NCBI GenBank assembly: GCA_014695345.1
Contig: JACJOC010000069.1
Location: forward strand, 1 to 64,000
Source of the DNA: Cyanobacteria bacterium FACHB-471
Lineage (GTDB): Bacteria; Cyanobacteriota; Cyanobacteriia; Elainellales; Elainellaceae
Direction: 5' to 3'
Length of the DNA: 64,000 bases
This document shows positions 1-64,000 of the stretch, one piece after another (the stretch's first letter is position 1; each line of letters starts with the position of its first letter). Position numbers and translations under genes: made by a program. The notes beneath the pieces were generated by a model. The model ran no database searches and was not told the origin of the DNA. It worked only from the letters and a program-made list of their open reading frames with translations.

Positions 1-83
1 CAGGCGACACAGATGTGATTTTGCTTGCCTCTCTTCTTTCCATTCTTACGGATGTGAGTGGAACCGCATTCAGGACATTGCAT
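1..83 (-). CDS. IS1-family transposase InsA-like N-terminus (partial)
   Basis: Read on the minus strand, bases 83 to 1 give an open frame of 27 codons starting MQCPECGSTHIRKNGKKRG and continuing K-Q-N-H-I-C-V-A. This is the CxxC zinc-finger N-terminus characteristic of IS1-family InsA proteins in cyanobacteria, in which a second CxxC pair follows just beyond the visible part. InsA binds the IS ends, and the full transposase comes from InsA-InsB fusion or frameshifting. Only the beginning is visible, so I cannot say whether the copy is intact. Confidence 0.8.
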   Translation of the reverse strand, partial: MQCPECGSTHIRKNGKKRGKQNHICVA

Positions 84-122
84 TGAAACTTCCCCTAATT
101 CATACCTCCATTCTGCAACGCC
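1..122 (-). mobile_element. End of an IS1-family insertion sequence (rest lies outside the window)
   Basis: The first 122 bases contain the start of a minus-strand IS1-type transposase and a terminus reading GGCGTTGCAGAAT inward from base 122. It resembles the IS1 end GGTGATGCTGCC in length and spacing to the transposase start (about 40 bases). Homology to the interrupted sugar porter resumes directly after base 122, which fixes the junction. The other end and the target duplication are outside the window. Two small elements at 8786 and 10121 begin with the same GGCGTTGC, so this transposase or a relative may mobilise them. Confidence 0.75.
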
Positions 123-1201
123 TTATTTTTTGGCGAGTGTTAGGAGGGGCTGCGGTTGGCGCAGCTAGCGTAATTGCCCCAGCCTACATTGCAGAAGTAT
201 CGCCTGCTGCATGGCGCGGCAGAATGGGTTCTCTGCAACAGCTTGCCATCGTGGTTGGAATTTTTATTGCTCTGCTGTGTGACTACTTTATTGCAGTCGG
301 AGCGGGGTCGGCTGAGTCACCTTTCTGGTTTGGCATTACGGCTTGGCGCTGGATGTTTTGGACAGAAATTCCCCCGGCAGTTCTCTATGGCATAGCGGCA
401 TTGCGAATTCCAGAGTCGCCTCGTTATCTGGTGGCTCAGCACAGAGAGTCAGAAGCCATTCAGGTTCTCTCCAAGATTGAGAAAGGAGACATCTTGCAGA
501 AGGTGCGTGATATCCAGCAAACGGTGATGCGAGAGCGTAAATCTAAGTTCTCAGACTTGGTGAGTCGCAGCGGTGGACTGTTGCCCATTGTCTGGTTGGG
601 AATGGGACTATCAATCTTTCAACAGTTTGTCGGAATTAACGTCATCTTTTACTACAGCAGCGTGCTGTGGCGATCGGTTGGCTTTACAGAGGCAGATTCA
701 CTTTGGATAACGGTGATTACGTCTGTCACTAATATTGTGACGACGCTAATTGCGATCGCCTTTGTCGATAAATTTGGTCGAAGACCGCTGCTGTTGATCG
801 GTTCCATTGGCATGTTTCTCACCCTGGGAACACTCGCTGCTTTGTTTGGCAGTGCGCCTGTTGGTGCCGCAGGCAATCCGGCTCTGAGCGATACGTCAGG
901 ACTTATCGCCCTGGTTGCAGCTAATGCCTATGTGTTCTGCTTTGGGTTTTCCTGGGGTCCAATTGTTTGGGTCTTGCTGGGGGAAATGTTTAATAACAAA
1001 ATACGGGCGATCGCTCTGTCTGTTTGTGCTGCCGTGCAGTGGATTGCCAACTTCCTCGTATCAACGACCTTCCCTCCCCTATTGGAGTCCTTTGGTTTGG
1101 GCACTGCCTATGGTTTGTATACCATCGCTGCTGCCATCTCATTTTTCTTTGTGCTCCTCCTGGTCAAAGAAACCAAGGGCAAAGAGCTAGAACAAATGTA
1201 G
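123..1201 (+). pseudogene. Sugar porter (MFS), 5'-truncated by the IS
   Basis: The product is a major facilitator of the sugar porter family, a proton or facilitated sugar transporter of the plasma membrane. Visible signatures are PAYIAEVSP after the third or fourth helix, PESPRYLV before the central loop, DKFGRRPLLLIG in the second half and a terminal KETKGKELE. Family members have about 450-480 residues and 12 helices. Here about 360 residues remain, and helices 1 to 3 with the first GRR loop are missing. An open frame continues upstream to a TTG at 83, but those 13 codons come from the IS end, not from the transporter. The gene is therefore probably non-functional, unless the missing half lies on the other side of the IS. 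Confidence 0.85.
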
Positions 1202-1233
1202 CGAAGGAAATTTCCGTGAAGGGTTTCCTCTCG

Positions 1234-1259
1234 TAGGGGCGGTTCGCGAACCGCCCCTA
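1234..1259. repeat. Perfect palindrome downstream of the sugar porter
   Basis: A 26-base perfect palindrome built on TAGGGGCGG-TTCGCGAA-CCGCCCCTA. It could serve as a terminator for the truncated transporter, although no T-run follows. It has the GTAGGGG...CCCCTAC design seen again in the elements at 8786, 10121 and 44541. A degenerate second copy (GTAGAGGTATTTTGCGAAACACCC) follows at about 1299-1322. Confidence 0.6.
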
Positions 1260-1444
1260 TGCAAAACGTACCTTAGCGACGGATATTTGTTCCTCCCGTA
1301 GAGGTATTTTGCGAAACACCCTAAAAACTCCAAGCATCGAATTTGCGGTGTTCTCAACGCGATTAAAAATTGTATCTATAGCTACAGAATATTGCCTAAA
1401 CGATAAACAAGCCTTACAATCCGTATAAGATAATACTATTTATA

Positions 1445-1705
1445 ATGGTTATGAATTCTGGGGCAGATTTAGATTGGGAAGAAGCATTTGAATATAGACC
1501 GGGGCAAATCGTTGAATTAAAAGCCCAACCTGGCACCTTTGATACGATCGCCGATTACGAGGCAATGATGGTGCCGCCCATCTGGTTGGTGAATGATTCA
1601 CATCCCCGCTATCCCCATGAGCTGCGCGTGATTGCTCAGCCACCGATGGAAGACAATCCTTTAAGACCTCAGTGTCCGTTAAACCTGGAAAAGGTTTATG
1701 CCTAA
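1445..1705 (+). CDS. Conserved-looking small protein of unknown function
   Basis: An 86-residue acidic protein with no membrane segment or signal peptide. It has a central WEEAFEYRPGQIVELKA segment and a C-terminal part rich in Pro (PPIWLVNDSHPRYPHELRV). I do not recognise the family. Codon use and HIP1-like CGATCG match the neighbours, so it looks like a resident gene. It is followed 84 bases later by the LLM oxidoreductase on the same strand and could be co-transcribed with it. No function is assigned. Confidence 0.55.
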   Translation: MVMNSGADLDWEEAFEYRPGQIVELKAQPGTFDTIADYEAMMVPPIWLVNDSHPRYPHELRVIAQPPMEDNPLRPQCPLNLEKVYA

Positions 1706-1789
1706 CAACCGATGAATTTTTATCCATGCTCGTGCGAAATAGGGTAGTAAAGCTGCCCTCACTAAATACCACGAGCAGGAAAAATTCTT

Positions 1790-2764
1790 ATGGTAAAGAT
1801 TGGCTACCATGCTTCCCATGAACAGTTCAAGCCGAGTGAACTGCTGAAGTACGTGCAACTGGCAGAGCAAGTAGGCTTTACCCATGCTCTTTCCTCTGAT
1901 CACTTTCATCCCTGGACTGAGCAGCAAGGACAAAGTGGTTTTGCCTGGTCGTGGCTAGGGGCAGCTATGCAGGCAACAAACCTTTCCTATCGAGTAGTTT
2001 GTGCGCCTGGGCAGCGATATCATCCTGCAATTATTGCTCAGGCCTCAGCAACTCTAGCTGAGATGTTTCCCGATCGCTTCTGGATCACGGTTGGTAGCGG
2101 ACAAGCGCTCAACGAAACGATCACAGGTGATAAGTGGCCGATCAAAAGCGATCGCAATACTCGGCTCAAAGAATGTGTGGATATCATGCGATCGCTCTGG
2201 GCGGGCGAAACCGTAACTCACCGCGGACTAGTCTGTGTTGAAGAAGCCAAACTTTATTCCCGTCCTGATACTCCGCCGCTAATCATTGGGGCAGCCGTGA
2301 CCGCTAAAACCGCGGAATGGCTGGGCAGTTGGGCTGATGGACTGATCACGATTTCGCGCCCACCTGACCAACTTAAGGAAGTGGTAGACGCTTTCCGTCG
2401 AGGTGGTGGAGCCGGAAAACCAATGTTGCTGAAAGTCCAACTTTCCTATGACCAAGATGAAACAGCCGCTCGCCAAAAAGCTCACGAACAGTGGCGCAGT
2501 AACATTTTTGAAAATGTATTGATGACAGAACTGCAATCCCCTCGTCAGTTTGAGGTTGCGGGTCAATTTGTGCAACCCCATGAGTTAGATGGATCCGTTC
2601 GCATTTCTGCCGACCCTCAGCAACATATTGATTGGCTGAGACAGGATATTGAGTTGGGATTCAGCGAACTGTTACTACATAACGTCAACCGTGAACAACA
2701 ACAGTTTATTGAAGTCTTTGGTGAGAAAGTGCTTCCGGCACTTCAGCCTGTATCGGTTGGCTAG
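1790..2764 (+). CDS. LLM-class flavin-dependent oxidoreductase
   Basis: A 324-residue luciferase-like monooxygenase of the F420 or FMN type, close to the family in which TIM-barrel proteins resemble F420-dependent glucose-6-phosphate dehydrogenase. Evidence: N-terminal IGYHASHEQFKPSELLKYV, then SSDHFHPWTEQQG, and RYHPAIIAQASATLAEMFP, matching the conserved active-site stretch. The family oxidises or reduces small organic substrates with a flavin cofactor. The real substrate is unknown, and the cofactor (FMN or F420) cannot be decided from sequence alone. Length is normal, and AGGA precedes the ATG at about 10 bases. A hairpin with a T-tail at 2918 may end the transcript. Confidence 0.85.
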   Translation: MVKIGYHASHEQFKPSELLKYVQLAEQVGFTHALSSDHFHPWTEQQGQSGFAWSWLGAAMQATNLSYRVVCAPGQRYHPAIIAQASATLAEMFPDRFWITVGSGQALNETITGDKWPIKSDRNTRLKECVDIMRSLWAGETVTHRGLVCVEEAKLYSRPDTPPLIIGAAVTAKTAEWLGSWADGLITISRPPDQLKEVVDAFRRGGGAGKPMLLKVQLSYDQDETAARQKAHEQWRSNIFENVLMTELQSPRQFEVAGQFVQPHELDGSVRISADPQQHIDWLRQDIELGFSELLLHNVNREQQQFIEVFGEKVLPALQPVSVG

Positions 2765-2917
2765 ATACTCCCACAAACAGCATCTTCGATAAAACTGAAC
2801 TTACTTCGACCTACAACTTCACAATCCTGCAAGAACTAGTCACTTTAGTTAAGCAGACAATTTAGTTCAAATGTACTAACCAACGTGATATTCTACTTCT
2901 AGCAACTCATGCTAGCC

Positions 2918-2949
2918 AGCAGCCCACCTCAGTAGCGGCTGCTTTTTAT
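2918..2949 (+). terminator. Rho-independent terminator candidate
   Basis: Stem AGCAGCC / GGCTGCT (2918-2924 with 2937-2943) with a 12-base loop and a following run of five T. It lies 150 bases after the LLM oxidoreductase gene and just before the hup promoter. Confidence 0.6.
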
Positions 2950-2977
2950 TGGCTGTGCGTCTGCGTGGTCTGTGCCC

Positions 2978-2983
2978 TATAAT
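2978..2983 (+). promoter_or_regulatory. Probable -10 box of the hup promoter
   Basis: A consensus TATAAT lies 27 bases before the ATG of the HU gene, which would give a short leader. I see no convincing -35 at the usual distance, so it may depend on an activator or be weak. Confidence 0.4.
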
Positions 2984-3010
2984 CCTTGCAAGCGTTAAAT
3001 AGCAACCTAT

Positions 3011-3289
3011 ATGAACAAAGGTGAATTAGTGGATGCGATCGCCGATAAGGCAGGAGTAACCAAGAAAGAAGCGGATGCAGTGCTAACCGCAGTGCTGGAG
3101 TCCATCCAGGAATCTGTCGCCGCAGGCAACAAGGTAACTCTCGTCGGTTTTGGCACATTTGAAGCAAGAGAACGCCAATCCCGTGAAGGGCGCAACCCCA
3201 AGACAGGTGAAGTGATGACGATTCCGGCTACGACTGTCCCTGTGTTTTCGGCTGGAAAGCTATTTAAGGAGAAGGTTTCAGAATCTTGA
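3011..3289 (+). CDS. hup: HU-type nucleoid protein
   Basis: A 92-residue histone-like HU protein, the main DNA-bending nucleoid protein, which acts as a dimer. The start MNKGELVDAIADKAGVTKKE is the helical dimer base. VTLVGFGTFEARERQSREGR and NPKTGEVMTIPATTVP form the beta-arm region, with the conserved Pro of the arm tip that intercalates into DNA. Length matches the family. It is monocistronic, with a promoter-like TATAAT before it and two hairpins after it. Confidence 0.95.
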   Translation: MNKGELVDAIADKAGVTKKEADAVLTAVLESIQESVAAGNKVTLVGFGTFEARERQSREGRNPKTGEVMTIPATTVPVFSAGKLFKEKVSES

Positions 3290-3317
3290 CGGTAGGGTGG
3301 CACCGTGAAAATTTTAA

Positions 3318-3362
3318 GGGGGGTTAGCCCCCAACCCCCCTGTAGGAAGCATTACGCTTCCT
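3318..3362 (+). terminator. Double hairpin after hup
   Basis: Two adjacent inverted repeats: GGGGGGTT/AACCCCCC (3318-3340) and AGGAAGC-ATTAC-GCTTCCT (3344-3362). They probably stop transcription of hup, although no strong T-run follows. Confidence 0.45.
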
Positions 3363-3519
3363 CAGTGTTTGACCCCAAACTGACGCAGAAGTTCCAGGCG
3401 TAGAATCTTTTTAGTCGGTTTTTCCAATCAATTTGTACAAAGGCGCAAGATTTCTCGCACACTAATGTGGCAGAGGTCTAAATCTGTGAGCAATTGATTC
3501 AAACGGGGAGGCAACTTTG

Positions 3520-4188
3520 ATGACAGCACCATATGTATTTCTAGCCGGGGCCAGTCGCGGGGTAGGACGCGAGATTGCTAGTGGTTTAGTTGGGCGATCG
3601 CTTTCAGTCAAAGCGCTCTTACGCAGCGAGGCGGCACGAGCAGAGCTAGAGGCAATGGGAATTGCGATCGCTCTTGGAGATGCGCTGAACGTGGCTGAAG
3701 TCGAGCAAGCAATGCAGGGCGAACCGATTGGGGCAGTGATTAGCACGATCGGTGGTTTGCCTAAAGATGGTGAGCGAGCAGACTACCTGGGAAACAAGAA
3801 TTTGATCGATGCTGCGGTCAAAGCAGGGGCACAAAAATTCATTTTGGTATCGTCGATTGGCAGCGGTGACAGTGTGGTAGCGCTGCCTCCTCAAGCCCTG
3901 CAAGCATTAGGTGAAGTTCTAGTCGAAAAAGAAAAGGCTGAACAGCATTTAATTGCTAGCGGATTGACGTACACCATCATCCGTCCAGGCGGGCTAAAAT
4001 CGGAACCCGCAACGGGCAATGCAGTGTTAACTCCAGACCCAACCATTGCCGGGTCGATTCATCGGGCGGATGTAGCAGAGCTAGTTTGCCGCTGTTTGCA
4101 ATCTGACCTAGCAAATAATCGCGTGCTTTCAGCGGTTGACCAGCAAATGCTTTATGGACAAAAGGAGTTTGAGAAACTAGAGGTGTAG
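3520..4188 (+). CDS. Atypical SDR / NAD(P)-binding protein
   Basis: A 222-residue Rossmann-fold protein of the atypical short-chain dehydrogenase type (NAD(P)H-binding, NmrA/YwnB-like). The dinucleotide-binding loop is FLAGASRGVGREIA near the N-terminus. KFILVSSIGS and YTIIRPGGLK correspond to the conserved strand 4 region and the RPGxL motif. Members act as reductases, isomerase partners or redox sensors, and the substrate here is unknown. The ATG at 3520 is preferred over a TTG one codon earlier because GGGGAG lies 10 bases before it. It is a single gene with a heptamer repeat downstream. Confidence 0.8.
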   Translation: MTAPYVFLAGASRGVGREIASGLVGRSLSVKALLRSEAARAELEAMGIAIALGDALNVAEVEQAMQGEPIGAVISTIGGLPKDGERADYLGNKNLIDAAVKAGAQKFILVSSIGSGDSVVALPPQALQALGEVLVEKEKAEQHLIASGLTYTIIRPGGLKSEPATGNAVLTPDPTIAGSIHRADVAELVCRCLQSDLANNRVLSAVDQQMLYGQKEFEKLEV

Positions 4189-4237
4189 AAGTGAAGGGAG
4201 GTGTAAAGGTGAAGGAAATCCCTTTTATGCGGCGTTC

Positions 4238-4272
4238 TAGCCCCTAGCCCCCAGTCCTTAGCCCCCAACCCC
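4238..4272. repeat. Short tandem heptamer repeat (STRR-like)
   Basis: Five consecutive 7-base units: TAGCCCC, TAGCCCC, CAGTCCT, TAGCCCC, CAACCCC. Heptameric tandem repeats of this kind are a known feature of filamentous cyanobacterial intergenic DNA. A similar C-rich, less regular run lies at about 6518-6545. Confidence 0.75.
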
Positions 4273-4451
4273 TACGTGTCGTCTTCCCCTGGAAAGATTA
4301 ACCAGGTGGATGAAGTGCGATCGCCTAATTTTTACCTAAACTGCACTTAAATGGCTTCACAGGAAGTCATTTGCCAATTCTGGCGGTCAGCCAGTATTCT
4401 GCTTAAGGCTTCTCTTTTGCCGCTAAACATCTGGACTGAAAGATATACAAC

Positions 4452-6476
4452 ATGCGATTTTCTCTTTCTCTTCTTGCTGTAAGTGTTGGCACCATCATTG
4501 CTCTCAGTCCCCTGCACTCAGCTTCTGCTCAGTCTCCTGCACGTCTTGGTGGACTTGACGGCAAGGATGAGGTTGAGCACGAAAATTCGAGTGGGGCGAT
4601 CGCAACGGCTTTGGACTCTGCTAAGACCGTCGAAGTTGCTCAAGCCGACGAAGCAGCTCAGCCTGAAAATGACTCAGAGTCAGAAGCCATTGTTGTAGAA
4701 ACAGAGCCAGCCGCAGAAACAGAGCCAACCGCAGCAAGCGATCAATCTAACGCTGATGCTGATGCCGAGTCAGCGGAGCCGACGGAGCAACCTGGCAATG
4801 CAGAGGAACCTAGCAATGCATCTACCTCCCCGGATGATGCTTCTGCCGATGAGTCAGAAAGAGAGATAACGCCAGAAACATCGTCAGAAACGGCATCAGA
4901 AGAAGTATCAGAGCAACTATCCCAAGATCTACCAGCAGGAGATGAGACTGAGGAAACATCGCCTGCCCCATCTCTAGGCTCCTCTGACGAAGCTACCCCC
5001 CCAGAAGATGAAGCAGAGGTAGATGACGAGGCAGAAGCAGAAGCGGAAGCAGAGGCAGAAACAGCCGAAGAAAACTTGATTCAGGCGGCACCGGAATACC
5101 TTAATCCCAGCCCCAATCCACTTCAGTTTCCGACTCAACCTGAAGAGGTAGAAATTGTTGGAACTCAGCCCATTACCTTAGAACAAGCAATTGATCTGGC
5201 CGTTCGTAACAACCGTGAGCTTCAGGTGTCTAGGCTAGAACTAGAGCGGGCACAGGCAGCTTTGCGGGAGGTACAGGCAAACAATCTACCCACAGTAGAC
5301 TTAAATTCAAATCTGACTTTCCAGGAAAACACGCAGCAGCAAGATTCAGGGGCATTACAGGATTTTCTGGATCAGCTTCAGGGAGGTCAAGGTGGCAGAG
5401 GTCAATCAGACGAGGATGATGTCAACGTCGTCCTGGGAGGTGCGGTAGAACTCAACTACACGCTGTTTACTGGAGGTCGGCGACCGGCTTTGATTGAGGC
5501 AGCTGAGGGACAGGTTCGTTTTCAGGAATTGCAGGTCGAAGCCCAGGAAGAGCAGCTTCGTCTAGATGTCATTAATAACTACTACGACTTGCAAGAAACA
5601 GATGAGCAAGTGCGAATTCAAGAGTCAGCACTAGAACAGGCGTTGCAGAGTTTGCGCGATGCCGAAGCACTGGAGCGAGCAGGGGTAGGAACGCGGTTTG
5701 ACGTGCTGCAAGCCCAAGTGGACGTGGCAAATGCTAGACAGCAGCTTACCCAAGCCCTCAGCCAACGCCAGATTGCCCGTCGTCAAATCGTCCAAACGCT
5801 GAGCTTGGCTCAGTCGGTAGAGGTGGCAGCAGCCGATCCCGTGGAGGTGGCAGACCTGTGGGATCTGAGCCTCGAAGAAACAATCGTCTTAGCAATCAGA
5901 AATCGGGCTGAGTTAGAGCAACAGCTTGTGCAGCGCGAAGTTAGTGACGCTCAACGACGGGCTGCTTTGGCTCAGTTGAGACCTCAGATTGGTTTGTTTG
6001 CGAGCTATAACGTGCAGGACACCTTAAACGAGGATCAAACCGTACAAGACAATTATCAGTTTGGCGCTCAGTTCAATCTGAGTTTGTTTGATGGAGGCGC
6101 TGCTAGGGCGCAAGCAGCTCAGGAAGAGGCCAATATTGCGATCGCCGAAACCAATTTTGCAGCGCAGCGCAACCAGATTCGATTTGATGTAGAAAGCGCT
6201 TACTCTAATCTGCAAGCTAACTTCGAGAACATTCAAACTGCGTCCTTAGCCCTGGAACAGGCAAGGGAAGCCCTGCGACTGGCAAGACTGCGATTCCAAG
6301 CGGGTGTAGGGACTCAAACAGACGTATTAATCGCGCAATCTGACTTAACCGAAGCAGAATTTAACCGAGTACAAGCGATTTTAGGTTATAACCGCTCTTT
6401 GGCAGAGTTACAGCGTTCTGTGAGCAACTTCCCCTACGCAGGGGTGATTCCAGAACCTTCGCCGCAGGTGCAATAG
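4452..6476 (+). CDS. TolC-family outer membrane efflux protein with a long acidic N-terminal insert
   Basis: A 674-residue outer membrane channel of the TolC/OEP type, the exit duct for type I secretion and efflux pumps. Residues 1-26 are a signal peptide with a Ser-Ala-Ser-Ala cleavage site. Residues about 36-235 are an unusually long low-complexity stretch rich in Glu, Asp, Ala, Ser and Pro. From about 247 the OEP repeats begin (ITLEQAIDLAVRNNRELQVS and, in the second half, LSLEETIVLAIRNRAELEQQ), with YTLFTGGR and FNLSLFDGG marking the two beta-barrel strands. Such channels are about 450 residues without the insert. No ABC or membrane-fusion partner is adjacent, so it may serve several pumps, as single cyanobacterial TolC proteins do. 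Confidence 0.9.
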   Translation: MRFSLSLLAVSVGTIIALSPLHSASAQSPARLGGLDGKDEVEHENSSGAIATALDSAKTVEVAQADEAAQPENDSESEAIVVETEPAAETEPTAASDQSNADADAESAEPTEQPGNAEEPSNASTSPDDASADESEREITPETSSETASEEVSEQLSQDLPAGDETEETSPAPSLGSSDEATPPEDEAEVDDEAEAEAEAEAETAEENLIQAAPEYLNPSPNPLQFPTQPEEVEIVGTQPITLEQAIDLAVRNNRELQVSRLELERAQAALREVQANNLPTVDLNSNLTFQENTQQQDSGALQDFLDQLQGGQGGRGQSDEDDVNVVLGGAVELNYTLFTGGRRPALIEAAEGQVRFQELQVEAQEEQLRLDVINNYYDLQETDEQVRIQESALEQALQSLRDAEALERAGVGTRFDVLQAQVDVANARQQLTQALSQRQIARRQIVQTLSLAQSVEVAAADPVEVADLWDLSLEETIVLAIRNRAELEQQLVQREVSDAQRRAALAQLRPQIGLFASYNVQDTLNEDQTVQDNYQFGAQFNLSLFDGGAARAQAAQEEANIAIAETNFAAQRNQIRFDVESAYSNLQANFENIQTASLALEQAREALRLARLRFQAGVGTQTDVLIAQSDLTEAEFNRVQAILGYNRSLAELQRSVSNFPYAGVIPEPSPQVQ

Positions 6477-6631
6477 GAGGAAGAAAGGATGAAAGAGGAA
6501 ATGTCTTTCTTCTCGCCCTAATCCCTACCCCTAATCCCCTCCCTTCGGTATAATCTGCTACACCTGGCACTCAGCTACTGGTGGCAAGATTGTCGCATCG
6601 GTAGGAGCGTTACCCCTGCTGGCAACCCAAT

Positions 6632-7687
6632 TTGCACCAGTCTTTTCGCCGCATTCTGCTTGGCACTGTCTTTTTTGTTATTACCATTGTTGTGGCGATC
6701 GCAGGTTACACGATCGCAGGTTGGGCATTGCTCGATGCCGTTTACATGGTGGTCATTACCATCTTCGGAGTTGGGTATGGCGAGGTTCGCCCAATTGAGT
6801 CCCCGGCACTCAAGATTTTTACCATTCTGGTGATCATTGCGGGAACGTCGTCAGCAGTTTACATGGTAGGAGGGTTTGTCCAGATGGTGACTGAGGGAGA
6901 AATCAACCGCGCTCTGGACGCTCGGCGGATAGCAAAAGGAATTGATACCTTACAACAGCATGTGATTATCTGTGGTTTTGGTCGGATTGGGCAGATCCTG
7001 GCAAAGAAGATGATGGAATCGGGTCAACCTTTTGTGATCATCGATAACAACAGCGATCGCCTTGCCAAAGCCGAAGCAATGGGTTATCTAGTTCGCATTG
7101 GCAATGCTACCGATGAAACCATTTTGCAGGCTGTCGGAATCTTGAGAGCCAAAGTATTAGCTACTGCGCTGCCAGATGATGCGTCTAATGTATTTATTAC
7201 ATTAACGGCACGAGAAATGAACCCTAACCTGGTAATCATTGCGCGGGGTGAATTTCCCACCACTGAAAAAAAGCTGCGATTGGCAGGAGCCGACCACGTA
7301 GTGTTGCCTGCTACAATCGGCGCTTTGCGAATGGCGCACATGATCACTCATCCAGCCTCAATCGACTTTCTCGATCAAAACGACGGTCGCAGTACATTAA
7401 GTGAACTGTTAGCAGAAATTGATGTCCAGCTTGATGAGTTGGTAGTTCCTAAAGGGTCACCTCTAGTCGGTGGCATGGTGAGTGACATTGAGGTGCGTGG
7501 CAGAGGCACTTTTATTGTGGTAGCGCTACGTCGAAGTGATGGCAGTACGTTTGTCCACCCCAACCACAGCACAGTAATCAAGGAAGGCGATACGGTGATT
7601 CTGATGGGACACCAGGGCGATATTCCCAAGTTTGCCGAACACTATGCGCTCAAGCGGCAACTGCGCTATCGAGGGACACTGCATTAA
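6632..7687 (+). CDS. Potassium channel with RCK (TrkA-N/TrkA-C) domain
   Basis: A 351-residue two-helix K+ channel fused to a cytosolic RCK gating domain (MthK or Kch layout). TM1 is at about residues 8-29, and the pore loop contains TIFGVGYGEV, whose VGYG is the K+ selectivity filter. TM2 is at about 63-85. HVIICGFGRIGQILAKKM begins the Rossmann-type RCK, and the C-terminal part (about 255-345) is TrkA-C. It controls K+ flux across the plasma membrane under ligand control. A stop codon lies in frame at 6602-6604, and the first usable start is a TTG at 6632. That is slightly short before TM1 but plausible. Confidence 0.9.
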   Translation: MHQSFRRILLGTVFFVITIVVAIAGYTIAGWALLDAVYMVVITIFGVGYGEVRPIESPALKIFTILVIIAGTSSAVYMVGGFVQMVTEGEINRALDARRIAKGIDTLQQHVIICGFGRIGQILAKKMMESGQPFVIIDNNSDRLAKAEAMGYLVRIGNATDETILQAVGILRAKVLATALPDDASNVFITLTAREMNPNLVIIARGEFPTTEKKLRLAGADHVVLPATIGALRMAHMITHPASIDFLDQNDGRSTLSELLAEIDVQLDELVVPKGSPLVGGMVSDIEVRGRGTFIVVALRRSDGSTFVHPNHSTVIKEGDTVILMGHQGDIPKFAEHYALKRQLRYRGTLH

Positions 7688-7849
7688 GCTCAGATGGATT
7701 CGCTCTCCCCAAAGTTTATTCCTAAGATAGACGCACGGTCTGACGATCGCCTTTACCTTTGTAGCATTGAGCTTTGGCTCAAGTAATTAACCTAGCGACC
7801 GCTAACCTCACCTCTTTATAAACTCATTTCTAAACTTTGGGAAAATCTT

Positions 7850-8125
7850 ATGCAACTTCAAGTTGAATGTAATGATCGGGTTGGCAAGCAACAAGTTTGC
7901 CGAACATGCGATCGCGTTTTCAAAATGCAGGCAGCAAAAGTAATCATCTGCGACGACCAAGGAGAAAACTGTGGCGCTGTTTGCCCCACCTGCATTGGTA
8001 GAGGATATGGTTGGCTCAGTAGTCAGTTTGAACAATTGACAACCCCTCAAAAGAAATCGGTTACCGCAGTACTTACACCAGTCACGGGGATAGATAGGGC
8101 ACTCACTCATACAAAGTCTGCCTAA
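7850..8125 (+). CDS. Small Cys-rich protein, possible zinc ribbon
   Basis: A 91-residue protein with CRTC near residues 18-21, CxxxxxC at the IICDDQGENC stretch and CPTC near residue 46. This suggests one metal-binding knuckle. I do not recognise the family. No signal peptide or membrane segment is present. It stands alone between the K+ channel and a repeat-rich region. Zinc binding is an inference from Cys spacing only. Confidence 0.5.
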   Translation: MQLQVECNDRVGKQQVCRTCDRVFKMQAAKVIICDDQGENCGAVCPTCIGRGYGWLSSQFEQLTTPQKKSVTAVLTPVTGIDRALTHTKSA

Positions 8126-8239
8126 ACACCTAATCGATCGTGCATCACATCACGTACATCCTTGTTGGAGGAACATCTTTCAAGGCGATCGCTACCATTG
8201 CGATGCTGATCCTCACCCGATAACCAGGCTCAATAATCC

Positions 8240-8290
8240 AATATATCGAGTTGGAATTCTTACCGTGCAAGAGTTTCAACTCGATATATT
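8240..8290. repeat. 14-bp perfect inverted repeat with a 23-base spacer
   Basis: Arms AATATATCGAGTTG (8240-8253) and CAACTCGATATATT (8277-8290) are exact reverse complements. The size suggests a terminator-like stem, a protein-binding site or the footprint of a very small element. It lies between the Cys-rich gene and the broken Uma2 gene, about 45 bases before the latter. Confidence 0.7.
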
Positions 8291-8336
8291 AGATCTACTA
8301 CAGTGAGCGATATTAGACGATTCCGAGGATTTGAAG

Positions 8337-8745
8337 ATGGTTAGTCGATCGTCCTACTCCCAAATCAGTTCGGCTTATAATTACCTGCCACCGCTTGAAA
8401 GTGGCGATCGCCTGACTCGCCCTGAGAGCAGTTGCTTCGCAGTTCCCCGAAGGGGTAATCGACACAGGCAGCAAAAAGCAAGCCTATCGTCGCACTGGAG
8501 TATTGGGATATATCATCTGGGAAGCATTTGAGAATCAACTGGAGTGGTTCCAATCGGTAGATGGAGATTATCAGCAACTCATGCCTGATATAGATGGGAT
8601 CATTCGCAGTCAAGTGTTTCCAGGTTTGTGGTTGGCAGTCGAGTCACTATTGAATAACCAGATGGCACGAGTGTTAGAAGTGATGCAAGTGGGGTTAAAC
8701 TCACCGGAATATTCAGCGTTTGTAGAGCAGATGAAGCAAGGATAA
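8337..8745 (+). pseudogene. Uma2-family (DUF820) endonuclease-like gene, internally deleted and frameshifted
   Basis: The Uma2 family is a large group of restriction-endonuclease-fold proteins expanded in cyanobacteria. The first frame gives NYLPPLESGDRLTRPE, the usual Uma2 N-terminus. From about 8430 a different frame gives FPEGVIDTGSKKQAYRRTGV and then LGYIIWEAFENQLEWF, VFPGLWLAVESLL and the C-terminal PEYSAFVEQMK. The middle of the domain, including the catalytic Asp and Glu-x-Lys region, is missing. An internal deletion with loss of frame has therefore removed function. An 80-codon frame beginning at 8503 is only the leftover C-terminus. Confidence 0.75.
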
Positions 8746-8785
8746 ATGACTGGAGTTCTAGGTTCTAGCTAAAGGAAGGGCATCG

Positions 8786-8905
8786 GGCGTTGCTGAATAT
8801 GGGTTTGATTCACGGATCTCAATCTCCTCTGTAGGGGCATGGCAATGCCATGCCCCATGAAATTCGTACATCACATCGGCAATGTCGGGCATTTGTAACC
8901 AGGGC
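8786..8905. mobile_element. Decayed MITE with IS1-like end
   Basis: It begins with GGCGTTGCTGAAT (8786-8798), close to the IS terminus at 122-110 and to the intact MITE at 10121. The centre holds GGGGCATGGC-AATGCCATGCCCC, the counterpart of the hairpin in the other MITE. The right end is only vaguely recognisable (about 8890-8905, ATTTGTAACCAGGGC). The copy looks old and no longer movable. Confidence 0.5.
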
Positions 8906-9033
8906 AGCATTTCTAATGTAGCGATACCGAAAGTGAGAATTATAGTTCTCATTAATTAAGTTGTGATTTGAAACAAGCATGACTTGGGTAGAACTCATAA
9001 AATGAAAACTGGGCAAATTAGCAGGACGCAGAC

Positions 9034-10116
9034 ATGAGGAAGCTGGGAATTTGGTTGGCTTTATTTTTCGTCACGCTAGTAGGAGTCATCACCGGGTGGA
9101 ACTGGCACGGAATTCAACTCCGACCTCAGATTTTAGAAACCAGCTTTCAGCAAAGTCCCGTCCGTTCGCGATCGCCCCAATCACGTGCAGAAATGCCTGC
9201 TGCGATCGAGGCACCCACCATCAACCCAGACCGAGTGCTGGCAGATGTCGAGGCACTTGCCTTTAAGCGACACAGCGAAGCAGAGCGGGGCCGTACCCGC
9301 GACTACATTGCCTCGGCTTTACGGGAAGCAGATTGGCTGCCCCAGTTCCAAACCTTCGAGAATGGCATTAATGTCGTGGCAGAGCGCCCAGGAACCGATC
9401 CGTCGGCTGGGGCAATCTTGGTTGCAGCACACTACGACTCCATAGAGCAATCGCCCGGTGTAGACGACAACGCTACTGGGGTTGCGGCTGTTCTGGAAAC
9501 GGCTCGCTTACTGGGGCAACTTCCCACTCCGCGAACACTCAAGCTTGCCCTATTTGACCTGGAAGAGGTCGGACTGCTGGGCAGTTTAGCCTACGCAGCA
9601 GATGATAGCCTGACCGAAAATTTAGAAGGCGCAATCGTGATGGATATGATTGGGTTCGCCTGTCACACCGAGGGTTGTCAGCAATATCCCGCTGGGCTGC
9701 CCATCAGCCCACCCACCAATCGGGGAGACTTTTTGGCGGTAATTGGCGATCGCGGTCACATGTCCCTGATCAACGCTTTCCATGAAACCAGTCAGTCAGA
9801 TTTGCCTCAGGTCTTGAGCTTACCGATTCCGCTGTTGGGACCGCTTACCCCTGATTTGTTGCGAAGCGATCATGCCCCCTTCTGGCAAAAGGGGATTGGC
9901 GCAGTCATGGTGACAGACACCGCCAACTACCGCAATCCTAACTATCACCAACCCACAGACACACTCGACAAGATCGATCGCCCTTTCCTAACCGGAGCAA
10001 CTCAATTAGTAATAAACGCCACAACCGCTTTATTGAGTACTCCAGGAAACCTGACCAATGATGCCGCTGCCCCTGCACCCAACCTGCTAGATGAAACGCC
10101 AACAACACCATTGTGA
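9034..10116 (+). CDS. Membrane-anchored or secreted M28 family metallopeptidase
   Basis: A 360-residue zinc aminopeptidase-like enzyme of family M28. Residues 5-22 form a signal anchor, so the enzyme faces the periplasm. The two-zinc site is visible: His133 in AAHYDS, Asp144 in GVDDNATG, Glu177/Glu178 in FDLEEVG, Asp204 in VMDMIGF and His305 in NPNYHQPTDT. Complete ligands argue for an active peptidase releasing N-terminal amino acids. Length agrees with bacterial M28 proteins. It is a single gene, followed four bases later by a MITE whose insertion sits next to the stop codon. Confidence 0.88.
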   Translation: MRKLGIWLALFFVTLVGVITGWNWHGIQLRPQILETSFQQSPVRSRSPQSRAEMPAAIEAPTINPDRVLADVEALAFKRHSEAERGRTRDYIASALREADWLPQFQTFENGINVVAERPGTDPSAGAILVAAHYDSIEQSPGVDDNATGVAAVLETARLLGQLPTPRTLKLALFDLEEVGLLGSLAYAADDSLTENLEGAIVMDMIGFACHTEGCQQYPAGLPISPPTNRGDFLAVIGDRGHMSLINAFHETSQSDLPQVLSLPIPLLGPLTPDLLRSDHAPFWQKGIGAVMVTDTANYRNPNYHQPTDTLDKIDRPFLTGATQLVINATTALLSTPGNLTNDAAAPAPNLLDETPTTPL

Positions 10117-10120
10117 AAAG

Positions 10121-10232
10121 GGCGTTGCAGATTTAATGAATGATTTTCGTAGGGGCACGGCAATGCCGTGCCCCCAAAGCAGGCGATTCGCACGTCAGGA
10201 ATTTCCGCGTCCTTCTCAATTTGTGCAACGCC
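10121..10232. mobile_element. 112-bp MITE with IS1-like ends and target duplication
   Basis: Terminal inverted repeats are GGCGTTGCA at 10121 and its complement ending at 10232. The flanks GTGAAAAG (10113-10120) and CTGAAAAG (10233-10240) are a 7-of-8 target duplication, in the 8-9 bp size range of IS1-family insertion. The inside is non-coding with a near-perfect palindrome GGGGCACGGC-A-ATGCCGTGCCCC at about 10152-10174. It probably depends on a transposase supplied in trans. Confidence 0.75.
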
Positions 10233-10369
10233 CTGAAAAGTAAGGGAAAGTGGGATTGCCTCTTTGCTCTTGAGCAAAATTTAGGGTTGATTTAATTCAT
10301 AGTTACTTAGCACAGCAGTATAGTATTTTGAGAGATAAGTAACAAAAGATAAATATCGGACTCATAAAT

Positions 10370-11092
10370 ATGCTCCTCTCTTCTCTTACTTCAACTTTGG
10401 CAAAACTTCTGCGTGGGTTGCTGCTAGCTGCTGTAGGACTGATTTTTGTTGCTCAAGTCAGCGCTGCACCTGCTTACGCTACAAGCGTTTACAGTATGCC
10501 GAGTCTAGCGACAGGTGATTCCACTTGGGTCGTTGACGAAGCAGAAATCTTAAGCCGTTTGAATGAAGGCAGAATCAGCGGTGAATTAGAAAAGCTCGCC
10601 CAATCGACAGGCAACGAAGTTCGATTTGTAACGGTGCATCGGCTCGATTATGGGGAAACGATCCAGAGCTTTACCGATCAGCTTTTTGAGCAGTGGTTCC
10701 CTACCCCTGAAGCGCAAGCCAATCAAACATTGCTGGTATTAGACAACGTCACTAATAATGTTGCGATTCGGACGGGCGATCGCGTCAAAGCAACCTTAAA
10801 TGATGAAATTGCCCAAAGTGTAGCCCAGGAAACTGTCATGGTGCCGTTGCGCCAAGACAACAAGTACAACCAGGCATTTTTGGATGCAAGCGATCGCCTG
10901 GTTGCGGTTCTTTCTGGTCAGCCTGATCCCGGACCACCTGTCGTAGACAACACCGTTTTGGTTGAGGGCACCTTCGCCACCCCTGAAGACACCGAAAAAA
11001 GCAATGCAACTGTCTGGGTTGTGGGTTTCCTAGTTGCCGCAACGGTCATTCCAATGGCAACTTACTACCTGTATCAAATTCTTCAGGGCTAA
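10370..11092 (+). CDS. psb32: Psb32-type TPM-domain protein (photosystem II repair)
   Basis: A 240-residue thylakoid or periplasmic membrane protein of the TPM_phosphatase (YgcG-like) family. In cyanobacteria this family is represented by Psb32, which protects photosystem II and speeds its repair. Residues 1-38 are a signal peptide ending near PAYA. VVDEAEILSRLNEGRISGEL opens the TPM domain (about 52-190). Residues about 214-234 are a C-terminal membrane helix ending in YYLYQILQG. Length and layout fit cyanobacterial Psb32. A strong hairpin terminator follows. Confidence 0.88.
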   Translation: MLLSSLTSTLAKLLRGLLLAAVGLIFVAQVSAAPAYATSVYSMPSLATGDSTWVVDEAEILSRLNEGRISGELEKLAQSTGNEVRFVTVHRLDYGETIQSFTDQLFEQWFPTPEAQANQTLLVLDNVTNNVAIRTGDRVKATLNDEIAQSVAQETVMVPLRQDNKYNQAFLDASDRLVAVLSGQPDPGPPVVDNTVLVEGTFATPEDTEKSNATVWVVGFLVAATVIPMATYYLYQILQG

Positions 11093-11099
11093 TTCTGTG

Positions 11100-11141
11100 A
11101 GGGAAATTTTTCGTTTGCTTAGCGAACAAAAAATTTCCCTT
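11100..11141. terminator. Terminator hairpin between psb32 and the DUF4346 gene
   Basis: A long inverted repeat: AGGGAAATTTTT and GAACAAAAAATTTCCC flank a CGTTTGCTTAGCG loop region. The T- and A-runs on both sides let it act for psb32 and for the convergent minus-strand gene. Confidence 0.75.
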
Positions 11142-11148
11142 GTTTACT

Positions 11149-11532
11149 TTAGTCCTGTATATATTCCTCCCCACTGACTAAGGCTGTCTCTGCCCGCACC
11201 AATTCTCTTCCCAGATAGGCAGCGTGGTCGAGGTAGTTGACCAGGGGAGGTTTCATTTCTTCAAATAGTTTGATGCAAAGTTCTTTAGCGGTTCTGCCGC
11301 TAAATACAGCGTTAGCCGTTCGCTCGACTTTGCCCCGCACAGGAATGGGTTTGCCTGTCTCTGGATCAAGTGCTAATCCTTTTTCACTGATTACGTTGGT
11401 GAAATGCTTGACGCAAATTAACTCCTCCTCCCGATCTAAGTAGATGATGAAATAACCACCTGGATCGAGCTCAATGTAGCGTTGGGAATGTTTGCGATCG
11501 ATTTCGGCTAGTCGTTGAGCAATCTGATTCAT
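11149..11532 (-). CDS. DUF4346 domain protein
   Basis: A 127-residue soluble protein of a family (DUF4346) that I know mainly from cyanobacteria and from proteins related to pterin- or methyl-transfer enzymes. Recognisable stretches are HSQRYIELDPGGYFIIYLDR, ALDPETGKPIPVRGKVERT and FSGRTAKELCIKLFEE. The biochemical role is not established. It is convergent with psb32 and shares its terminator region. Start at ATG 11532. Confidence 0.75.
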   Translation of the reverse strand: MNQIAQRLAEIDRKHSQRYIELDPGGYFIIYLDREEELICVKHFTNVISEKGLALDPETGKPIPVRGKVERTANAVFSGRTAKELCIKLFEEMKPPLVNYLDHAAYLGRELVRAETALVSGEEYIQD

Positions 11533-11830
11533 AACTCTGTCAAACGGGCTGTTGTATATACAAAAGTTTTACTGGACTTAGAATTTTTGGGTTTCAAATT
11601 TCAGCTTGGAACAGGCTAATACGATTTTGAAATGCATCGTCTCGCTCGCTCGGACACTCTCCTCTGGCTCAAGCATTCCAGGTGGAATCCTTATCGTTTG
11701 TACGATGCGTATGCTTTTAGGTTTAGGTTTGTCAATTTCTAGTTTAAGGTCTTAAGGCAAGGCAAATTCATTCAATCAGGTGAGCTGTTGGGTGGATTGT
11801 GGAAGGAGGCGATCGCTAATTCTAAACACC

Positions 11831-12562
11831 ATGACTGATTCTTATTTGGGAAAGCTGTACGGCGTTGGCGTTGGTCCAGGTGATCCAGAGTTGATCACTT
11901 TGAAGGGGCTTCGCCTGCTGAAGTCCGTTCCTGTAGTTGCATTTCCGGCCGGGCTGCCTGGAAAATTGGGGATTGCAGAACGAATTGTACAGGAGTGGCT
12001 TCAGCCTGAGCAGGTACATTTGGCGCTAAATTTTCCTTACGTGCAAGAGGCCAAAACTTTAACCGAAGCATGGCAAGCAGCAGCCGAGCAGGTTTGGCAA
12101 TACCTGATGCAGGGGCAGGACGTAGCATTTGTGTCCGAAGGAGATGTGAGCTTTTACAGCACCTTTACCTATCTGGCGCAAACGCTGCTGCATTCTCATC
12201 CTGAAGTTGAGGTGCAGACGATCCCTGGCATTTGTTCGCCGCTGGCAGCAACGGCAGCACTGGGACTTCCATTGACTCTCTGGAATCAGCGACTGATGGT
12301 TTTGCCTGCTCTTTACACCGTTGCAGATTTGGAAACTGCGATCGCCACTGCCGACGTAGTCGTTTTACTAAAGGTAAGTTCTGTCTATGAGCAGGTCTGG
12401 GCAGTGCTCAATCGGCACGGACTGCTTCAGCAAAGCTATGTGGTAGAACGAGCTACATTACCTGAGCAGGTAATCTATGCTGATCTAAGCGATCGCCCCC
12501 AGCTCAAACTCCCCTACTTTTCTTTACTGATCGTCCAGGTTCACCGGGCGGATTTAGGATAA
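11831..12562 (+). CDS. cobI: Precorrin-2 C20-methyltransferase
   Basis: SAM-dependent tetrapyrrole methylase that adds the C20 methyl group in corrin (cobalamin) synthesis. GKLYGVGVGPGDPELITLKG is the family N-terminus with the glycine-rich SAM loop. VAFVSEGDVSFYSTFTYL and TIPGICSPLAATAALGLPL are further conserved sites. The ATG at 11831 gives a normal length of 243 residues. An in-frame GTG at 11780 would add 17 unconserved residues. GGAGG lies 21 bases before the ATG, which is far for a ribosome site. No other cob gene is adjacent, as is common in cyanobacteria. Confidence 0.9.
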   Translation: MTDSYLGKLYGVGVGPGDPELITLKGLRLLKSVPVVAFPAGLPGKLGIAERIVQEWLQPEQVHLALNFPYVQEAKTLTEAWQAAAEQVWQYLMQGQDVAFVSEGDVSFYSTFTYLAQTLLHSHPEVEVQTIPGICSPLAATAALGLPLTLWNQRLMVLPALYTVADLETAIATADVVVLLKVSSVYEQVWAVLNRHGLLQQSYVVERATLPEQVIYADLSDRPQLKLPYFSLLIVQVHRADLG

Positions 12563-12722
12563 GGATGAAGAAAAAACTACAAGGGATATCCAGATGTTCC
12601 CGCTCCTGGGCTGTCAGACAGGAACGTAAATCTAGTACGCTTGGTCAGTACGCTTGGTCGCTATCTACCCCATTCATCTGAAATTCCTTGCCCCCTAGCT
12701 TGAACAGAGTCCTCCACTTGCT

Positions 12723-13757
12723 ATGTTCCGATCTTCCTTCGCTCGCTCTATTGGCCCAACCCTGAGTCAGGTTGTGCGTCAGCCTGGCTGGATTGCAACT
12801 GCCCTCTCGATAGGTGTTCATGGGCTGCTGTGGGGTGTTCTGCCAATTTTGCCGTCTTCGTTTTTGGCGGAAGAGGCAGATGATCAGCGCACCGTTGGGG
12901 TTGTAGAGCTATCGCCCGAGGAGCTAGCCCGCGTTCCAGATTTCTCCACGCCAAGTCTGGAACTGCCACCGCTTTCCGAGTCTGATTTATATTCGCTCAC
13001 GCCGGTGCCCAATCAGGCTCCGCCGTCTCAGCTTTTTCCGCCGTTTCCACCCTTTTCGCCCGATCTTTATCCACCCTATGAACCGCCACCTGGTCCCCCA
13101 GCAACCAGACAGGCACCCTCTACCTCTATCTCTCCTTCACCGTCGCCATCGCTGTCTGCTTCTCCCTCACCGTCGCCTTCACCCGGAACCGTTGCACCGA
13201 CCAACCCTGGCATTGCTCGAAATCCTGATTTAGATACTCTCACAGGCAGGGCGGGTACAGGTCCAAGTCCTTCGCCCGAAGGCCCATCTCCTCAAGACAA
13301 CCGCACCGCAGAACAGCGACTACAGGATTCAATTGCTCAACGCCGAGCGGCGATCGCTCGTCTGGGCGCTGACTCTAGCGGGACGACCCAGGAGGAAGCC
13401 AGAACAACCTTCGTTGAATGGTTTGAAACTCAGGTCGAAGAGGGAGCCGATAGTGAATGGAAGTCGATGGAAATTGCTGCGGTCTATCCGGCAGAAGCTT
13501 GTCCACTAGAAGTTGAACCTGCGGCTGTGTATGGAGTCGTGGTAGACAATGAGAATAAGCTGGTTGGCGAACCCAAACTGGTTCAAAGCTCTGGCTATCA
13601 GTTATTTAATCAGAAAGCGTTGGAGACAGTTGCCACTTACGAGTTTGAGAACGAATCGGATGCCAATCAGGTTTACGTGGTCACGGTCAAATTTGACCAC
13701 ACCGCTGAATCTTGTCAGGCTCCTGCTCCACAAGCCGACGAACCACCTGCGGGTTAG
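12723..13757 (+). CDS. TonB-like energy transducer
   Basis: A 344-residue TonB-type protein. A short cytoplasmic N-terminus is followed by a membrane helix at about 22-43 (GWIATALSIGVHGLLWGVLP), whose His is the position typical of TonB helices. A Pro/Ser-rich periplasmic spacer (about 80-200) includes repeated SPSPSPS blocks. The globular C-terminus (about 235-335) contains YGVVVDNENKLVGEPKLVQS, the TonB fold. It should transmit proton-motive force to outer membrane receptors. No ExbB/ExbD or receptor gene is nearby. Two Cys (in EACPLE and ESCQ) may form a disulfide. Confidence 0.8.
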   Translation: MFRSSFARSIGPTLSQVVRQPGWIATALSIGVHGLLWGVLPILPSSFLAEEADDQRTVGVVELSPEELARVPDFSTPSLELPPLSESDLYSLTPVPNQAPPSQLFPPFPPFSPDLYPPYEPPPGPPATRQAPSTSISPSPSPSLSASPSPSPSPGTVAPTNPGIARNPDLDTLTGRAGTGPSPSPEGPSPQDNRTAEQRLQDSIAQRRAAIARLGADSSGTTQEEARTTFVEWFETQVEEGADSEWKSMEIAAVYPAEACPLEVEPAAVYGVVVDNENKLVGEPKLVQSSGYQLFNQKALETVATYEFENESDANQVYVVTVKFDHTAESCQAPAPQADEPPAG

Positions 13758-13773
13758 GTCTACTCAAAGCTGA

Positions 13774-14535
13774 TTATTCCAGCAGGTCAGATTCTTCGCG
13801 CACAATCTTGTCGTAGAGCGGCTGAAAGCAAAACCAGCCAGAATAGGGCGTACCGACCTGAGTTTGGGCAAGCTGAGCAATTTCTGGCTTGATCAGGATA
13901 GGCTTGCCTGCCGCTTCTGCCATCATCTGCACCTGGCAGGATCGCTCCATCGTGATAAACCACCAGGCAGCTTCATCAACGGAATGCCCGACAGTTAATA
14001 GTCCGTGATTTTGTAGGATGACAGCTTTGCGATCGCCCAGAGTTGCGGCAATGCGATCGCCCTCAGAAGTATCCAGCACCACACCCGTATAGTCTGAAAA
14101 CACCGCATGGTCTTGATAAAACGAGCAGGCATCTTGGGTTAGGGGATCAAGCGTCCTGCCAAACGTAGACCACGCCTTGCCATAGGTCGAGTGAGAATGC
14201 GCCGCCGCTACAACATCAGGGCGATGAGCATGAATCGGTGCATGAATCGCAAAAGCTGCCTGGTTAACGGGCTGATTTCCCTTAATGACATCACCGTCAC
14301 TGCTGACCAGAATCAGATCAGACACCCGAATTTGACCAAAATACATGCCAAAGGGATTGACCCAAAAGTGGTCAGGAAATTCGGGATCGCGTACTGTAAT
14401 GTGTCCTGCGATGCCTTCATCAAAACCATAGCGAGCGAACAAACGAAATGCAGCTGCCAAGCGCTGCTTGCGGTGTAGTCGTTCGTCTTCAACGCGCTCA
14501 AATACGGGAGGTTGGGGAAGAGCAAATTCTGACAT
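13774..14535 (-). CDS. Class II aldolase/adducin family protein
   Basis: A 253-residue zinc-dependent aldolase-like protein. APIHAHRPDVVAAAHSHSTY carries the His-x-His zinc pair, and VILQNHGLLTVGHSVDEAAW carries the third His. The segment GIAGHITVRDPEFPDHFWVN is the substrate phosphate or loop region. Family members cleave fuculose- or ribulose-phosphates or decarboxylate small acids, and this subgroup often has no proven substrate. It is convergent with the TonB-like gene, with 16 bases between the ends. Confidence 0.85.
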   Translation of the reverse strand: MSEFALPQPPVFERVEDERLHRKQRLAAAFRLFARYGFDEGIAGHITVRDPEFPDHFWVNPFGMYFGQIRVSDLILVSSDGDVIKGNQPVNQAAFAIHAPIHAHRPDVVAAAHSHSTYGKAWSTFGRTLDPLTQDACSFYQDHAVFSDYTGVVLDTSEGDRIAATLGDRKAVILQNHGLLTVGHSVDEAAWWFITMERSCQVQMMAEAAGKPILIKPEIAQLAQTQVGTPYSGWFCFQPLYDKIVREESDLLE

Positions 14536-14906
14536 TGCAATCCTCAGTGGTTAAATTGCAGTAGGAACTACTCAGTATAGACCCCTCAATCCTAAAGCAA
14601 TTTATTCAAAACTTAAGTCTGCTTGTACAGGTACAATTCATTGCGTCTCTGTCAGAGCATCTACCATCGCAACAAATTTTTAATCTCTATCAACCCGTCT
14701 TTTCAGAAAGCTAGCACTGCTAAAAATAATAAAAACAACACTTCCAGGAAGGGGATGAAACGCAAAGGGAAAAAACCAATCAACTTCTACTCCCTCTTTC
14801 CCTTAGCCTAAAAGCATTGCAGACCTAAAAGAGGTTCCAGGGCAAACCCCGAATAATCTTTTACGGAATGAATTTAGCAAAGAAATGCCAAACTCATCCG
14901 GAGGAA
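14536..14906. other. Intergenic, nothing recognised
   Basis: About 370 bases, AT-rich, between the start of the aldolase gene and the end of the 71-residue gene. Short open frames are present, but none has a ribosome site or family resemblance. Confidence 0.5.
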
Positions 14907-15122
14907 TTATGAGTTGACGAGGAGATAATGAAGTTCGTCTGCTTCACGTGACTCCTGACGAATTTGCCCTTCCATTGCCGCCTGTTGGAGCTTGATAAAG
15001 GCATTCAGGTCTTCCCAGCCATACTTGGTCTGCTGGAGCAGTCTCCGCAGCTGATCTTCCGCCTCTAAAGGCAGGTAGCCAGTTTCCAGCGTTTGTCCGA
15101 CGATTTCACGAATAGAAGTCAT
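14907..15122 (-). CDS. Small conserved cyanobacterial protein
   Basis: A 71-residue soluble helical protein: IREIVGQTLETGYLPLEAED, then QLRRLLQQTKYGWEDLNAF and LQQAAMEGQIRQESRE. I know close relatives only as hypothetical cyanobacterial proteins of about this length, often with the pattern GYL-x-x-EAE-x-QLR-x-LL. Function is unknown. It is a single gene, and its start at ATG 15122 is preceded by a TCTCAAGAGT stretch without a clear ribosome site. Confidence 0.65.
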   Translation of the reverse strand: MTSIREIVGQTLETGYLPLEAEDQLRRLLQQTKYGWEDLNAFIKLQQAAMEGQIRQESREADELHYLLVNS

Positions 15123-15509
15123 ACCAGTACTCTTGAGAGTTAGAGCAGATTTAGATAGAGCTTTGGAGCTAGATTTTTGAGCGGCGATCGCTCTGTGATC
15201 TAGATCGGGCAGTGCTTCACATTTACATCAAGAAGTGTTTACAGTCCTTCAGGTTCCCGAATTGGTGAAATTACTGATAAAGCAGTGAATCGCACAGCCA
15301 GAGCGGCTTTGAGGTGAATAGAAAGCGCTTGCCAGCGTGAACTTGCTTAAGAAATGCTGTGCAAACTCGACTTTCTCATAGGCATACTGTAATGCATCCT
15401 TGTAGAAGCTAGCGTATCTCATATCACAATTTTGATGAGAATTTTCGCCAAAATTGAGATAAAACGCTCTAGCCTAAACTTTATTTCCTGTGCTATGTAC
15501 GATGATAAC
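15123..15509. other. Intergenic with one inverted repeat
   Basis: About 390 bases. The only structure I see is CAATTTTG ... CAAAATTG at about 15426-15457, which could end the minus-strand hydrolase transcript only if that transcript reads further, since the hydrolase stops at 15510. No gene is recognised. Confidence 0.45.
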
Positions 15510-16757
15510 CTAATAGATCTTGTCTAACTTCAGCAGCGTGTGCAATAGCACATTTGCACCCTGAACGCACTGTTGGGGAGAAGTGTATTCGGCTTCGGAG
15601 TGACTAACCCCCGATTGGCTAGGCACAAAAATCATGCCCATGTCGGTGATTCGACCAACTTCCAGGGCATCGTGTCCGGCACGGCTGGGCAGGTAGCAGT
15701 AGCTTAGCCCTAGTTCTCGGCAGACTAATTCGATCGTGTCTTGAATCTGGGGCATTGCGGGAGTGGGTTCAACATTAAGCAGCGGCGTGATTTGAATGGC
15801 GGTGTGGGTGGCGGCGGCGATCGCTTCCACAGCCTGCTTGAGCTGCATCCGCATTTGATTCAGGCAGTTTTTCGACAAGTCGCGCATGTCTACGGTTAGC
15901 TCGACCTGACCGGGCACAATATTTACCGCGTTTGGGGAAACTGTCAGGTAGCCAACGGTAGCAACGGGTCGGCTAGGCATCTGTCGGGCAATTTCCTGAA
16001 CGGTTAGGACAATTTGGGCAGCAGCAACGAGGGCATCCTGGCGCGTATCCATTGGAGTCGTGCCTGCATGGTTTGCTTGACCTGTGATGGCGATCGCCTC
16101 ACGCACCATCCCGACAACACCCTGGACAACTCCGATTTCAGCTTGAGTGTTTTCTAAGACTGCGCCTTGCTCGACGTGCAGTTCTACAAAGGCGGTCAGG
16201 TCTGCGCGAGTGCGTTTGGCGGTAGCCAGGTCATCCCAGTTGCCGCCCAGGTTTTCCAGGCACGCCTGGATTGATTCGCCTACTTTGGGTTTGTACTGTT
16301 CAGGAGCGTTAAGCAGAACGGTTCCAGCGATCGCCTGAGAACCGATCATGCTGCTCTCCTCATCGGTGAAAACAATGACTTGAATCGGATGCCTTGGGCG
16401 CAGATCATTGTCCCGCAAGGTTCGTACCACCTCAATCCCAGCCAGCACACCCAAAACGCCATCAAAGCGTCCCCCTGATGGAACCGTATCAATGTGAGAG
16501 CCAGTCGCCAGGGCAGGGATGTTCTCTTTGCCAGCGTAGGTGCCGATCAGGTTTCCGGCTGCGTCTGTTTTGACGCTCATGCCTGCCTCAACCATCCACT
16601 GCTGCACCAGATAGCGAGCCTGCAAGTCTTCTGGGGTAAAGGCCAGGCGACAAATGCTGCCACTGGGCTGTTTACCAATTCGGGCTAGACGATTGATGCT
16701 GTCGTTGAGGCGATCGCCATTAATAGAAAGGAGCGAAGTAGTAATCATCGGCTGCAT
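15510..16757 (-). CDS. Carbamoyl-amino-acid hydrolase / allantoate amidohydrolase (M20)
   Basis: A 415-residue two-metal amidohydrolase of the hydantoinase/carbamoylase family. ATGSHIDTVPSGGRFDG carries His88 and Asp99, VIVFTDEESSMIGSQA carries the Glu pair, and ELHVEQGAVLE is the third metal-site strand. GHDALEVGRI closes the C-terminal catalytic part. The enzyme cleaves N-carbamoyl amino acids, allantoate or ureidoglycine with release of CO2 and ammonia. It follows the hydantoin racemase gene by 8 bases, so they are one operon. No hydantoinase is visible here. A second Met at 16748 is an alternative start. Confidence 0.88.
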   Translation of the reverse strand: MQPMITTSLLSINGDRLNDSINRLARIGKQPSGSICRLAFTPEDLQARYLVQQWMVEAGMSVKTDAAGNLIGTYAGKENIPALATGSHIDTVPSGGRFDGVLGVLAGIEVVRTLRDNDLRPRHPIQVIVFTDEESSMIGSQAIAGTVLLNAPEQYKPKVGESIQACLENLGGNWDDLATAKRTRADLTAFVELHVEQGAVLENTQAEIGVVQGVVGMVREAIAITGQANHAGTTPMDTRQDALVAAAQIVLTVQEIARQMPSRPVATVGYLTVSPNAVNIVPGQVELTVDMRDLSKNCLNQMRMQLKQAVEAIAAATHTAIQITPLLNVEPTPAMPQIQDTIELVCRELGLSYCYLPSRAGHDALEVGRITDMGMIFVPSQSGVSHSEAEYTSPQQCVQGANVLLHTLLKLDKIY

Positions 16758-16765
16758 CCTGAAAG

Positions 16766-17497
16766 TTATTGGGGAGCAAAGGCAGACAGCATTCCCATAT
16801 AGGGTTTGGCGATCGGGTATGCCAGGTCGCCAACTTTACTGGTGGTCAATCCTAGGCTGACTAACATCTCCACAAATTTCACCGCCACACTCACACCATC
16901 AATTACTGGAATGCCAAGCTGGCTGCTGATCTCAGTCGCCAGGTCAGCCATGCCGCCACAGCCCAGGGCGATCGCCCCACAGCCATCTTCTTTTAGCGCA
17001 ATTTGGCACTCCTTTAGAATCATCGTTTTAGCGAATAAATCTGCTTCCAAACTGAGAACGGGCAGGTCAATAGCTCGAATTTTGCGACAAAAGTGAGTCA
17101 TGCCATAGCGCTCAACTAGGTGTTGGGCAATGATTTGAGTGCGGCTTAACGTCGTCACAATAGAAAATCCTGTTGCCACAAAGGTTGCGGCGTGCATAGC
17201 AGCTTCAGCAATTCCCAAAACCGGCCCTTTTGCCAATTCACGCGCTGCTAGCAGCCCTGGATCGCCAAAACAGGCAATCACATAACCATCAACACCCTCT
17301 CTTTCCCCTTTGCGAATTTCCTCCAAGATTCCTACCACACTGAGAGCTTCGTCGTAGTGTCCTTCGATCGAAGCTGGACCCGTGGTTGGATTGCAAGCAA
17401 TAATCTCAGTGCCAGGACTAGCGACTCTGCAAGCAGCGATGCCAATCTTTTCAGTCATGCTGGCAGTCGTGTTGGGGTTGATGACTTTGATTTTCAT
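16766..17497 (-). CDS. Hydantoin racemase / Asp-Glu racemase family
   Basis: A 243-residue racemase of the HyuA or Asp/Glu/hydantoin type. The N-terminus is IKVINPNTTASMTEKIG. Both catalytic cysteines are present: Cys76 in IACFGDPGL and Cys180 in ALGCGGMADL. It inverts 5-substituted hydantoins, so that both enantiomers can enter the hydantoin to carbamoyl-amino acid to amino acid route served by the downstream hydrolase. ATG 17497 is chosen over a TTG three codons upstream. The pair suggests salvage of nitrogen from hydantoins or purine-derived ureides. Confidence 0.88.
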   Translation of the reverse strand: MKIKVINPNTTASMTEKIGIAACRVASPGTEIIACNPTTGPASIEGHYDEALSVVGILEEIRKGEREGVDGYVIACFGDPGLLAARELAKGPVLGIAEAAMHAATFVATGFSIVTTLSRTQIIAQHLVERYGMTHFCRKIRAIDLPVLSLEADLFAKTMILKECQIALKEDGCGAIALGCGGMADLATEISSQLGIPVIDGVSVAVKFVEMLVSLGLTTSKVGDLAYPIAKPYMGMLSAFAPQ

Positions 17498-18874
17498 GAA
17501 TGACAATCACAGGGCAGCGCAAGGGGCAGGGTATCTAGATAGAGTAGTTGCTTTCCTTCAGCAATTTGGCATTTTTTCTCACTTTTATCCCACCTTTTGG
17601 GGCTAACAGGACTCTTTCGTTCAGCTTGTACCCATTCCAAAAATTAGGGCTACGGATGGAAGGGCACCCCACAGTGCGGGGTGCCCTTCCATCCGTAGCC
17701 TCTTTTTAGAGAAAGGTTATAGAAGTTTCGCTGGGTTGACGAAAGCGGCAGTTTGGTGCGGTTAGGGAGCTGAGTACAAACCTAGTTGGTAGTTCTGCTT
17801 TTCGCTTAGCCATTAGTTGCCCACAAATGGGAGAAAGCCTTGGAAAACCTTGTATTAGCTTATCAAAAAGCACTCAAAATCTTCCTCTACTCTAAAGCTT
17901 AGGACAGGAGCGTTGAAGTAACGATTTCGAGCAGCAAAGATACTGCTTGCGTGACCAAAGTCATTATCTGTACAGGAGTAGCTATTCAAAGAGCATAAGT
18001 ATAGTTTCATACATTAGAGTATAATTCCGCACTCTAAGCAAACAAGCAGAATAAAGAGCTGTCATACCTTCTGCTGTTGAAACCACCATGTTCTAAATAG
18101 CAAAGATTCTCGCTTCAAGAGTCTTTGCAGCTTCTTTCTATAATAGACGGTCTACTAGCTATCTAATTTCTACTTAATTTGCTTGTTCGGAGTTTTAAAA
18201 AACAGGTTGACAACTATCTTAAGCAAGACTTGTCTTGCATTTTTCAGCATTTTGTCGTAATTAATACTTACACGTACTTCCATGACCTACTAATATCTCA
18301 TGGGAAATTGAAGTTTGACCTTCGCCAGTACGGTCAAGTTTCAGAAAAATTTTCTCTGAAACGGAGAATTTGAGTTAATCAACGCCAACCCGAGGACACT
18401 AAAGTGCAAAAGCATCTACTAGGCTCAGTCAGCCCAGTTCTTTTAATACGCTGGGCTGTTGTTAGCTTCCACCTTCACTACCTTTCATAGTGACTGTTGA
18501 GCAAGGCTACTTGGAGCCGAATAGCTTTTTGAGTGCGGAATTGACTCACTTATCTGTGCAGCGCAGGACTACTTTCCCTGCTCAAATGGAGCAATAGTGT
18601 AGTTCCCTCGCAGATACGTGAATAGGCGTTTTTGTGAGTTATTAGTAGTCAATTTAAGAGCACTGAGACACGACCACAAGCTTCTTCATAGCAGACTAAC
18701 AGCCCTTTGACAGACATTGGTTGATCCAATTTTCTTGGGTCTAGTTTGTAGCGAATTGCGACTAGTTCTAAGTGGCGATCGCTAGGTGAAAACTTGTGTC
18801 TAGTTATCTCGCGAGTTTATTAAGTTGATTGCCTGCTGCTCGCTGTTCCGTCCTGCATCATAGTGGAGTGCAAA
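17498..18874. other. Long intergenic region with repeats
   Basis: About 1.4 kb without a credible gene. It contains a family A palindromic element at 17626-17721 and a small hairpin CAGCCCAG/CTGGGCTG at 18430-18458 with a following TTGTT. The rest is AT-rich (17930-18380) with many stops in all frames. A 64-codon frame at 18179 has no family resemblance. Confidence 0.5.
17626..17721. repeat. Palindromic MITE-like element, family A copy 1
   Basis: Ends TTGTACCCATTCC and (complement) CTATAACCTTTCTC. The centre is a near-perfect long palindrome with arms GGCTACGGATGGAAGGGCAC and its complement around ACAGTGC. Copies at 21099 and 47611 share the end motifs (TATACC followed by GTTTCTCT or AATTCC) and the same GGAAGGGCACCCC core. 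Confidence 0.8.
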
Positions 18875-19204
18875 ATGAGATTAAGCAGTGCTTTTCGCCG
18901 TTATCATCGACAACTTGCCATAATCATGTGCTTGCCCCTAGCACTGACCATAATTTCAGGAATGGCTTACCCCATTTTTAGCGAATGGCTTTCCCTGAAT
19001 AGCGTGGCGGGGTTTCTAGTTCAAGTTCATTCAGGTAGAATCTTTGGATTACAAGGGATTTACCCCCTCCTTAATGGATTGGGTCTAGCAGGATTATTAG
19101 TTACAGGAATGAGCATGACAAGCCTATCTCGTCAACGCTCTATGAAAGATACTTTGAGTGGCAGCCGTTCTGAAAAAGTGGCTCCAGACTATATCGAGAG
19201 ATAG
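18875..19204 (+). CDS. PepSY-type membrane protein, possible haem-binding
   Basis: A 109-residue protein with two membrane helices (about 13-33 and 62-83). The order FRRYHRQLAIIMCLPLALTI, SGMAYPIF and VQVHSGRIFG matches PepSY-associated transmembrane proteins, in which His residues near the helix starts can ligate haem or metal. It starts a same-strand group with a c-type cytochrome and a Rieske protein, so an electron-transfer role is likely. ATG 18875 is chosen rather than a GTG four codons upstream. Haem binding is an inference. Confidence 0.65.
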   Translation: MRLSSAFRRYHRQLAIIMCLPLALTIISGMAYPIFSEWLSLNSVAGFLVQVHSGRIFGLQGIYPLLNGLGLAGLLVTGMSMTSLSRQRSMKDTLSGSRSEKVAPDYIER

Positions 19205-19400
19205 TTTGCAACCAAGCTGTTTCTCAAAATTTTATGGATCGCTCTGCTTTGAGTGACTCGTTGATCTTAGTCCTGTTGCTAGTACCTGCTAGCAGCAGAT
19301 CTGGGCTGCGGCAACGCAGATACTAAGACTCTAAAAAATAGATGTTGCAAGCTGAAATAGCGATCCAAACCACACAGCATTATTGCCGGAGAGAATTTGT

Positions 19401-20441
19401 ATGTTTGAAGGGCGTAGGCTTCGTCGAACGCTTCTGATGGCCTTGCTAGCCATCGCTGCGATGCTTGGAGTATTTTTCGCAGGCTTTTTGAGTGGTGGGC
19501 AACCTGCTAATGCAGAAACCAGACTTGCCGAAGAGATTGCAAAAGAAGTTATTGCTGCTTGTCCGTTAGCAGATCCTTCAGATTCGGCAGCTCGTGATGA
19601 ATGCGGACAAAAGCTAGGTGATTCTAAGATTCTGTCCGACGCTACAGCCGTTCCTGTACTTTGGGGTACTCAATTACAAAGGAACAACTACAACATCAGG
19701 ACTTTAAGGACGACAACTCGATTCCATCCCCTTGTCATGTGGCGAGTATATCTCTCAGTATTCATGTTTAAGGGTGACTATAGAATCGAACAGGTTGGGG
19801 ATGCGAATGCAGGAACTCAGCAAACGATTATCTATTTCCCCTATGAATATCGTAATGATCTAGGTCTAGGCGAATATCCCTATCCATACTGGCACTCCAG
19901 AACAAAGTGGGAATCTTTCCAGTTTTCTCCTGAAGTACTTATGGTGATAGAGCAAGGGAAAATCAAAGCCGTGCTGCGTTCAGCAGAAAAAGATCGCTCT
20001 CGTGATTACAACTCCAGAACGTGGGATGGTCGCTGGACCTGGATTGGTGAGACCGGGCAACAAGAACCCCGTGTGACGCTGTTCTCCTACTTGCTCTCCG
20101 AGGATAATCCCTACACTGAGGAACTTGATCAGACTTACCGTGCATTAGATGCAGAGTCACGCAAGCACGATTGCCAAACTTGTCATAATCCTGGCAACCC
20201 CTCGTTTATTGCTCCACTCGGCATCATGAATTACCCAAACCAGGCGCTCTCAATTCGTCATACGATTGTACGAGTCATGGAGTCGAATCGTATGCCGCCA
20301 GCAGCCGTAGACAGTGACGGTGAGTTTATTCATGCCGGAATCATTGATGAGGCTGAACGGCGAAAATATCTTGAGCTTGCTAGAGCTTTTGCAGAAGCCG
20401 GAGACAAGGCTCTCAAATTTGAAGGACAACCTATTCAGTAA
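19401..20441 (+). CDS. Exported monohaem c-type cytochrome
   Basis: A 346-residue exported protein. A positively charged N-terminus and a helix at about 11-33 end near GGQPANAET (signal peptide or anchor). One haem c site C-Q-T-C-H lies near residues 258-262, and NRMPP about 40 residues later provides the likely Met ligand. The large middle domain (about 80-240), rich in Tyr, Trp and Arg, is not one I recognise. It probably carries electrons on the periplasmic or lumen side. It is preceded by the PepSY-like gene and followed 51 bases later by a Rieske gene, which supports one redox module. ATG 19401 is chosen over a TTG six codons earlier. Confidence 0.75.
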   Translation: MFEGRRLRRTLLMALLAIAAMLGVFFAGFLSGGQPANAETRLAEEIAKEVIAACPLADPSDSAARDECGQKLGDSKILSDATAVPVLWGTQLQRNNYNIRTLRTTTRFHPLVMWRVYLSVFMFKGDYRIEQVGDANAGTQQTIIYFPYEYRNDLGLGEYPYPYWHSRTKWESFQFSPEVLMVIEQGKIKAVLRSAEKDRSRDYNSRTWDGRWTWIGETGQQEPRVTLFSYLLSEDNPYTEELDQTYRALDAESRKHDCQTCHNPGNPSFIAPLGIMNYPNQALSIRHTIVRVMESNRMPPAAVDSDGEFIHAGIIDEAERRKYLELARAFAEAGDKALKFEGQPIQ

Positions 20442-20492
20442 ATGAGGTTGTCTCAGGTTAACGGATCATACTAAGAGTGAGGTTTGAGATTT

Positions 20493-20969
20493 ATGGATCG
20501 TCGCGAGTTTATTAACTGGGTTGGTTTGTTTGGGATTTCTGCTTCCTTGCCTATCGCCATTGCAGCTTGTACGAGTTCTCCGGAGGAAGAGCAAGCCGCA
20601 GCGCCTGAAGCAGCACCTAGTGAGGGGACTGGCACGCTAGAGATGGCACCCCGTGACGATGGGTTTATTCCAGTGGGCAGCTTAACCGCACTACAGGCTT
20701 CTCAATCTGGGGCGATCGTTCCTCCTGAGGTGGCTGTTGTGATTGTGAGAAATGCTAATGACCCAACTGCTCCAACCGCAGTCAATCCAAAGTGTACTCA
20801 CACTGGATGTCTTGTAGAATGGCACACCGCTGTCAATTCCTTTGTCTGTCCGTGCCACAATGCTGAGTTTGACCCAGCTGGAAATGTGACACAGGGTCCT
20901 GCCGAAGAACCCCTGCAGACCTATGATGTGAAAGTTGAGGGAGACTCAATCCTGGTGAAGCTCGCTTAA
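20493..20969 (+). CDS. Rieske [2Fe-2S] lipoprotein
   Basis: A 158-residue Rieske protein. Twin Arg near the start (MDRREFINWVG) and a lipobox ending in Cys26 (AIAAC) suggest a Tat-exported, lipid-anchored protein. A short Ala/Glu/Pro linker follows. Cluster ligands are Cys101 and His103 in KCTHTGC, and Cys119 and His122 in CPCHNAEF. Cys106 and Cys121 form the usual disulfide. It is smaller than the cytochrome b6f Rieske protein and has no long helix, so it is a stand-alone electron carrier. The partner is probably the cytochrome c encoded just upstream. Confidence 0.9.
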   Translation: MDRREFINWVGLFGISASLPIAIAACTSSPEEEQAAAPEAAPSEGTGTLEMAPRDDGFIPVGSLTALQASQSGAIVPPEVAVVIVRNANDPTAPTAVNPKCTHTGCLVEWHTAVNSFVCPCHNAEFDPAGNVTQGPAEEPLQTYDVKVEGDSILVKLA

Positions 20970-21019
20970 GGGGTCTCTTACTCCATAGCGCTAGTCATCT
21001 CAATTAGGACAAGAAAAAT

Positions 21020-21068
21020 AGGACAAGAAAAAGGAGCAGGGCTAAGCCCTGCTCCTTTTTCTTGTCCT
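21020..21068 (+). terminator. Perfect 24-bp inverted repeat after the Rieske gene
   Basis: Arms 21020-21043 and 21045-21068 are exact complements around a single A, with AAAAAGGAGCAGGGCT in the left arm and T-runs in the right. It should end the redox transcript. A 12-base direct repeat GGACAAGAAAAA also overlaps the left arm (21007 and 21021). Confidence 0.8.
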
Positions 21069-21070
21069 AA

Positions 21071-21094
21071 CCTGTATAGCTGTAGCTATACAGG
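21071..21094. repeat. Second palindrome, CCTGTATAGCT/AGCTATACAGG
   Basis: Eleven-base perfect arms around GT, placed directly between the terminator and a family A element. Three palindromes thus follow each other within 175 bases. Confidence 0.7.
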
Positions 21095-21098
21095 TTTT

Positions 21099-21193
21099 AA
21101 TACCGTTTCTCTAAAAAGAGGCTATGGATGGAAGGGCACCCCGCGACGCGGGGTGCCCTTCCATCCATAGCCCTAATTTTTGGAATTGGTATA
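21099..21193. repeat. Palindromic MITE-like element, family A copy 2
   Basis: Left end AATACCGTTTCTCTAAAAAG, right end (complement) TTATACCAATTCC. The centre is a long palindrome with GGATGGAAGGGCACCCCGCG and its complement. It is the best preserved copy of the family. The two terminal TATACC motifs act as short inverted repeats. Confidence 0.82.
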
Positions 21194-22275
21194 ACTTGGA
21201 CACACTCTAGAAAATTCGCTTCATGCTGTGTTCATGCTGTGCTTAAGTTGCTATTAAGCTCTCAGTATCTTATTTCAAATGCTGTTTAATGTCTGATCGC
21301 ATTGAAGATTGATCACAGCACTAAAAGATTAGCCGTTATATTTAGCCCAGCCAAAATACCCCTCCGGGGAGTACTCCCACGTTCCTTAGCCGTTGCGGGT
21401 TTTCTAGCAATGCTATATGAACAATTAATGAAAATTGCTAGAAGAGCTTGCTGATGAGGAAAGAGGCGCAATACAATTCGAGTGGGTGTATGACATGTCT
21501 TGCATACTTTAAAATACCTAGAATGTGTGAGGCGTAGGTGCATCATCAGTCTCTAAAGATTTTGTAGAATTCAGTAGCGAACTTTTGTCTGTAGTTTTTT
21601 ATACATCAAACGCGCCTGTTTTGATGATAGTTCAGGATCAGTCTGCCTCCTACAACGTTTTATGCAAGGCTATATATTTTGGATGCATCCTGTCCGCGCT
21701 TTAGTTCTTACAGCTTGACAAGACTCGTACAAACTTCAACAATTCACGCTGAAACTATAAGCAATTCACTCAATTAAATATGCCAACTTAATCTTTTAAA
21801 GCTTAAGTTGAAGCTTTGTAGCTATTAACCAATTAGGTTACAAAGCAACTTTTTGTTGTTCTTTTTTCCGCACAAATTTGTCGGCCGACTGTACAACTAT
21901 TTTTACTAAAAAGCATCCTGATTATGGGTGATTTTTCAGTAGTTATGATGAGACGACTTGAGCAAAACTCGCGTAGCATAACCGTTCAGGCAGAGAATTA
22001 CCACGTTAGAAAATCGAGCAATTCAATGTGATAGTAACTTGTCAGTTTATCTGTAAAGCCAAACATGAGAATTCACCTTCTCACCAATTTTTTGTTCATG
22101 GGTTCTCTAGACTGCCGCTGGTTTAACCCAAACCAAAGTAGGAACTGAGCAGCTTAACCATGCTGCTTTAGTTTTAAAGGAAATGGCGTAGCTCTATTCG
22201 CTTCAGAGCTTGACTGCCTCGATGCATCTATCCATATCCGATTAGTTGTTCCCACAAGAAATTTTGGAGTAAACA
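21194..22275. other. Long intergenic region upstream of the chemosensory operon
   Basis: About 1.1 kb, AT-rich, without a gene apart from the MCP fossil at 22111-22191. It probably holds the promoter for the plus-strand signalling operon. I see no clear -10/-35 pair. GGAG lies 8 bases before the first MCP start. Confidence 0.5.
22111..22191 (+). pseudogene. Fossil of an MCP C-terminus (copy 1)
   Basis: In frame, these bases read TAAGLTQTKVGTEQLNHAAL followed by VLKEMA and a stop. It aligns with the C-terminal [20 protein letters not shown] of the intact MCPs at about 16 of 23 positions. The codon before it is TAG where the intact gene has Glu, and nothing MCP-like is readable upstream. It is the tail of a lost receptor gene, 84 bases before the start of MCP 1. 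Confidence 0.75.
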
Positions 22276-23724
22276 ATGGCAACCCTTGGCAACCTAAAGC
22301 TCAAAACACGTATCTTTTTGGGATATTTTCCGTCTGTCCTGATCTTGCTCATCTTGAGCGGGGTGACATATTCGTATGTTTTAGACAGAGAAAAACTTAA
22401 TGAGGAAATTGAAGTTGCCCAAAACACGGTTTTTCAAGCACAGCAGACCGCACTTGGAATTTCTCGAATGGTTAGAGCATTGAGAGGTCAGGTGATTGAC
22501 CCGAGTGATCCTCATTATCAGGAAGGTTATGAGAAGGGACTTCAAGCATTCCAGCAAGCTTCTGCGGAGTTGATTCCACTGCTCGATGATCCTGCAACTA
22601 TCGAACAAATGAATACCGTTTTGGTGCAGGCTGAGGAAGTTCAAGAAGTAGCTGGTCAAATTATCACCCTGTCAAAAGCGGGACAATTTGAAGAGTCTAA
22701 AGGGCTTGTCACTACAATCATTCTGGATGAAATGGATACGACGGTCAGGGGGATTTTAGATCAAGAAGTTGCCGCTTTAGAAGAGAAAAAGCTTGAGGGG
22801 GAAGCATCTAAGAAATTTCTCCTGAATGTAGTATTGGCCAGTTCTGCGATCGCCACTGCTATTACTGCACTTTTAGGTTTTCTGATTGCTTCTGGAATTA
22901 GCCGCAAAGTGCAGCAATCAGTTGGAGATATTACGACTTCTTCTAATGAGATTGCGACAACTGTTGAAGAGCAGGAACGGGTCGCTCACCAGCAAGCCGC
23001 TTCGGTGAATGAGACAACAACTACGATGGATGAGTTAGAGGCTTCTTTCCGTCAGTCAGCCGAGCAAGCCAAGGCAGCAGCAGCAGCAGCGAAACGGGCA
23101 CTTGAGCTGACAGAGGGGGGCAACCTGGCAGTGGGAGAGAACCTGGAAGGCATGTTTATGCTGGAGAAGAAGGTCGGAACGATCGCCGAACAAATGTTGC
23201 AGTTGAGTGAGCAAGCCCAACAAATTGGCAGTATCTCTCAACTGGTATCTGATATTGCTAGCCAAACCAACATGCTGGCGCTTAACTCTTCGGTTGAGGC
23301 CGTTCGAGCGGGCGAACATGGTAAAGGGTTTACTGTCGTTGCTAACGAGATTCGTAAGTTGGCAGACCAAAGCCAAAGATCTGCCGACAAGATTAACGAA
23401 CTGGTGTCTCAGATTCAGAATGCGATTAACTCAACCGTGATGGTGACTGAGGAAGGCACAAAAACGGTTTCTACAGGCGTAGATATTGCTAGAAGAACGG
23501 AGCAAGCCTTCACCGGAGCAGCAGATGCAGTTAACCAGGTGGTTCTCAATAACCAACAGATCTCACTTAATCTGAAGCAACAGCTGGATGGCATCCAGCA
23601 GATTGTTCAGGCAATGGAAACGATCAATCAAGGGGCAAAAGAAACTGCTAGCGGTATCACGCAAGCCAAAGTAGGAACTCAGCAACTGAACGAAACTGCT
23701 TTGACGCTCAAGCGATTGGTCTAG
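22276..23724 (+). CDS. Methyl-accepting chemotaxis protein 1
   Basis: A 482-residue membrane chemoreceptor. TM1 is at about 12-33, a sensory four-helix-bundle-like region of about 150 residues follows, and TM2 is at about 183-208. A cytoplasmic signalling domain follows TM2 directly, without a clear HAMP domain. The kinase-contacting tip is [20 protein letters not shown] followed by GKGF, the canonical type. [17 protein letters not shown] carries the Glu residues expected to be methylated, and CheR and CheB are encoded in the same operon. There is no pentapeptide tail. GGAG precedes the ATG. The signalling half is almost identical to MCP 2, while the sensory half differs. Confidence 0.92.
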
Positions 23725-23771
23725 AGAGGGTTTCTGGGCATGTTTATCCCTGAGCAAAAGATAGAGTTTAA

Positions 23772-23837
23772 ACCAAGGCAGATACAGAACAACTCAACGA
23801 TGCTGTTCTGGTTTTGAAAGAAGTGGCGCGGCTCTAG
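23772..23837 (+). pseudogene. Fossil of an MCP C-terminus (copy 2)
   Basis: The frame reads TKADTEQLNDAVLVLKEVAR, then Leu and a stop. It resembles fossil 1 (about 14 of 19 positions) more than the intact tails. It lies 75 bases before MCP 2, the same place fossil 1 has relative to MCP 1. Both therefore belong to a duplicated unit of fossil, leader and receptor. Confidence 0.65.
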
Positions 23838-23912
23838 TACTTAATAGTTAGGCTCAACGACTCATTACAACTGATCAATCAATTCAATGCCGCAGGAATT
23901 TTTAGGGTAACG

Positions 23913-25364
23913 ATGAAGAATCTCAATAGTCTGAAAGTTAGAACTCGCATCTTTTTGGGATACATGCCCCCTTTAATTCTGCTATTTATTTTGGGTGGAG
24001 CTACCTACGTGAATGCGTTGGATCGGGAAAAGCGAAACGAAGAGATAGAGGCTTCATACACCACAATTAATCAAGTCACTCAATTGGCACTTGGTCTAGG
24101 CAGAATGGCTAGGATCACGAGAGCAGCGATTGTTAATCCTGAGCAAATTGATTCTTATCAATCTGCTTATCAAGATGGATTTCAGCGCTATCAGCAAGCA
24201 TCTATAGGAATCCTTGATGTGTTAGAAAACCCCGAGGATAAAGAGAAAATGCAGGCTGTATTAGCAGATGGTGAAAGCTTTGCAGCGGTTGGGGAAGACG
24301 TGCTCTCTCTGGTGAGAGCAGGTCAAGTTGAGCAAGCAACTCAGCTCGTAGAAAACTTGAGAGTGTCTACTTTAGACTCAACAACAGATGCAATTTTGCA
24401 AGAACAACTGACTCTTCTGAATGAGAAAAAGCGTCAAGCGGAAGCTGCTGGAAATGCTTTGCTCCTGATAGCGGTAGCTGGTACTCTCTCAGCTTCGGCG
24501 TTAACCATAGTTTCGGGTGGATTAATTACGGCAGGAATTAGTCGGGCACTTCAGAAATCTATTGGCTACATTACGACTTCTTCCAATGAGATTGCTACGA
24601 CGGTTGAGGAGCAGGAGCAAATTGCTCACCAGCAAGCTGCTTCGGTGAATGAAACAACCACCACGATGGATGAGTTAGAGGCTTCTTTCCGACAGTCAGC
24701 CGAGCAAGCCAAGGCAGCAGCAGCAGCGGCACGACAGGCACTTGAGCTAACAGAGGGGGGCAACCAAGCCGTGGGAGAGAACCTAGAAGGCATGTTTATG
24801 CTGGAGAAGAAGGTTGGAACGATCGCCGAACAAATGTTGCAACTGAGTGAGCAAGCTCAACAAATTGGCAGTATCTCTCAACTGGTGTCTGATATTGCTA
24901 GCCAAACCAACATGCTGGCGCTTAACTCTTCGGTTGAGGCAGTTCGGGCAGGCGAACATGGCAAAGGGTTTACTGTCGTTGCTAACGAAATTCGTAAGTT
25001 GGCAGACCAAAGTCAAAGATCTGCCGACAAGATTAACGAACTGGTCTCTCAGATTCAGAATGCAATTAACTCAACTGTGATGGTGACTGAGGAAGGTACA
25101 AAAACGGTTTCCACGGGTGTAGAAATTGCGAGAAGAACTGAGCAAGCCTTTACTAAAGCAGCAGATGCAGTCAACCGAGTGGTTCTCAACAACCAACAGA
25201 TCTCACTTAATCTGAAGCAACAGTTAGATGGCATCCAGCAGATTGTTCAAGCAATGGAAACCATCAACCAAGGGGCAAAAGAAACCGCCAGCGGTATCAC
25301 GCAAGCCAAGGTAGGAACTCAGCAATTGAACGAAACTGCTTTGAATCTCAAGCAATTGGTATAG
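23913..25364 (+). CDS. Methyl-accepting chemotaxis protein 2 (tandem paralogue)
   Basis: A 483-residue receptor with the same layout as MCP 1: TM1 at about 13-33, an extracytoplasmic helical sensory domain, TM2 at about 182-210 and a HAMP-less signalling domain. From [15 protein letters not shown] to the C-terminus I count about 11 differences to MCP 1 over roughly 265 residues. The N-terminal sensory parts share only scattered residues (LKVRTRIFLGYMP, LDREKRNEEIE). The pair probably detects two different stimuli with one shared output to the downstream CheA. AGGG precedes the ATG. Confidence 0.92.
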   Translation: MKNLNSLKVRTRIFLGYMPPLILLFILGGATYVNALDREKRNEEIEASYTTINQVTQLALGLGRMARITRAAIVNPEQIDSYQSAYQDGFQRYQQASIGILDVLENPEDKEKMQAVLADGESFAAVGEDVLSLVRAGQVEQATQLVENLRVSTLDSTTDAILQEQLTLLNEKKRQAEAAGNALLLIAVAGTLSASALTIVSGGLITAGISRALQKSIGYITTSSNEIATTVEEQEQIAHQQAASVNETTTTMDELEASFRQSAEQAKAAAAAARQALELTEGGNQAVGENLEGMFMLEKKVGTIAEQMLQLSEQAQQIGSISQLVSDIASQTNMLALNSSVEAVRAGEHGKGFTVVANEIRKLADQSQRSADKINELVSQIQNAINSTVMVTEEGTKTVSTGVEIARRTEQAFTKAADAVNRVVLNNQQISLNLKQQLDGIQQIVQAMETINQGAKETASGITQAKVGTQQLNETALNLKQLV

Positions 25365-25511
25365 GAAATTTAGTCCCACAAGAGTAGCTGATTGAATCCG
25401 CTACTTTGAAGTTGAAGCAGGATTTCTGTTTTTCCAAAGATTTGATAGGGACAGATCTAAATCAGGGGGCATCGTACCTTCGATCGCCAATGGCATGAGC
25501 AATGATGAACT

Positions 25512-28500
25512 ATGAAAATAGATGATGAAGAGCTTCGGGAACTGTACGAACTCTCCAGTCAGGAGCGGCTGCGGAGGCTAGAAGCGGGTTTTCTACGCTT
25601 GCAAGAACATCCAGATGATGAAGCTGTTTTAGAAGAGCTACGGCGAGATGCTCACAGCCTCAAAGGTGACTCAAGAAGTGTAGGCGTAGAAACGGTTGAA
25701 GCGATCATTCAACAGGTTGAAGCAATTCTAAAAACCGTCCAGACGAAACGAGTTGCTTTAACTGCAATGGTGAGCGATCGCCTTCAGCAAGGGCTCCATG
25801 CAGTCAATATGCTGGTTCACGAAGCGGTAACGGGGCAGCAGAGCGAAGTAGACATTCCCCACATCGTTGAACTGCTAATGGCAGCTCATCAAGAATTGGA
25901 AACCCTACAACCTTTTGGTCCTGCTATAGAAAATCCGGTTAACTCTACGGCTCTGTCGAGTTTTATTGACGATGAAGAGCTGCGAAATTTGTATGATTTT
26001 TCTAGTCAAGATCGATTACAGAAACTCCAAGCAGGACTGCTGTATCTTCAACAACACCCCAATGATGCTACGACCCTTGAAGAAATGCGTCGCGAAGCTC
26101 ACGGGCTTAAAGGGGACTCTAGGAGTGTCGGTGTTGAAGATATTGAGGTATTGATCCAACAAATCGAAGGGATTCTCAAGAACGTTCAAGCCCATCGGTG
26201 CGCCCTCAACATTGAAGTGAGCGATCGCATTCGTCAAGGGCTAGAGGCGATCGGACAACTCGTCCACGAAGCTGTAACAGGACAACCCAACACTGCTGAT
26301 GTCATTCAAATTTTGGATCAATTGGTGCAAGTCGTTGATTATCCAGAAGAGTTTTCACCGGACGCTCTTTCTCCTGTCCTATCAAGTTTCATAGAAGACG
26401 AAGAATTGCGTCACCTCTATGAAATTTCCAGCCAGCACCACCTCCAAAAGCTGGAGGAGGGATTGCGATACCTGGAACAGCACCCTACTGATCAGGCAAC
26501 CCTCGAAGCACTACAGCAGGAAACCCATAGCCTTAAAGGAGACTCTAGAGGAGTTGGAGCGGATGCGGTAGAAACGCTAACCCACCACGTAGAAGAGATT
26601 CTCAAGGCTATCCAATTAGGAAGGATTGCCTTCCTTGATGTCAGCGATCGCCTAAATCAAGGACTAGAATCGATTCATAAACTAGTTCAAGAAACAGTCA
26701 CAGGTCAACCCAGTGAAGTAGATGTGCTGCAAGGGGTTGAGCTTCTGTTATTAATCCTTGAGGAAGCATCAGCCTCATCAGAAGCAGAAGTCATATTAGA
26801 AACGGTCGAAGCAGAAACCACTGAAATCACGATTGAAACAGCAGATTTAACCACTCCACGCGCTGCAACCTTCATTGAGGATGATGAACTTCGAGAGATT
26901 TATAAGATTGCTTGCCGAGAGCGGTTACAGCGGATCGAGGCAGGCTTGCTGCGACTCGAAAAGCACCCCGAAGATGAAGCAACACTAGAGCAGTTATTGC
27001 GAGAAGCCCATAGCCTTAAGGGAGACTCTAGAAGCGTTGGGGTAGACCCTGTAGAAACCCTAATTCACCAAATTGAAGAAGTTTTAGGAGGATTCAAGCA
27101 CAAACGCATTGCTCTAACAGTGGAAGTGAGCGATCGCCTTTATCAAGGGTTAGATGCGATCGGCAAACTAGTTCATGAAGCAGTAACCGGACAAATCAAT
27201 CAAGTTGATACCGCTCAAGTCCTCAACAACCTGATCGAAACATCACCGACTCCAGATACTCAGGTACTCGCTCCAGAAACAGTTACCCTCACTCAAACTC
27301 CCACTCAAGCCCCTACTCCTGCCGAGCAAACCCTCCTTTCTCTTTCCTCTGAAATTAACGAGCTCTACCGCATCGACACTATTCGCGTTCCAACTCGTGA
27401 TCTCGATGCTTTAATGACCCAAGCTGAAGAACTCACCGTTACTAAAACCAGCATAGGTCAAATCGCTGCGGTGATTGAGGAGATGTCTAACCTTTGGAGA
27501 GATTGGAGAAGCAGTAGCAGAAACCAGGGATTATCCTCTAAAGCCTCCTCTAAGTCCATTGCTTACCAGGAACAGCTAGAGAAAACCATTAACTCTCTCA
27601 GAATCTCCGCTCAAGAGAGCAGCACTCGACTCGACAAGATTTCTGGAGAACTCAGAGAAAAAATTCGCACCCTGCGACTGCTTCCTCTTTCTACGGTATT
27701 TCAAACCCTTCCTCGTACCATTAGAGATTTAGCCAAACAGCAATCTAAGGACGTAGAGTTAATCATTGAAGGGGGTGACACCACCGCTGATAAAAGTATT
27801 CTGGAAGAAATCAAAGACTCCTTGCTGCACCTGGTTCGCAACGCTATTGACCATGGCATTGAGACTCCCAGCGAGCGGCAAGCCCAGGGCAAACCCACTA
27901 CTGCCAAGATCTGGTTAAAGGGTTATCAAACTGACAACAAAATCGTAATTGAGGTTGCAGATGATGGACGTGGATTAGATCTTGAGAAGATTAAACAAAC
28001 TGCCCTTAAACGCGGATTGTATGACTCAGAAGAACTGGCAGCAATGTCCCAAAGCCAGATTCATTCACTCATCTTTGTACCTGGATTTTCAACTCGCAGC
28101 TTCATTACAGAAATCTCAGGCAGAGGCATTGGCTTAGACGTTGTCAGAAACAACATTGAGCGGTTGAAGGGAGAGATTCAAATTGAATCCAACCCCGGAC
28201 AGGGATGCACTTTCCGAATTCAGCTCAACACGACTTTAACAACCATTGATACCGTTCTTCTAGACGTACAGGGGCTCATTCATGCATTGCCTATTGAATA
28301 TCTTGAGACAACACTCTTAATCTCTGAAAGTCAGATCTCTACAACTGAAGACAAAGCCACTATTAGCTGGAATGGACAAGATATCCCGGTCGCAGATTTG
28401 AGCGAAATGCTGAAACTGTGGGAATCTCACGCTTACACTCCACCCATCACCACAAATCGACGAAAAAGTAATTTGCAGCAATGCGTTTTACTCAAAGTTG

Positions 28501-29087
28501 GGGAAGAGCGAGCCGGATTTTTCATTAATCGCCTGTTTGATGCCCAGGAAATTGTAATTAAGCCTCAAAGCCAAGTGCTGAAGCGGGTACGCCACGTCGC
28601 AGGAGCCACCATTCTGCCAACCGGGGAAGTTTGCACCATTTTGAATGCTCCTGACTTGATCAAATCGTTGAAGGAGCAAAACACTCCTGTTCTCGCACTC
28701 AAACCAAAAACCGTTCGACGAAAACCGACTATTTTGCTGGTAGAAGACTCCGTTCCAGTTCGCACGCAGGAAAAGCGGCTTCTGGAGAGAGCAGGATACG
28801 AAGTGGTCATTGCTGTTGATGGATTAGACGGCTACAATAAGCTGCAAACTCGTTCGTTTGATGCGGTGCTATCTGACGTAGAGATGCCCAACATGGATGG
28901 ATTATCTCTCACTGCAAAAATTCGTCAACAGCAAGAATATAAGAACTTACCCATTATTCTAGTCACAACGCTGGATTCAGATGCAGACAAGAAAAGGGGC
29001 GCTGATGCGGGTGCTGATGCCTACGTTATCAAAGGGAAGTTTAATCAGGATGTGCTTCTAGAAATCTTAGAAAGATTGGTTAATTAA
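25512..29087 (+). CDS. cheA: Hybrid CheA kinase with four HPt domains, CheW and REC
   Basis: A 1191-residue kinase. Four HPt modules of about 145 residues each start with DDEEL or EDEEL. They carry phospho-acceptor His48 (DAHSLKGDSR), His197 (EAHGLKGDSR), His339 (ETHSLKGDSR) and His500 (EAHSLKGDSR). A dimerisation region (about 615-725) and HATPase follow, with HLVRNAIDHGIETP (Asn777), DDGRGLDLEKIK and GRGIGLDVVRNN. Next come a CheW-like domain (about 905-1055) and a C-terminal REC domain with Asp1122 in LSDVEMPNMDG. All catalytic elements look intact. The order resembles CheA proteins of alternative-function or type IV pilus systems. The gene lies 147 bases after MCP 2 and one base before cheB. 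Confidence 0.93.
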   Translation: MKIDDEELRELYELSSQERLRRLEAGFLRLQEHPDDEAVLEELRRDAHSLKGDSRSVGVETVEAIIQQVEAILKTVQTKRVALTAMVSDRLQQGLHAVNMLVHEAVTGQQSEVDIPHIVELLMAAHQELETLQPFGPAIENPVNSTALSSFIDDEELRNLYDFSSQDRLQKLQAGLLYLQQHPNDATTLEEMRREAHGLKGDSRSVGVEDIEVLIQQIEGILKNVQAHRCALNIEVSDRIRQGLEAIGQLVHEAVTGQPNTADVIQILDQLVQVVDYPEEFSPDALSPVLSSFIEDEELRHLYEISSQHHLQKLEEGLRYLEQHPTDQATLEALQQETHSLKGDSRGVGADAVETLTHHVEEILKAIQLGRIAFLDVSDRLNQGLESIHKLVQETVTGQPSEVDVLQGVELLLLILEEASASSEAEVILETVEAETTEITIETADLTTPRAATFIEDDELREIYKIACRERLQRIEAGLLRLEKHPEDEATLEQLLREAHSLKGDSRSVGVDPVETLIHQIEEVLGGFKHKRIALTVEVSDRLYQGLDAIGKLVHEAVTGQINQVDTAQVLNNLIETSPTPDTQVLAPETVTLTQTPTQAPTPAEQTLLSLSSEINELYRIDTIRVPTRDLDALMTQAEELTVTKTSIGQIAAVIEEMSNLWRDWRSSSRNQGLSSKASSKSIAYQEQLEKTINSLRISAQESSTRLDKISGELREKIRTLRLLPLSTVFQTLPRTIRDLAKQQSKDVELIIEGGDTTADKSILEEIKDSLLHLVRNAIDHGIETPSERQAQGKPTTAKIWLKGYQTDNKIVIEVADDGRGLDLEKIKQTALKRGLYDSEELAAMSQSQIHSLIFVPGFSTRSFITEISGRGIGLDVVRNNIERLKGEIQIESNPGQGCTFRIQLNTTLTTIDTVLLDVQGLIHALPIEYLETTLLISESQISTTEDKATISWNGQDIPVADLSEMLKLWESHAYTPPITTNRRKSNLQQCVLLKVGEERAGFFINRLFDAQEIVIKPQSQVLKRVRHVAGATILPTGEVCTILNAPDLIKSLKEQNTPVLALKPKTVRRKPTILLVEDSVPVRTQEKRLLERAGYEVVIAVDGLDGYNKLQTRSFDAVLSDVEMPNMDGLSLTAKIRQQQEYKNLPIILVTTLDSDADKKRGADAGADAYVIKGKFNQDVLLEILERLVN

Positions 29088-29088
29088 A

Positions 29089-30183
29089 ATGCCCATTCGA
29101 GTTTTGCTGGTTGAAGATTCTCAGATTGCTCTCACTATCTTAAAGCGGATTTTAAGCTCATCTCCTGACATTGAGGTCGTAGGAGAAGCCAAATCTGGTC
29201 TAGAAGCTTTGGCGATGATTCCGGAGGTACAACCCGATGTGATTTGCACAGACCTCCATATGCCCCGTATGGATGGACTCACTTTTACATCCGAGGTGAT
29301 GGCACTTTATCCTCGCCCTATATTGGTTATCAGTGCTTCTGTCCAAGACGAGGACACTCATCAAGTTTTTCAGCTTTTAGAGGCAGGAGCAGTTGATATT
29401 TTTCCTAAACCACTTGCTGGTTTAACGATTGATAATCAGGTATTTGGGAAAGAGCTGATCAACAAAATTCAGATCCTGTCTGGAGTTAGAGTACTCACTA
29501 GAAAACGAAAAATTAATAGTAAACCCCAAAAGCTAGAATCAGATAAAGTTTCTGTCTTTCAGCCAGATTTCTATCACAAAGCTAATCACAAACCTAAAAT
29601 TGTGGTTATAGGAGCATCAACGGGGGGACCTCAAGCTCTTCACGATGTGTTTACTCAACTACCGTCTGATTTTCCACTTCCAATTATTTGTGTCCAACAC
29701 ATTTGTCTAGGTTTCTTGCAAGGCTTGATTGATTGGCTTGCCAACAGTTGCTCTCTACCCATTCAAATTGCTCAGCCAGGAGAGCTACCAAAGCCAGGAA
29801 AGATTTATTTTCCACCTGAGCAACGACATCTGGAACTGGACTCTAGAGGGCGATTTATCTGCTCTGACGCTTCCCCTTTAGGAGGGCATCGTCCTTCAGT
29901 AACGGTTACTTTCATCTCTACTGCCAAGGCTTATGGGAAATCAACGGTAGGAATTTTGTTGACAGGCATGGGTAGAGATGGCGCAGATGGGATGCAGGCG
30001 ATCGCCGAAGCAGGCGGTTTTACGATCGCTCAAGATGAGGCGACTTCCGTTGTATTTGGAATGCCTAAAGAAGCAATTAGCCTGGGAGCCGCAAAACAGA
30101 TTTTGCCGATTCAGGCGATCGCCCCGACATTATTATCCTTACTACACACTAATTCTTCTTATCTAGCTAGTCGTAGAGACTAA
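29089..30183 (+). CDS. cheB: CheB methylesterase
   Basis: A 364-residue receptor-glutamate methylesterase. The N-terminal REC domain has Asp55 in CTDLHMPRMDG. The catalytic domain has Ser177 in GASTGGP, His204 in VQHI and Asp297 in GMGRDGADGM, the complete triad. It removes methyl groups from MCP glutamates after phosphorylation by CheA and so provides adaptation. The start ATG is one base after the cheA stop, so translation is probably coupled. CheB is absent from the well-studied Synechocystis phototaxis clusters, which makes its presence here notable. Confidence 0.95.
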   Translation: MPIRVLLVEDSQIALTILKRILSSSPDIEVVGEAKSGLEALAMIPEVQPDVICTDLHMPRMDGLTFTSEVMALYPRPILVISASVQDEDTHQVFQLLEAGAVDIFPKPLAGLTIDNQVFGKELINKIQILSGVRVLTRKRKINSKPQKLESDKVSVFQPDFYHKANHKPKIVVIGASTGGPQALHDVFTQLPSDFPLPIICVQHICLGFLQGLIDWLANSCSLPIQIAQPGELPKPGKIYFPPEQRHLELDSRGRFICSDASPLGGHRPSVTVTFISTAKAYGKSTVGILLTGMGRDGADGMQAIAEAGGFTIAQDEATSVVFGMPKEAISLGAAKQILPIQAIAPTLLSLLHTNSSYLASRRD

Positions 30184-30217
30184 CAATAGCAAATCACAAA
30201 ATACTGTAAATCGATAA

Positions 30218-31384
30218 ATGCCGTTGGATCAAGTTTGCAAGATTTTAATGAGGAGTGTTAGGAAACTAAACGTGTCACCAACAGAACCTTTGAGCGCAGA
30301 GCGAAGAGAAGCATTTGTTCGGCTCATTGCCAAGCACACTGGCATAGAAATTAGAGCAAGAGATCAGGCAAGTTTAAGCACAAAAATTTCTTCAAGGATG
30401 AAGGCGCTTAAATTAGATTCATCAACGGCATACTATCAGCTATTAGAATCTTCTAATGCCGATAGCCATCAGGAATGGCTAGATCTGGTTACACTATTGA
30501 CCAATGGTGAAAGTTATTTTTTTCGTGACACAGAACAGTTTTCGCTTTTACGGAACCAAATTCTGCCTGAACTGATTCAGCAAAATCAAGACAGTAAAAC
30601 GATTCGCATCTGTAGTGCGGGATGCTCTTCAGGAGAAGAACCTTACTCAATCGCCATCCTGTTAAAAGAGCTTATTCCTGACTTAGAGCAATGGAATTTA
30701 CTGATTTTAGGTGTAGATATTAATCAACTCGCTCTAGAGAAAGCAAAAAAAGCAATTTACAGTCCGTGGTCGTTTAGAAATGTCGACCCCGACGTTAAGC
30801 AGCAATATTTTCAACTCATTCATGATCGCTATAAGCTTGATCAAAGCATCAAAGAGATGGTGAATTTTCAGATTCTAAATTTGATCAAAGACGAGTTTCC
30901 TCAACAGGATTCTGAATTGAGGGATATGGATTTAATTATTTGTCGTAATGTTTTTATTTATTTTGAAAGAGCGGCGATCGCCAAAGTTATAAGCAAGTTC
31001 CACCGAACTCTTAAACCTCTTGGATATTTGCTGACCGGGCACGCCGAACTCTCCAATCAAAATCTCAATCCATTCCAAATTAAAGTATTTACAGAATCAC
31101 TTATTTATCAGCGTACAGCAAACGATTCAACGACTGCATCCCTTTCATCAACACTAGATGAACAGCAGAGCTATTATCCAGAAAATTTATCCTCTGATAC
31201 CGACGATGACCTAGGTGACAATCCTTACGTCGGAAGAAGCATCAGAATGCAGCAAATTGCACTCAACTTGCTCAGACAGCTTCCGCCCGATACGACCATT
31301 CAAAAATTAGGAAACTTAACTGCTGCCGAACTGATTCTACAGCTAGAAACAGAACTCAAAAGTCTTGACCAGGAACTATCATGA
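30218..31384 (+). CDS. cheR: CheR methyltransferase
   Basis: A 388-residue SAM-dependent receptor methyltransferase. The N-terminal helical domain is at about 30-100. LTNGESYFFRDTEQF is the family hallmark before the SAM fold, RICSAGCSSGEEPYSIAILL is the SAM loop, and IICRNVFIYF and GYLLTGHAELS follow. It methylates MCP glutamates and opposes CheB. A non-conserved C-terminal extension of about 90 residues (after YQRTAN) may be an adaptor segment. It overlaps cheW by four bases (ATGA), so the two are translationally coupled. The first 25 residues are unconserved, and a later start is possible. Confidence 0.93.
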   Translation: MPLDQVCKILMRSVRKLNVSPTEPLSAERREAFVRLIAKHTGIEIRARDQASLSTKISSRMKALKLDSSTAYYQLLESSNADSHQEWLDLVTLLTNGESYFFRDTEQFSLLRNQILPELIQQNQDSKTIRICSAGCSSGEEPYSIAILLKELIPDLEQWNLLILGVDINQLALEKAKKAIYSPWSFRNVDPDVKQQYFQLIHDRYKLDQSIKEMVNFQILNLIKDEFPQQDSELRDMDLIICRNVFIYFERAAIAKVISKFHRTLKPLGYLLTGHAELSNQNLNPFQIKVFTESLIYQRTANDSTTASLSSTLDEQQSYYPENLSSDTDDDLGDNPYVGRSIRMQQIALNLLRQLPPDTTIQKLGNLTAAELILQLETELKSLDQELS

Positions 31385-32478
31385 GCCAACAGTCTTACTT
31401 TACCTTTAGCGTTAATCAACAGCGCTGCGGCATCGATACAATGTATGTCGAAGAAGTCTTTGCCCTACCCGACATCACTCCCACTCAAAAAGCTTCTCGC
31501 GATATTGTTGGTATCATCGATTTTCAAGGGGAGTCCGTGCCGGTCATGGATCTGAACCTGACGCTAGGTCATTCTCCACCCAACTATCGATTGACGGATA
31601 GCTTAGTAATCTTAAAGTGGGAAGACTTGCGTGTTGGCATCATTGTGAATCAAATTGACGACATCAGAACTATACCTGCTCAAGAAATCAACACTGAAAT
31701 TTTTCATGATCAGGAATGGACAGACGTTGAGCGAAAAAAAATCATTGCTGGAATTATTAGTGACGAAAACATCATTATCTTGAGCAATCCAGGCAACTGG
31801 CTCTGGTACGCAGAAATTCAAGAACTGCTATCTACAAAAGATTTTCCAGCAGAATTTCAAACCAACTTGCACACAGATCAACCGCAAGTTAATGGATATG
31901 AGGCACCACTAGCACAACAAACAACCCTATTTCCCAATGCAACGCCCCAGGAAAGGGAAATTTTCCGAAAGCGAGCCAACAACTTAAAAGTTTCAGTTCA
32001 ACCGCAAGACTCAAAAGACCTAAAGCCTCTTGTCGTGGTTGCTTTAGGTGATGACTTTTTTGGCATTGATGTAGAAGTCGTGCGTGAATTTGTAGATGTT
32101 CGCAAGGTAACGCCTGTTCCTTGTTGCCCAAGCTACATCGTTGGCAACATGAACTTGCGCGGTGAGATTCTAACTCTAATCGATTTGCATGAATTCTTAG
32201 ACCCCACTAAGCGTTCAGTCAAAACAATTGAGGGTTCTAAAGCGATGGTGATCGAGGTCAGAAATGTGGTCGTTGGGGTAATGGTCAAAGAGATTGGCGA
32301 TACGATGTTTCTCCTGGATCAACGGGAAGTCATGAAGGGTCCCAACGTGAGTGACTCCATCAACCTCAATAAGAAATACCTCCAGGGAATTGCTTCTTAC
32401 CATGCGAAAGCCATGACTATTCTGGATATGGAAAAGATTTTCTTTAACAGCGGATTAATCATTGACGAAGCTATTTAA
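31381..32478 (+). CDS. cheW: Double CheW adaptor
   Basis: A 365-residue protein with two CheW domains. The first (about 4-155) starts QSYFTFSVNQQRCGIDTMYV and has IVGIIDFQGESVPVMDLN. The second (about 215-350) has VVVALGDDFFGIDVEVVREF and IVGNMNLRGEILTLIDLHE. CheW couples receptors to CheA, and a tandem form could bridge two receptor or kinase units and strengthen array packing. It ends the plus-strand operon. A strong hairpin follows, shared with the convergent operon. Confidence 0.92.
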   Translation: MSQQSYFTFSVNQQRCGIDTMYVEEVFALPDITPTQKASRDIVGIIDFQGESVPVMDLNLTLGHSPPNYRLTDSLVILKWEDLRVGIIVNQIDDIRTIPAQEINTEIFHDQEWTDVERKKIIAGIISDENIIILSNPGNWLWYAEIQELLSTKDFPAEFQTNLHTDQPQVNGYEAPLAQQTTLFPNATPQEREIFRKRANNLKVSVQPQDSKDLKPLVVVALGDDFFGIDVEVVREFVDVRKVTPVPCCPSYIVGNMNLRGEILTLIDLHEFLDPTKRSVKTIEGSKAMVIEVRNVVVGVMVKEIGDTMFLLDQREVMKGPNVSDSINLNKKYLQGIASYHAKAMTILDMEKIFFNSGLIIDEAI

Positions 32479-32577
32479 TTGCCGAGTCATGAGATTGTGT
32501 CGTAGCAGTAATTAGTGATTATTGCTACGGCATACGTTGAAGAACCTTGTACCAATTTCTATAGCAATTTTCAAAGG

Positions 32578-32622
32578 CACGGCATACAGCAGTGGCGCGG
32601 TGCGCCACTGCTGTATGCCGTG
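32578..32622. terminator. 21-bp hairpin between the two convergent signalling operons
   Basis: The arms CACGGCATACAGCAGTGGCGC and its complement surround GGT, followed by TCTTTTT. It lies between the cheW stop (32478) and the stop of the minus-strand regulator (32682) and can serve both directions. TTGTACCAATTTCTATA about 30 bases to the left resembles a family A end, so the hairpin may derive from such an element. Confidence 0.8.
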
Positions 32623-32681
32623 TCTTTTTCACTCAAGCCTTTGCTGCTTCTAGCTTTGCTTCCATCCTCCGCTCTACTCAT

Positions 32682-33872
32682 CTAAAGATACTTTCGTACA
32701 ATTTGCAGTAGCTCTTCAGCCCGAGGAGGTTTAGTCAAAAATTCAGTTGCCCCGGCTAGCTGAGCACGAGTTCGATCAATCGAACCACTTTTAGCCGTTA
32801 GGATCACAATGGGTGTCTCCTTAAATGCAGGAGTATCTCGTAAAAACTTGCAGATACTGTAGCCATCTGCGTTGGGCAGCAGTAAATCTAGCAAAATCAG
32901 ATCAGGCTTATGCTCAATGAGTTGAGAAAATCCTCGCATCGGTTCTGGAATACTTAATACCTGATAGCCTGCTGATGCGAGAATTTTCCTTAACGTATGA
33001 GTTAATACAGGACTGTCATCAATACAAGCGATTAACGGCTGTTTCTGGTTGAACTGAGCTAACTGTGCTGAGGATGGCTGTGCTGTTGAAGCCCGTTGTA
33101 CAGAAACGCCAGCAAGGGGTTGAACAAACGCTGAGATGGGTAGGTCGGGTACTCTTTGAAATTGTAAAACTCCTTTCTCTACAAGAGAGATGAGGGAAAG
33201 GGTCACCTCAATCACCGATTTATCTACCAGAAAGGCAATGTCCCACAGGGTAAAGTTAGCGTTAAGGTATTTATCCGAAATTGGCAGCGCTTGAGGATCT
33301 ATTTCCTGTTTTACGTTAGGAGCAGTCGCTTGCAGGTTAGATTCTTGCTTGAGGGTTGGGGCAAGGGTTGGGCTCAGATAACCTAATCCAGCCGTGTGCC
33401 ATTTCTCCTGCATCTTTGCGACTTTGTTGAAGATCGTATACGTTTCGGGAGAAGACAGAGCAATGAGATTACAGAGCGGTGACACATCTCTTGAGCAAGT
33501 TTTCCAAGTCTCTTTAAAGTCTGCCTGATTGCTCAGTTCAAATAAACATTCCTGGATAATGCTGCGAACTATCAGCTTCGCTTGAATTAAGCTCAGTCGC
33601 TTATGGTTAATGCCTAAGTCAAGGAGTTGATATTCCCAATGCTGATGATCCATTAATTGAGCAAAATCGGCTCCCCAATTCCATTTAGGACAATGCTGTC
33701 TTAAGGCTCTATCCCACCGCCTTGCACGATGATATTCATTAGTTGCATAAAGCAATTTGCCGTGAAAGATATGAAGGCACCAGATATCTTTACGGCTGTT
33801 TAAAATCAGCTCTCCGTCACTCTCATCTCGACCTAATTTTTGTAATTCTTCTGTTAGCTGACTTGGGATCAT
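32682..33872 (-). CDS. PatA-type response regulator (DUF4388-like N-terminus plus REC)
   Basis: A 396-residue regulator. The N-terminal part (about 1-125) starts IPSQLTEELQKLGRDESDGE and has LHIFHGKLLYATNEYHRARR, the layout of the PatA/PixG N-terminal domain. A middle part with a winged-helix-like stretch (TLWDIAFLVDKSVIEVTLSL) follows. The C-terminal REC domain has the acidic pair in IACIDDSPVL and the phospho-acceptor Asp in LLLDLLLPNADG. PatA-type proteins accompany CheA/CheY sets in cyanobacteria and modulate pilus motility or patterning. It lies 480 bases downstream of the minus-strand cheA and may be a separate transcript. ATG 33872 is preferred over a TTG two codons upstream. Confidence 0.85.
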   Translation of the reverse strand: MIPSQLTEELQKLGRDESDGELILNSRKDIWCLHIFHGKLLYATNEYHRARRWDRALRQHCPKWNWGADFAQLMDHQHWEYQLLDLGINHKRLSLIQAKLIVRSIIQECLFELSNQADFKETWKTCSRDVSPLCNLIALSSPETYTIFNKVAKMQEKWHTAGLGYLSPTLAPTLKQESNLQATAPNVKQEIDPQALPISDKYLNANFTLWDIAFLVDKSVIEVTLSLISLVEKGVLQFQRVPDLPISAFVQPLAGVSVQRASTAQPSSAQLAQFNQKQPLIACIDDSPVLTHTLRKILASAGYQVLSIPEPMRGFSQLIEHKPDLILLDLLLPNADGYSICKFLRDTPAFKETPIVILTAKSGSIDRTRAQLAGATEFLTKPPRAEELLQIVRKYL

Positions 33873-34352
33873 TTGCAACTAAACCAAATGGTGTGTCTTT
33901 GAGGTTAGGGATGAGGACAATGCGATCGCCTTCAATAGGTTCGATATATAGACCAGTCACACTACAATGACAGACAAATATCCCTTTAAGTTCAAACTTA
34001 GAACCTTAGATTTTTCTATTAGTTGGCGACTGGTGTTACTTCATCAAGCAGCTGTGAAAACACCAAAACAAAAAGTGGATTTTAGTATTTTAAGATACAT
34101 CTACTGTGACTCATTCAATGTAGCGATTTGTGGGCTTCCTTCTAATTTCATCAAGCAAACAGCGTTGGGTGAGCTGGCAGTTCAACAGGCGAGTGTACAT
34201 CCTGTCATACGTGCAACACTTTTTTTTTCACTTTGATTTGTATCTCACCCGTAACTTTATTGAAGCTAAGTTCAAATCTTTATAAAATCTCTCAAGATGC
34301 GAATTTTCTGCTACCTGAGCAGAAAATTCATTCAGCCTGGAAAGCTTCTGGG
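33873..34352. other. Intergenic, no gene recognised
   Basis: About 480 bases between the second PatA-type regulator and the end of the minus-strand cheA. It must hold any separate promoter of the regulator. A plus-strand 89-codon frame (33967-34236) has no family resemblance, no ribosome site and an unusual composition, so I do not call it. Confidence 0.5.
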
Positions 34353-37300
34353 CTAGTGGGTGGATACCATCGCCGCATCCAACAAAAACTTGACTTTGTT
34401 GATCAGTTCCAAGGTAGAAAAGCCTTTTGTCAGATAGTCCGTTGCTCCTAAACGTTTTGCTTCGGTGAACCATTCCTCCGACAATCGCGAAGAGATTACC
34501 AGAATAGGAGCTGTGACTTTTGCTTGTCGGCACCGATCAGTTAGCGTAAAACCATCCATATTTGGCATTTCAATGTCTGTGATGATCAGAGTAGGAGTAT
34601 GTTTTTGCAGCCAGTTCCAGGCTTCCAGTCCATCCACACAAGTATGAGTGGAATAGCCATAGGCGTGCAGACTGATCTCCAGCCTTCGTCGAATCAGTGC
34701 GGCATCATCAACGATGAGAATGGTTGGCGTTGTCTCTTCTAAGTCTGGAACATCAGGTTCTGAAGGCGGAACTTCAGTGGGTTGGGGGAGCTTGGCTGGA
34801 GCCGTTAAAAGTTGTTCTAGTAAAGCAGTTGCTTCTAAAACAGGAATCAGGGTGCCATTGGTTTGCAAGCTGACTCCCATTAAACCGTCGGGTCCAACAA
34901 GAGGACTAGGAAGTGGATTGATCAGTAAGTCGGCTTGTTCTAAAAGCTCATCAGCAATCAGCCAGATGCCTTGCAAGCTGTCTTGAGGACGAATGTGGAG
35001 ACAAACTGCCGTGTCAGGTAATGGGCGGGCGTGAGTCTGAGGTCGCCAGTATTCCAGTAGATCTAGTGCAGGAACTGCTTCAGTTTCGCTCTCAACCACG
35101 CGAGAGTAAACAGAATTTGTTTCTTTCAGAAAAGTGATGTTTAAGGAATCGAGTAGAGCAGTCGTCCTGATCGATTCTGTAGGAATTGCGAAAATGCGAT
35201 CGCCCGCCTGAAGCAGGAGACAGGGAACCAACAGATGAGGCACCGGAAACTGAAGATGAAAGGTTGTGCCAACTCCTAGCGTAGTGTCAAGATTTAACTT
35301 TCCGCCAATTCGAGAAATCTGAGCCGAAACCACATCCATACCCACTCCACGCCCCGAAATATCATTCGGGTCAGCCTCGGAACTAAATCCTGGTTGACAA
35401 ATCACGGATAGCAGTTCAGCCGAGGTTTGAGTCTGGGTTAGTGGCAAGCCCAATGCTTCAGCCTTGAGCCGGATTGCTTCTGCGTCAATACCTCGACCAT
35501 CATCTTGAAAGGATAGTTGAAATGTGTTGCCACGTCGTTGAAGGGACAAAGAAATCGTACCTTGCTCAGGCTTACCTTGAATGAGGCGTTGATCGACAGG
35601 CTCTAATCCGTGAGCACAGGCATTGCGGATCAGGTGCAGCAGAGCTGGCTCCAAGTTTCGGGCAGTGCTGACATCCAGTTCAATCTGCTCTCCTTGTACG
35701 ACCAGTTGCGCGGGTTTGCCGTAGCGAGTTGTCAGATCTCGAAGGACTGCTCTCGCCCGGAAGCTGAGATTTTCAAATGGAACGAGGCGACTATCTTCAA
35801 CCGTATCTTGAAGCTTGAGCAGGTTACTATCTAAGTTCTGCAAACTCTCAGCCGTCTGACGAATCACCCGTTCTGTTTCTCTGCCTAATTCAGATAGCCT
35901 TAAGTTTGTTTCTAGCAGTCGGTTAATGGTTGTGTAACCCTGCCGATAGCGTTCGGGCGTCGGACCTTGCGTATTGCGTCTCAGGTTATCTAAAAGGGCA
36001 TAGTCATCCTGAATTTGGCGAAGATAAGTGATATGTTGGGCACCTTCCTGAGCCAGAGCCACTAGCTGATTGATTTGAGTTTTTAGCGTTTGATAAAATC
36101 CACGGGCTGTACGAGCCGTAAGTAAGGTTTCTATTAAATATTGAGCTGATTGATCTAGTTTTTCTAGAGGAACAGGAATCTGAATTTTATCTGCAAGGTC
36201 GTTAGAGCGATCGGACGGAGCTTGAAAGATATGCCGGGGAGAAGCAGCAGACGGAGCTTGAGCACCTGAAAGGTTTTGCGCTTGTGCTGAATCTGGAGCA
36301 GTGGAGTCAGTAGATTGATTCGGCGACTCTGGTAAATCCTCCACTTGTATCAGGTCAACCGTGATGTCAACCTGCTCAAGCTGGTCAGAGGCTGCATCAG
36401 AGGGGCGATCGCTCCAGTCTGCTGCCCAGTCCAGGTCATCTGAGCCTGAATCAACCTTAAAATCTAACAGGTTAGATTCATCCCCAAACCTATCTAAGAA
36501 TCCAACTTCTGCTGTTGTCGTTAGGTCGGGTTGGTCAGACGCAGGGCTGAGAAAATCGAGGGAATCTTCTTCGAGGACCAGCCCTTCGGCAAGATTCGCA
36601 TCATCTAGGAAGAGGCTGGTATCAGTCAGGTCGTCGGATTCCTCTGGCTCATCCAGGAAGGAGAGGGGTTGACTGAAATCAAGCAATGCATCATCTGAAG
36701 AACTATCTAAAAGGTTTTCTGAAAAGACTTCTGATGTATTGTCTAACTCGCTGATCAACTCACTATCCAGTAAATTGAGTGAGTCAAACTGATGTTGTAC
36801 AGGAGCATATTCTAAAGTTACATCTGAATTCACTTCTCTGTTTGCTGTCCAGTCTTCTTCAGGTACTTCTGTCCAGTTCAGCTCAAAAGCGATCGGAGCA
36901 CCACTTTGCTTGGCACAAGTTTTTAGGACGTGAAAGAGACGCAGCCATTGCGATCGCCAAATTGAGTTTTCTGGACGCTCAAACAGTTGCTGAGCCTGAT
37001 CAAGCAGTTGAAACCACCCCACCGCAAACTGCAAATCTTGCCCTACCTGCTGAAGTTGAGTCAGCGTTTGCTGCGCCAGAGTGCGCGTCATTTCCAGGAC
37101 AGAACCTTGGGCTGGGGCTTGTTCCAGCGCAATCTCTAAGTCCAGCACGATCATGTCAAAGCCCTGATCGGCAAACTCCTGATGCAGTTGTTTTTGCTCA
37201 TTCCAGGTGGGTAGATATCGCTCCCGCACCTCTCCATGCAGGAATTGAACCCGAGTTAGAATCGGCGCAATTTGAGCAACAGCAGACTCATCTGAAGTGG

Positions 37301-37667
37301 GTAAATCTAAGGCGCTGGCTAACAGTTCACCTGTTTCTAGTAATGTTTGCTGCAGGTAGCCGTCTGTCAGGGGAGGAGCCAGTTCGAGGTAGCGGAGGTC
37401 GGACAGCAAATCTTCAACCACAGTTGCGAGCTTTAGAATCGCTTCAGCCGTGACCGTGACCGCGCCACCTTTGATCGTGTGGATACACCGATAAAGTTCC
37501 CGAACGTCACTCGTCCAGGACTCGGTATGGAGCCGCTTAGTGATTTGGTTATAGCGTTGCAGACAGTCTTGAGTATCTACGACAAATAGGGTGAGTAGCT
37601 CTTGCTGCAACTGAGCTTCGGCGAGTGCTTCTGGATCTCTTGAAGGATCAACGTCTGAAATCGACAT
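34353..37667 (-). CDS. Hybrid CheA kinase, PixL/TaxAY type
   Basis: A 1104-residue hybrid kinase. The single N-terminal HPt carries the phospho-acceptor His in YRCIHTIKGGAVTV (about residue 63). A very acidic linker of Asp, Ser, Leu and Glu follows (about 290-470). A dimerisation/HATPase part has HLIRNACAHGLEP, DDGRGIDAEAIRL and GRGVGMDVVSAQ. Next are a CheW domain and a C-terminal REC with Asp in ITDIEMPNMDG. This is the layout of cyanobacterial PixL and related kinases. The start at ATG 37667 (MSISDVDPSRDPE) is chosen over a TTG ten codons upstream. It is the last kinase gene of the minus-strand pix-like operon, 60 bases after the MCP gene. Confidence 0.9.
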   Translation of the reverse strand: MSISDVDPSRDPEALAEAQLQQELLTLFVVDTQDCLQRYNQITKRLHTESWTSDVRELYRCIHTIKGGAVTVTAEAILKLATVVEDLLSDLRYLELAPPLTDGYLQQTLLETGELLASALDLPTSDESAVAQIAPILTRVQFLHGEVRERYLPTWNEQKQLHQEFADQGFDMIVLDLEIALEQAPAQGSVLEMTRTLAQQTLTQLQQVGQDLQFAVGWFQLLDQAQQLFERPENSIWRSQWLRLFHVLKTCAKQSGAPIAFELNWTEVPEEDWTANREVNSDVTLEYAPVQHQFDSLNLLDSELISELDNTSEVFSENLLDSSSDDALLDFSQPLSFLDEPEESDDLTDTSLFLDDANLAEGLVLEEDSLDFLSPASDQPDLTTTAEVGFLDRFGDESNLLDFKVDSGSDDLDWAADWSDRPSDAASDQLEQVDITVDLIQVEDLPESPNQSTDSTAPDSAQAQNLSGAQAPSAASPRHIFQAPSDRSNDLADKIQIPVPLEKLDQSAQYLIETLLTARTARGFYQTLKTQINQLVALAQEGAQHITYLRQIQDDYALLDNLRRNTQGPTPERYRQGYTTINRLLETNLRLSELGRETERVIRQTAESLQNLDSNLLKLQDTVEDSRLVPFENLSFRARAVLRDLTTRYGKPAQLVVQGEQIELDVSTARNLEPALLHLIRNACAHGLEPVDQRLIQGKPEQGTISLSLQRRGNTFQLSFQDDGRGIDAEAIRLKAEALGLPLTQTQTSAELLSVICQPGFSSEADPNDISGRGVGMDVVSAQISRIGGKLNLDTTLGVGTTFHLQFPVPHLLVPCLLLQAGDRIFAIPTESIRTTALLDSLNITFLKETNSVYSRVVESETEAVPALDLLEYWRPQTHARPLPDTAVCLHIRPQDSLQGIWLIADELLEQADLLINPLPSPLVGPDGLMGVSLQTNGTLIPVLEATALLEQLLTAPAKLPQPTEVPPSEPDVPDLEETTPTILIVDDAALIRRRLEISLHAYGYSTHTCVDGLEAWNWLQKHTPTLIITDIEMPNMDGFTLTDRCRQAKVTAPILVISSRLSEEWFTEAKRLGATDYLTKGFSTLELINKVKFLLDAAMVSTH

Positions 37668-37727
37668 GATGACTAATTTGTGAGCGTCCTTGAACAAAAT
37701 TCATGGGTTGAATCGAGGCAATACCAA

Positions 37728-40202
37728 TCAGTTCATCAGTTGACCCACATCAGGCTGACTCACTGCAACATTCACAGTACTCGGATGGGGCTCCTCTAAA
37801 GCAGAGTGTCCGTTTTGGCGAGTTTGACTGTGAAAGGTAGGAAATGCAGGTTCGTGAGATGAATTGGGGATAGTACCAGGTCGCAACTTAAAGAAGTCAA
37901 CCGTCTGGAGCAACATTTGAGCTAGTTGCTCTATTTCTTGAGTCTGTGCCTTTGTCAAACTTGCCTGCTCGGATGTTTCAACGGCAATCGCCGCAATAGT
38001 ACGAATAGACTGCAAAGCAGTTTGCACGGCAGTGGCGATCGCCTGACTGGACTGCACCATCTGCTGCCACGTTTGATCGACTTGCTCACTCGCCGTTTGA
38101 ATCGTGTCAAACACCTGCAAAGACTGGTCTACCCCAACGGTAAAGTCACTCACCTGCTGACTAATTTCTTGAACGTCATAGTCCAATCCAGATACCGTAG
38201 TTTGAATTTGGTCGGTTCTCTGTTGCAGCAAAATCAAACTTTGGTTGGTTTGAGATGCGAGGTCGTCTACCTGAGCCGCGACCGTTTCAAACTCACGGGT
38301 AATGCTGGCAAACTGTTGTGGATCTTGTTGCATTGCGGCCCGGTTTGCCAACATAGACGCATTTACCGCCAAAATCCGAGTCATGGAGGCAATTCGTTTT
38401 TGGTCCTTGGCAAATTGGGCCGCCAGTTCCACATAACTGGTGAGCATTTCGACCCGTTTGGTGATCTGGTTTGTGTTTTGCTGAAGGCTACTCATTCCTT
38501 CAGAAATAGTGGTGATTTCTTGCTGTCCTTGGAGCGTTGCGGATTGAGTTAACCGAACTGCTTCACTAGTAGCAGTTATTTGTTGTGCAGCCTCTTGAGA
38601 TAAGTCATCCACCGTCTCGATCAGGTTTTGCACCTGGATGATGGACTCTGTTTGCTGTTCAGCGTTATTTGAAACCGAGACTGCCGATTTTTCTAACTGG
38701 TTTGCTCCTTGAGCAACGTATTCCGTAGTGCCCAAAACGATCGCAATGACGTGTCCTAACCGCTCGACCAGGCGATTTAAGGTATTCGCGATTGAGCCAG
38801 TCACTCCAGTGCTGCTGCGGGCTTCTACCGTCAAGTCACCTGATTCGAGCGCCGCAACCATTCTCAAAAGCTGCTCAACTTCGGTTTGCAGCTTTTGATT
38901 GGCTTGCTCGGCGATCGCCATCTGCTTTAATTGTTCTTCGGTTTGGACGCGATTAACCAGATCTTGCTGAATTTGTTCCTGGTCAAGTTTGAGTTGCTCT
39001 AGGGCTTTAAAGAAAGCAGTGGAGATTTGTTCTACTTCGTCTTGCTGCTCTAGGGCAGTCTTTTCTGCATCCGTACCGGCTATCCGATGACACTCAGCCA
39101 ACATGGGCCGCAGGCGGTGATTGAGCGATCGCACCGACAGAGCCACCACCAGTGCTAAAGCCAACCCGACGGCAAGCGTTCCACCCACTGTGATGAGTGC
39201 AACCCGATCAAACACTGCTTCATAGGGCACAAAGGCAACGGCAATCCACTCTCTTTCAGGAATCTGTTCGTAGGCCCAGTACCCCTCCTCACCTTCTAAA
39301 ATTCCAGCTTGACCGGTCATCTCTGACCAAACGGGTTCTAGCCCCGGAACTGATTGATAGGTGGCTACCGGGTCTGCCTCATTGGCAGCAGATGGATTGG
39401 CAATCACCTGCCCGGTTCTAGTCAGCAGTGCTGTATATCCGGCTCCTTGCGTTACGGGTGTCTCGATTACATCATTGAATGCAGTGGGGTCTAGTTCGAC
39501 AAACACCGTTCCTAGCCAACCTGCACTATCATCCAGAATCTGAGCATAGTAGGTGGTCTTGTGTTGCTCCTCTAAGGCAGGGGATGACCAAACATCCTCT
39601 TGAGGGACAAAAAAGGTGCGGTAGCGATCGCTTTCAGGATAGAAGCTGTTGGCTTGAGTTCCGTCTACATAACGAACGTCATTGTAAGGCGGAGACAATA
39701 ACGTTCCAGCCGCATCTGGCTCCCCCGAATCAAGATAGTAGTAGGCAGAAAACCACTGTTGCTGAGGCAAAATGCCATTTTGACTTTGACCAATACCTAA
39801 ACCCCTAACAAAACTGGGGCGGTCTTTAAACAATTCAAATAGCAGTTGTCGATAGGTTTCGGCTGAATTGGTATTGCGAAGATGCAGCGCCAGGATGCTG
39901 GTTCTCAGGCTCTCTGCAAAGAGCTCGGCTTGTTCCAAACGACCATCTAAGAGCTGTACTTTATCACTCACAGCTTGTTGGATTTGTGCTTCTGCCTGGT
40001 ATTTGACAATTTCACCAAACAGAAAAGTAATGCCACCCACTCCCACCAAAGCACCTCCCACAACTGAGATGAACAATTTGGTGCCAATCGAGTTGAGACG
40101 AAACCGTTGAATGAGTGGAAGCTGATTGATCGCTCTGAGAAAACTCATTCTACTAGCAGAGTTAGGGGTGGAAGGTCGGGGAGTGTGGGGTGTGAATGAC
40201 AT
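37728..40202 (-). CDS. PixJ-type MCP with Cache sensory domain
   Basis: An 824-residue receptor. TM1 is at about 43-66, followed by a periplasmic Cache domain of about 260 residues (with VRGLGIGQSQNG and WLGTVFVELDPTAFNDVIE), and TM2 is at about 330-354. HAMP-like segments and a coiled coil (about 355-490) lead to an MCP signalling domain. The tip reads ASMTRILAVNASMLANRAAM rather than the usual QTN-x-LALNA-x-EAARAGE. Such divergent tips are typical of PixJ-type receptors that pair with PixL-like kinases. It probably senses small organic ligands. It lies 110 bases after the larger receptor gene. Confidence 0.88.
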   Translation of the reverse strand: MSFTPHTPRPSTPNSASRMSFLRAINQLPLIQRFRLNSIGTKLFISVVGGALVGVGGITFLFGEIVKYQAEAQIQQAVSDKVQLLDGRLEQAELFAESLRTSILALHLRNTNSAETYRQLLFELFKDRPSFVRGLGIGQSQNGILPQQQWFSAYYYLDSGEPDAAGTLLSPPYNDVRYVDGTQANSFYPESDRYRTFFVPQEDVWSSPALEEQHKTTYYAQILDDSAGWLGTVFVELDPTAFNDVIETPVTQGAGYTALLTRTGQVIANPSAANEADPVATYQSVPGLEPVWSEMTGQAGILEGEEGYWAYEQIPEREWIAVAFVPYEAVFDRVALITVGGTLAVGLALALVVALSVRSLNHRLRPMLAECHRIAGTDAEKTALEQQDEVEQISTAFFKALEQLKLDQEQIQQDLVNRVQTEEQLKQMAIAEQANQKLQTEVEQLLRMVAALESGDLTVEARSSTGVTGSIANTLNRLVERLGHVIAIVLGTTEYVAQGANQLEKSAVSVSNNAEQQTESIIQVQNLIETVDDLSQEAAQQITATSEAVRLTQSATLQGQQEITTISEGMSSLQQNTNQITKRVEMLTSYVELAAQFAKDQKRIASMTRILAVNASMLANRAAMQQDPQQFASITREFETVAAQVDDLASQTNQSLILLQQRTDQIQTTVSGLDYDVQEISQQVSDFTVGVDQSLQVFDTIQTASEQVDQTWQQMVQSSQAIATAVQTALQSIRTIAAIAVETSEQASLTKAQTQEIEQLAQMLLQTVDFFKLRPGTIPNSSHEPAFPTFHSQTRQNGHSALEEPHPSTVNVAVSQPDVGQLMN

Positions 40203-40312
40203 AAACGATCTGAATAAAGTTCAGGAATATGAAAGTTGCCGAATCGATACAAAACACTTCAAACCGCACACCCTGTCCTGTTTAGACCAACATGAAACCT
40301 GCTTGAAATTGT

Positions 40313-43300
40313 TTAGAGCGATCGCTTAGGAACAGTTTGAGCCGAGAGATGCGTTTCAACCCTGTCCGATGTGTTAGCAGAGATGTCCACGGTTGGAACT
40401 TTTGCCTGAGAGAGATCTACGGGTGTTTGAATTACCGTTTTGTCGCCTTTTAAGGTTGGCAACTGGAAGAATTCAATACTTTGCAGCAGTTGATTAGACA
40501 GCAGATTCATTTTCTCGGACTGAGTGCGGGTGCGTTGAGACAAGCCCGCCGTTTGGGTAGCAATTTCGGCAATGTCTCGAACCACTTGAGCCGCAGACTG
40601 AGCCGCATTTACGATTGCCTGACTGGATTGAGTTACTGCCTCACCTGCATTTACAGTTTCCTCTGTCACCACTTGGACACTGCTAAATACCTGACTGGAT
40701 TGATCAACCCCTTCAGTGAAGCCTCTCACCAAGCCTCCCAGGTTCTGAATGTTGGCATCAATGATCGAAACTACACTATGAATTTGGGTACTGCGTTGCT
40801 CTAGTGTCACCAGTCCTTCATTGGTTTGCTGCGCCAATCGACCCACCTGATTGGCGATCGAATCAAACTCACGGGCAACAACGGCAAATTGTCTGGGGTC
40901 GCGTTGCTCAGAGGCGCGAGCGGCGACCAGCGAAGCGTTGAGTGCCAGTGTTTGAGTCAGGGAAGCAATCTGGCTTTGTTCCTGCACAAACTGGTCAGCA
41001 AGTCCGACGAATTCGCCTAGCGTTTTCATCTGTTGCACGATTCGGTTGGTACCTTCTTGCAAGACCTCAATTCCTTGCGTCAAAGTAGCGATCGCTCCCT
41101 GTCCTTGTTCCACAGTGAACCGCACACTTTCCAGCGAAGTGGTGGTTGCTCTGGCTTTCTCAGCCGAGCTTTGCGCCATTTGCTCAACTTGCTCGGTCAA
41201 TTGCAAAACCTGAGTAACCGCCTGTGCCTGCTGTTCGGTGTTAGTCGCCACGACTTCAGCCATTGCCTTTTGTTGGTTGGCTCCTTCTGAAACCTGCTGA
41301 GCCGCCTCAACCACCTGAGTCACTACAGCTGTGAGTCGCTCAATCAAACGGTTAAAGGTATCTGCAACTAGTCCTGTGGTGCGATCGCTCACTCTTGCCT
41401 GAGTGGTCAAATCTCCTTCTTCTACTTCAGATACAACGTCTAGCAAATGACTCACTTCTTGCTGCAAAATCTCACTTTCTATCGCAATTGACACCAGGTT
41501 TGCGACTGAGGTGACGAATGTTTGTTCATCTGCCTGCCATGCCCGCTCAGCGTTGCGGTCACAGCGAATCACGCCAGCCGTTTGACCCCCAATCTGAATT
41601 GGAATGTTTAAGACCGACTGAATACCAGATGCAATTTTCTCATTTGCAAAGAGGTTATAAATTGCAGGGTTAGCAATAGCATTTGTGGTGGCAATCACCG
41701 TATCAATCGCCTGAAAATACTCCTTTGCATGAATCGCGGTCAAGATATCTGCATCTTTATGCTGTTTGGTGAAATGGTCATACTGATCCAGACAGGTAAG
41801 TCCAGTGCGATCGCTCGTATACACCCAAATGCTGACGCAATCCACCTGAATGGTTTGGGCGATCGTCTCAGTAAAGGCTTTAGCCACCTCTTGAGCATCT
41901 CCTTGAATCAGCGCTTCATTTTGAGCCAGACTTGCCAACATATCGTTTTGATGGCTTAACTGCTCCGAGTTTTGGCGCAAGGTTTGCAGCAGGTTTTGAA
42001 TCTGGGCCGCCATCTGGTTGACGTTGGCACCCAAAATTGCAAACTCATCACTACCTCGCACTGGGATTCGGGCTTCTAACTCACCTTGTCCCAACTTTTC
42101 AACCGTTTTGGTGACTCGCTGAATCGGGTCAGTGGCCCGTTTTGCTAAGAACGCACCCAACGCAGCTGCGACGAGAGCAGTTAGGACTGTACCCAGGGCG
42201 ATCGCTCGCAACAACTGCCCCTGAGGCACAAAAGCAACATTAGATTCAACTGAGGTGACAACGCTCCAATCCAGGTTTGCAGCCGTTCTGATGGGGGCAT
42301 AGGCATTTAGCTGTTCACCCGTTGCGGACTCTGCTAACCAGGCTTGCTGCCGTTTTTCGGCACTCACTTCAGGGAAAAGGGGCACCGCCTCAGCGATCGC
42401 CCCACCTAGTGCATTACTGTCAGTATCAGGTAAGTCTTGGAACACATTGCCTGAACTATCCACCAGCCGGTAGGTTGTTCCCTCGCGCAAGCTCGCTGTT
42501 CTGAGAACTGCGTTTCCCACATACTCTACCGGAATCCTGGCTGCAACGACCGCGATTGTTCTTCCAGACTCATCTGCGACCGGAGCCGCTACATAAATGG
42601 AGAGCCTTTCCGTGCCATCTACACCCGTCGTTGTACTCGGTTCACTCACAACGGCTTGTTCTGTGCTGAGAACTTGCTGAAAGTAAGCCGCATCTTTCTG
42701 ATTCAGTTCACGCGCAGAACCTTGAGATTGGGCAATCACCTCACCCTGGAGATCGTATAAAGCAATACTTGAGTAGGTTCGATAGTCTTGAACAAATGTA
42801 GTAAATTCCTCTGATGCAGCTTGCTCCAGCACGGCCCGCTGTGGAGAAGTGGCACTAAGATTACCCACTCCCTCATCTTCAATGAGGTGATGGGCGATCG
42901 TGGCGACCGTTTTGATGTTAGCCAATCGTTCTTCCAGGAAGCGACTCACCTGGTCAGAAAGCTGATTTGCCTCAAGCAACTTTTCTTCAGCAATCTGTTG
43001 AGTAATCGCACTGTCTCCAGAACGATAGGCATACCAACCCACCATCGATACAGGCAGCACACCAAACACAGTTGCCAAAATAGTCGCTTTAACACCAATG
43101 CTCAACCCCCTGCCTAGCAGGTAGTCTTTCGAGAGATTCAGACCCGATCTTCTAATCGATTGTTTTAACTTTGAGGTAGCGATATCCATCATTGCTGGAC
43201 CTCCAGGAGAAGGCGAAGTTTGAGCAGATGGGGCTGAATTCGCTGTATTTTTAGGAGTATTCTGTTGGGAATCTGATACGTTCTGATGTTGAGCAGGCAT
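40313..43300 (-). CDS. PixJ-type MCP with Cache, HAMP and GAF domains
   Basis: A 995-residue receptor. TM1 is at about 71-93, with a periplasmic double-Cache region (about 95-350, with VAARIPVEYVGNAVL). TM2 is at about 365-388, followed by HAMP (DPIQRVTKTVEKLGQGELEA). A GAF domain (about 470-620) and a second HAMP-like segment lead to the signalling domain, whose tip is ASLTQTLALNASLVAARASE. The GAF domain lacks the Cys-His pair of phytochrome-type bilin-binding GAFs, so this is probably a chemoreceptor, not a photoreceptor. It has the position of pixJ in the operon. It is separated by 47 bases from the TRAP-type gene upstream. Confidence 0.9.
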   Translation of the reverse strand: MPAQHQNVSDSQQNTPKNTANSAPSAQTSPSPGGPAMMDIATSKLKQSIRRSGLNLSKDYLLGRGLSIGVKATILATVFGVLPVSMVGWYAYRSGDSAITQQIAEEKLLEANQLSDQVSRFLEERLANIKTVATIAHHLIEDEGVGNLSATSPQRAVLEQAASEEFTTFVQDYRTYSSIALYDLQGEVIAQSQGSARELNQKDAAYFQQVLSTEQAVVSEPSTTTGVDGTERLSIYVAAPVADESGRTIAVVAARIPVEYVGNAVLRTASLREGTTYRLVDSSGNVFQDLPDTDSNALGGAIAEAVPLFPEVSAEKRQQAWLAESATGEQLNAYAPIRTAANLDWSVVTSVESNVAFVPQGQLLRAIALGTVLTALVAAALGAFLAKRATDPIQRVTKTVEKLGQGELEARIPVRGSDEFAILGANVNQMAAQIQNLLQTLRQNSEQLSHQNDMLASLAQNEALIQGDAQEVAKAFTETIAQTIQVDCVSIWVYTSDRTGLTCLDQYDHFTKQHKDADILTAIHAKEYFQAIDTVIATTNAIANPAIYNLFANEKIASGIQSVLNIPIQIGGQTAGVIRCDRNAERAWQADEQTFVTSVANLVSIAIESEILQQEVSHLLDVVSEVEEGDLTTQARVSDRTTGLVADTFNRLIERLTAVVTQVVEAAQQVSEGANQQKAMAEVVATNTEQQAQAVTQVLQLTEQVEQMAQSSAEKARATTTSLESVRFTVEQGQGAIATLTQGIEVLQEGTNRIVQQMKTLGEFVGLADQFVQEQSQIASLTQTLALNASLVAARASEQRDPRQFAVVAREFDSIANQVGRLAQQTNEGLVTLEQRSTQIHSVVSIIDANIQNLGGLVRGFTEGVDQSSQVFSSVQVVTEETVNAGEAVTQSSQAIVNAAQSAAQVVRDIAEIATQTAGLSQRTRTQSEKMNLLSNQLLQSIEFFQLPTLKGDKTVIQTPVDLSQAKVPTVDISANTSDRVETHLSAQTVPKRSL

Positions 43301-43347
43301 AACGATAGGTTCCTACGTTATTTAAGTTGCATGAAAGCGAAAGATAT

Positions 43348-44457
43348 CTAACTAGGAGATATAAACTCACCCAGACTCTGTTCGTTAATTCGATTCCATT
43401 GATAAATTCCCTGGCGGAATCCTTTCCAGTTGTCATAAATCCTACGAAAACCGCCATCCTGGCTAGCAAATCCTTCGTATAGCTCCAAGGCTGCGGCTTG
43501 TGCGCCATTGATAATTTCGCTAGAGTAAGGGGTCAACTCCGTTCCACTACTCACTAATCGCTGCAATGCCTCGCGATTGGCTGCATCATATTGAGAGAGC
43601 ATCATAATCTGAGCCTCAGCAGCAGCAGCTTGCAGAGCTTGCTGATAGCCGGTAGGCAACTGATCCCAGGAGCCCCGATTCACAATCAGTTCATAAGTGG
43701 TTCCAGGCTCATGCCATCCTGGGTAGTAGTAGAATGGAGCAACTTTGTTTAGTCCTAATTTCTCATCTTCGTAAGGGCCAACCCACTCTGCCGCCTCAAT
43801 ATCATTTCGCTCAAGAGCAGGGGGAATTTCTTCAGGCGGGAGAGTTTGGGCGGCTGCCCCTAAACGCTTCATCACCTCTCCACCCAAACCCGGCATCCGA
43901 ATTTTTAGCCCCTTCAAGTCAGCCAGGGTGTTTACTTTTCGCTTAAACCAACCTCCCATTTGGTTGCCTGTACTGCCTGCGGGAAAGTTGATTGCGTTGT
44001 AGTCGGCATACACTTCCCGCAGCAGGTCTAACCCACCTGCCCCATACATCCAGGCTAGATGTTGGTTAGGACTTAGCCCAAACGGCACACTGGTCGCAAA
44101 GGCAAAAGCTGGATTTTTGGAAGTGTAGTAATAGCCAGCCGTGTGACCACATTCGGCAGTGCCCGCCTGGATGGTATCCAAAATTTCCAAAGGAGGGGCA
44201 ATTCCACCAGCAGGAAAGGCCGTGATCAGAAAATTTCCACCCGTTAACTCATTAACGCGATCGCAAATCAGTTTTGCTATCCCAAACACAATATCCAAGT
44301 TTTCGGGCCAACTGGTTGCCATTCGCCATTCAACTCGGGGCTGAGAACCTGATTGAACTTGAGAGCCAAAAAATTGGGGTTGATTGCTGCACGCAGCTAG
44401 AGTGCCTGCTGTAGCGGTGCCAATGGTGAGTTGACGAAGTAAATGTCTACGTTTCAC
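43348..44457 (-). CDS. TRAP-type substrate-binding lipoprotein (DctP family)
   Basis: A 369-residue periplasmic binding protein of the DctP/TakP class. The N-terminus has twin Arg (MKRRHLLRQ) and a lipobox ending at Cys23 (GTLAAC), so a Tat-exported lipoprotein is likely. VEWRMATSWPENLDIVFG opens the mature protein. LKGLKIRMPGLGGEVMKRLG carries the conserved Arg that binds the ligand carboxylate in this family, and AAEWVGPYEDEKLGL resembles the 2-oxoacid-binding branch. No DctQ or DctM membrane genes are in the window. It sits between CheW and the MCP genes, so it may hand ligands to the neighbouring receptors. The start codon is GTG, with GAGAAG 5 bases before it. Confidence 0.88.
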   Translation of the reverse strand: MKRRHLLRQLTIGTATAGTLAACSNQPQFFGSQVQSGSQPRVEWRMATSWPENLDIVFGIAKLICDRVNELTGGNFLITAFPAGGIAPPLEILDTIQAGTAECGHTAGYYYTSKNPAFAFATSVPFGLSPNQHLAWMYGAGGLDLLREVYADYNAINFPAGSTGNQMGGWFKRKVNTLADLKGLKIRMPGLGGEVMKRLGAAAQTLPPEEIPPALERNDIEAAEWVGPYEDEKLGLNKVAPFYYYPGWHEPGTTYELIVNRGSWDQLPTGYQQALQAAAAEAQIMMLSQYDAANREALQRLVSSGTELTPYSSEIINGAQAAALELYEGFASQDGGFRRIYDNWKGFRQGIYQWNRINEQSLGEFISPS

Positions 44458-44540
44458 AGTTCTTCTCGTTTAAGGGTGAATGAAGTTTCAAGCAAAACGG
44501 TCCAGTTCATATACCATCTTTTGCAGGGTAGGCAGTACTC

Positions 44541-44640
44541 ATACCGATTTAATTTGAGGACGTTGCAGAGGCGTGTAGGGGCGCACCGCAGTGCGCCCTT
44601 ACAGAAATTGATGTGTTGCGAAATCTATTCAAATCGGTAT
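44541..44640. mobile_element. 100-bp MITE in the pix-like operon (family C)
   Basis: Perfect terminal inverted repeats ATACCGATTT and AAATCGGTAT, with the match continuing imperfectly inwards. The centre has the palindrome GTAGGGGCGCAC-CGCA-GTGCGCCCTTAC. It lies in the 278-base gap between CheW and the TRAP-type gene and may separate the operon into two transcripts or add a hairpin. Confidence 0.75.
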
Positions 44641-44735
44641 CACTAACTCTCACAGTTCACGTCCCTAGTCATTCAGGTCTTCGCCAAGCGTGAGTGGTAC
44701 CCACCCCTACAGCAATACGATTGGTTCCTCGGGAT

Positions 44736-45245
44736 TTAATGCCAGTATTGAGGTGTCCAAAGGCGATCGCTCAACAGTTCAGGACGAAAAAGCTGAATTG
44801 ATCCCTGAACAGGCGGCGATACAGTTCCAGAAAGCTTAGATGCAGCAACACTCAACATGTCATCGGGAAGTTGCCCAGGCGAACGGTTATCCAAAATCTG
44901 ATCAACTACAATCCCAATACCTGCCAGATGTTCAGTCTCCTGGCTTAGCTGTACCACATTCACGGTTTCTCGCATTAATCCGGATGTTTTCTTAAACAAC
45001 CGCTGAATTTCAACCAGCGGCACAATCCGTCCATGATTATGAACCACTCCCAGAATGGCCGCATCGTAAAAGGGCAACGCTAAGATTTGCGATCGCTCAA
45101 TCAACAAAATCTCAGCCACACACACTGACGGAAAAGCAAATTGTTGATCTCCAACTTGAGTGAGAATATAGCGATCTTGCAAAGATGGCGACGTTGTCAA
45201 CTCCGTCTCTCCCTGCATAAGACCCTCTGCCGCAGCGTCTATCAT
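44736..45245 (-). CDS. CheW-type adaptor (PixI-like)
   Basis: A 169-residue CheW domain protein. After a short variable N-terminus it reads DRYILTQVGDQQFAFPSVCV, then AILGVVHNHGRIVPLVEIQR and LAGIGIVVDQIL. It connects receptors to the PixL-like CheA. ATG 45245 is preferred over a TTG four codons upstream because GAGG lies six bases before it. It follows the CheY-like gene after 15 bases, in the gene order pixG-pixH-pixI of Synechocystis. Confidence 0.9.
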   Translation of the reverse strand: MIDAAAEGLMQGETELTTSPSLQDRYILTQVGDQQFAFPSVCVAEILLIERSQILALPFYDAAILGVVHNHGRIVPLVEIQRLFKKTSGLMRETVNVVQLSQETEHLAGIGIVVDQILDNRSPGQLPDDMLSVAASKLSGTVSPPVQGSIQLFRPELLSDRLWTPQYWH

Positions 45246-45260
45246 ATCTGGCCTCAAACT

Positions 45261-45617
45261 TTAGAACTTTTGTAAGGTTTGTTCGAGACGTTCGCGAGTC
45301 ATGGGTTTCGGCAAATAGTCATTTGCCCCAGCTCGTTTAATTCCATAATTGATTTCCACAGCAGTCTTCTTGCTGGAATAAAAGATGACATGCTGCTTTG
45401 CCGTGTTCTGGTTAGAACGCAACTCCCGCAAAAACTTATAGCCATCCTGTTCAGGCATGACAATGTCCAGAAATACAGCGGTGTAATTGCCAGTCGCAAT
45501 CTTATCAATCACCCCTGCCGTACTTTCGCAAGACTCAACCTGATGCCCCATTCCCTCAAGTAAGGATGTTAAGAAATGCCGATCTACAGCGCTATCATCA
45601 ACAATTAGAAATCTCAT
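45261..45617 (-). CDS. CheY-type response regulator (PixH-like)
   Basis: A 118-residue single REC domain. The acidic pair is in FLIVDDSAVD, the phospho-acceptor Asp in AVFLDIVMPEQDG, and the conserved Lys in DYLPKPMTRE. It would receive phosphate from the PixL-like CheA and act on motility. It is separated by 2 bases from the PatA-type gene upstream. AGGAGA is placed well before the ATG. Confidence 0.93.
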   Translation of the reverse strand: MRFLIVDDSAVDRHFLTSLLEGMGHQVESCESTAGVIDKIATGNYTAVFLDIVMPEQDGYKFLRELRSNQNTAKQHVIFYSSKKTAVEINYGIKRAGANDYLPKPMTRERLEQTLQKF

Positions 45618-45619
45618 GA

Positions 45620-46846
45620 TTACTTCTCCTGGACTAAATGCGTCTCAACCTGATTTGAGGCTTGTAGCGGCGCTAATTCTCCTAACAATTCTCGAAGCTC
45701 AATCTGAAATCGTGGTACCTCCTGCATCACCACCGGTTTTGACAAGAACTTACAGCCACCCCACTGTGCTCGCCAGTTATTGGAAAGCGTTTTCTCAGCC
45801 GTTAACATCACTAAAGGAACCGAAGCCAACTTAGGCTGACGACGAATTTGCTTAACCAGATCAAAGCCCGTTATTTCCGGCATATTGATATCTAAAAAGA
45901 TAATTGCCGGGTTGGAGTACAGGATTGTTTTAAGTGCAGTAGCAGGGTTTTGAGAGAGCTTCACCTGATAGCCCCAAGTCGTAACCAAACGCTTGAACTG
46001 ATTCAAAATGATTGGAGAATCGTCAACAATGACAATCTCTGGAACAATAGCAGCGGTAGATGTGTCAAGCGTAACTAATCCTTCGTTGACCAGTTTGGCA
46101 AACCCTTTAGCAATTTCTAATGAATCTTGAGCTAGCGTTTCAGCAATCTCATTCAAGGTTTTGCCATGTAAAACCAGATTTTCCAAGCGTCGTTTTTGCT
46201 CAATTGACAAATTTGAGCGGGATACCGCCTCAGTGTTGAGAATCGGAACGCTCTCCATAGAAGAAATTTGAGCCTGGAGTTTGCGCCATAACGCCTGTCG
46301 CTTTTGAACATCAGAAAGCAAGCTTTCTAGTTCAAAACCGGGAATTGGAGATTCCACATGTAACTGAGGGGATGGCAAAAACTGAGCTTGTCCTGAACAG
46401 TCAAACAAACACAGGTCTAGGTCTGACAATATCTTCAGGCGCAATGCTTGGGTAATTTCTGACTGCTCGACCAGGCTCAGCTTACGCAGTTCGTTCAACA
46501 GCCTGGGAATAATAATGCGTTTTGCATTATGCTGCGTTGAAGTGAGTTTCCGCTCTAAAGTGAGAATCGTTTGCCTGACGCTGCTGTGGCGGAGACGAGG
46601 GATATAACGCTGCAGTGTTTCAAGCAAGCTCGGCCAGGAGAACTGTTGTTTCCCTGAGAAGACAACCCGTCCTTCTAGTAAAGCAATATATAACGGATTG
46701 ACTTGACTGTTTTTAGGAGCAGCAGGAAATTCACAAAGCCAATAGCCCGTATGCGTGCCTTCAAGCAAATCTTGAGTTGCGTGGTTCAGTTTCTGGGGCA
46801 ACTCTTGCGCTTGAAACGCAAAGTTATAAATTGCCGGTATGACCAT
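45620..46846 (-). CDS. PatA-type response regulator (PixG-like)
   Basis: A 408-residue regulator that starts the minus-strand operon. The N-terminal part has LLEGTHTGYWLCEFPAAPKN and LYIALLEGRVVFSGKQQFSW, matching the PatA/PixG N-terminal domain. An HTH-like segment at about 222-262 (HGKTLNEIAETLAQDSLEIA) precedes the C-terminal REC with Asp in IFLDINMPEITG. As PixG it would be one of two output regulators beside the CheY. A second PatA-type protein at the other end of the cluster (32682) shares the layout but not a close sequence. Confidence 0.87.
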   Translation of the reverse strand: MVIPAIYNFAFQAQELPQKLNHATQDLLEGTHTGYWLCEFPAAPKNSQVNPLYIALLEGRVVFSGKQQFSWPSLLETLQRYIPRLRHSSVRQTILTLERKLTSTQHNAKRIIIPRLLNELRKLSLVEQSEITQALRLKILSDLDLCLFDCSGQAQFLPSPQLHVESPIPGFELESLLSDVQKRQALWRKLQAQISSMESVPILNTEAVSRSNLSIEQKRRLENLVLHGKTLNEIAETLAQDSLEIAKGFAKLVNEGLVTLDTSTAAIVPEIVIVDDSPIILNQFKRLVTTWGYQVKLSQNPATALKTILYSNPAIIFLDINMPEITGFDLVKQIRRQPKLASVPLVMLTAEKTLSNNWRAQWGGCKFLSKPVVMQEVPRFQIELRELLGELAPLQASNQVETHLVQEK

Positions 46847-47560
46847 GACGAATCAACAGGGAATGTATTGAGTAGACAGTCACTTTGTGCCATTGAGATA
46901 AGCAAAACAGCCCTTCGAGGGAAGGGTTGAACAATTAATGTAGAACTGACAGCAAGACAACCAATCAGCTAGGGAAACAACGTCAAACTAAGCAAGACGA
47001 TTTTCCCAACAATATGGCTACGGGTAGAGGCACAATTAGCAGCGATAGAAGCACAATCAGCTAGGCGGATAGCAACACTAAGTGTTAACTGCATTAGGTT
47101 CGAACCTGGAAAGCTTACACCCTAAGCTGTGGCGATGACCTGAAATATTCTGGTGACTAGTACAGTTCTAGCCTGGTTCGTTACTAATTATAGTCAGAGC
47201 AGGTAGAAGCCAAAACAGACTGTTTGTTGCACAAAAGGTATTGACCTATATAGAAGTTAGATGCAATTCATGCTTTTGCGCAACTTTTGATGCAAATGCC
47301 GAGCATTACTCCCAACACAATATCCTCTCGCTGCCTCAAAGACTAGCGATTTGTATGAAGATTCTTTGAACCTTGAGCCCTAGATTAATGTAATCTCAAC
47401 CGTATTTCCGCAAAGGTACGCTGGGCAACAAGAAAATCAATTGAACTGCCTAAACCATCTTGCAATACGGTTATGTTGAAACTTAAACAAAGTTTACACT
47501 AATAAGACTTTGGTACTTTTTCCCTAACGTGTAAATTCTACGAGTTAGGGCAATTCTACT

Positions 47561-47587
47561 GCAACACGTGCAACACGTGCAACACGT
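47561..47587. repeat. Three perfect 9-bp tandem repeats
   Basis: GCAACACGT occurs three times in a row without interruption. Each junction creates CACGTG-C, an E-box-like palindrome. It is short but exact, 24 bases before a family A element. It may be a regulator site or slippage product. Confidence 0.6.
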
Positions 47588-47610
47588 AACGGATGCAATT
47601 GATAGGAGAG

Positions 47611-47703
47611 TTATACCGTTTCTCTACAAAGAGGATACAGAGGGAAGGGCACCCCTCGGCGGGGTGCCCTTCCCTCTGTATCCCTAATTTTGGGAATTAG
47701 TAA
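47611..47703. repeat. Palindromic MITE-like element, family A copy 3
   Basis: Left end TTATACCGTTTCTCTACAAA, right part CCCTAATTTTGGGAATTAG. Central palindrome arms are GATACAGAGGGAAGGGCACC and its complement. It abuts the stop codon of the next minus-strand gene (47704), so it probably now serves as its terminator. Confidence 0.8.
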
Positions 47704-48276
47704 TTAGATGAAGTCATCCGGTACTGATGGTTCCGTGGCTTTCACTTGTAGGCGTGCCACAAAACGATCAACTTCTAATGTTGCAGCATAGTCTACGTCG
47801 GGGGCCGCATACTCATATTCATAGCTTGAGACACGACGGTAGTACTGCTCGAGTTGTTTTATTTTAAAGTCTGGAAAGTCTAGCCACGCTGCTGGGGCTT
47901 GTGATTGTTCCTCAACTCTCAACGCCATGCGACGGATTGCGATCAAGTTAGTGGCTGGCGTAAAGCCGAGGTCAAGGTCCATACAGCCTGCTGCTTCCTG
48001 GGACTCTATTCCGTTGATACTCCAATGTCCGTTCGAAGTAGGAGCGATCGCTAGCGCAACGTCTGATTGACCAACGAAACCCGAAACACTGGCAGCACAG
48101 GTCTGCCAACTGTTATTAACACTCACCTCATAAGCAAGGAGGCACGGCATCTGTTCGAACAGGAAGATCGCTGTACCGGATAATTGCCAGCCAGCAGTAG
48201 ATTTCCAGAGTCGGCAGATGTCGTGTCCAGGCAGATCCAATCTCTGCCAAAGAATTGTGTGATCGAGAAAACTCAT
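47704..48276 (-). CDS. Putative glycolipid-binding family protein (PF06475-like)
   Basis: A 190-residue protein that matches the putative glycolipid-binding family. The N-terminus is ILWQRLDLPGHDICRLWKST, then GWQLSGTAIFLFEQMPCLLAY. The signature DLDLGFTPATNLIAIRRMAL and the C-terminal IKQLEQYYRRVSSYEYEY follow. Structural work on the family suggests lipid or glycolipid binding, but function in bacteria is not established. ATG 48276 is used, because the codon before it is only a TTG. It stands at the end of a row of small accessory genes on the same strand. Confidence 0.8.
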   Translation of the reverse strand: MSFLDHTILWQRLDLPGHDICRLWKSTAGWQLSGTAIFLFEQMPCLLAYEVSVNNSWQTCAASVSGFVGQSDVALAIAPTSNGHWSINGIESQEAAGCMDLDLGFTPATNLIAIRRMALRVEEQSQAPAAWLDFPDFKIKQLEQYYRRVSSYEYEYAAPDVDYAATLEVDRFVARLQVKATEPSVPDDFI

Positions 48277-48303
48277 CAAAGTACTGATTAGACAAAGTTC
48301 AGA

Positions 48304-48816
48304 TTACTTGCGATGATAGTTCACAGTCATGAACTGTTGCCACTGTCCATCGTCCTTCAAGAGGTGAGAAGTCATCACTCGGTGGTCATCGCCCTTAAAC
48401 TCAATCACGTCCTTATACTCTGCCATCTTCCCTTCACCAGACATTGCGGGACCCTCGCTGTGGAACGACAACATCGTTTCAGTGGTATTCATCTCACCCT
48501 TGTATATCCACAGGTAGGTCATCATTGACCCAACCCAAGTACCTACATACTGTTGCTTTTGGGAGTCATAGCCAAGCGTCATCATGGTTGTTGCGGTATC
48601 ACCATCGGGCATCTCACCGTATCCTTCTGCCACAACCCAAAGTTCGCCGAGCGATCGCACACTTTCGTTTCCCGTACATTTGACTGGCGGCTGGTCTGGA
48701 CCCATTGATGCTTCAGTTTCATATGTCCATTCACCAACTAATCTCTGGAGCGAATGATGTTCTTTTTGAGGTTCAGAATGCACCATTGACTCCTGTTGAG
48801 CGGTATTAGTCTCCAT
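48304..48816 (-). CDS. DUF1579-family protein
   Basis: A 170-residue protein with the DUF1579 layout: LQRLVGEWTYETEASMGPDQ near the N-terminus, then ESVRSLGELWVVAEGYGEMP, MMTLGYDSQKQQYVGTWVGS and a C-terminal beta-rich part. It is a predicted lipocalin-like barrel with unknown ligand. AAGGAG lies eight bases before the ATG, a strong ribosome site. It is 27 bases from the glycolipid-binding gene, so they are probably co-transcribed. Confidence 0.75.
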   Translation of the reverse strand: METNTAQQESMVHSEPQKEHHSLQRLVGEWTYETEASMGPDQPPVKCTGNESVRSLGELWVVAEGYGEMPDGDTATTMMTLGYDSQKQQYVGTWVGSMMTYLWIYKGEMNTTETMLSFHSEGPAMSGEGKMAEYKDVIEFKGDDHRVMTSHLLKDDGQWQQFMTVNYHRK

Positions 48817-48877
48817 TGTTTTATCTCCTTATTCTTTCAAAAAACTACAGTATTTCTTGATCTGGGCATCAGGCGGC

Positions 48878-49288
48878 TTAATCACAATTAATCATCCAGG
48901 GAATGCCAAATTGATCGACTAACATTCCAAAACAGTAAGCCCAAAACGTCTGTTGGAGCGGCATCCGGATCGCTCCATTTTCTGCCAATGCGTGAAAGAT
49001 GCGCTCTGCTTCCGATGGATTGTCCAGCCCAATCGATACGGAGAACCCTTTTGGCTCTTCCGTGTATCTAGGGGGATTGTCAGAACCCATTAATTCCTGA
49101 TCGTCTATCATCAGTGCAACATGCATGATCTGATCGCGCCACTCTGAGGGCATCTGCGCAATCATAGATGGGTCTGGAGACTGTGCATAGGTCATCATAT
49201 CTGTGATTTTCCCGTTTAAGCACCGCTCGTAGAACTTAAACGCTGCTTCACACTGACCATTAAACATCAAGTAAGAATTCAACTTCAT
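48878..49288 (-). CDS. PhnB/YjdN-like VOC family protein
   Basis: A 136-residue glyoxalase-fold (VOC) protein of the PhnB or demethylubiquinone-methyltransferase-like type. It starts MKLNSYLMFNGQCEAAFKFY followed by ERCLNGKI. IMHVALMIDDQELMGSDNPP and FWAYCFGMLVDQFGIPWMIN are the usual family ends. These proteins bind metal-dependent small-molecule substrates that are mostly unknown. AAGGAG is seven bases before the ATG. It heads the three-gene minus-strand group. Confidence 0.85.
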   Translation of the reverse strand: MKLNSYLMFNGQCEAAFKFYERCLNGKITDMMTYAQSPDPSMIAQMPSEWRDQIMHVALMIDDQELMGSDNPPRYTEEPKGFSVSIGLDNPSEAERIFHALAENGAIRMPLQQTFWAYCFGMLVDQFGIPWMINCD

Positions 49289-49600
49289 GGTACGCTCCTT
49301 TGGCTAAAGAATAATCAAGAATTGCGATCGCCTAGAGTGATAGAGCTATCCCACACATAATAGTTCAATTGTACTATTGTTTATCAAATTTACTCACTTC
49401 TGCAATTTATCTTTAGGAGAACCTAACTACAGGAAAAAATGCAGAACATACAGGAATCAGTTCACCCTTTGCTGTGAGATGAGAGCAAGCCAAGGCGATC
49501 GCTATCCTAAAATGGAGATTACTGTTCTCAGTAGCGAAGTTATTGCAGTTAATCTCAGTAAAACTTAAACATTCCTCGACTCATAAAGGGGCAACCATCA
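49289..49600. other. Intergenic, divergent promoters
   Basis: About 310 bases between the divergent VOC and NTF2-like genes. It should contain both promoters, but I cannot identify boxes with confidence. Confidence 0.45.
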
Positions 49601-49975
49601 ATGGACAATAGAACTATCGAAAATTTGGAAGAAAAATTGCAGCAAGCTATGCTCACTAGCAATGTTGCTGTACTAGATGAGCTGATTGCCGACGACCTAG
49701 TTTGGACAATGCACACTGGTTTTGTAAGTAACAAGCAATCCGATTTGGACGCACACCGCTCTGGAATCTTCCAGTTCACTAAGTTGGAGATTAGCGATCG
49801 CCAGTTTCATCCCTACAGTAACGATTGCGTCGTCGTCACCCTCAAAGCAGAAATTGATGGGGTCCTTAACGGTCAAGCTTTCTCAGAAACTTATCGCTTT
49901 ACTCGTGTCTGGATGCAACGACAAAACCGCTGGCAAATCATAGCAGGTCACGTGAGTCAAATCATTCCTCAATAA
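49601..49975 (+). CDS. NTF2-like / DUF4440 protein
   Basis: A 124-residue SnoaL/DUF4440-type cone-fold protein. IENLEEKLQQAMLTSNVAVL and IADDLVWTMHTGFVSNKQ correspond to the typical start. YRFTRVWMQRQNRWQIIAGH is the hallmark C-terminus (R-x-W-x-x-x-x-x-W-x-I-x-x-x-H). Members are small enzymes or ligand-binding proteins of unknown substrate. It is divergent from the VOC gene. Genes of this set (VOC, DUF1579, DUF4440) often travel together in heterotrophic bacteria. Confidence 0.83.
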   Translation: MDNRTIENLEEKLQQAMLTSNVAVLDELIADDLVWTMHTGFVSNKQSDLDAHRSGIFQFTKLEISDRQFHPYSNDCVVVTLKAEIDGVLNGQAFSETYRFTRVWMQRQNRWQIIAGHVSQIIPQ

Positions 49976-50087
49976 TGCCAACGAGACAGGTGAGTGTTTG
50001 GTGTAGATCAGCCGCATTGTCATGTAAATGATGAGAACAAAAAAGGGGATAGACCGAAGCCTTCCCCATTAAGAATCACGCTTGTGA

Positions 50088-51458
50088 CTAACGCTTTTGC
50101 TGAAGTCGATATCCCAGTCCTAGCGCGCCAATGCTAAATAAACCTAACAGTGTTCCAGGCTCAGGGACAGGAGCGATCGCAATTTCCAAATCTTCAAAGG
50201 AATAGCGCACATTTCCCTGGCTATCGGTGCCAGAAAACCCAGTTGCCCCAGGAGATTTAGTCAGAGTTAGACCATAGGTTTGGTCAGACTCAAGACTCTG
50301 ACCAAAGGCTTGAGTTTCGGTGCTGTTAAACAGGGCGATCGCCGTTTCCGTGAAGGCTCGTGGATCAGTCCAGGTACCTAGTTCATCATCGAAATAGCTG
50401 AAAATATTTCTTTCTAGTGGAACCTCACCGGATTGCTCGTTTGTAATCGGCGTTTTATTGCCAAAAGCAGCCTCGTTCGTCCGGGGATTGAACTGATCAC
50501 CCTCATTCAGGTAAGTTTCTGTAACTCCACCGATTGTCCAATAACCATTTTTTTCGCCTACGTTGGCTTCGGATAGGTCAAAGATAGACACTCCTCCCTG
50601 CCCTAAAACCGAGAAATTGACTGCTTCGGTTCCCGCATCAGTTACGACCAGAGCGGTGTTCTCATCTACACCATAGGCTTTGTTAACACCCAAATCAGAT
50701 GCTAAACGAATGATCCGTCCCTGCCGTCCACGTTCGCTAAAGTGGCTATCTAACAAGCCGTATTCAAAGAAGCCCAACCCTCCCAGCGGGTTATAGTACA
50801 GCGTGTTATCAAACGGTGGGCTGCCTACAAGACTGACTGGACCATCCCGTAATCCCTCGTAGCTTTCTCCGTTCGTCACCATTGGTTCGCTAGGCTGCAC
50901 AGCCGTTCCAGCACTAGTGCCCGCAATCACTGCACCCTTATCGAACTGTTGTCGCAACGACTCAATCAACGCAGTATCAGTGCGAGTCTGAGTCGCTGCA
51001 TCTTCATTGAAGAAGCAGTCAGTAATAAAAGACTGATCCCCACCCGTAAAAATAAAGGCGTTGCGATCGCTAATCTGACTCACAACTGAAGAATTGGGGT
51101 CATTCTTATAATCACTGCAAGTATCCCGCGTGATTGGGATATACTCTACATCCATAGAATCGCCGTACAAAATCTCAAAATCTTCAAGATAAAAGCCTGC
51201 CGAACGAGGCGGATTAGAACTGGCAGTAGAAATAATGCCAATTTTGGCATCAGCAGTTCCTCCTGCTAAATCAACAATTTTTTGGTAGATAGAAACCCCG
51301 TAGGTTTCCTCACTACCACCACTGCCAGGAAAAGCCCATTCTCCACCCACGAGTACCAAAGAGCCTGCTCTAGCAGGAGAAGCTTGGACTCCGAACGCAG
51401 CCAAAGTGAGAGCGATCGCAACTTTTGAAATCGGTACCAAACGAGTTACTTTTGTCAT
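50088..51458 (-). CDS. Exported cyanophycinase-like peptidase (S51) with PEP-CTERM anchor
   Basis: A 456-residue protein. A signal peptide (about 1-31, ending SPARAG) is followed by a type 1 glutamine amidotransferase-like S51 domain. IFTGGDQSFI and VIAGTSAGTAVQ, the latter with the likely nucleophile Ser182, are the cyanophycinase hallmarks. DSHFSERGRQGR is the following conserved loop with His. The C-terminus VPEPGTLLGLFSIGALGLGY plus RLQQKR is a PEP-CTERM sorting signal. Cyanophycinase cuts the Asp-Arg polymer cyanophycin to dipeptides. An exported, surface-sorted form would use cyanophycin released by other cells. Confidence 0.88.
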   Translation of the reverse strand: MTKVTRLVPISKVAIALTLAAFGVQASPARAGSLVLVGGEWAFPGSGGSEETYGVSIYQKIVDLAGGTADAKIGIISTASSNPPRSAGFYLEDFEILYGDSMDVEYIPITRDTCSDYKNDPNSSVVSQISDRNAFIFTGGDQSFITDCFFNEDAATQTRTDTALIESLRQQFDKGAVIAGTSAGTAVQPSEPMVTNGESYEGLRDGPVSLVGSPPFDNTLYYNPLGGLGFFEYGLLDSHFSERGRQGRIIRLASDLGVNKAYGVDENTALVVTDAGTEAVNFSVLGQGGVSIFDLSEANVGEKNGYWTIGGVTETYLNEGDQFNPRTNEAAFGNKTPITNEQSGEVPLERNIFSYFDDELGTWTDPRAFTETAIALFNSTETQAFGQSLESDQTYGLTLTKSPGATGFSGTDSQGNVRYSFEDLEIAIAPVPEPGTLLGLFSIGALGLGYRLQQKR

Positions 51459-51680
51459 GGGTGAGTGCTGTTAAAAGACATCTGCTTTGAGGCAAATAGC
51501 TAGGTTCAATCAAGCGAACTCTCAATAGTTAAAAAACTTTTGCGAAATCAAACACCCAAATCTATCATTTCCCCTTATCTTTCTCCTGGGAAGAAACTCT
51601 AAAGAATAGATCTTCTACGCTACCATTCACGCCTCAAAAAGCGACTCATGCAGGAGGTCTAGTTAAAGAGAGCACTGAAA

Positions 51681-53465
51681 TCATTTCAGTTGCAAGACTC
51701 CTGGATTAGCCCGTGCCCATGCCATCGCTTCTGCAACCAAAATCGGGTCACCAGAATCAAGAAATTGCTGCATTCGGGCGATATGTCGTTGTTCTGCCGC
51801 TTCCGCTTTAAGACGCTGATGTTGTGCTTGAGCCAGACAAGCAGTCTCCTGAAACGCTGCTTGAACCGCTTTAACGTTAGATAACGCTTGCTGGATATAT
51901 TGCGCTCCCAAAAGTGAATTTGAGGTGGTGAGAGGAGCAAATTCCGCAGAAGCAGTGTTGTCAACATTGGTATCACCATTACTGTCGTCTAAAGGAGTAC
52001 TAGAGACAACGCGATCGCCTAATCCCTGTCTAGGCTCACTATTACCGCCATCTATGGATAATAAGCTTGAAGGACTGAGCCAGTTAGATGCGTAACTAAC
52101 GCTATCTAACTGGCTGTCCGTATTGAAGTTTTGGGGGTCTGGGGGGTTTTCCACAGGTGACTCATATGAAGACTCATTTTCTACAGGAGATCCATCCGAG
52201 TAATCAATATCAAAACAGCTAACATCAAAATAAGTAGGATGCCACAGGTCTCGGTGACGATAAAGAGATGCCCCACCTACACCGTATTGCAGCAAAGTTT
52301 GAAATCGAGCTGTCGCCTTTACAGGCAAACTATTTTTCTCAAGCAAGTCTGCGATCGCCCTTCTAATTCGATCTCTGGTTGCAGCAGACTGACGTTGATT
52401 CCAGGATGGAGATTGATCAACTGCACTCACCAGTTCTGGATCGTGCAAAGTAGTAGAAACCTTTTTACTCTGATCTCCAAAATGGAAGTAATGACTACTT
52501 TCAATACACCGTGCCCATTCCTCTGCCCGGTGTTCAATTTCATGCTGATGACGACACCATTCCTGATAGCCAGGTAAGGATCGAGCTATTTCAAAAATTT
52601 CACCCACAAGAGCTTCTCCTCTCAGTGGTTCTCCACCTGAGAGAACGTGATGAAAAATATAAGCTCTCATAGTGATACGTCCCAGCAATCGATTAGTTTG
52701 TCCATGTCCTGTCCAACCCAATTCGATTTCAGCATTTAGATCATTGATAAATTTCTCAGCTTTACCAGAGATGCCGAAATGTTTTCGCTTTGCCTGTTTA
52801 AGGATTTGTTTGAGTGTTTTTTCATCAATGTCGTTGTACTGCTGAGCAAATACCCATTGGTTTACAAAGGCTTGAGAATCAGTCCAAACGGGCTGCCATG
52901 CCTCATTTAATAAATAAGAACCGATTTGTAGCGGTAATCGGTGAGCGTTAAACAAACTTAGATTGCCATCTGCTGCATAGGGCTTTGGGTTTGGAAAAAC
53001 TTCCAATTGTCCAGGTTGAAGCTTAAAGCCAGCATTTTCAAGCGAACAGGCAAGGGCAATCGCCAACTGCCAAGAGCTTTGAACCTGTTGAAACGGAAAG
53101 TAGAGATGCAAACCGCCACTATAGCTAGAGGTACAGGCAACAGACCTGACCAAACCAAGGGGCTCCAAGGCAGCCACAATTCGCGAAACTGCCAGCGGAT
53201 CTCGTTTGGGATGATAGAGGCTACCCGCGTCAATGTCCAGTAGACAATAGTTAGTCTCAGCTCCAAAGCGAACACCATAAAGATAAGCACCCTGACGAAT
53301 CAAACGATCTGATAAAGGGTGACGGCTCTCCGTTTTCCACTCGACAGGTGCATCTAGATCAGGATGTTTTGCCCAAATGTAGTCAAAGCGGTGAGGAAAC
53401 AGCGATAGAAATGTGTCTTCCCACTCACATACGCTTTCAAAGCGGATTGTGCTGGTTTCTTTCAT
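51681..53465 (-). CDS. Primase-polymerase (AEP)-like replication protein
   Basis: A 594-residue protein. The N-terminal part has the archaeo-eukaryotic primase pattern: ETNYCLLDIDAGSLYHP with an Asp-x-Asp pair (about residues 77 and 79), SYSGGLHLYFPFQ with the conserved His (about 120), and GQLEVFPNPKPY, similar to the EVFPK motif of replication-type AEPs. A helical middle part (GWTGHGQTNRLLGRITMRAY) and a charged, low-complexity C-terminus with an Ala/Gln-rich coiled coil follow. No helicase domain is present. It is transcribed away from the iteron-like region and the HTH protein, suggesting a Rep/primase of an integrated replicon. ATG 53465 is preferred over a GTG nine codons upstream. Confidence 0.7.
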   Translation of the reverse strand: MKETSTIRFESVCEWEDTFLSLFPHRFDYIWAKHPDLDAPVEWKTESRHPLSDRLIRQGAYLYGVRFGAETNYCLLDIDAGSLYHPKRDPLAVSRIVAALEPLGLVRSVACTSSYSGGLHLYFPFQQVQSSWQLAIALACSLENAGFKLQPGQLEVFPNPKPYAADGNLSLFNAHRLPLQIGSYLLNEAWQPVWTDSQAFVNQWVFAQQYNDIDEKTLKQILKQAKRKHFGISGKAEKFINDLNAEIELGWTGHGQTNRLLGRITMRAYIFHHVLSGGEPLRGEALVGEIFEIARSLPGYQEWCRHQHEIEHRAEEWARCIESSHYFHFGDQSKKVSTTLHDPELVSAVDQSPSWNQRQSAATRDRIRRAIADLLEKNSLPVKATARFQTLLQYGVGGASLYRHRDLWHPTYFDVSCFDIDYSDGSPVENESSYESPVENPPDPQNFNTDSQLDSVSYASNWLSPSSLLSIDGGNSEPRQGLGDRVVSSTPLDDSNGDTNVDNTASAEFAPLTTSNSLLGAQYIQQALSNVKAVQAAFQETACLAQAQHQRLKAEAAEQRHIARMQQFLDSGDPILVAEAMAWARANPGVLQLK

Positions 53466-54562
53466 ACCAAACTCTGAACTTTTAATTTGCACACAAATGT
53501 TGCTCTCACAATTTGGTGAAAGCTGCGAATGATTAGAGGTCTACAACCCTAAAGATTCTCTTGATAGGTATTGCGTCTGATTATTAAACAACCTGTTTTT
53601 GTCCACCATCAGTTGAGTCAACACCGTTTGCTCAAACTCCCCTTTAGACTTGGCAACAATAGCTGAAATGATTTAGCTGCCTTATTTCCAGGATCAGATT
53701 GTTAGTTGATTCTAGGCGCAAAAATTCAGCAACACTTTTTTTCGTAGTGTCATACTAGAGCAATGGCGATCGCCCTTTCATAGCTTTGTTTCGCCACTCT
53801 AGAAAGCCTGTCAACCTTGTCAACACATTTTGTTTCGCTAATCTAGACTCAACTGGCAATAATGTTTTGAGATACTAGGCAACCTGTCAACTTTGTCAAC
53901 TTTGTCAACTTCGTTTCACCAAATGTTTGTTGCTTAATTCGAGAATTCTTTGTCAATTTGTCAATTCTTTACTGCTTATCTATCCCTAGTTGCTTGGGTT
54001 GAAACAAAGCCCTCTCTAGGTTCTTAGCTACGCTATATCTAGTGACGACTACTTTAAGCTAAAAATTTTGTTACTCAATCCTAGAATCTAGCGTCAATTT
54101 GTCAACTCTTCATCACTTAGATAAGTGACAGGTCGGATGAAGTGAATCCCTAAATCGCTAAAAATAAAGCGGGGAAGGAGTTTCATGCTGTTAAGTCTAC
54201 CTAGATTCACGTGAGATAGACCTAACCAAACCAGACAACGTAACTGGATTCTAGAATTTGTGTCAATTTTGTCAATTGTTAAGCAATTTAAACTTCTCGC
54301 AGATTTTTATCGGAATGAATTGGAGAAATTAGCCTACAAACGATCCTGCTGATCGAACTATCTCCTACATAGCGCGGCATTTGATAAAAACATACGACTG
54401 CTAGTACGTTTGTTTGATGTTAATAGATCCTAGAGACAAAGTTGTATGATTCTAGTCTCGTGCGGCAATTAAGAAATAATGGGGCGATTGCTATACTCCT
54501 ACGGGTGAGCGGGCTAACCAATTCAGACTGGACAACGTAGGCTTGAAGTAAGTTTCTCTATA
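53466..54562. other. 1.1-kb iteron-rich region, possible replication origin or operator
   Basis: Divergent, AT-rich intergenic region. TGTCAA (once CGTCAA) occurs 12 times in one orientation counting the copy over the next start codon. The copies start at 53809, 53818, 53885, 53894, 53903, 53951, 53959, 54092, 54100, 54261, 54270 and 54564, with 8-9 bases from start to start within each cluster. A second repeat, TTTGTTTCGCCACTCTAGA, occurs at 53785 and again (17 of 19 identical) at 53829. TTCTAGAAT-like palindromes stand before several clusters (54081, 54248). Confidence 0.75.
53785..54275 (+). repeat. Iteron-like direct repeats (five clusters of TGTCAA units)
   Basis: Clusters of two or three units lie at 53809-53823, 53885-53908, 53951-53964, 54092-54105 and 54261-54275. 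Most clusters read TGTCAAYTTTGTCAAY, so the spacing approaches one helical turn and would put a binding protein on one face. Four of five are preceded by a CTAGAA-, CTAGGC- or GAGAAT-like element 6-15 bases upstream. This is the form of iterons in plasmid origins and of cooperative operators. Confidence 0.75.
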
Positions 54563-56620
54563 TTGTCAATTCCAACCACCGATTTTGATCTTCCGCGTTC
54601 AGGGTTATACTATGCCGATGTGAATCGGTTCTGTGTAGCACCCGTGAATCAGCCTGATAACCTTGTCCTAGCCTCTACTCCTGTCTTGGCAGAGCCTCTT
54701 TCTCCCAACCTCACGTCAGTTTCTCCAGATCAGACACAGGTACTAGATCTTGCTGCAAAATTAAAAGCAGACAAATCGTTTCTAAATCTAGTCCTGGTTA
54801 ATGTTGCTACTGGAATCAATCAATTCAGACTGCATCTAGCAAACACACGGGGCAAAGATAGAGCAGATGCACGGAACCTCTACAGCGAGACAGAAAAGCT
54901 TGGCGTTCTGCAAAAACAAACACTCCTGAGAATTGAGCGCCGATTCCGCTCAGTGCTGAGAACGGATGAGTTTTGGAACCAAACAGCAAGCTGGATTTTA
55001 ATCCGGCTTGACCAGTGGCAGCGAGAAGGGTTAATCCCATCTGACTGCTCAGTCGCAGGAATGTTATCACTAGAAGCTGGGGTTAACTTGACCGATAGTG
55101 ATGAATGGCGTGAATCATTAGTCGTGAGTGCCTGTGCTTTTCACACAGCGAGTCAATGGTTACGTTATTTAGATCTATCAGGGCAAAATACAGTTGAAAT
55201 TGATAAATTGCTGGGTGTTCAATCTGTTGATGCTGTTATACGTGAGCCTTTATTTCAAGATACAGAATTTGAACGCGTAGCAACGGGTTATCCTATTCTC
55301 ACAGGTGCCCAGGCCCTGATTAATTCGCAATGGGAAGATGGAGAATATCCCTATTGGCAGAAGCTCGTTGGGGAAGGGTTTATTCAGCATCAGATTGTTC
55401 GTCAAAGCCCCTCTAGTCAACAAATTGAGCTAGTTCCAGGCAAAGCTGCATGGGAGATTATTCAGCAGTTTGGACCGGAAGCTGCCTATGTATTTCTCAT
55501 TTTTTCCTCCTATGCGACCGATTCAGACGAGCCGTGGGCAGAGCAAATTCGCTTAAAGGGAACTGACCTGATCCGGCTCTTTGGTTGGGATAAGCGCACA
55601 GATATCACGATCGCCCAAAAACTCAAAAAGATTGGACATCTCGTAGAACTAGTCTGTAGCCTCTCCGTATTAGTCAAAAACATCAACATTGGCGCAAAAC
55701 GATACAACGTTGAGCGGGGCGCAATGTGGATTTTAGAAGGGTTAGGCTATGCGGGTCAGTTAGCGCTGACAATGGATATTAACCAGCCAGATTCCCCAAC
55801 CTACGAGGCAGGCGACCCCGATGAGTTATATATCAAGGTACGTCCTGGAGTTTGGACCGAAAAGTTTCTCAATGCCAGCGATGGTAGTGCCAAGGAAGCG
55901 CTCTTCCAATATGGCTATTTGGCAAAAAGTACGCTTCAAATTAATCCTTATCGCCAACGGTTAGCTTCAAAACTTGCCATTTTCCTGACAATCATGAGTC
56001 GGATTCGAGATGATGGCCGCTATGAAGTGCAGACTCTACTAGAACGGCTAGAGCCAAAAGAACTCTTGGAGAATGTTCAGAAAGACCGACTACGCCGCGT
56101 TAAGTTGATCGATCAGTGGGATAGTGCTTTACTCACTCTCAAAGAGTTAGGCTGGGAAATCGATTTTGATCCAGCAACCTATCCAGAAAGTATCCGACCT
56201 GCTTGGTCGTTGAGTGATGAGTCTGAGTCTGGGTCTGGGTCTGGGTATCGTCCCCGTAACTGGTTAGCAACCTGGTTGAAGGCGATCGTCATCATCAAAC
56301 CTTCAGTAAAGATTCAGGAAAAGCTCGGTGCCCATGCCCCTATTTCGTTAAAGCCTGAACGGACTCGTGTTCAGTCGCCAATGCTAACAAGTGATGCAAT
56401 TCAGGCAGCACTCGATGCAAAAGGTATGACTAAAGCACAACTGGCAGATGCTCTACAAGTAGATCGTTCTCTGGTTACTCGTTGGCTAAAAGGGCAGCGA
56501 ACAATTCAGCCTAAACATCTTGAACAAATTAAGATGTTGCTTGGAGATTTTGAACAGGATGTGAACGCTATATCTCAGAAAACAATGCCGCTAATCACCT
56601 ACCATCTCACTAACAGTTGA
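54563..56620 (+). CDS. Large HTH protein, replication-initiator or regulator candidate
   Basis: A 685-residue protein that I do not recognise as a known family over most of its length. The C-terminal part (about 612-665) is a Cro/cI-type HTH: IQAALDAKGMTKAQLADALQ followed by VDRSLVTRWLKGQRTI. The middle part (about 290-545) is helical with winged-helix-like stretches (IRLKGTDLIRLFGWDKRT, LASKLAIFLTIMSRIRDDGR), as in plasmid initiators. A Ser/Gly/Glu run (ESESGSGSG) separates the two. The start is uncertain: a TTG at 54563 lies inside a TGTCAA repeat unit, which would allow autoregulation, and a GTG at 54617 is an alternative. It is divergent from the AEP-like gene across the iteron region. 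Confidence 0.7.
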   Translation: MSIPTTDFDLPRSGLYYADVNRFCVAPVNQPDNLVLASTPVLAEPLSPNLTSVSPDQTQVLDLAAKLKADKSFLNLVLVNVATGINQFRLHLANTRGKDRADARNLYSETEKLGVLQKQTLLRIERRFRSVLRTDEFWNQTASWILIRLDQWQREGLIPSDCSVAGMLSLEAGVNLTDSDEWRESLVVSACAFHTASQWLRYLDLSGQNTVEIDKLLGVQSVDAVIREPLFQDTEFERVATGYPILTGAQALINSQWEDGEYPYWQKLVGEGFIQHQIVRQSPSSQQIELVPGKAAWEIIQQFGPEAAYVFLIFSSYATDSDEPWAEQIRLKGTDLIRLFGWDKRTDITIAQKLKKIGHLVELVCSLSVLVKNINIGAKRYNVERGAMWILEGLGYAGQLALTMDINQPDSPTYEAGDPDELYIKVRPGVWTEKFLNASDGSAKEALFQYGYLAKSTLQINPYRQRLASKLAIFLTIMSRIRDDGRYEVQTLLERLEPKELLENVQKDRLRRVKLIDQWDSALLTLKELGWEIDFDPATYPESIRPAWSLSDESESGSGSGYRPRNWLATWLKAIVIIKPSVKIQEKLGAHAPISLKPERTRVQSPMLTSDAIQAALDAKGMTKAQLADALQVDRSLVTRWLKGQRTIQPKHLEQIKMLLGDFEQDVNAISQKTMPLITYHLTNS

Positions 56621-56632
56621 GTTATGTATCAG

Positions 56633-56667
56633 AAAAAAGGAGGAGGGCTTGACCCTCCTCCTTTTTT
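56633..56667. terminator. Strong bidirectional terminator
   Basis: Arms AAAAAAGGAGGAGGG (56633-56647) and CCCTCCTCCTTTTTT (56653-56667) are perfectly complementary around CTTGA. The A- and T-runs allow termination of the HTH gene and of the convergent calpain gene. Confidence 0.9.
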
Positions 56668-56693
56668 ATTGAGTGACTGGCGCTATACAGCTA

Positions 56694-58475
56694 TTAACTT
56701 ACGGAAGAATCCCAACTGCTGAAGTTTGCAGTCAATTCGTTCCAGGTTATATTCAATGTTCCAGGCTTGGAGGAACCATTTTCATATCCACCACTGACTC
56801 CCCAGGGATTGAACAAGGTGAATTTTTGGGTGGATGAGTTGTAATCCGTTAATACATAAACATGATTGTAGACAACTGTAGAGGAAATTTGACCACTTGC
56901 TTTTGAATTGACACCGATCATCTTGCCGGCTGCAAAGGCGTTGACCAAAGTATCAAAGTTTAGCGAATTGCGGATAGAAGAACTCTTTGCTGTGATGTCA
57001 CGAATCGCATCTCCAAACCAACCGTTGTTGATGCCCTGATAAGAGTTGGAGTGGTCATTATTCCAGCGATACGTCCAGCCTGAAGAGTTGACTTGAGCGT
57101 AAGCTTTTTCTGCTAGAGCAACCCACAATTCAGTGGAGGTGCGATTGTAGTATCCACCTTGGCTAGCGTATGTGAACTGTCCTGACGAAGCGACGGGCAA
57201 ATATTGGTCTACCGTGACGTAGTCAGCAACACCTTGATTAAAGAAGCGAACGGTGTAAGTGTTATCGCCATTATCAATAAACATATCTTGAATCGAATTG
57301 GGAGATCGTATCGCTGTTGCAGCTAAACCTCCTAAGAAATAGCAGTTGCTAGCTTTGCCCTGTTTGATGTCCTGGTAGCTCACACCATTTTGAAATAGGG
57401 AACCGTTTGCATAGCGATAGGTGTTGGCGGCAGCGGGGCGATCGCTTCCTAAAAACCACTTATTCACCAGCTTCTCAAGATGAACATCACTGCTACCTGC
57501 AAACAAATTCCCCAGTGCTTTCCCCTGATACTGTGAGTTTGCCTCATTGCTATTCACAACTTTGCTAGATAGAACTCGGACATGATCGTCCATTGCGACA
57601 TAAGATTTGTCGCTAGTTAGAGTGCGGAGATCATTGAGTTCAGTGGAGTCAATTGCTCCTCCATCTTTTGCATCACGAAAGATAGTGATCATGTCATTCC
57701 GATCGAGCTTGCTATCAAGGAAGCGAGATCGTGTAGCAAATCGCAGTCCAGCATCTCGAAGCGTATTACCAAACCAATCCTCTGTAGGGTCAGCTTCAGT
57801 TTTGTTATCAAAGAAATTGCTGGTTTTAGTGATATAGCCTGATTCGCTACCTAGTCCGCTACTGCCATAGCCGGAAAAGGGCGGATAGCTATCATTCCTT
57901 TCGCTGTCGTAGTAACTGTTAACCCGTAGCTTGTCTAAATTTTGAGTGGTACCTGTGTAGTTAACGGCTGAGGTGATTTGATAGGAGCCGGTATAACCTG
58001 AACTGTCTGAATTGCTGTGAGTAATTTGTTGTCCACTGCGGTAGCGATCGCTTGTGCTGTAGCCATAGCCTGTGTAGTAATCGCCATTGCCATAGCTGTA
58101 TTTGAACGTGTAGCGCTGATAGCTTTTTACTGCAGAAGCAGACACACTCAATTGATATCCAACGTTGCCGCTACGGGGATAAACCCGAACGTAATAGGTC
58201 CCTGCATCTAATACTTGATTGATTGCTTCACCTTGATTACTGCTACGCGTCGATCGCCTTGTAGGTTGACTTCTAGACTTACTAATCAACGCCATATCAG
58301 CGTTAGCATTCAAACCTTTCAAGGCGAGTTTAACGCTGCTGCGCTTGCCTAATGTAAAGCTGTAGTAGTCGTTGGTATCAAGAGAGCCAACTCGATCTTT
58401 ATAGGTTCTTGGTGTAGAAGTAAGGCTAATTTGTCTCGCTTGCTTGGGCGTATTGCCAGCGTAATCAGCAGCCAT
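56694..58475 (-). CDS. Calpain-like cysteine protease with PPC domain
   Basis: A 593-residue protein. Residues about 1-115 form a pre-peptidase C-terminal (PPC) beta domain (DRVGSLDTNDYYSFTLGKRS and AGTYYVRVYPRSGNVGYQLS). A Tyr/Ser/Gly-rich segment (about 120-215) follows. The peptidase C2 domain spans about 330-593 with Gln372, Cys378 in KQGKASNCYFLGG, His538 in VVYNHVYVLTDY and Asn556 in LFNPWG, so the catalytic set is complete. It has no calcium EF-hands and no classical signal peptide. In cyanobacteria such PPC-calpain proteins are often exported by type I secretion, which is inference here. Confidence 0.88.
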   Translation of the reverse strand: MAADYAGNTPKQARQISLTSTPRTYKDRVGSLDTNDYYSFTLGKRSSVKLALKGLNANADMALISKSRSQPTRRSTRSSNQGEAINQVLDAGTYYVRVYPRSGNVGYQLSVSASAVKSYQRYTFKYSYGNGDYYTGYGYSTSDRYRSGQQITHSNSDSSGYTGSYQITSAVNYTGTTQNLDKLRVNSYYDSERNDSYPPFSGYGSSGLGSESGYITKTSNFFDNKTEADPTEDWFGNTLRDAGLRFATRSRFLDSKLDRNDMITIFRDAKDGGAIDSTELNDLRTLTSDKSYVAMDDHVRVLSSKVVNSNEANSQYQGKALGNLFAGSSDVHLEKLVNKWFLGSDRPAAANTYRYANGSLFQNGVSYQDIKQGKASNCYFLGGLAATAIRSPNSIQDMFIDNGDNTYTVRFFNQGVADYVTVDQYLPVASSGQFTYASQGGYYNRTSTELWVALAEKAYAQVNSSGWTYRWNNDHSNSYQGINNGWFGDAIRDITAKSSSIRNSLNFDTLVNAFAAGKMIGVNSKASGQISSTVVYNHVYVLTDYNSSTQKFTLFNPWGVSGGYENGSSKPGTLNITWNELTANFSSWDSSVS

Positions 58476-59172
58476 AATTGTGTTCTCTTATTGAGTCGCT
58501 TGGTCATAATTTGCCCAAAATTGACATCTAGAACACGGGAAAAATCATGTTTTTTGTCCGAATTTATACTGGAATTTTTCTACTAATACTTATGTTATTT
58601 CCAGGGTAAATACTGCAAGGACGTTACTTCCTAGCTGCAGTCAGACAATTTAGTGACTTATACTGAGGACGTTTATAAGGTATTCCTGTTCATGAACAGG
58701 AATTTGTTAAGTGGGCTTAGAGGTTTGGGAGGCGATCGCCATAAAGTATAATTTTTAACTTAGAGCCTAAGTAATAATATCAAAACGACCTTTTGCCATA
58801 TCGGTATATTTCCTAAAGCAATTCTGTAGGTTTACTTAAACACAACTTTGTGAAACTCATGAATTCAATAAAACGCATACTCTCTCCAAGTAGAAATACG
58901 CTGTTATCGTGTTTCTACTTAAGAAGAAATACTTTTTGAATCAGCGATTGAATTGGAAACTAGTAATTCTGTGAGGTGAAAGTTACTGAGCTTGGCTATC
59001 AACCACATCTTGGGGTTGCTGTTACTGCTGCTACAAATCTGAGCCAGGCAGCCCACTTACTGCACTGGCACATCTCTCCAGTGAAGTAGGGCAAGAGCAA
59101 AGTAACATTAAATTAAGTGCCTACAGTAAAACTTTATCGGGGCACAAGAAAGCCTCTTAGCGTCTCCAAATC
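58476..59172. other. Intergenic, one perfect palindrome
   Basis: About 700 bases between the divergent calpain and DevC-like genes. It contains the 22-bp palindrome at 58682. I looked for the C-terminus of a DevB-type fusion protein upstream of the permease and found none. No gene is recognised. Confidence 0.5.
58682..58703. promoter_or_regulatory. 22-bp perfect palindrome, operator candidate
   Basis: ATTCCTGTTCATGAACAGGA followed by AT is perfectly self-complementary without a loop. It lies 207 bases upstream of the calpain start and 470 bases upstream of the DevC-like gene. A dyad without a spacer or T-run points to a dimeric regulator site rather than a terminator. Confidence 0.5.
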
Positions 59173-60420
59173 ATGGCTTCTATTGCCCGCAAAAATTTGT
59201 TTGAAGACATCCCTCGCTTCCTGGTTGCCCAGGCGGGGATCGTTTTTGCAGTCAGCCTTGTGACAATTCAAACGGGCATTTTAGAAGGATTTACACGCTC
59301 TACCGTACAGCTAATCGAAAATTCAAACGCTGATATCTGGGTTGCAGCTGAGGAGATGGTTCACTTTGAGTTGACTCAACCGTTGACTCTAGGGCAAGTT
59401 GCACAGGCACAGCAGTTGGCAGGAGTTAATCGGGCAGAGGCGCTGATGATTCAAAGCGGCAGGTGGCGCAGCACTTCTGGCGAGATTGCTCCTGTCAGGC
59501 TGATTGGTTATGACCCAGATGGGCGGCTATTTAGGTTGTGGGACATAAAACAGGGCAATCAGAGCGACCTGAATGAACCCAACACGATCATGGTGGATGA
59601 GACAAATTTGCGATCGCTTCAGCTAGATCCGGAAAACGGACGCGGCTCAATCAACTCCATTCCAGCCCGTGTTGTAGGGCAAACTCAGGGAACGCAATCG
59701 ATTGCCACGAGTGCCTTCATCTTCACGTCCCTAGAAAATACGATGAACTATGTCAGCGCAGGCTTGACTTCTAATGTTCTCTGCGACGTGCAGCCGGGCG
59801 GTGCGCTGGAGTGCAGCACGGTGTATGAACGCTCTGACTCCCCTGCTGACCCCGCTGCTTCGCAGCCTCGGACCCTAACTTCGACCGACCCAATTTCATA
59901 TGTGTTGGTGCGGGCAGAAGCGGGGCAAAATATCGAGATTCTAAAGCAGCAACTAGAAGATGAGCTAGTGGGTACGCAGGCTTACACCCAGACAGAAATG
60001 GCGGACCACACTCGTAGCTATTGGGAAAAGCGGACGGGCATTGGTTTTGTCTTGAGACTGGGAGCAGCTGTAGGAGTCGTTGTTGGGATGGTTGTCGTCG
60101 GACAGATTCTATATGCGTCTGTCTCTGACCACATGAAGGAATTTGGCACCCTTAAAGCGATGGGAGCGTCTGATCGAGTCATTTACAGCATCATCATTGA
60201 GCAAGCCTTGTGGATGGCAGTTTTAGGCTATGTCCCTAGCATGGCTTTTTGCTTAGGGTTGGGAGCGTGGACTTTTGCAACTCAGGGGATCACGATTCTC
60301 ATTACTCCGCTCTCTGCCATCGGCATTTTAGGAATCACGATCGCCATGTGCGGTGGCTCTGCTCTATTTGCTATCCAGAAGGTGACTCATGTTGATCCTG
60401 CAATCGTTTTCAAAGCTTAG
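59173..60420 (+). CDS. DevC-like ABC exporter permease
   Basis: A 415-residue MacB/FtsX-type permease with four membrane helices: one near the N-terminus (about 17-38) and three at the C-terminus (about 295-320, 345-370, 380-405). A large periplasmic domain lies between them, and the last cytoplasmic loop has SDHMKEFGTLKAMGAS, the typical coupling segment. N-terminal RKNLFEDIPRFLVAQAGIVF fits the DevC group, which with DevA and the fusion protein DevB exports glycolipids in heterocystous cyanobacteria. No devB is adjacent, so this pair may use an unlinked partner or act alone. The ATPase gene follows after about 220 bases. Confidence 0.85.
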   Translation: MASIARKNLFEDIPRFLVAQAGIVFAVSLVTIQTGILEGFTRSTVQLIENSNADIWVAAEEMVHFELTQPLTLGQVAQAQQLAGVNRAEALMIQSGRWRSTSGEIAPVRLIGYDPDGRLFRLWDIKQGNQSDLNEPNTIMVDETNLRSLQLDPENGRGSINSIPARVVGQTQGTQSIATSAFIFTSLENTMNYVSAGLTSNVLCDVQPGGALECSTVYERSDSPADPAASQPRTLTSTDPISYVLVRAEAGQNIEILKQQLEDELVGTQAYTQTEMADHTRSYWEKRTGIGFVLRLGAAVGVVVGMVVVGQILYASVSDHMKEFGTLKAMGASDRVIYSIIIEQALWMAVLGYVPSMAFCLGLGAWTFATQGITILITPLSAIGILGITIAMCGGSALFAIQKVTHVDPAIVFKA

Positions 60421-60644
60421 TCCTTCAAGGCTGGGGTTGAGTGTAAAGAGTTTCTAATGAAAGCTTAATCAAGCTAGCTAGGGTGTCTAGGTACACTAAA
60501 AATAAAGTCGTATGTGGCTGAAACTTGAAAAAACAATCTACTTAATCTGGATTAGGGCGACTTCGATGCGGATCTAACATTCTGGCGATTCGATTGCGAT
60601 TTGTCTCTACTACTTTAAAATTCACATCTCAACTACTGAAACGC

Positions 60645-61394
60645 ATGGCAGCTTCTCAAATTAATTTCACCGAGTTAGGTACCCGGTTTCAAAGAGGTTC
60701 TACGGCTCCAAGGCTAATCAACGAGCCTGCGATCGCCGCAAAAGGCATAGAAATGGTATACCACGCGGGTACCCAAAGCTTTCATGCGCTTCAAGATATC
60801 AATTTAGAAATCGCTAAAGGAAATATTCAACTGCTGATGGGTCCATCCGGATCAGGAAAGACAACTTTGCTGTCAATCCTGGCAGGAATTCTAACCCCAA
60901 CCAGTGGCAGCGTGTTCCTGCTGGGCGAAGAGATTACACGTATGTCTCGGCAGCAGCTTTCTCGGTTCCGGCTAAGGAACATTGGCTTTATTTTTCAGGG
61001 ATTTAACCTGTTTCCGGCACTGACGGCAGTCGAGAATATCGAGGTCATCCTAAAACTAAAGGGCTACCGAGTAGGGGCGGCTCATAAAGAAGCCTTATTT
61101 CTGTTGGAGCAGGTCGGGTTGGGAAACAAGGCAAAGAATTTGCCGCAAGATTTGTCAGGTGGACAAAAGCAACGGGTGGCGATCGCCCGTGCCCTGGCTG
61201 GTGATCCCCAACTCATCATGGCAGATGAACCTACAGCTGCGCTTGATTCTCAAAGTGGTCATGCTGTGATTGCGCTGTTGCGAAACTTGGCAAAAGAAGG
61301 CGGACGCAGTGTGCTGATGGTGACTCACGACTCTCGCATCATTGATGTCGCTGATCGGGTTGCGTACTTAGAAGACGGGATTTTGAAGCGGTAA
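60645..61394 (+). CDS. DevA/LolD-like ABC ATPase
   Basis: A 249-residue ATPase of the LolD/MacB/DevA type. Walker A is GPSGSGKTT, the Q-loop is FIFQGFNLFPALTAVEN, the signature is LSGGQKQRVAIARALAG and Walker B is LIMADEPTAALD. The H-loop is MVTHDSR. The N-terminal 35 residues are variable. ATG 60645 is preferred over a TTG 17 codons upstream. It probably pairs with the permease gene before it to export lipids or other hydrophobic cargo across the inner membrane. Confidence 0.88.
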   Translation: MAASQINFTELGTRFQRGSTAPRLINEPAIAAKGIEMVYHAGTQSFHALQDINLEIAKGNIQLLMGPSGSGKTTLLSILAGILTPTSGSVFLLGEEITRMSRQQLSRFRLRNIGFIFQGFNLFPALTAVENIEVILKLKGYRVGAAHKEALFLLEQVGLGNKAKNLPQDLSGGQKQRVAIARALAGDPQLIMADEPTAALDSQSGHAVIALLRNLAKEGGRSVLMVTHDSRIIDVADRVAYLEDGILKR

Positions 61395-61401
61395 TAGACA
61401 T

Positions 61402-62373
61402 CTACCGCTTCAAAACTTCTCGGAGTGTTGCTTCGACCGAGCGAGGTTGCCAGCCCAGTTCTTGAACCGCTTTAGTTGCGTCTACCCGAACGCAGCGATC
61501 GTAGATGTAGTGAACCCTTTCTCGGCTCAGTGGAGGTTGCCAGGAAAGTAGCCGTCCTACCGGATCAAGCAAATTTCCTAAAACCCGGACGATCGCTTTT
61601 GGCGCTTCCCCAGGTGGCGCGATCCCAGTTTCTTGACTGAGGAATTGAAACATTTCACGAGTCGTCATTTCCCCAGCAGAAAGGATGTAGTGGGAACCTG
61701 GCTGGGCTTTATCGGCAGCCAGCAGCATTGCTTCTACCAGATCGTCTACGTGGACGATCCCGGTGATGCGATCGCTCCCCGCCCACAGCTTCAGCCGCCC
61801 TTTGAGAAACTGGTCGATTACTGGGCCAAAGTGGGGATCATCTGCCCCAAAAATGCCTGACGGCATGACGCTAACGACAGGCAGACCCTCAGCCGCAAAC
61901 TGATCGACTAGCTGCTGAGCCTGATATTTAGTGCGATCGTAGCCTGACGAAAACCCCTTTTGGGTACGCTGGAACGTTTCGTCGATCACTCGCCCCTGAG
62001 TGTCACCGTAAATGCCAATCGTGCTGCAATAGACGACTTTAGACACGCCAGCTTGCTGGGCTGCCTGCATCACAGCACGAGTTCCTTCTACGTTGACCTG
62101 CTGCATTTTGGCTTCATCGACTACGCCCAGTTCTACATAGGCAGCCGTGTGAAATACAGCATCAACGCCCTGCATTGCGGCTTGCAGTGCTTGAGAGTCA
62201 GTCAGATCGCCATAAGCCAATTGCACTTTACAGTCGGACAGACGAGACAAATCGCTAGATTTGCGTACCCAGCCTATGACGGTATCTCCTCGCTGTTCCA
62301 ATGCCTTCACCAAATGCGATCCGGTAAAGCCATTGGCTCCTGTGACCAATGCTTTCATTCTCTGCGTCCCCAT
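61402..62373 (-). CDS. NAD-dependent epimerase/reductase, extended SDR
   Basis: A 323-residue extended SDR of the dihydroflavonol-reductase or HpnA-like group. VTGANGFTGSHLVKALEQRG is the NAD(P) loop, DAVFHTAAYVELGVV follows strand 4, CSTIGIYGD is the catalytic Ser/Thr region, and GYDRTKYQAQQLV has the Tyr-x-x-x-Lys pair. The substrate could be a nucleotide sugar, hopanoid intermediate or aldehyde. Start at 62373 or five codons later at 62358. It is convergent with the ABC ATPase, with seven bases between the stops. Confidence 0.85.
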   Translation of the reverse strand: MGTQRMKALVTGANGFTGSHLVKALEQRGDTVIGWVRKSSDLSRLSDCKVQLAYGDLTDSQALQAAMQGVDAVFHTAAYVELGVVDEAKMQQVNVEGTRAVMQAAQQAGVSKVVYCSTIGIYGDTQGRVIDETFQRTQKGFSSGYDRTKYQAQQLVDQFAAEGLPVVSVMPSGIFGADDPHFGPVIDQFLKGRLKLWAGSDRITGIVHVDDLVEAMLLAADKAQPGSHYILSAGEMTTREMFQFLSQETGIAPPGEAPKAIVRVLGNLLDPVGRLLSWQPPLSRERVHYIYDRCVRVDATKAVQELGWQPRSVEATLREVLKR

Positions 62374-62454
62374 TACTAACCCTGAGAATTAACCTGCTCC
62401 ACAACCTGCTTAAAGAAGTTGGGTTACGCTTTGCTTCACCCAACCTACGGCTGT

Positions 62455-63624
62455 TTACACCAGTGTTTTCTCATAGATTCGGTAGGTTTTGTAGACTTTT
62501 GCTCCGGTCGCTTCAACGACTTTACGAGAAGGAGAATTATCTTCGTAGACGTATCCTAGTTCTGCTTGCTTGTAAGGTTTGCCTTTTTGCACGCCACTCT
62601 GCATTCCCAGATGGATCAAAGCTAGAGGCACCATTCTGCGGCGGTGTTCCGGTAGAGCGCAAATGACGATGACTCGTGCCTGGTTGATCTGACGGCGATA
62701 CCAGAGCAGTTTGAGAATGCCTAGCCAGTTGAGCTTGCCGCCAACGTGCTTGAGCGCAATGTTGTAGTCAGGCAGCGCCATGAAGAAGCCGACCATTTCC
62801 CCTTCGTATTCAGCAATCCAAAAGATGTCGGGATCAACTACGGTTTTGAGGTCTTCTGCCTCTTCCCTGAATTCTTCTAATGTCCGGGGCGTGGAACTGT
62901 AGTTGTTGGCAAAGGCTTTGTTGAACAGATAATAAATTCCCTCGACATCCTGATCGAACGCTTCGCCTTTAAGATTGACCCGACGAAAGCTCACTCCTGA
63001 CTTAGCAGCAATACGATAGCCTTTTTCATACTCAGTCGGAAGGGGGCGATCGAGGGGCAAGTGATAGGAATAGGCATCGATCGCTTTTTGCCAACCATCC
63101 TGCTCAATGAATTGGGGGTAGTAGGGCGGGTTGTAGGGCATCATGATCGTCGGCGGTGAGTCAAAGCCATTCACCAGCAGCAGGCAATTGTTGTGGGTGG
63201 AGAGGTCGATCGGTCCTCTCGCTTTGGTCATCCCTTGCTCTCGGAGCCACTGGCAGGCAGCTTGCAAAAGAGCCTGGGCAACTGCCGAATCTTCTACGCA
63301 CTCAAAAAAGCCAAACAGTCCAACGTTCTTGCCTTCCCGCTCGATCAAACGCTGGTTCACAGATGCCACGATGCGGCCAACGACTTCCTCACCGGATTCG
63401 CCCTTCACCGCAATAAAAGCTTGCAGTTTGCCGTACTGAAGAAACGGATTGTCTGGGGCAAGCTGCTTGGCAACGCTACTGCGGAGGGGGGGCACCCAGT
63501 TTGTGTCGTCAGCATAGACTTTTGCAGGAACGTCTAAAAACTGCTCGATTTCTTCTGGGGTGGCGATCGCTCGAACTTGAACAGCCTTGGATGAAGTACT
63601 AGTTTGAGTCACGTCAGTTACCAA
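62455..63624 (-). CDS. GNAT-like protein of about 390 residues
   Basis: A 389-residue protein related to N-acyltransferases. The first half (about 15-195) has VQVRAIATPEEIEQFLDVPA, VGRIVASVNQRLIE and TKARGPIDLSTHNNCLLLVN. The second half has FWIAEYEGEMVGFFMALPDY and ELGYVYEDNSPSRKVVEATG, the usual GNAT acetyl-CoA strand and final helix. Such long double-GNAT proteins occur widely in bacteria, but the acceptor is unknown. The reading frame begins at a TTG (63624), and the GTG at 63612 is another choice. Confidence 0.75.
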   Translation of the reverse strand: MVTDVTQTSTSSKAVQVRAIATPEEIEQFLDVPAKVYADDTNWVPPLRSSVAKQLAPDNPFLQYGKLQAFIAVKGESGEEVVGRIVASVNQRLIEREGKNVGLFGFFECVEDSAVAQALLQAACQWLREQGMTKARGPIDLSTHNNCLLLVNGFDSPPTIMMPYNPPYYPQFIEQDGWQKAIDAYSYHLPLDRPLPTEYEKGYRIAAKSGVSFRRVNLKGEAFDQDVEGIYYLFNKAFANNYSSTPRTLEEFREEAEDLKTVVDPDIFWIAEYEGEMVGFFMALPDYNIALKHVGGKLNWLGILKLLWYRRQINQARVIVICALPEHRRRMVPLALIHLGMQSGVQKGKPYKQAELGYVYEDNSPSRKVVEATGAKVYKTYRIYEKTLV

Positions 63625-63818
63625 TAGTTTCTATAGTGTTTTGAACATTCAGCAGGAGAGCTTCCAGTCTGGGTGAGGGGATGTAATAAAGATGCCTTAG
63701 TGTACGGGTAAAAGCGGTACAACGTAGAAATTTTTGTCGATTTAGTCTAGTTTTGACCCGAAACGACGGTCTGACGGTTAACCTAGATCAGGTGGTGATT
63801 GAATTATTGTGACCTAGC

Positions 63819-64000
63819 ATGAGCAACACTGTCCTTTCGATCACAGATCCTGAGTTTGACGCAGAAGTTTTAAGCGCCACACAGCCTGTGTTGGTTTACT
63901 TCTGGGCTTCGTGGTGTGGCCCTTGCCGCTTGATGTCGCCAGTAGCAGATTGGGCGGCCCAAACCTATGGCGATCGCCTCAAGGTCGTCAAGATGGAAGT
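63819..64000 (+). CDS. Thioredoxin, start only
   Basis: The first 60 codons of a thioredoxin-fold protein: an N-terminus of about 28 residues, then [20 protein letters not shown] with the redox-active CGPC, and [12 protein letters not shown]. It reduces protein disulfides in the cytosol. The window ends inside the gene. The ATG at 63819 gives the normal N-terminus. Confidence 0.93.

Follow-up and report, generated by a model that had tools for sequence, protein, structure and literature searches.

Two chemosensory gene clusters that meet tail to tail on a contig of Cyanobacteria bacterium FACHB-471 raise the question of whether they form a single functional unit, and of what a gene for a solute-binding protein is doing among the receptor and kinase genes of one of them. 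We analysed a stretch of 64,000 nt (the window), in which the cluster here called system 1 occupies 22276-33878, including the minus-strand gene patAb, and system 2 occupies 34353-46846. The original prediction had treated the two as one island and had considered it possible that CheR and CheB of system 1 also serve the receptors of system 2. The features are as follows.

22276..23724, plus strand: mcp1 (system 1), PF00015 at E 3.6e-38
23913..25364, plus strand: mcp2 (system 1), a paralog of mcp1
25512..29087, plus strand: cheA1 (system 1), four Hpt stretches, ATPase, CheW-like domain and C-terminal receiver
29089..30183, plus strand: cheB methylesterase (system 1), PF01339 at E 4e-60
30218..31384, plus strand: cheR methyltransferase (system 1), PF01739 at E 7.8e-53
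31381..32478, plus strand: cheW2x, two fused CheW domains (system 1), PF01584 in two stretches, E 1.4e-43
32682..33878, minus strand: patAb, PATAN-like and receiver regulator (system 1), receiver with DUF4388-like N-terminus
34353..37697, minus strand: cheA2 (system 2), Hpt, ATPase, divergent CheW-like domain and receiver
37728..40202, minus strand: mcp3 (system 2), periplasmic domain and divergent tip NASMLANRAAMQQDPQQF
40313..43300, minus strand: mcp4 (system 2), dCache-HAMP-GAF-MCP receptor with divergent tip NASLVAARASEQRDPRQF
43348..44457, minus strand: dctP, TakP-type TRAP solute-binding protein (system 2), PF03480 at E 3.1e-55
44538..44645, minus strand: 108-base repeat with inverted ends, between cheW and dctP
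44736..45257, minus strand: cheW (system 2), only positions 2-93 of the CheW profile matched
45261..45617, minus strand: cheY (system 2)
45620..46846, minus strand: patAa (system 2), receiver at the C-terminus, first gene of the operon

All of the genes originally predicted were found where they had been placed and their assignments hold in Pfam searches, with strong support overall; gene content and strands also bear out the description of two different Che systems lying tail to tail, the first with its own CheR/CheB pair and the second an operon with neither. System 1 reads mcp1, mcp2, cheA1, cheB, cheR and the fused double CheW on the plus strand (22276-32478), and system 2 reads patAa-cheY-cheW-dctP-mcp4-mcp3-cheA2 entirely on the minus strand, from 46846 down to 34353, with a patAa ortholog also starting the operon in the system-2 relatives examined. 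The two system-2 MCPs score 26.9 and 31.5 bits against the MCP signalling profile, below the Pfam cut-off of 34.6. MCP1 has two apparent membrane spans, a periplasmic domain of ~140 aa and a canonical MCP tip; Pfam gave no HAMP match in it. The DNA of mcp1 and mcp2 is 87-95% identical in the signalling half and ~50% identical in the N-terminal sensor half, with a sharp border between them, as either gene conversion or a duplication with an exchanged sensor would produce. The repeat at 44538-44645, of which the genome holds ~25 related copies, encloses a strong hairpin (z -4.4) between its inverted ends (ATACCGATTT...AAATCGGTAT); the gap between cheW and dctP that holds it in the window is only ~40 bases long in a congener (genome G021). 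The N-box of window CheA2 reads RNACAHG, as against RNAYDHG in five of five aligned relatives. As predicted, a scan of 44 large ORFs of the window turned up no flagellar or pilus-related genes; in the genome, two pilT-family genes score above the cut-off. Four further CheA/CheW/MCP clusters lie on other contigs, so that the pair in the window represents two of six.

We used a sample of 291 Cyanobacteriia genomes to evaluate the pairing, taking cheA2 as the marker of system 2 and the fused CheW as that of system 1. System 2 is present in 60 genomes and system 1 in 46, and both occur in eight, against 9.5 expected by chance (P(X>=8)=0.78). Six of these eight carry the two systems on different contigs, and only the window genome and its congener G021 have them side by side. 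The "island" is thus not a unit: across the sample its halves are mostly found apart and co-occur no more often than chance predicts, which is essentially the pattern that the original prediction had itself named as refuting it. The congener indicates, in addition, that the pairing has no fixed partner, since the system 1 beside its system 2 is the more divergent of the two that it carries (CheA, CheR and CheW 49-64%, CheB 77-80% and the receptor signalling part 73% identical to those of the window), and the closer relative (78-84%) lies on another contig. This arrangement (clusters at L046 3685-18678 and L043 8535-17472, the one beside patAb/cheA2 being the more divergent) points to system 1 having been replaced, or differentially lost, next to system 2. 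In a third congener (G022, 83% complete), system 1 lies downstream of the same racemase gene, and the cheA2 marker found no system 2. An apparent interruption of cheA2 in G021 was put down to assembly, because the sequence breaks off within a low-complexity linker and what stands at the other contig end seems unrelated. The best explanation is that two independent chemosensory systems became neighbours in one genus.

The neighbourhood of other genomes also decides to which system patAb belongs. The original prediction had listed this extra PatA-type regulator (32682-33878) with system 2; its full-length orthologs (44-52% identity) instead adjoin the mcp-cheA-cheB-cheR-cheW cluster in four genomes (G007, G205, G188 and G112), a weaker ortholog (35%) stands next to a system-1 cluster in G182, and none was seen beside ~18 system-2 operons of other genomes. 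We therefore assign patAb to system 1, several other relatives of which have a single-domain CheY nearby.

Could the CheR and CheB of system 1 nevertheless adapt the receptors of system 2, making one island of the two? The adjacency of the systems in the window genome and in G021 speaks for it, yet co-occurrence does not exceed chance and the system 1 adjoining in G021 is not the closest relative of the window's. Moreover, 10 of the 60 system-2 genomes have no CheR match (G017, G157, G159, G237, G239, G244, G262, G266, G281 and G291), four of them being at least 90% complete (G157, G159, G237 and G281), so that system 2 can do without CheR. The two systems also have unlike receptor tips. We defined the canonical tip by the pattern N-x-x-x-E-A-x-R-A-G-E-x-G-x-G-F; the usual form, for example NASIEAARAGEAGRGF, is found in system 1 and in four other MCPs examined in the genome, whereas MCP3 (NASMLANRAAMQQDPQQF) and MCP4 (NASLVAARASEQRDPRQF) fall outside it, being longer by two residues and without a glutamate where the usual form has one. 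The longer, glutamate-less tip is present in 17 of 17 aligned MCP4 orthologs, and the MCP3 orthologs readable by the tip pattern have the same form. Since the tips differ, the natural reading is that the two systems would form separate arrays. A strict methylation-site motif, searched as a regular expression, matched none of the four receptors, not even the two of system 1, which has its own CheR and CheB. Given the CheR-less genomes and the tips, cross-talk through the CheR and CheB of system 1 is not supported, and we regard the shared-adaptation explanation as highly improbable and already largely refuted.

As an island the window pair is ordinary, and its interest lies in system 2, where the "SBP" of the original prediction is real and can be refined to a DctP/TRAP protein of the TakP type. 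It carries an Arg-Arg signal and a lipobox-like LAAC, and its best solved relatives are the ketoacid-binding protein 7UG8 (E 4e-115) and TakP 2HZK (E 2e-98). In TakP, Arg177 and Tyr100 hold the pyruvate carboxylate, the cation is liganded by Gln156, Glu214, Glu240 and the carbonyl of Trp215, and the closed cleft is bridged by Tyr99 (PMC1839085). All seven residues are present in the window protein, as Y109, Y110, Q166, R187, E224, W225 and E250. An alpha-keto acid is the ligand predicted from these conserved residues only; as a family, DctP proteins bind several kinds of acid.

A linked dctP occurs in five of the 60 system-2 genomes, namely that of the window, G021, G147, G283 and Oscillatoria sp. 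CS-180 (G112), the last three of which belong to one family other than the window's. It lies between cheW and mcp4 in the first four, the G021 copy being 87% and the G147 and G283 copies 68-69% identical to that of the window; the CS-180 copy follows cheA2, is divergent (47%) and has lost three of the seven TakP residues. All other dctP genes are at most 58% identical to the window's and are located elsewhere. In a tree of 38 sequences, a branch with support 98/99 separates the four embedded dctP from 32 other cyanobacterial ones, and the CS-180 copy stands apart; the grouping of the four as a clade of their own has no good support (88/45), and there are long branches close by.

Several observations suggest that DctP and MCP4 belong together. 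For 19 relatives we measured how closely the periplasmic domain of MCP4 agrees with that of the window, the signalling domains of these proteins serving as the control. In the four operons with dctP the sensor is 78, 51, 48 and 50% identical to the window's, whereas in 15 of 15 operons without it identity is at most 34%; for the signalling domain the values are 67-93% with dctP and 54-83% without. In G017, a member of the window's family, the signalling domain is 83% identical and the sensor 34%. Compared all against all, the MCP4 sensors fall into types, the dctP-linked ones forming their own (44-88% mutual identity, and no more than 30% with any other sensor). The ratio of sensor to signalling identity, set against the presence of dctP, is the most extreme of 3876 label assignments, though this permutation ignores kinship, and because dctP is found in only five of 60 genomes, three of them in one family, the independent events of co-variation are few. 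No such link with dctP is seen for the mcp3 sensor. Within the window's family, six of seven operons have an mcp3 sensor of 49-78% identity, whether dctP is present or not; in the other family, the operons linked to dctP have one of ~20% identity. A partnership of DctP with MCP4 is argued mainly from this, that the co-variation is specific to the sensor of mcp4 and does not extend to that of mcp3. Both Pfam and the predicted fold (mean pLDDT 75) make the MCP4 sensor, encoded at 42218-43030 on the minus strand, a dCache domain, and a sequence search of the PDB with the whole of mcp4 returned no match; the model of the mcp3 sensor (mean pLDDT 68.5) is unreliable over half its length.

We consider it most likely, from these sequence comparisons, that DctP acts as a dedicated co-receptor for MCP4. 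It might instead be the transport protein of the genome's TRAP permease, its place in the operon only co-expressing uptake with taxis. The window dctP is not encoded with a DctQ/DctM permease, and the sole DctM match of the genome belongs to its one DctQM pair, on another contig (C45), adjoining a different dctP (53% identical). Having kept all seven TakP residues, window DctP could still feed a permease encoded elsewhere; but that permease already has its own binding protein, what co-varies with the window-type dctP is a receptor sensor and not a transporter, and dctP has been kept at the same operon place in two families without a permease beside it. This explanation is therefore unlikely, and direct binding of the acid by MCP4 still more so. 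The best Foldseek matches of its sensor include PctA/PctB/Tlp3 and, at the top, the KinD sensor with pyruvate, and since dCache domains often bind their ligands directly, MCP4 might itself bind an organic acid, leaving DctP as a scavenger or modulator. The KinD match is, however, a generic one (TM 0.58, 12% identity, 275 chains at E<=0.001) and so does not single out a ligand, and direct binding leaves unexplained why the type of the domain follows dctP, for which reasons we give this view little weight.

With DctP as co-receptor, system 2 appears to be a sensor of small organic acids in which a binding protein captured from a transporter works with a membrane receptor. The sequences themselves show the operon and that it recurs, the residues for binding, the altered tip, and the agreement of MCP4 sensor type with the presence of dctP; the reading starts from these. 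DctP would bind a small alpha-keto or related organic acid together with a cation in the periplasm, and the ligand-closed protein would then dock on the dCache domain of MCP4 and change the activity of CheA2, whose signal may pass through CheY and the PATAN regulator to type IV pilus behaviour. System 2, with a receptor tip peculiar to it and neither CheR nor CheB in the operon, would be a distinct type of array, next to a system 1 of the MCP-CheA-CheB-CheR-CheW kind presumably capable of adaptation by methylation. Taken whole, from acid through docking to pilus output, we hold this account to be reasonably probable.

TakP-type genes elsewhere in cyanobacteria count in favour of this reading. 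Some, as would be expected, adjoin a TRAP permease. In G075, a TakP-type dctP lies directly beside a 4HB-HAMP histidine kinase; in G026 a CHASE3-HAMP histidine kinase, and in G112 a 4HB-HAMP-SpoIIE protein, directly follows two dctP genes (L168 950-4386, L176 729-5099 and L185 5547-10144; tandem pairs in two of the three). These positions suggest that the family has been repeatedly recruited for sensing in cyanobacteria. Some of the tandem copies have lost cation-ligand residues. Tentatively, and with more doubt than confidence, we propose that a TRAP binding protein and a matching dCache domain were captured as a dedicated, exchangeable sensor module that gives surface chemotaxis towards keto acids, within an array class of altered tip, and that related TakP-type proteins serve histidine kinases and a SpoIIE phosphatase likewise.

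What is known of taxis in cyanobacteria mostly concerns light, and much less is known of the chemical cues that feed into their type IV pilus systems; system 2 offers a receptor that can be tested and for which a class of ligand is predicted. Existing both with dctP and without it, the operon provides natural replicates for the joint gain of a binding protein and a sensor domain, and the altered tip, in an otherwise almost invariant region, provides a test of receptor recognition by CheW and CheA and of the separation of arrays.

Among known systems, the tax1/pix cluster of Synechocystis comprises PixG (PATAN-CheY), PixH (CheY), PixI (CheW), PixJ1 (MCP) and PixL (CheA) (PMC5812497), and system 2 has the same kinds of component in one operon, differing in its receptor tip and dctP. 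PixJ1 is a cyanobacteriochrome, whereas MCP4 combines a dCache domain with a GAF domain in which no bilin-type cysteine motif was seen by eye. Orthology with Pix was considered and rejected: the best CheA match in a Synechocystis genome, that of S. salina, is 34% identical to CheA2 (E 2.5e-66), against 46-82% among the CheAs of system-2 relatives. Wsp-type/ACF chemosensory clusters with CheR-TPR are a further comparison (PMC3447774). By the generally known gene set of Wsp, system 1 resembles them in having MCP, CheA-receiver, CheB, CheR and two CheW domains, and differs in that its CheW domains are fused, four Hpt stretches are present in CheA1 and the genes beside it include no GGDEF output gene. 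In the CheR of the window no TPR was matched, but two system-1 relatives (L055 7745-9355 and L193 10966-12633) do have CheR fused to TPR, like clusters of the Wsp type.

Window DctP is of the same family as TakP of Rhodobacter sphaeroides (PDB 2HZK/2HZL), with Tyr99, Tyr100, Gln156, Arg177, Glu214, Trp215 and Glu240 conserved, but TakP is a transporter component and window dctP belongs to a chemosensory operon with no permease beside it. Binding-protein-assisted sensing is an established principle, represented by SBP-activated chemoreceptors (PMC9602780). In a literature search confined largely to papers outside the subscription journals, we found no report of a TRAP-type binding protein in a cyanobacterial chemosensory operon. 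As in the receptors of that kind, a periplasmic binding protein is proposed to present the ligand to a sensor domain; unlike those in PMC9602780, the protein here is of the TRAP/DctP type, its gene lies in a cyanobacterial PATAN-type operon, and its docking on MCP4 is what we propose.
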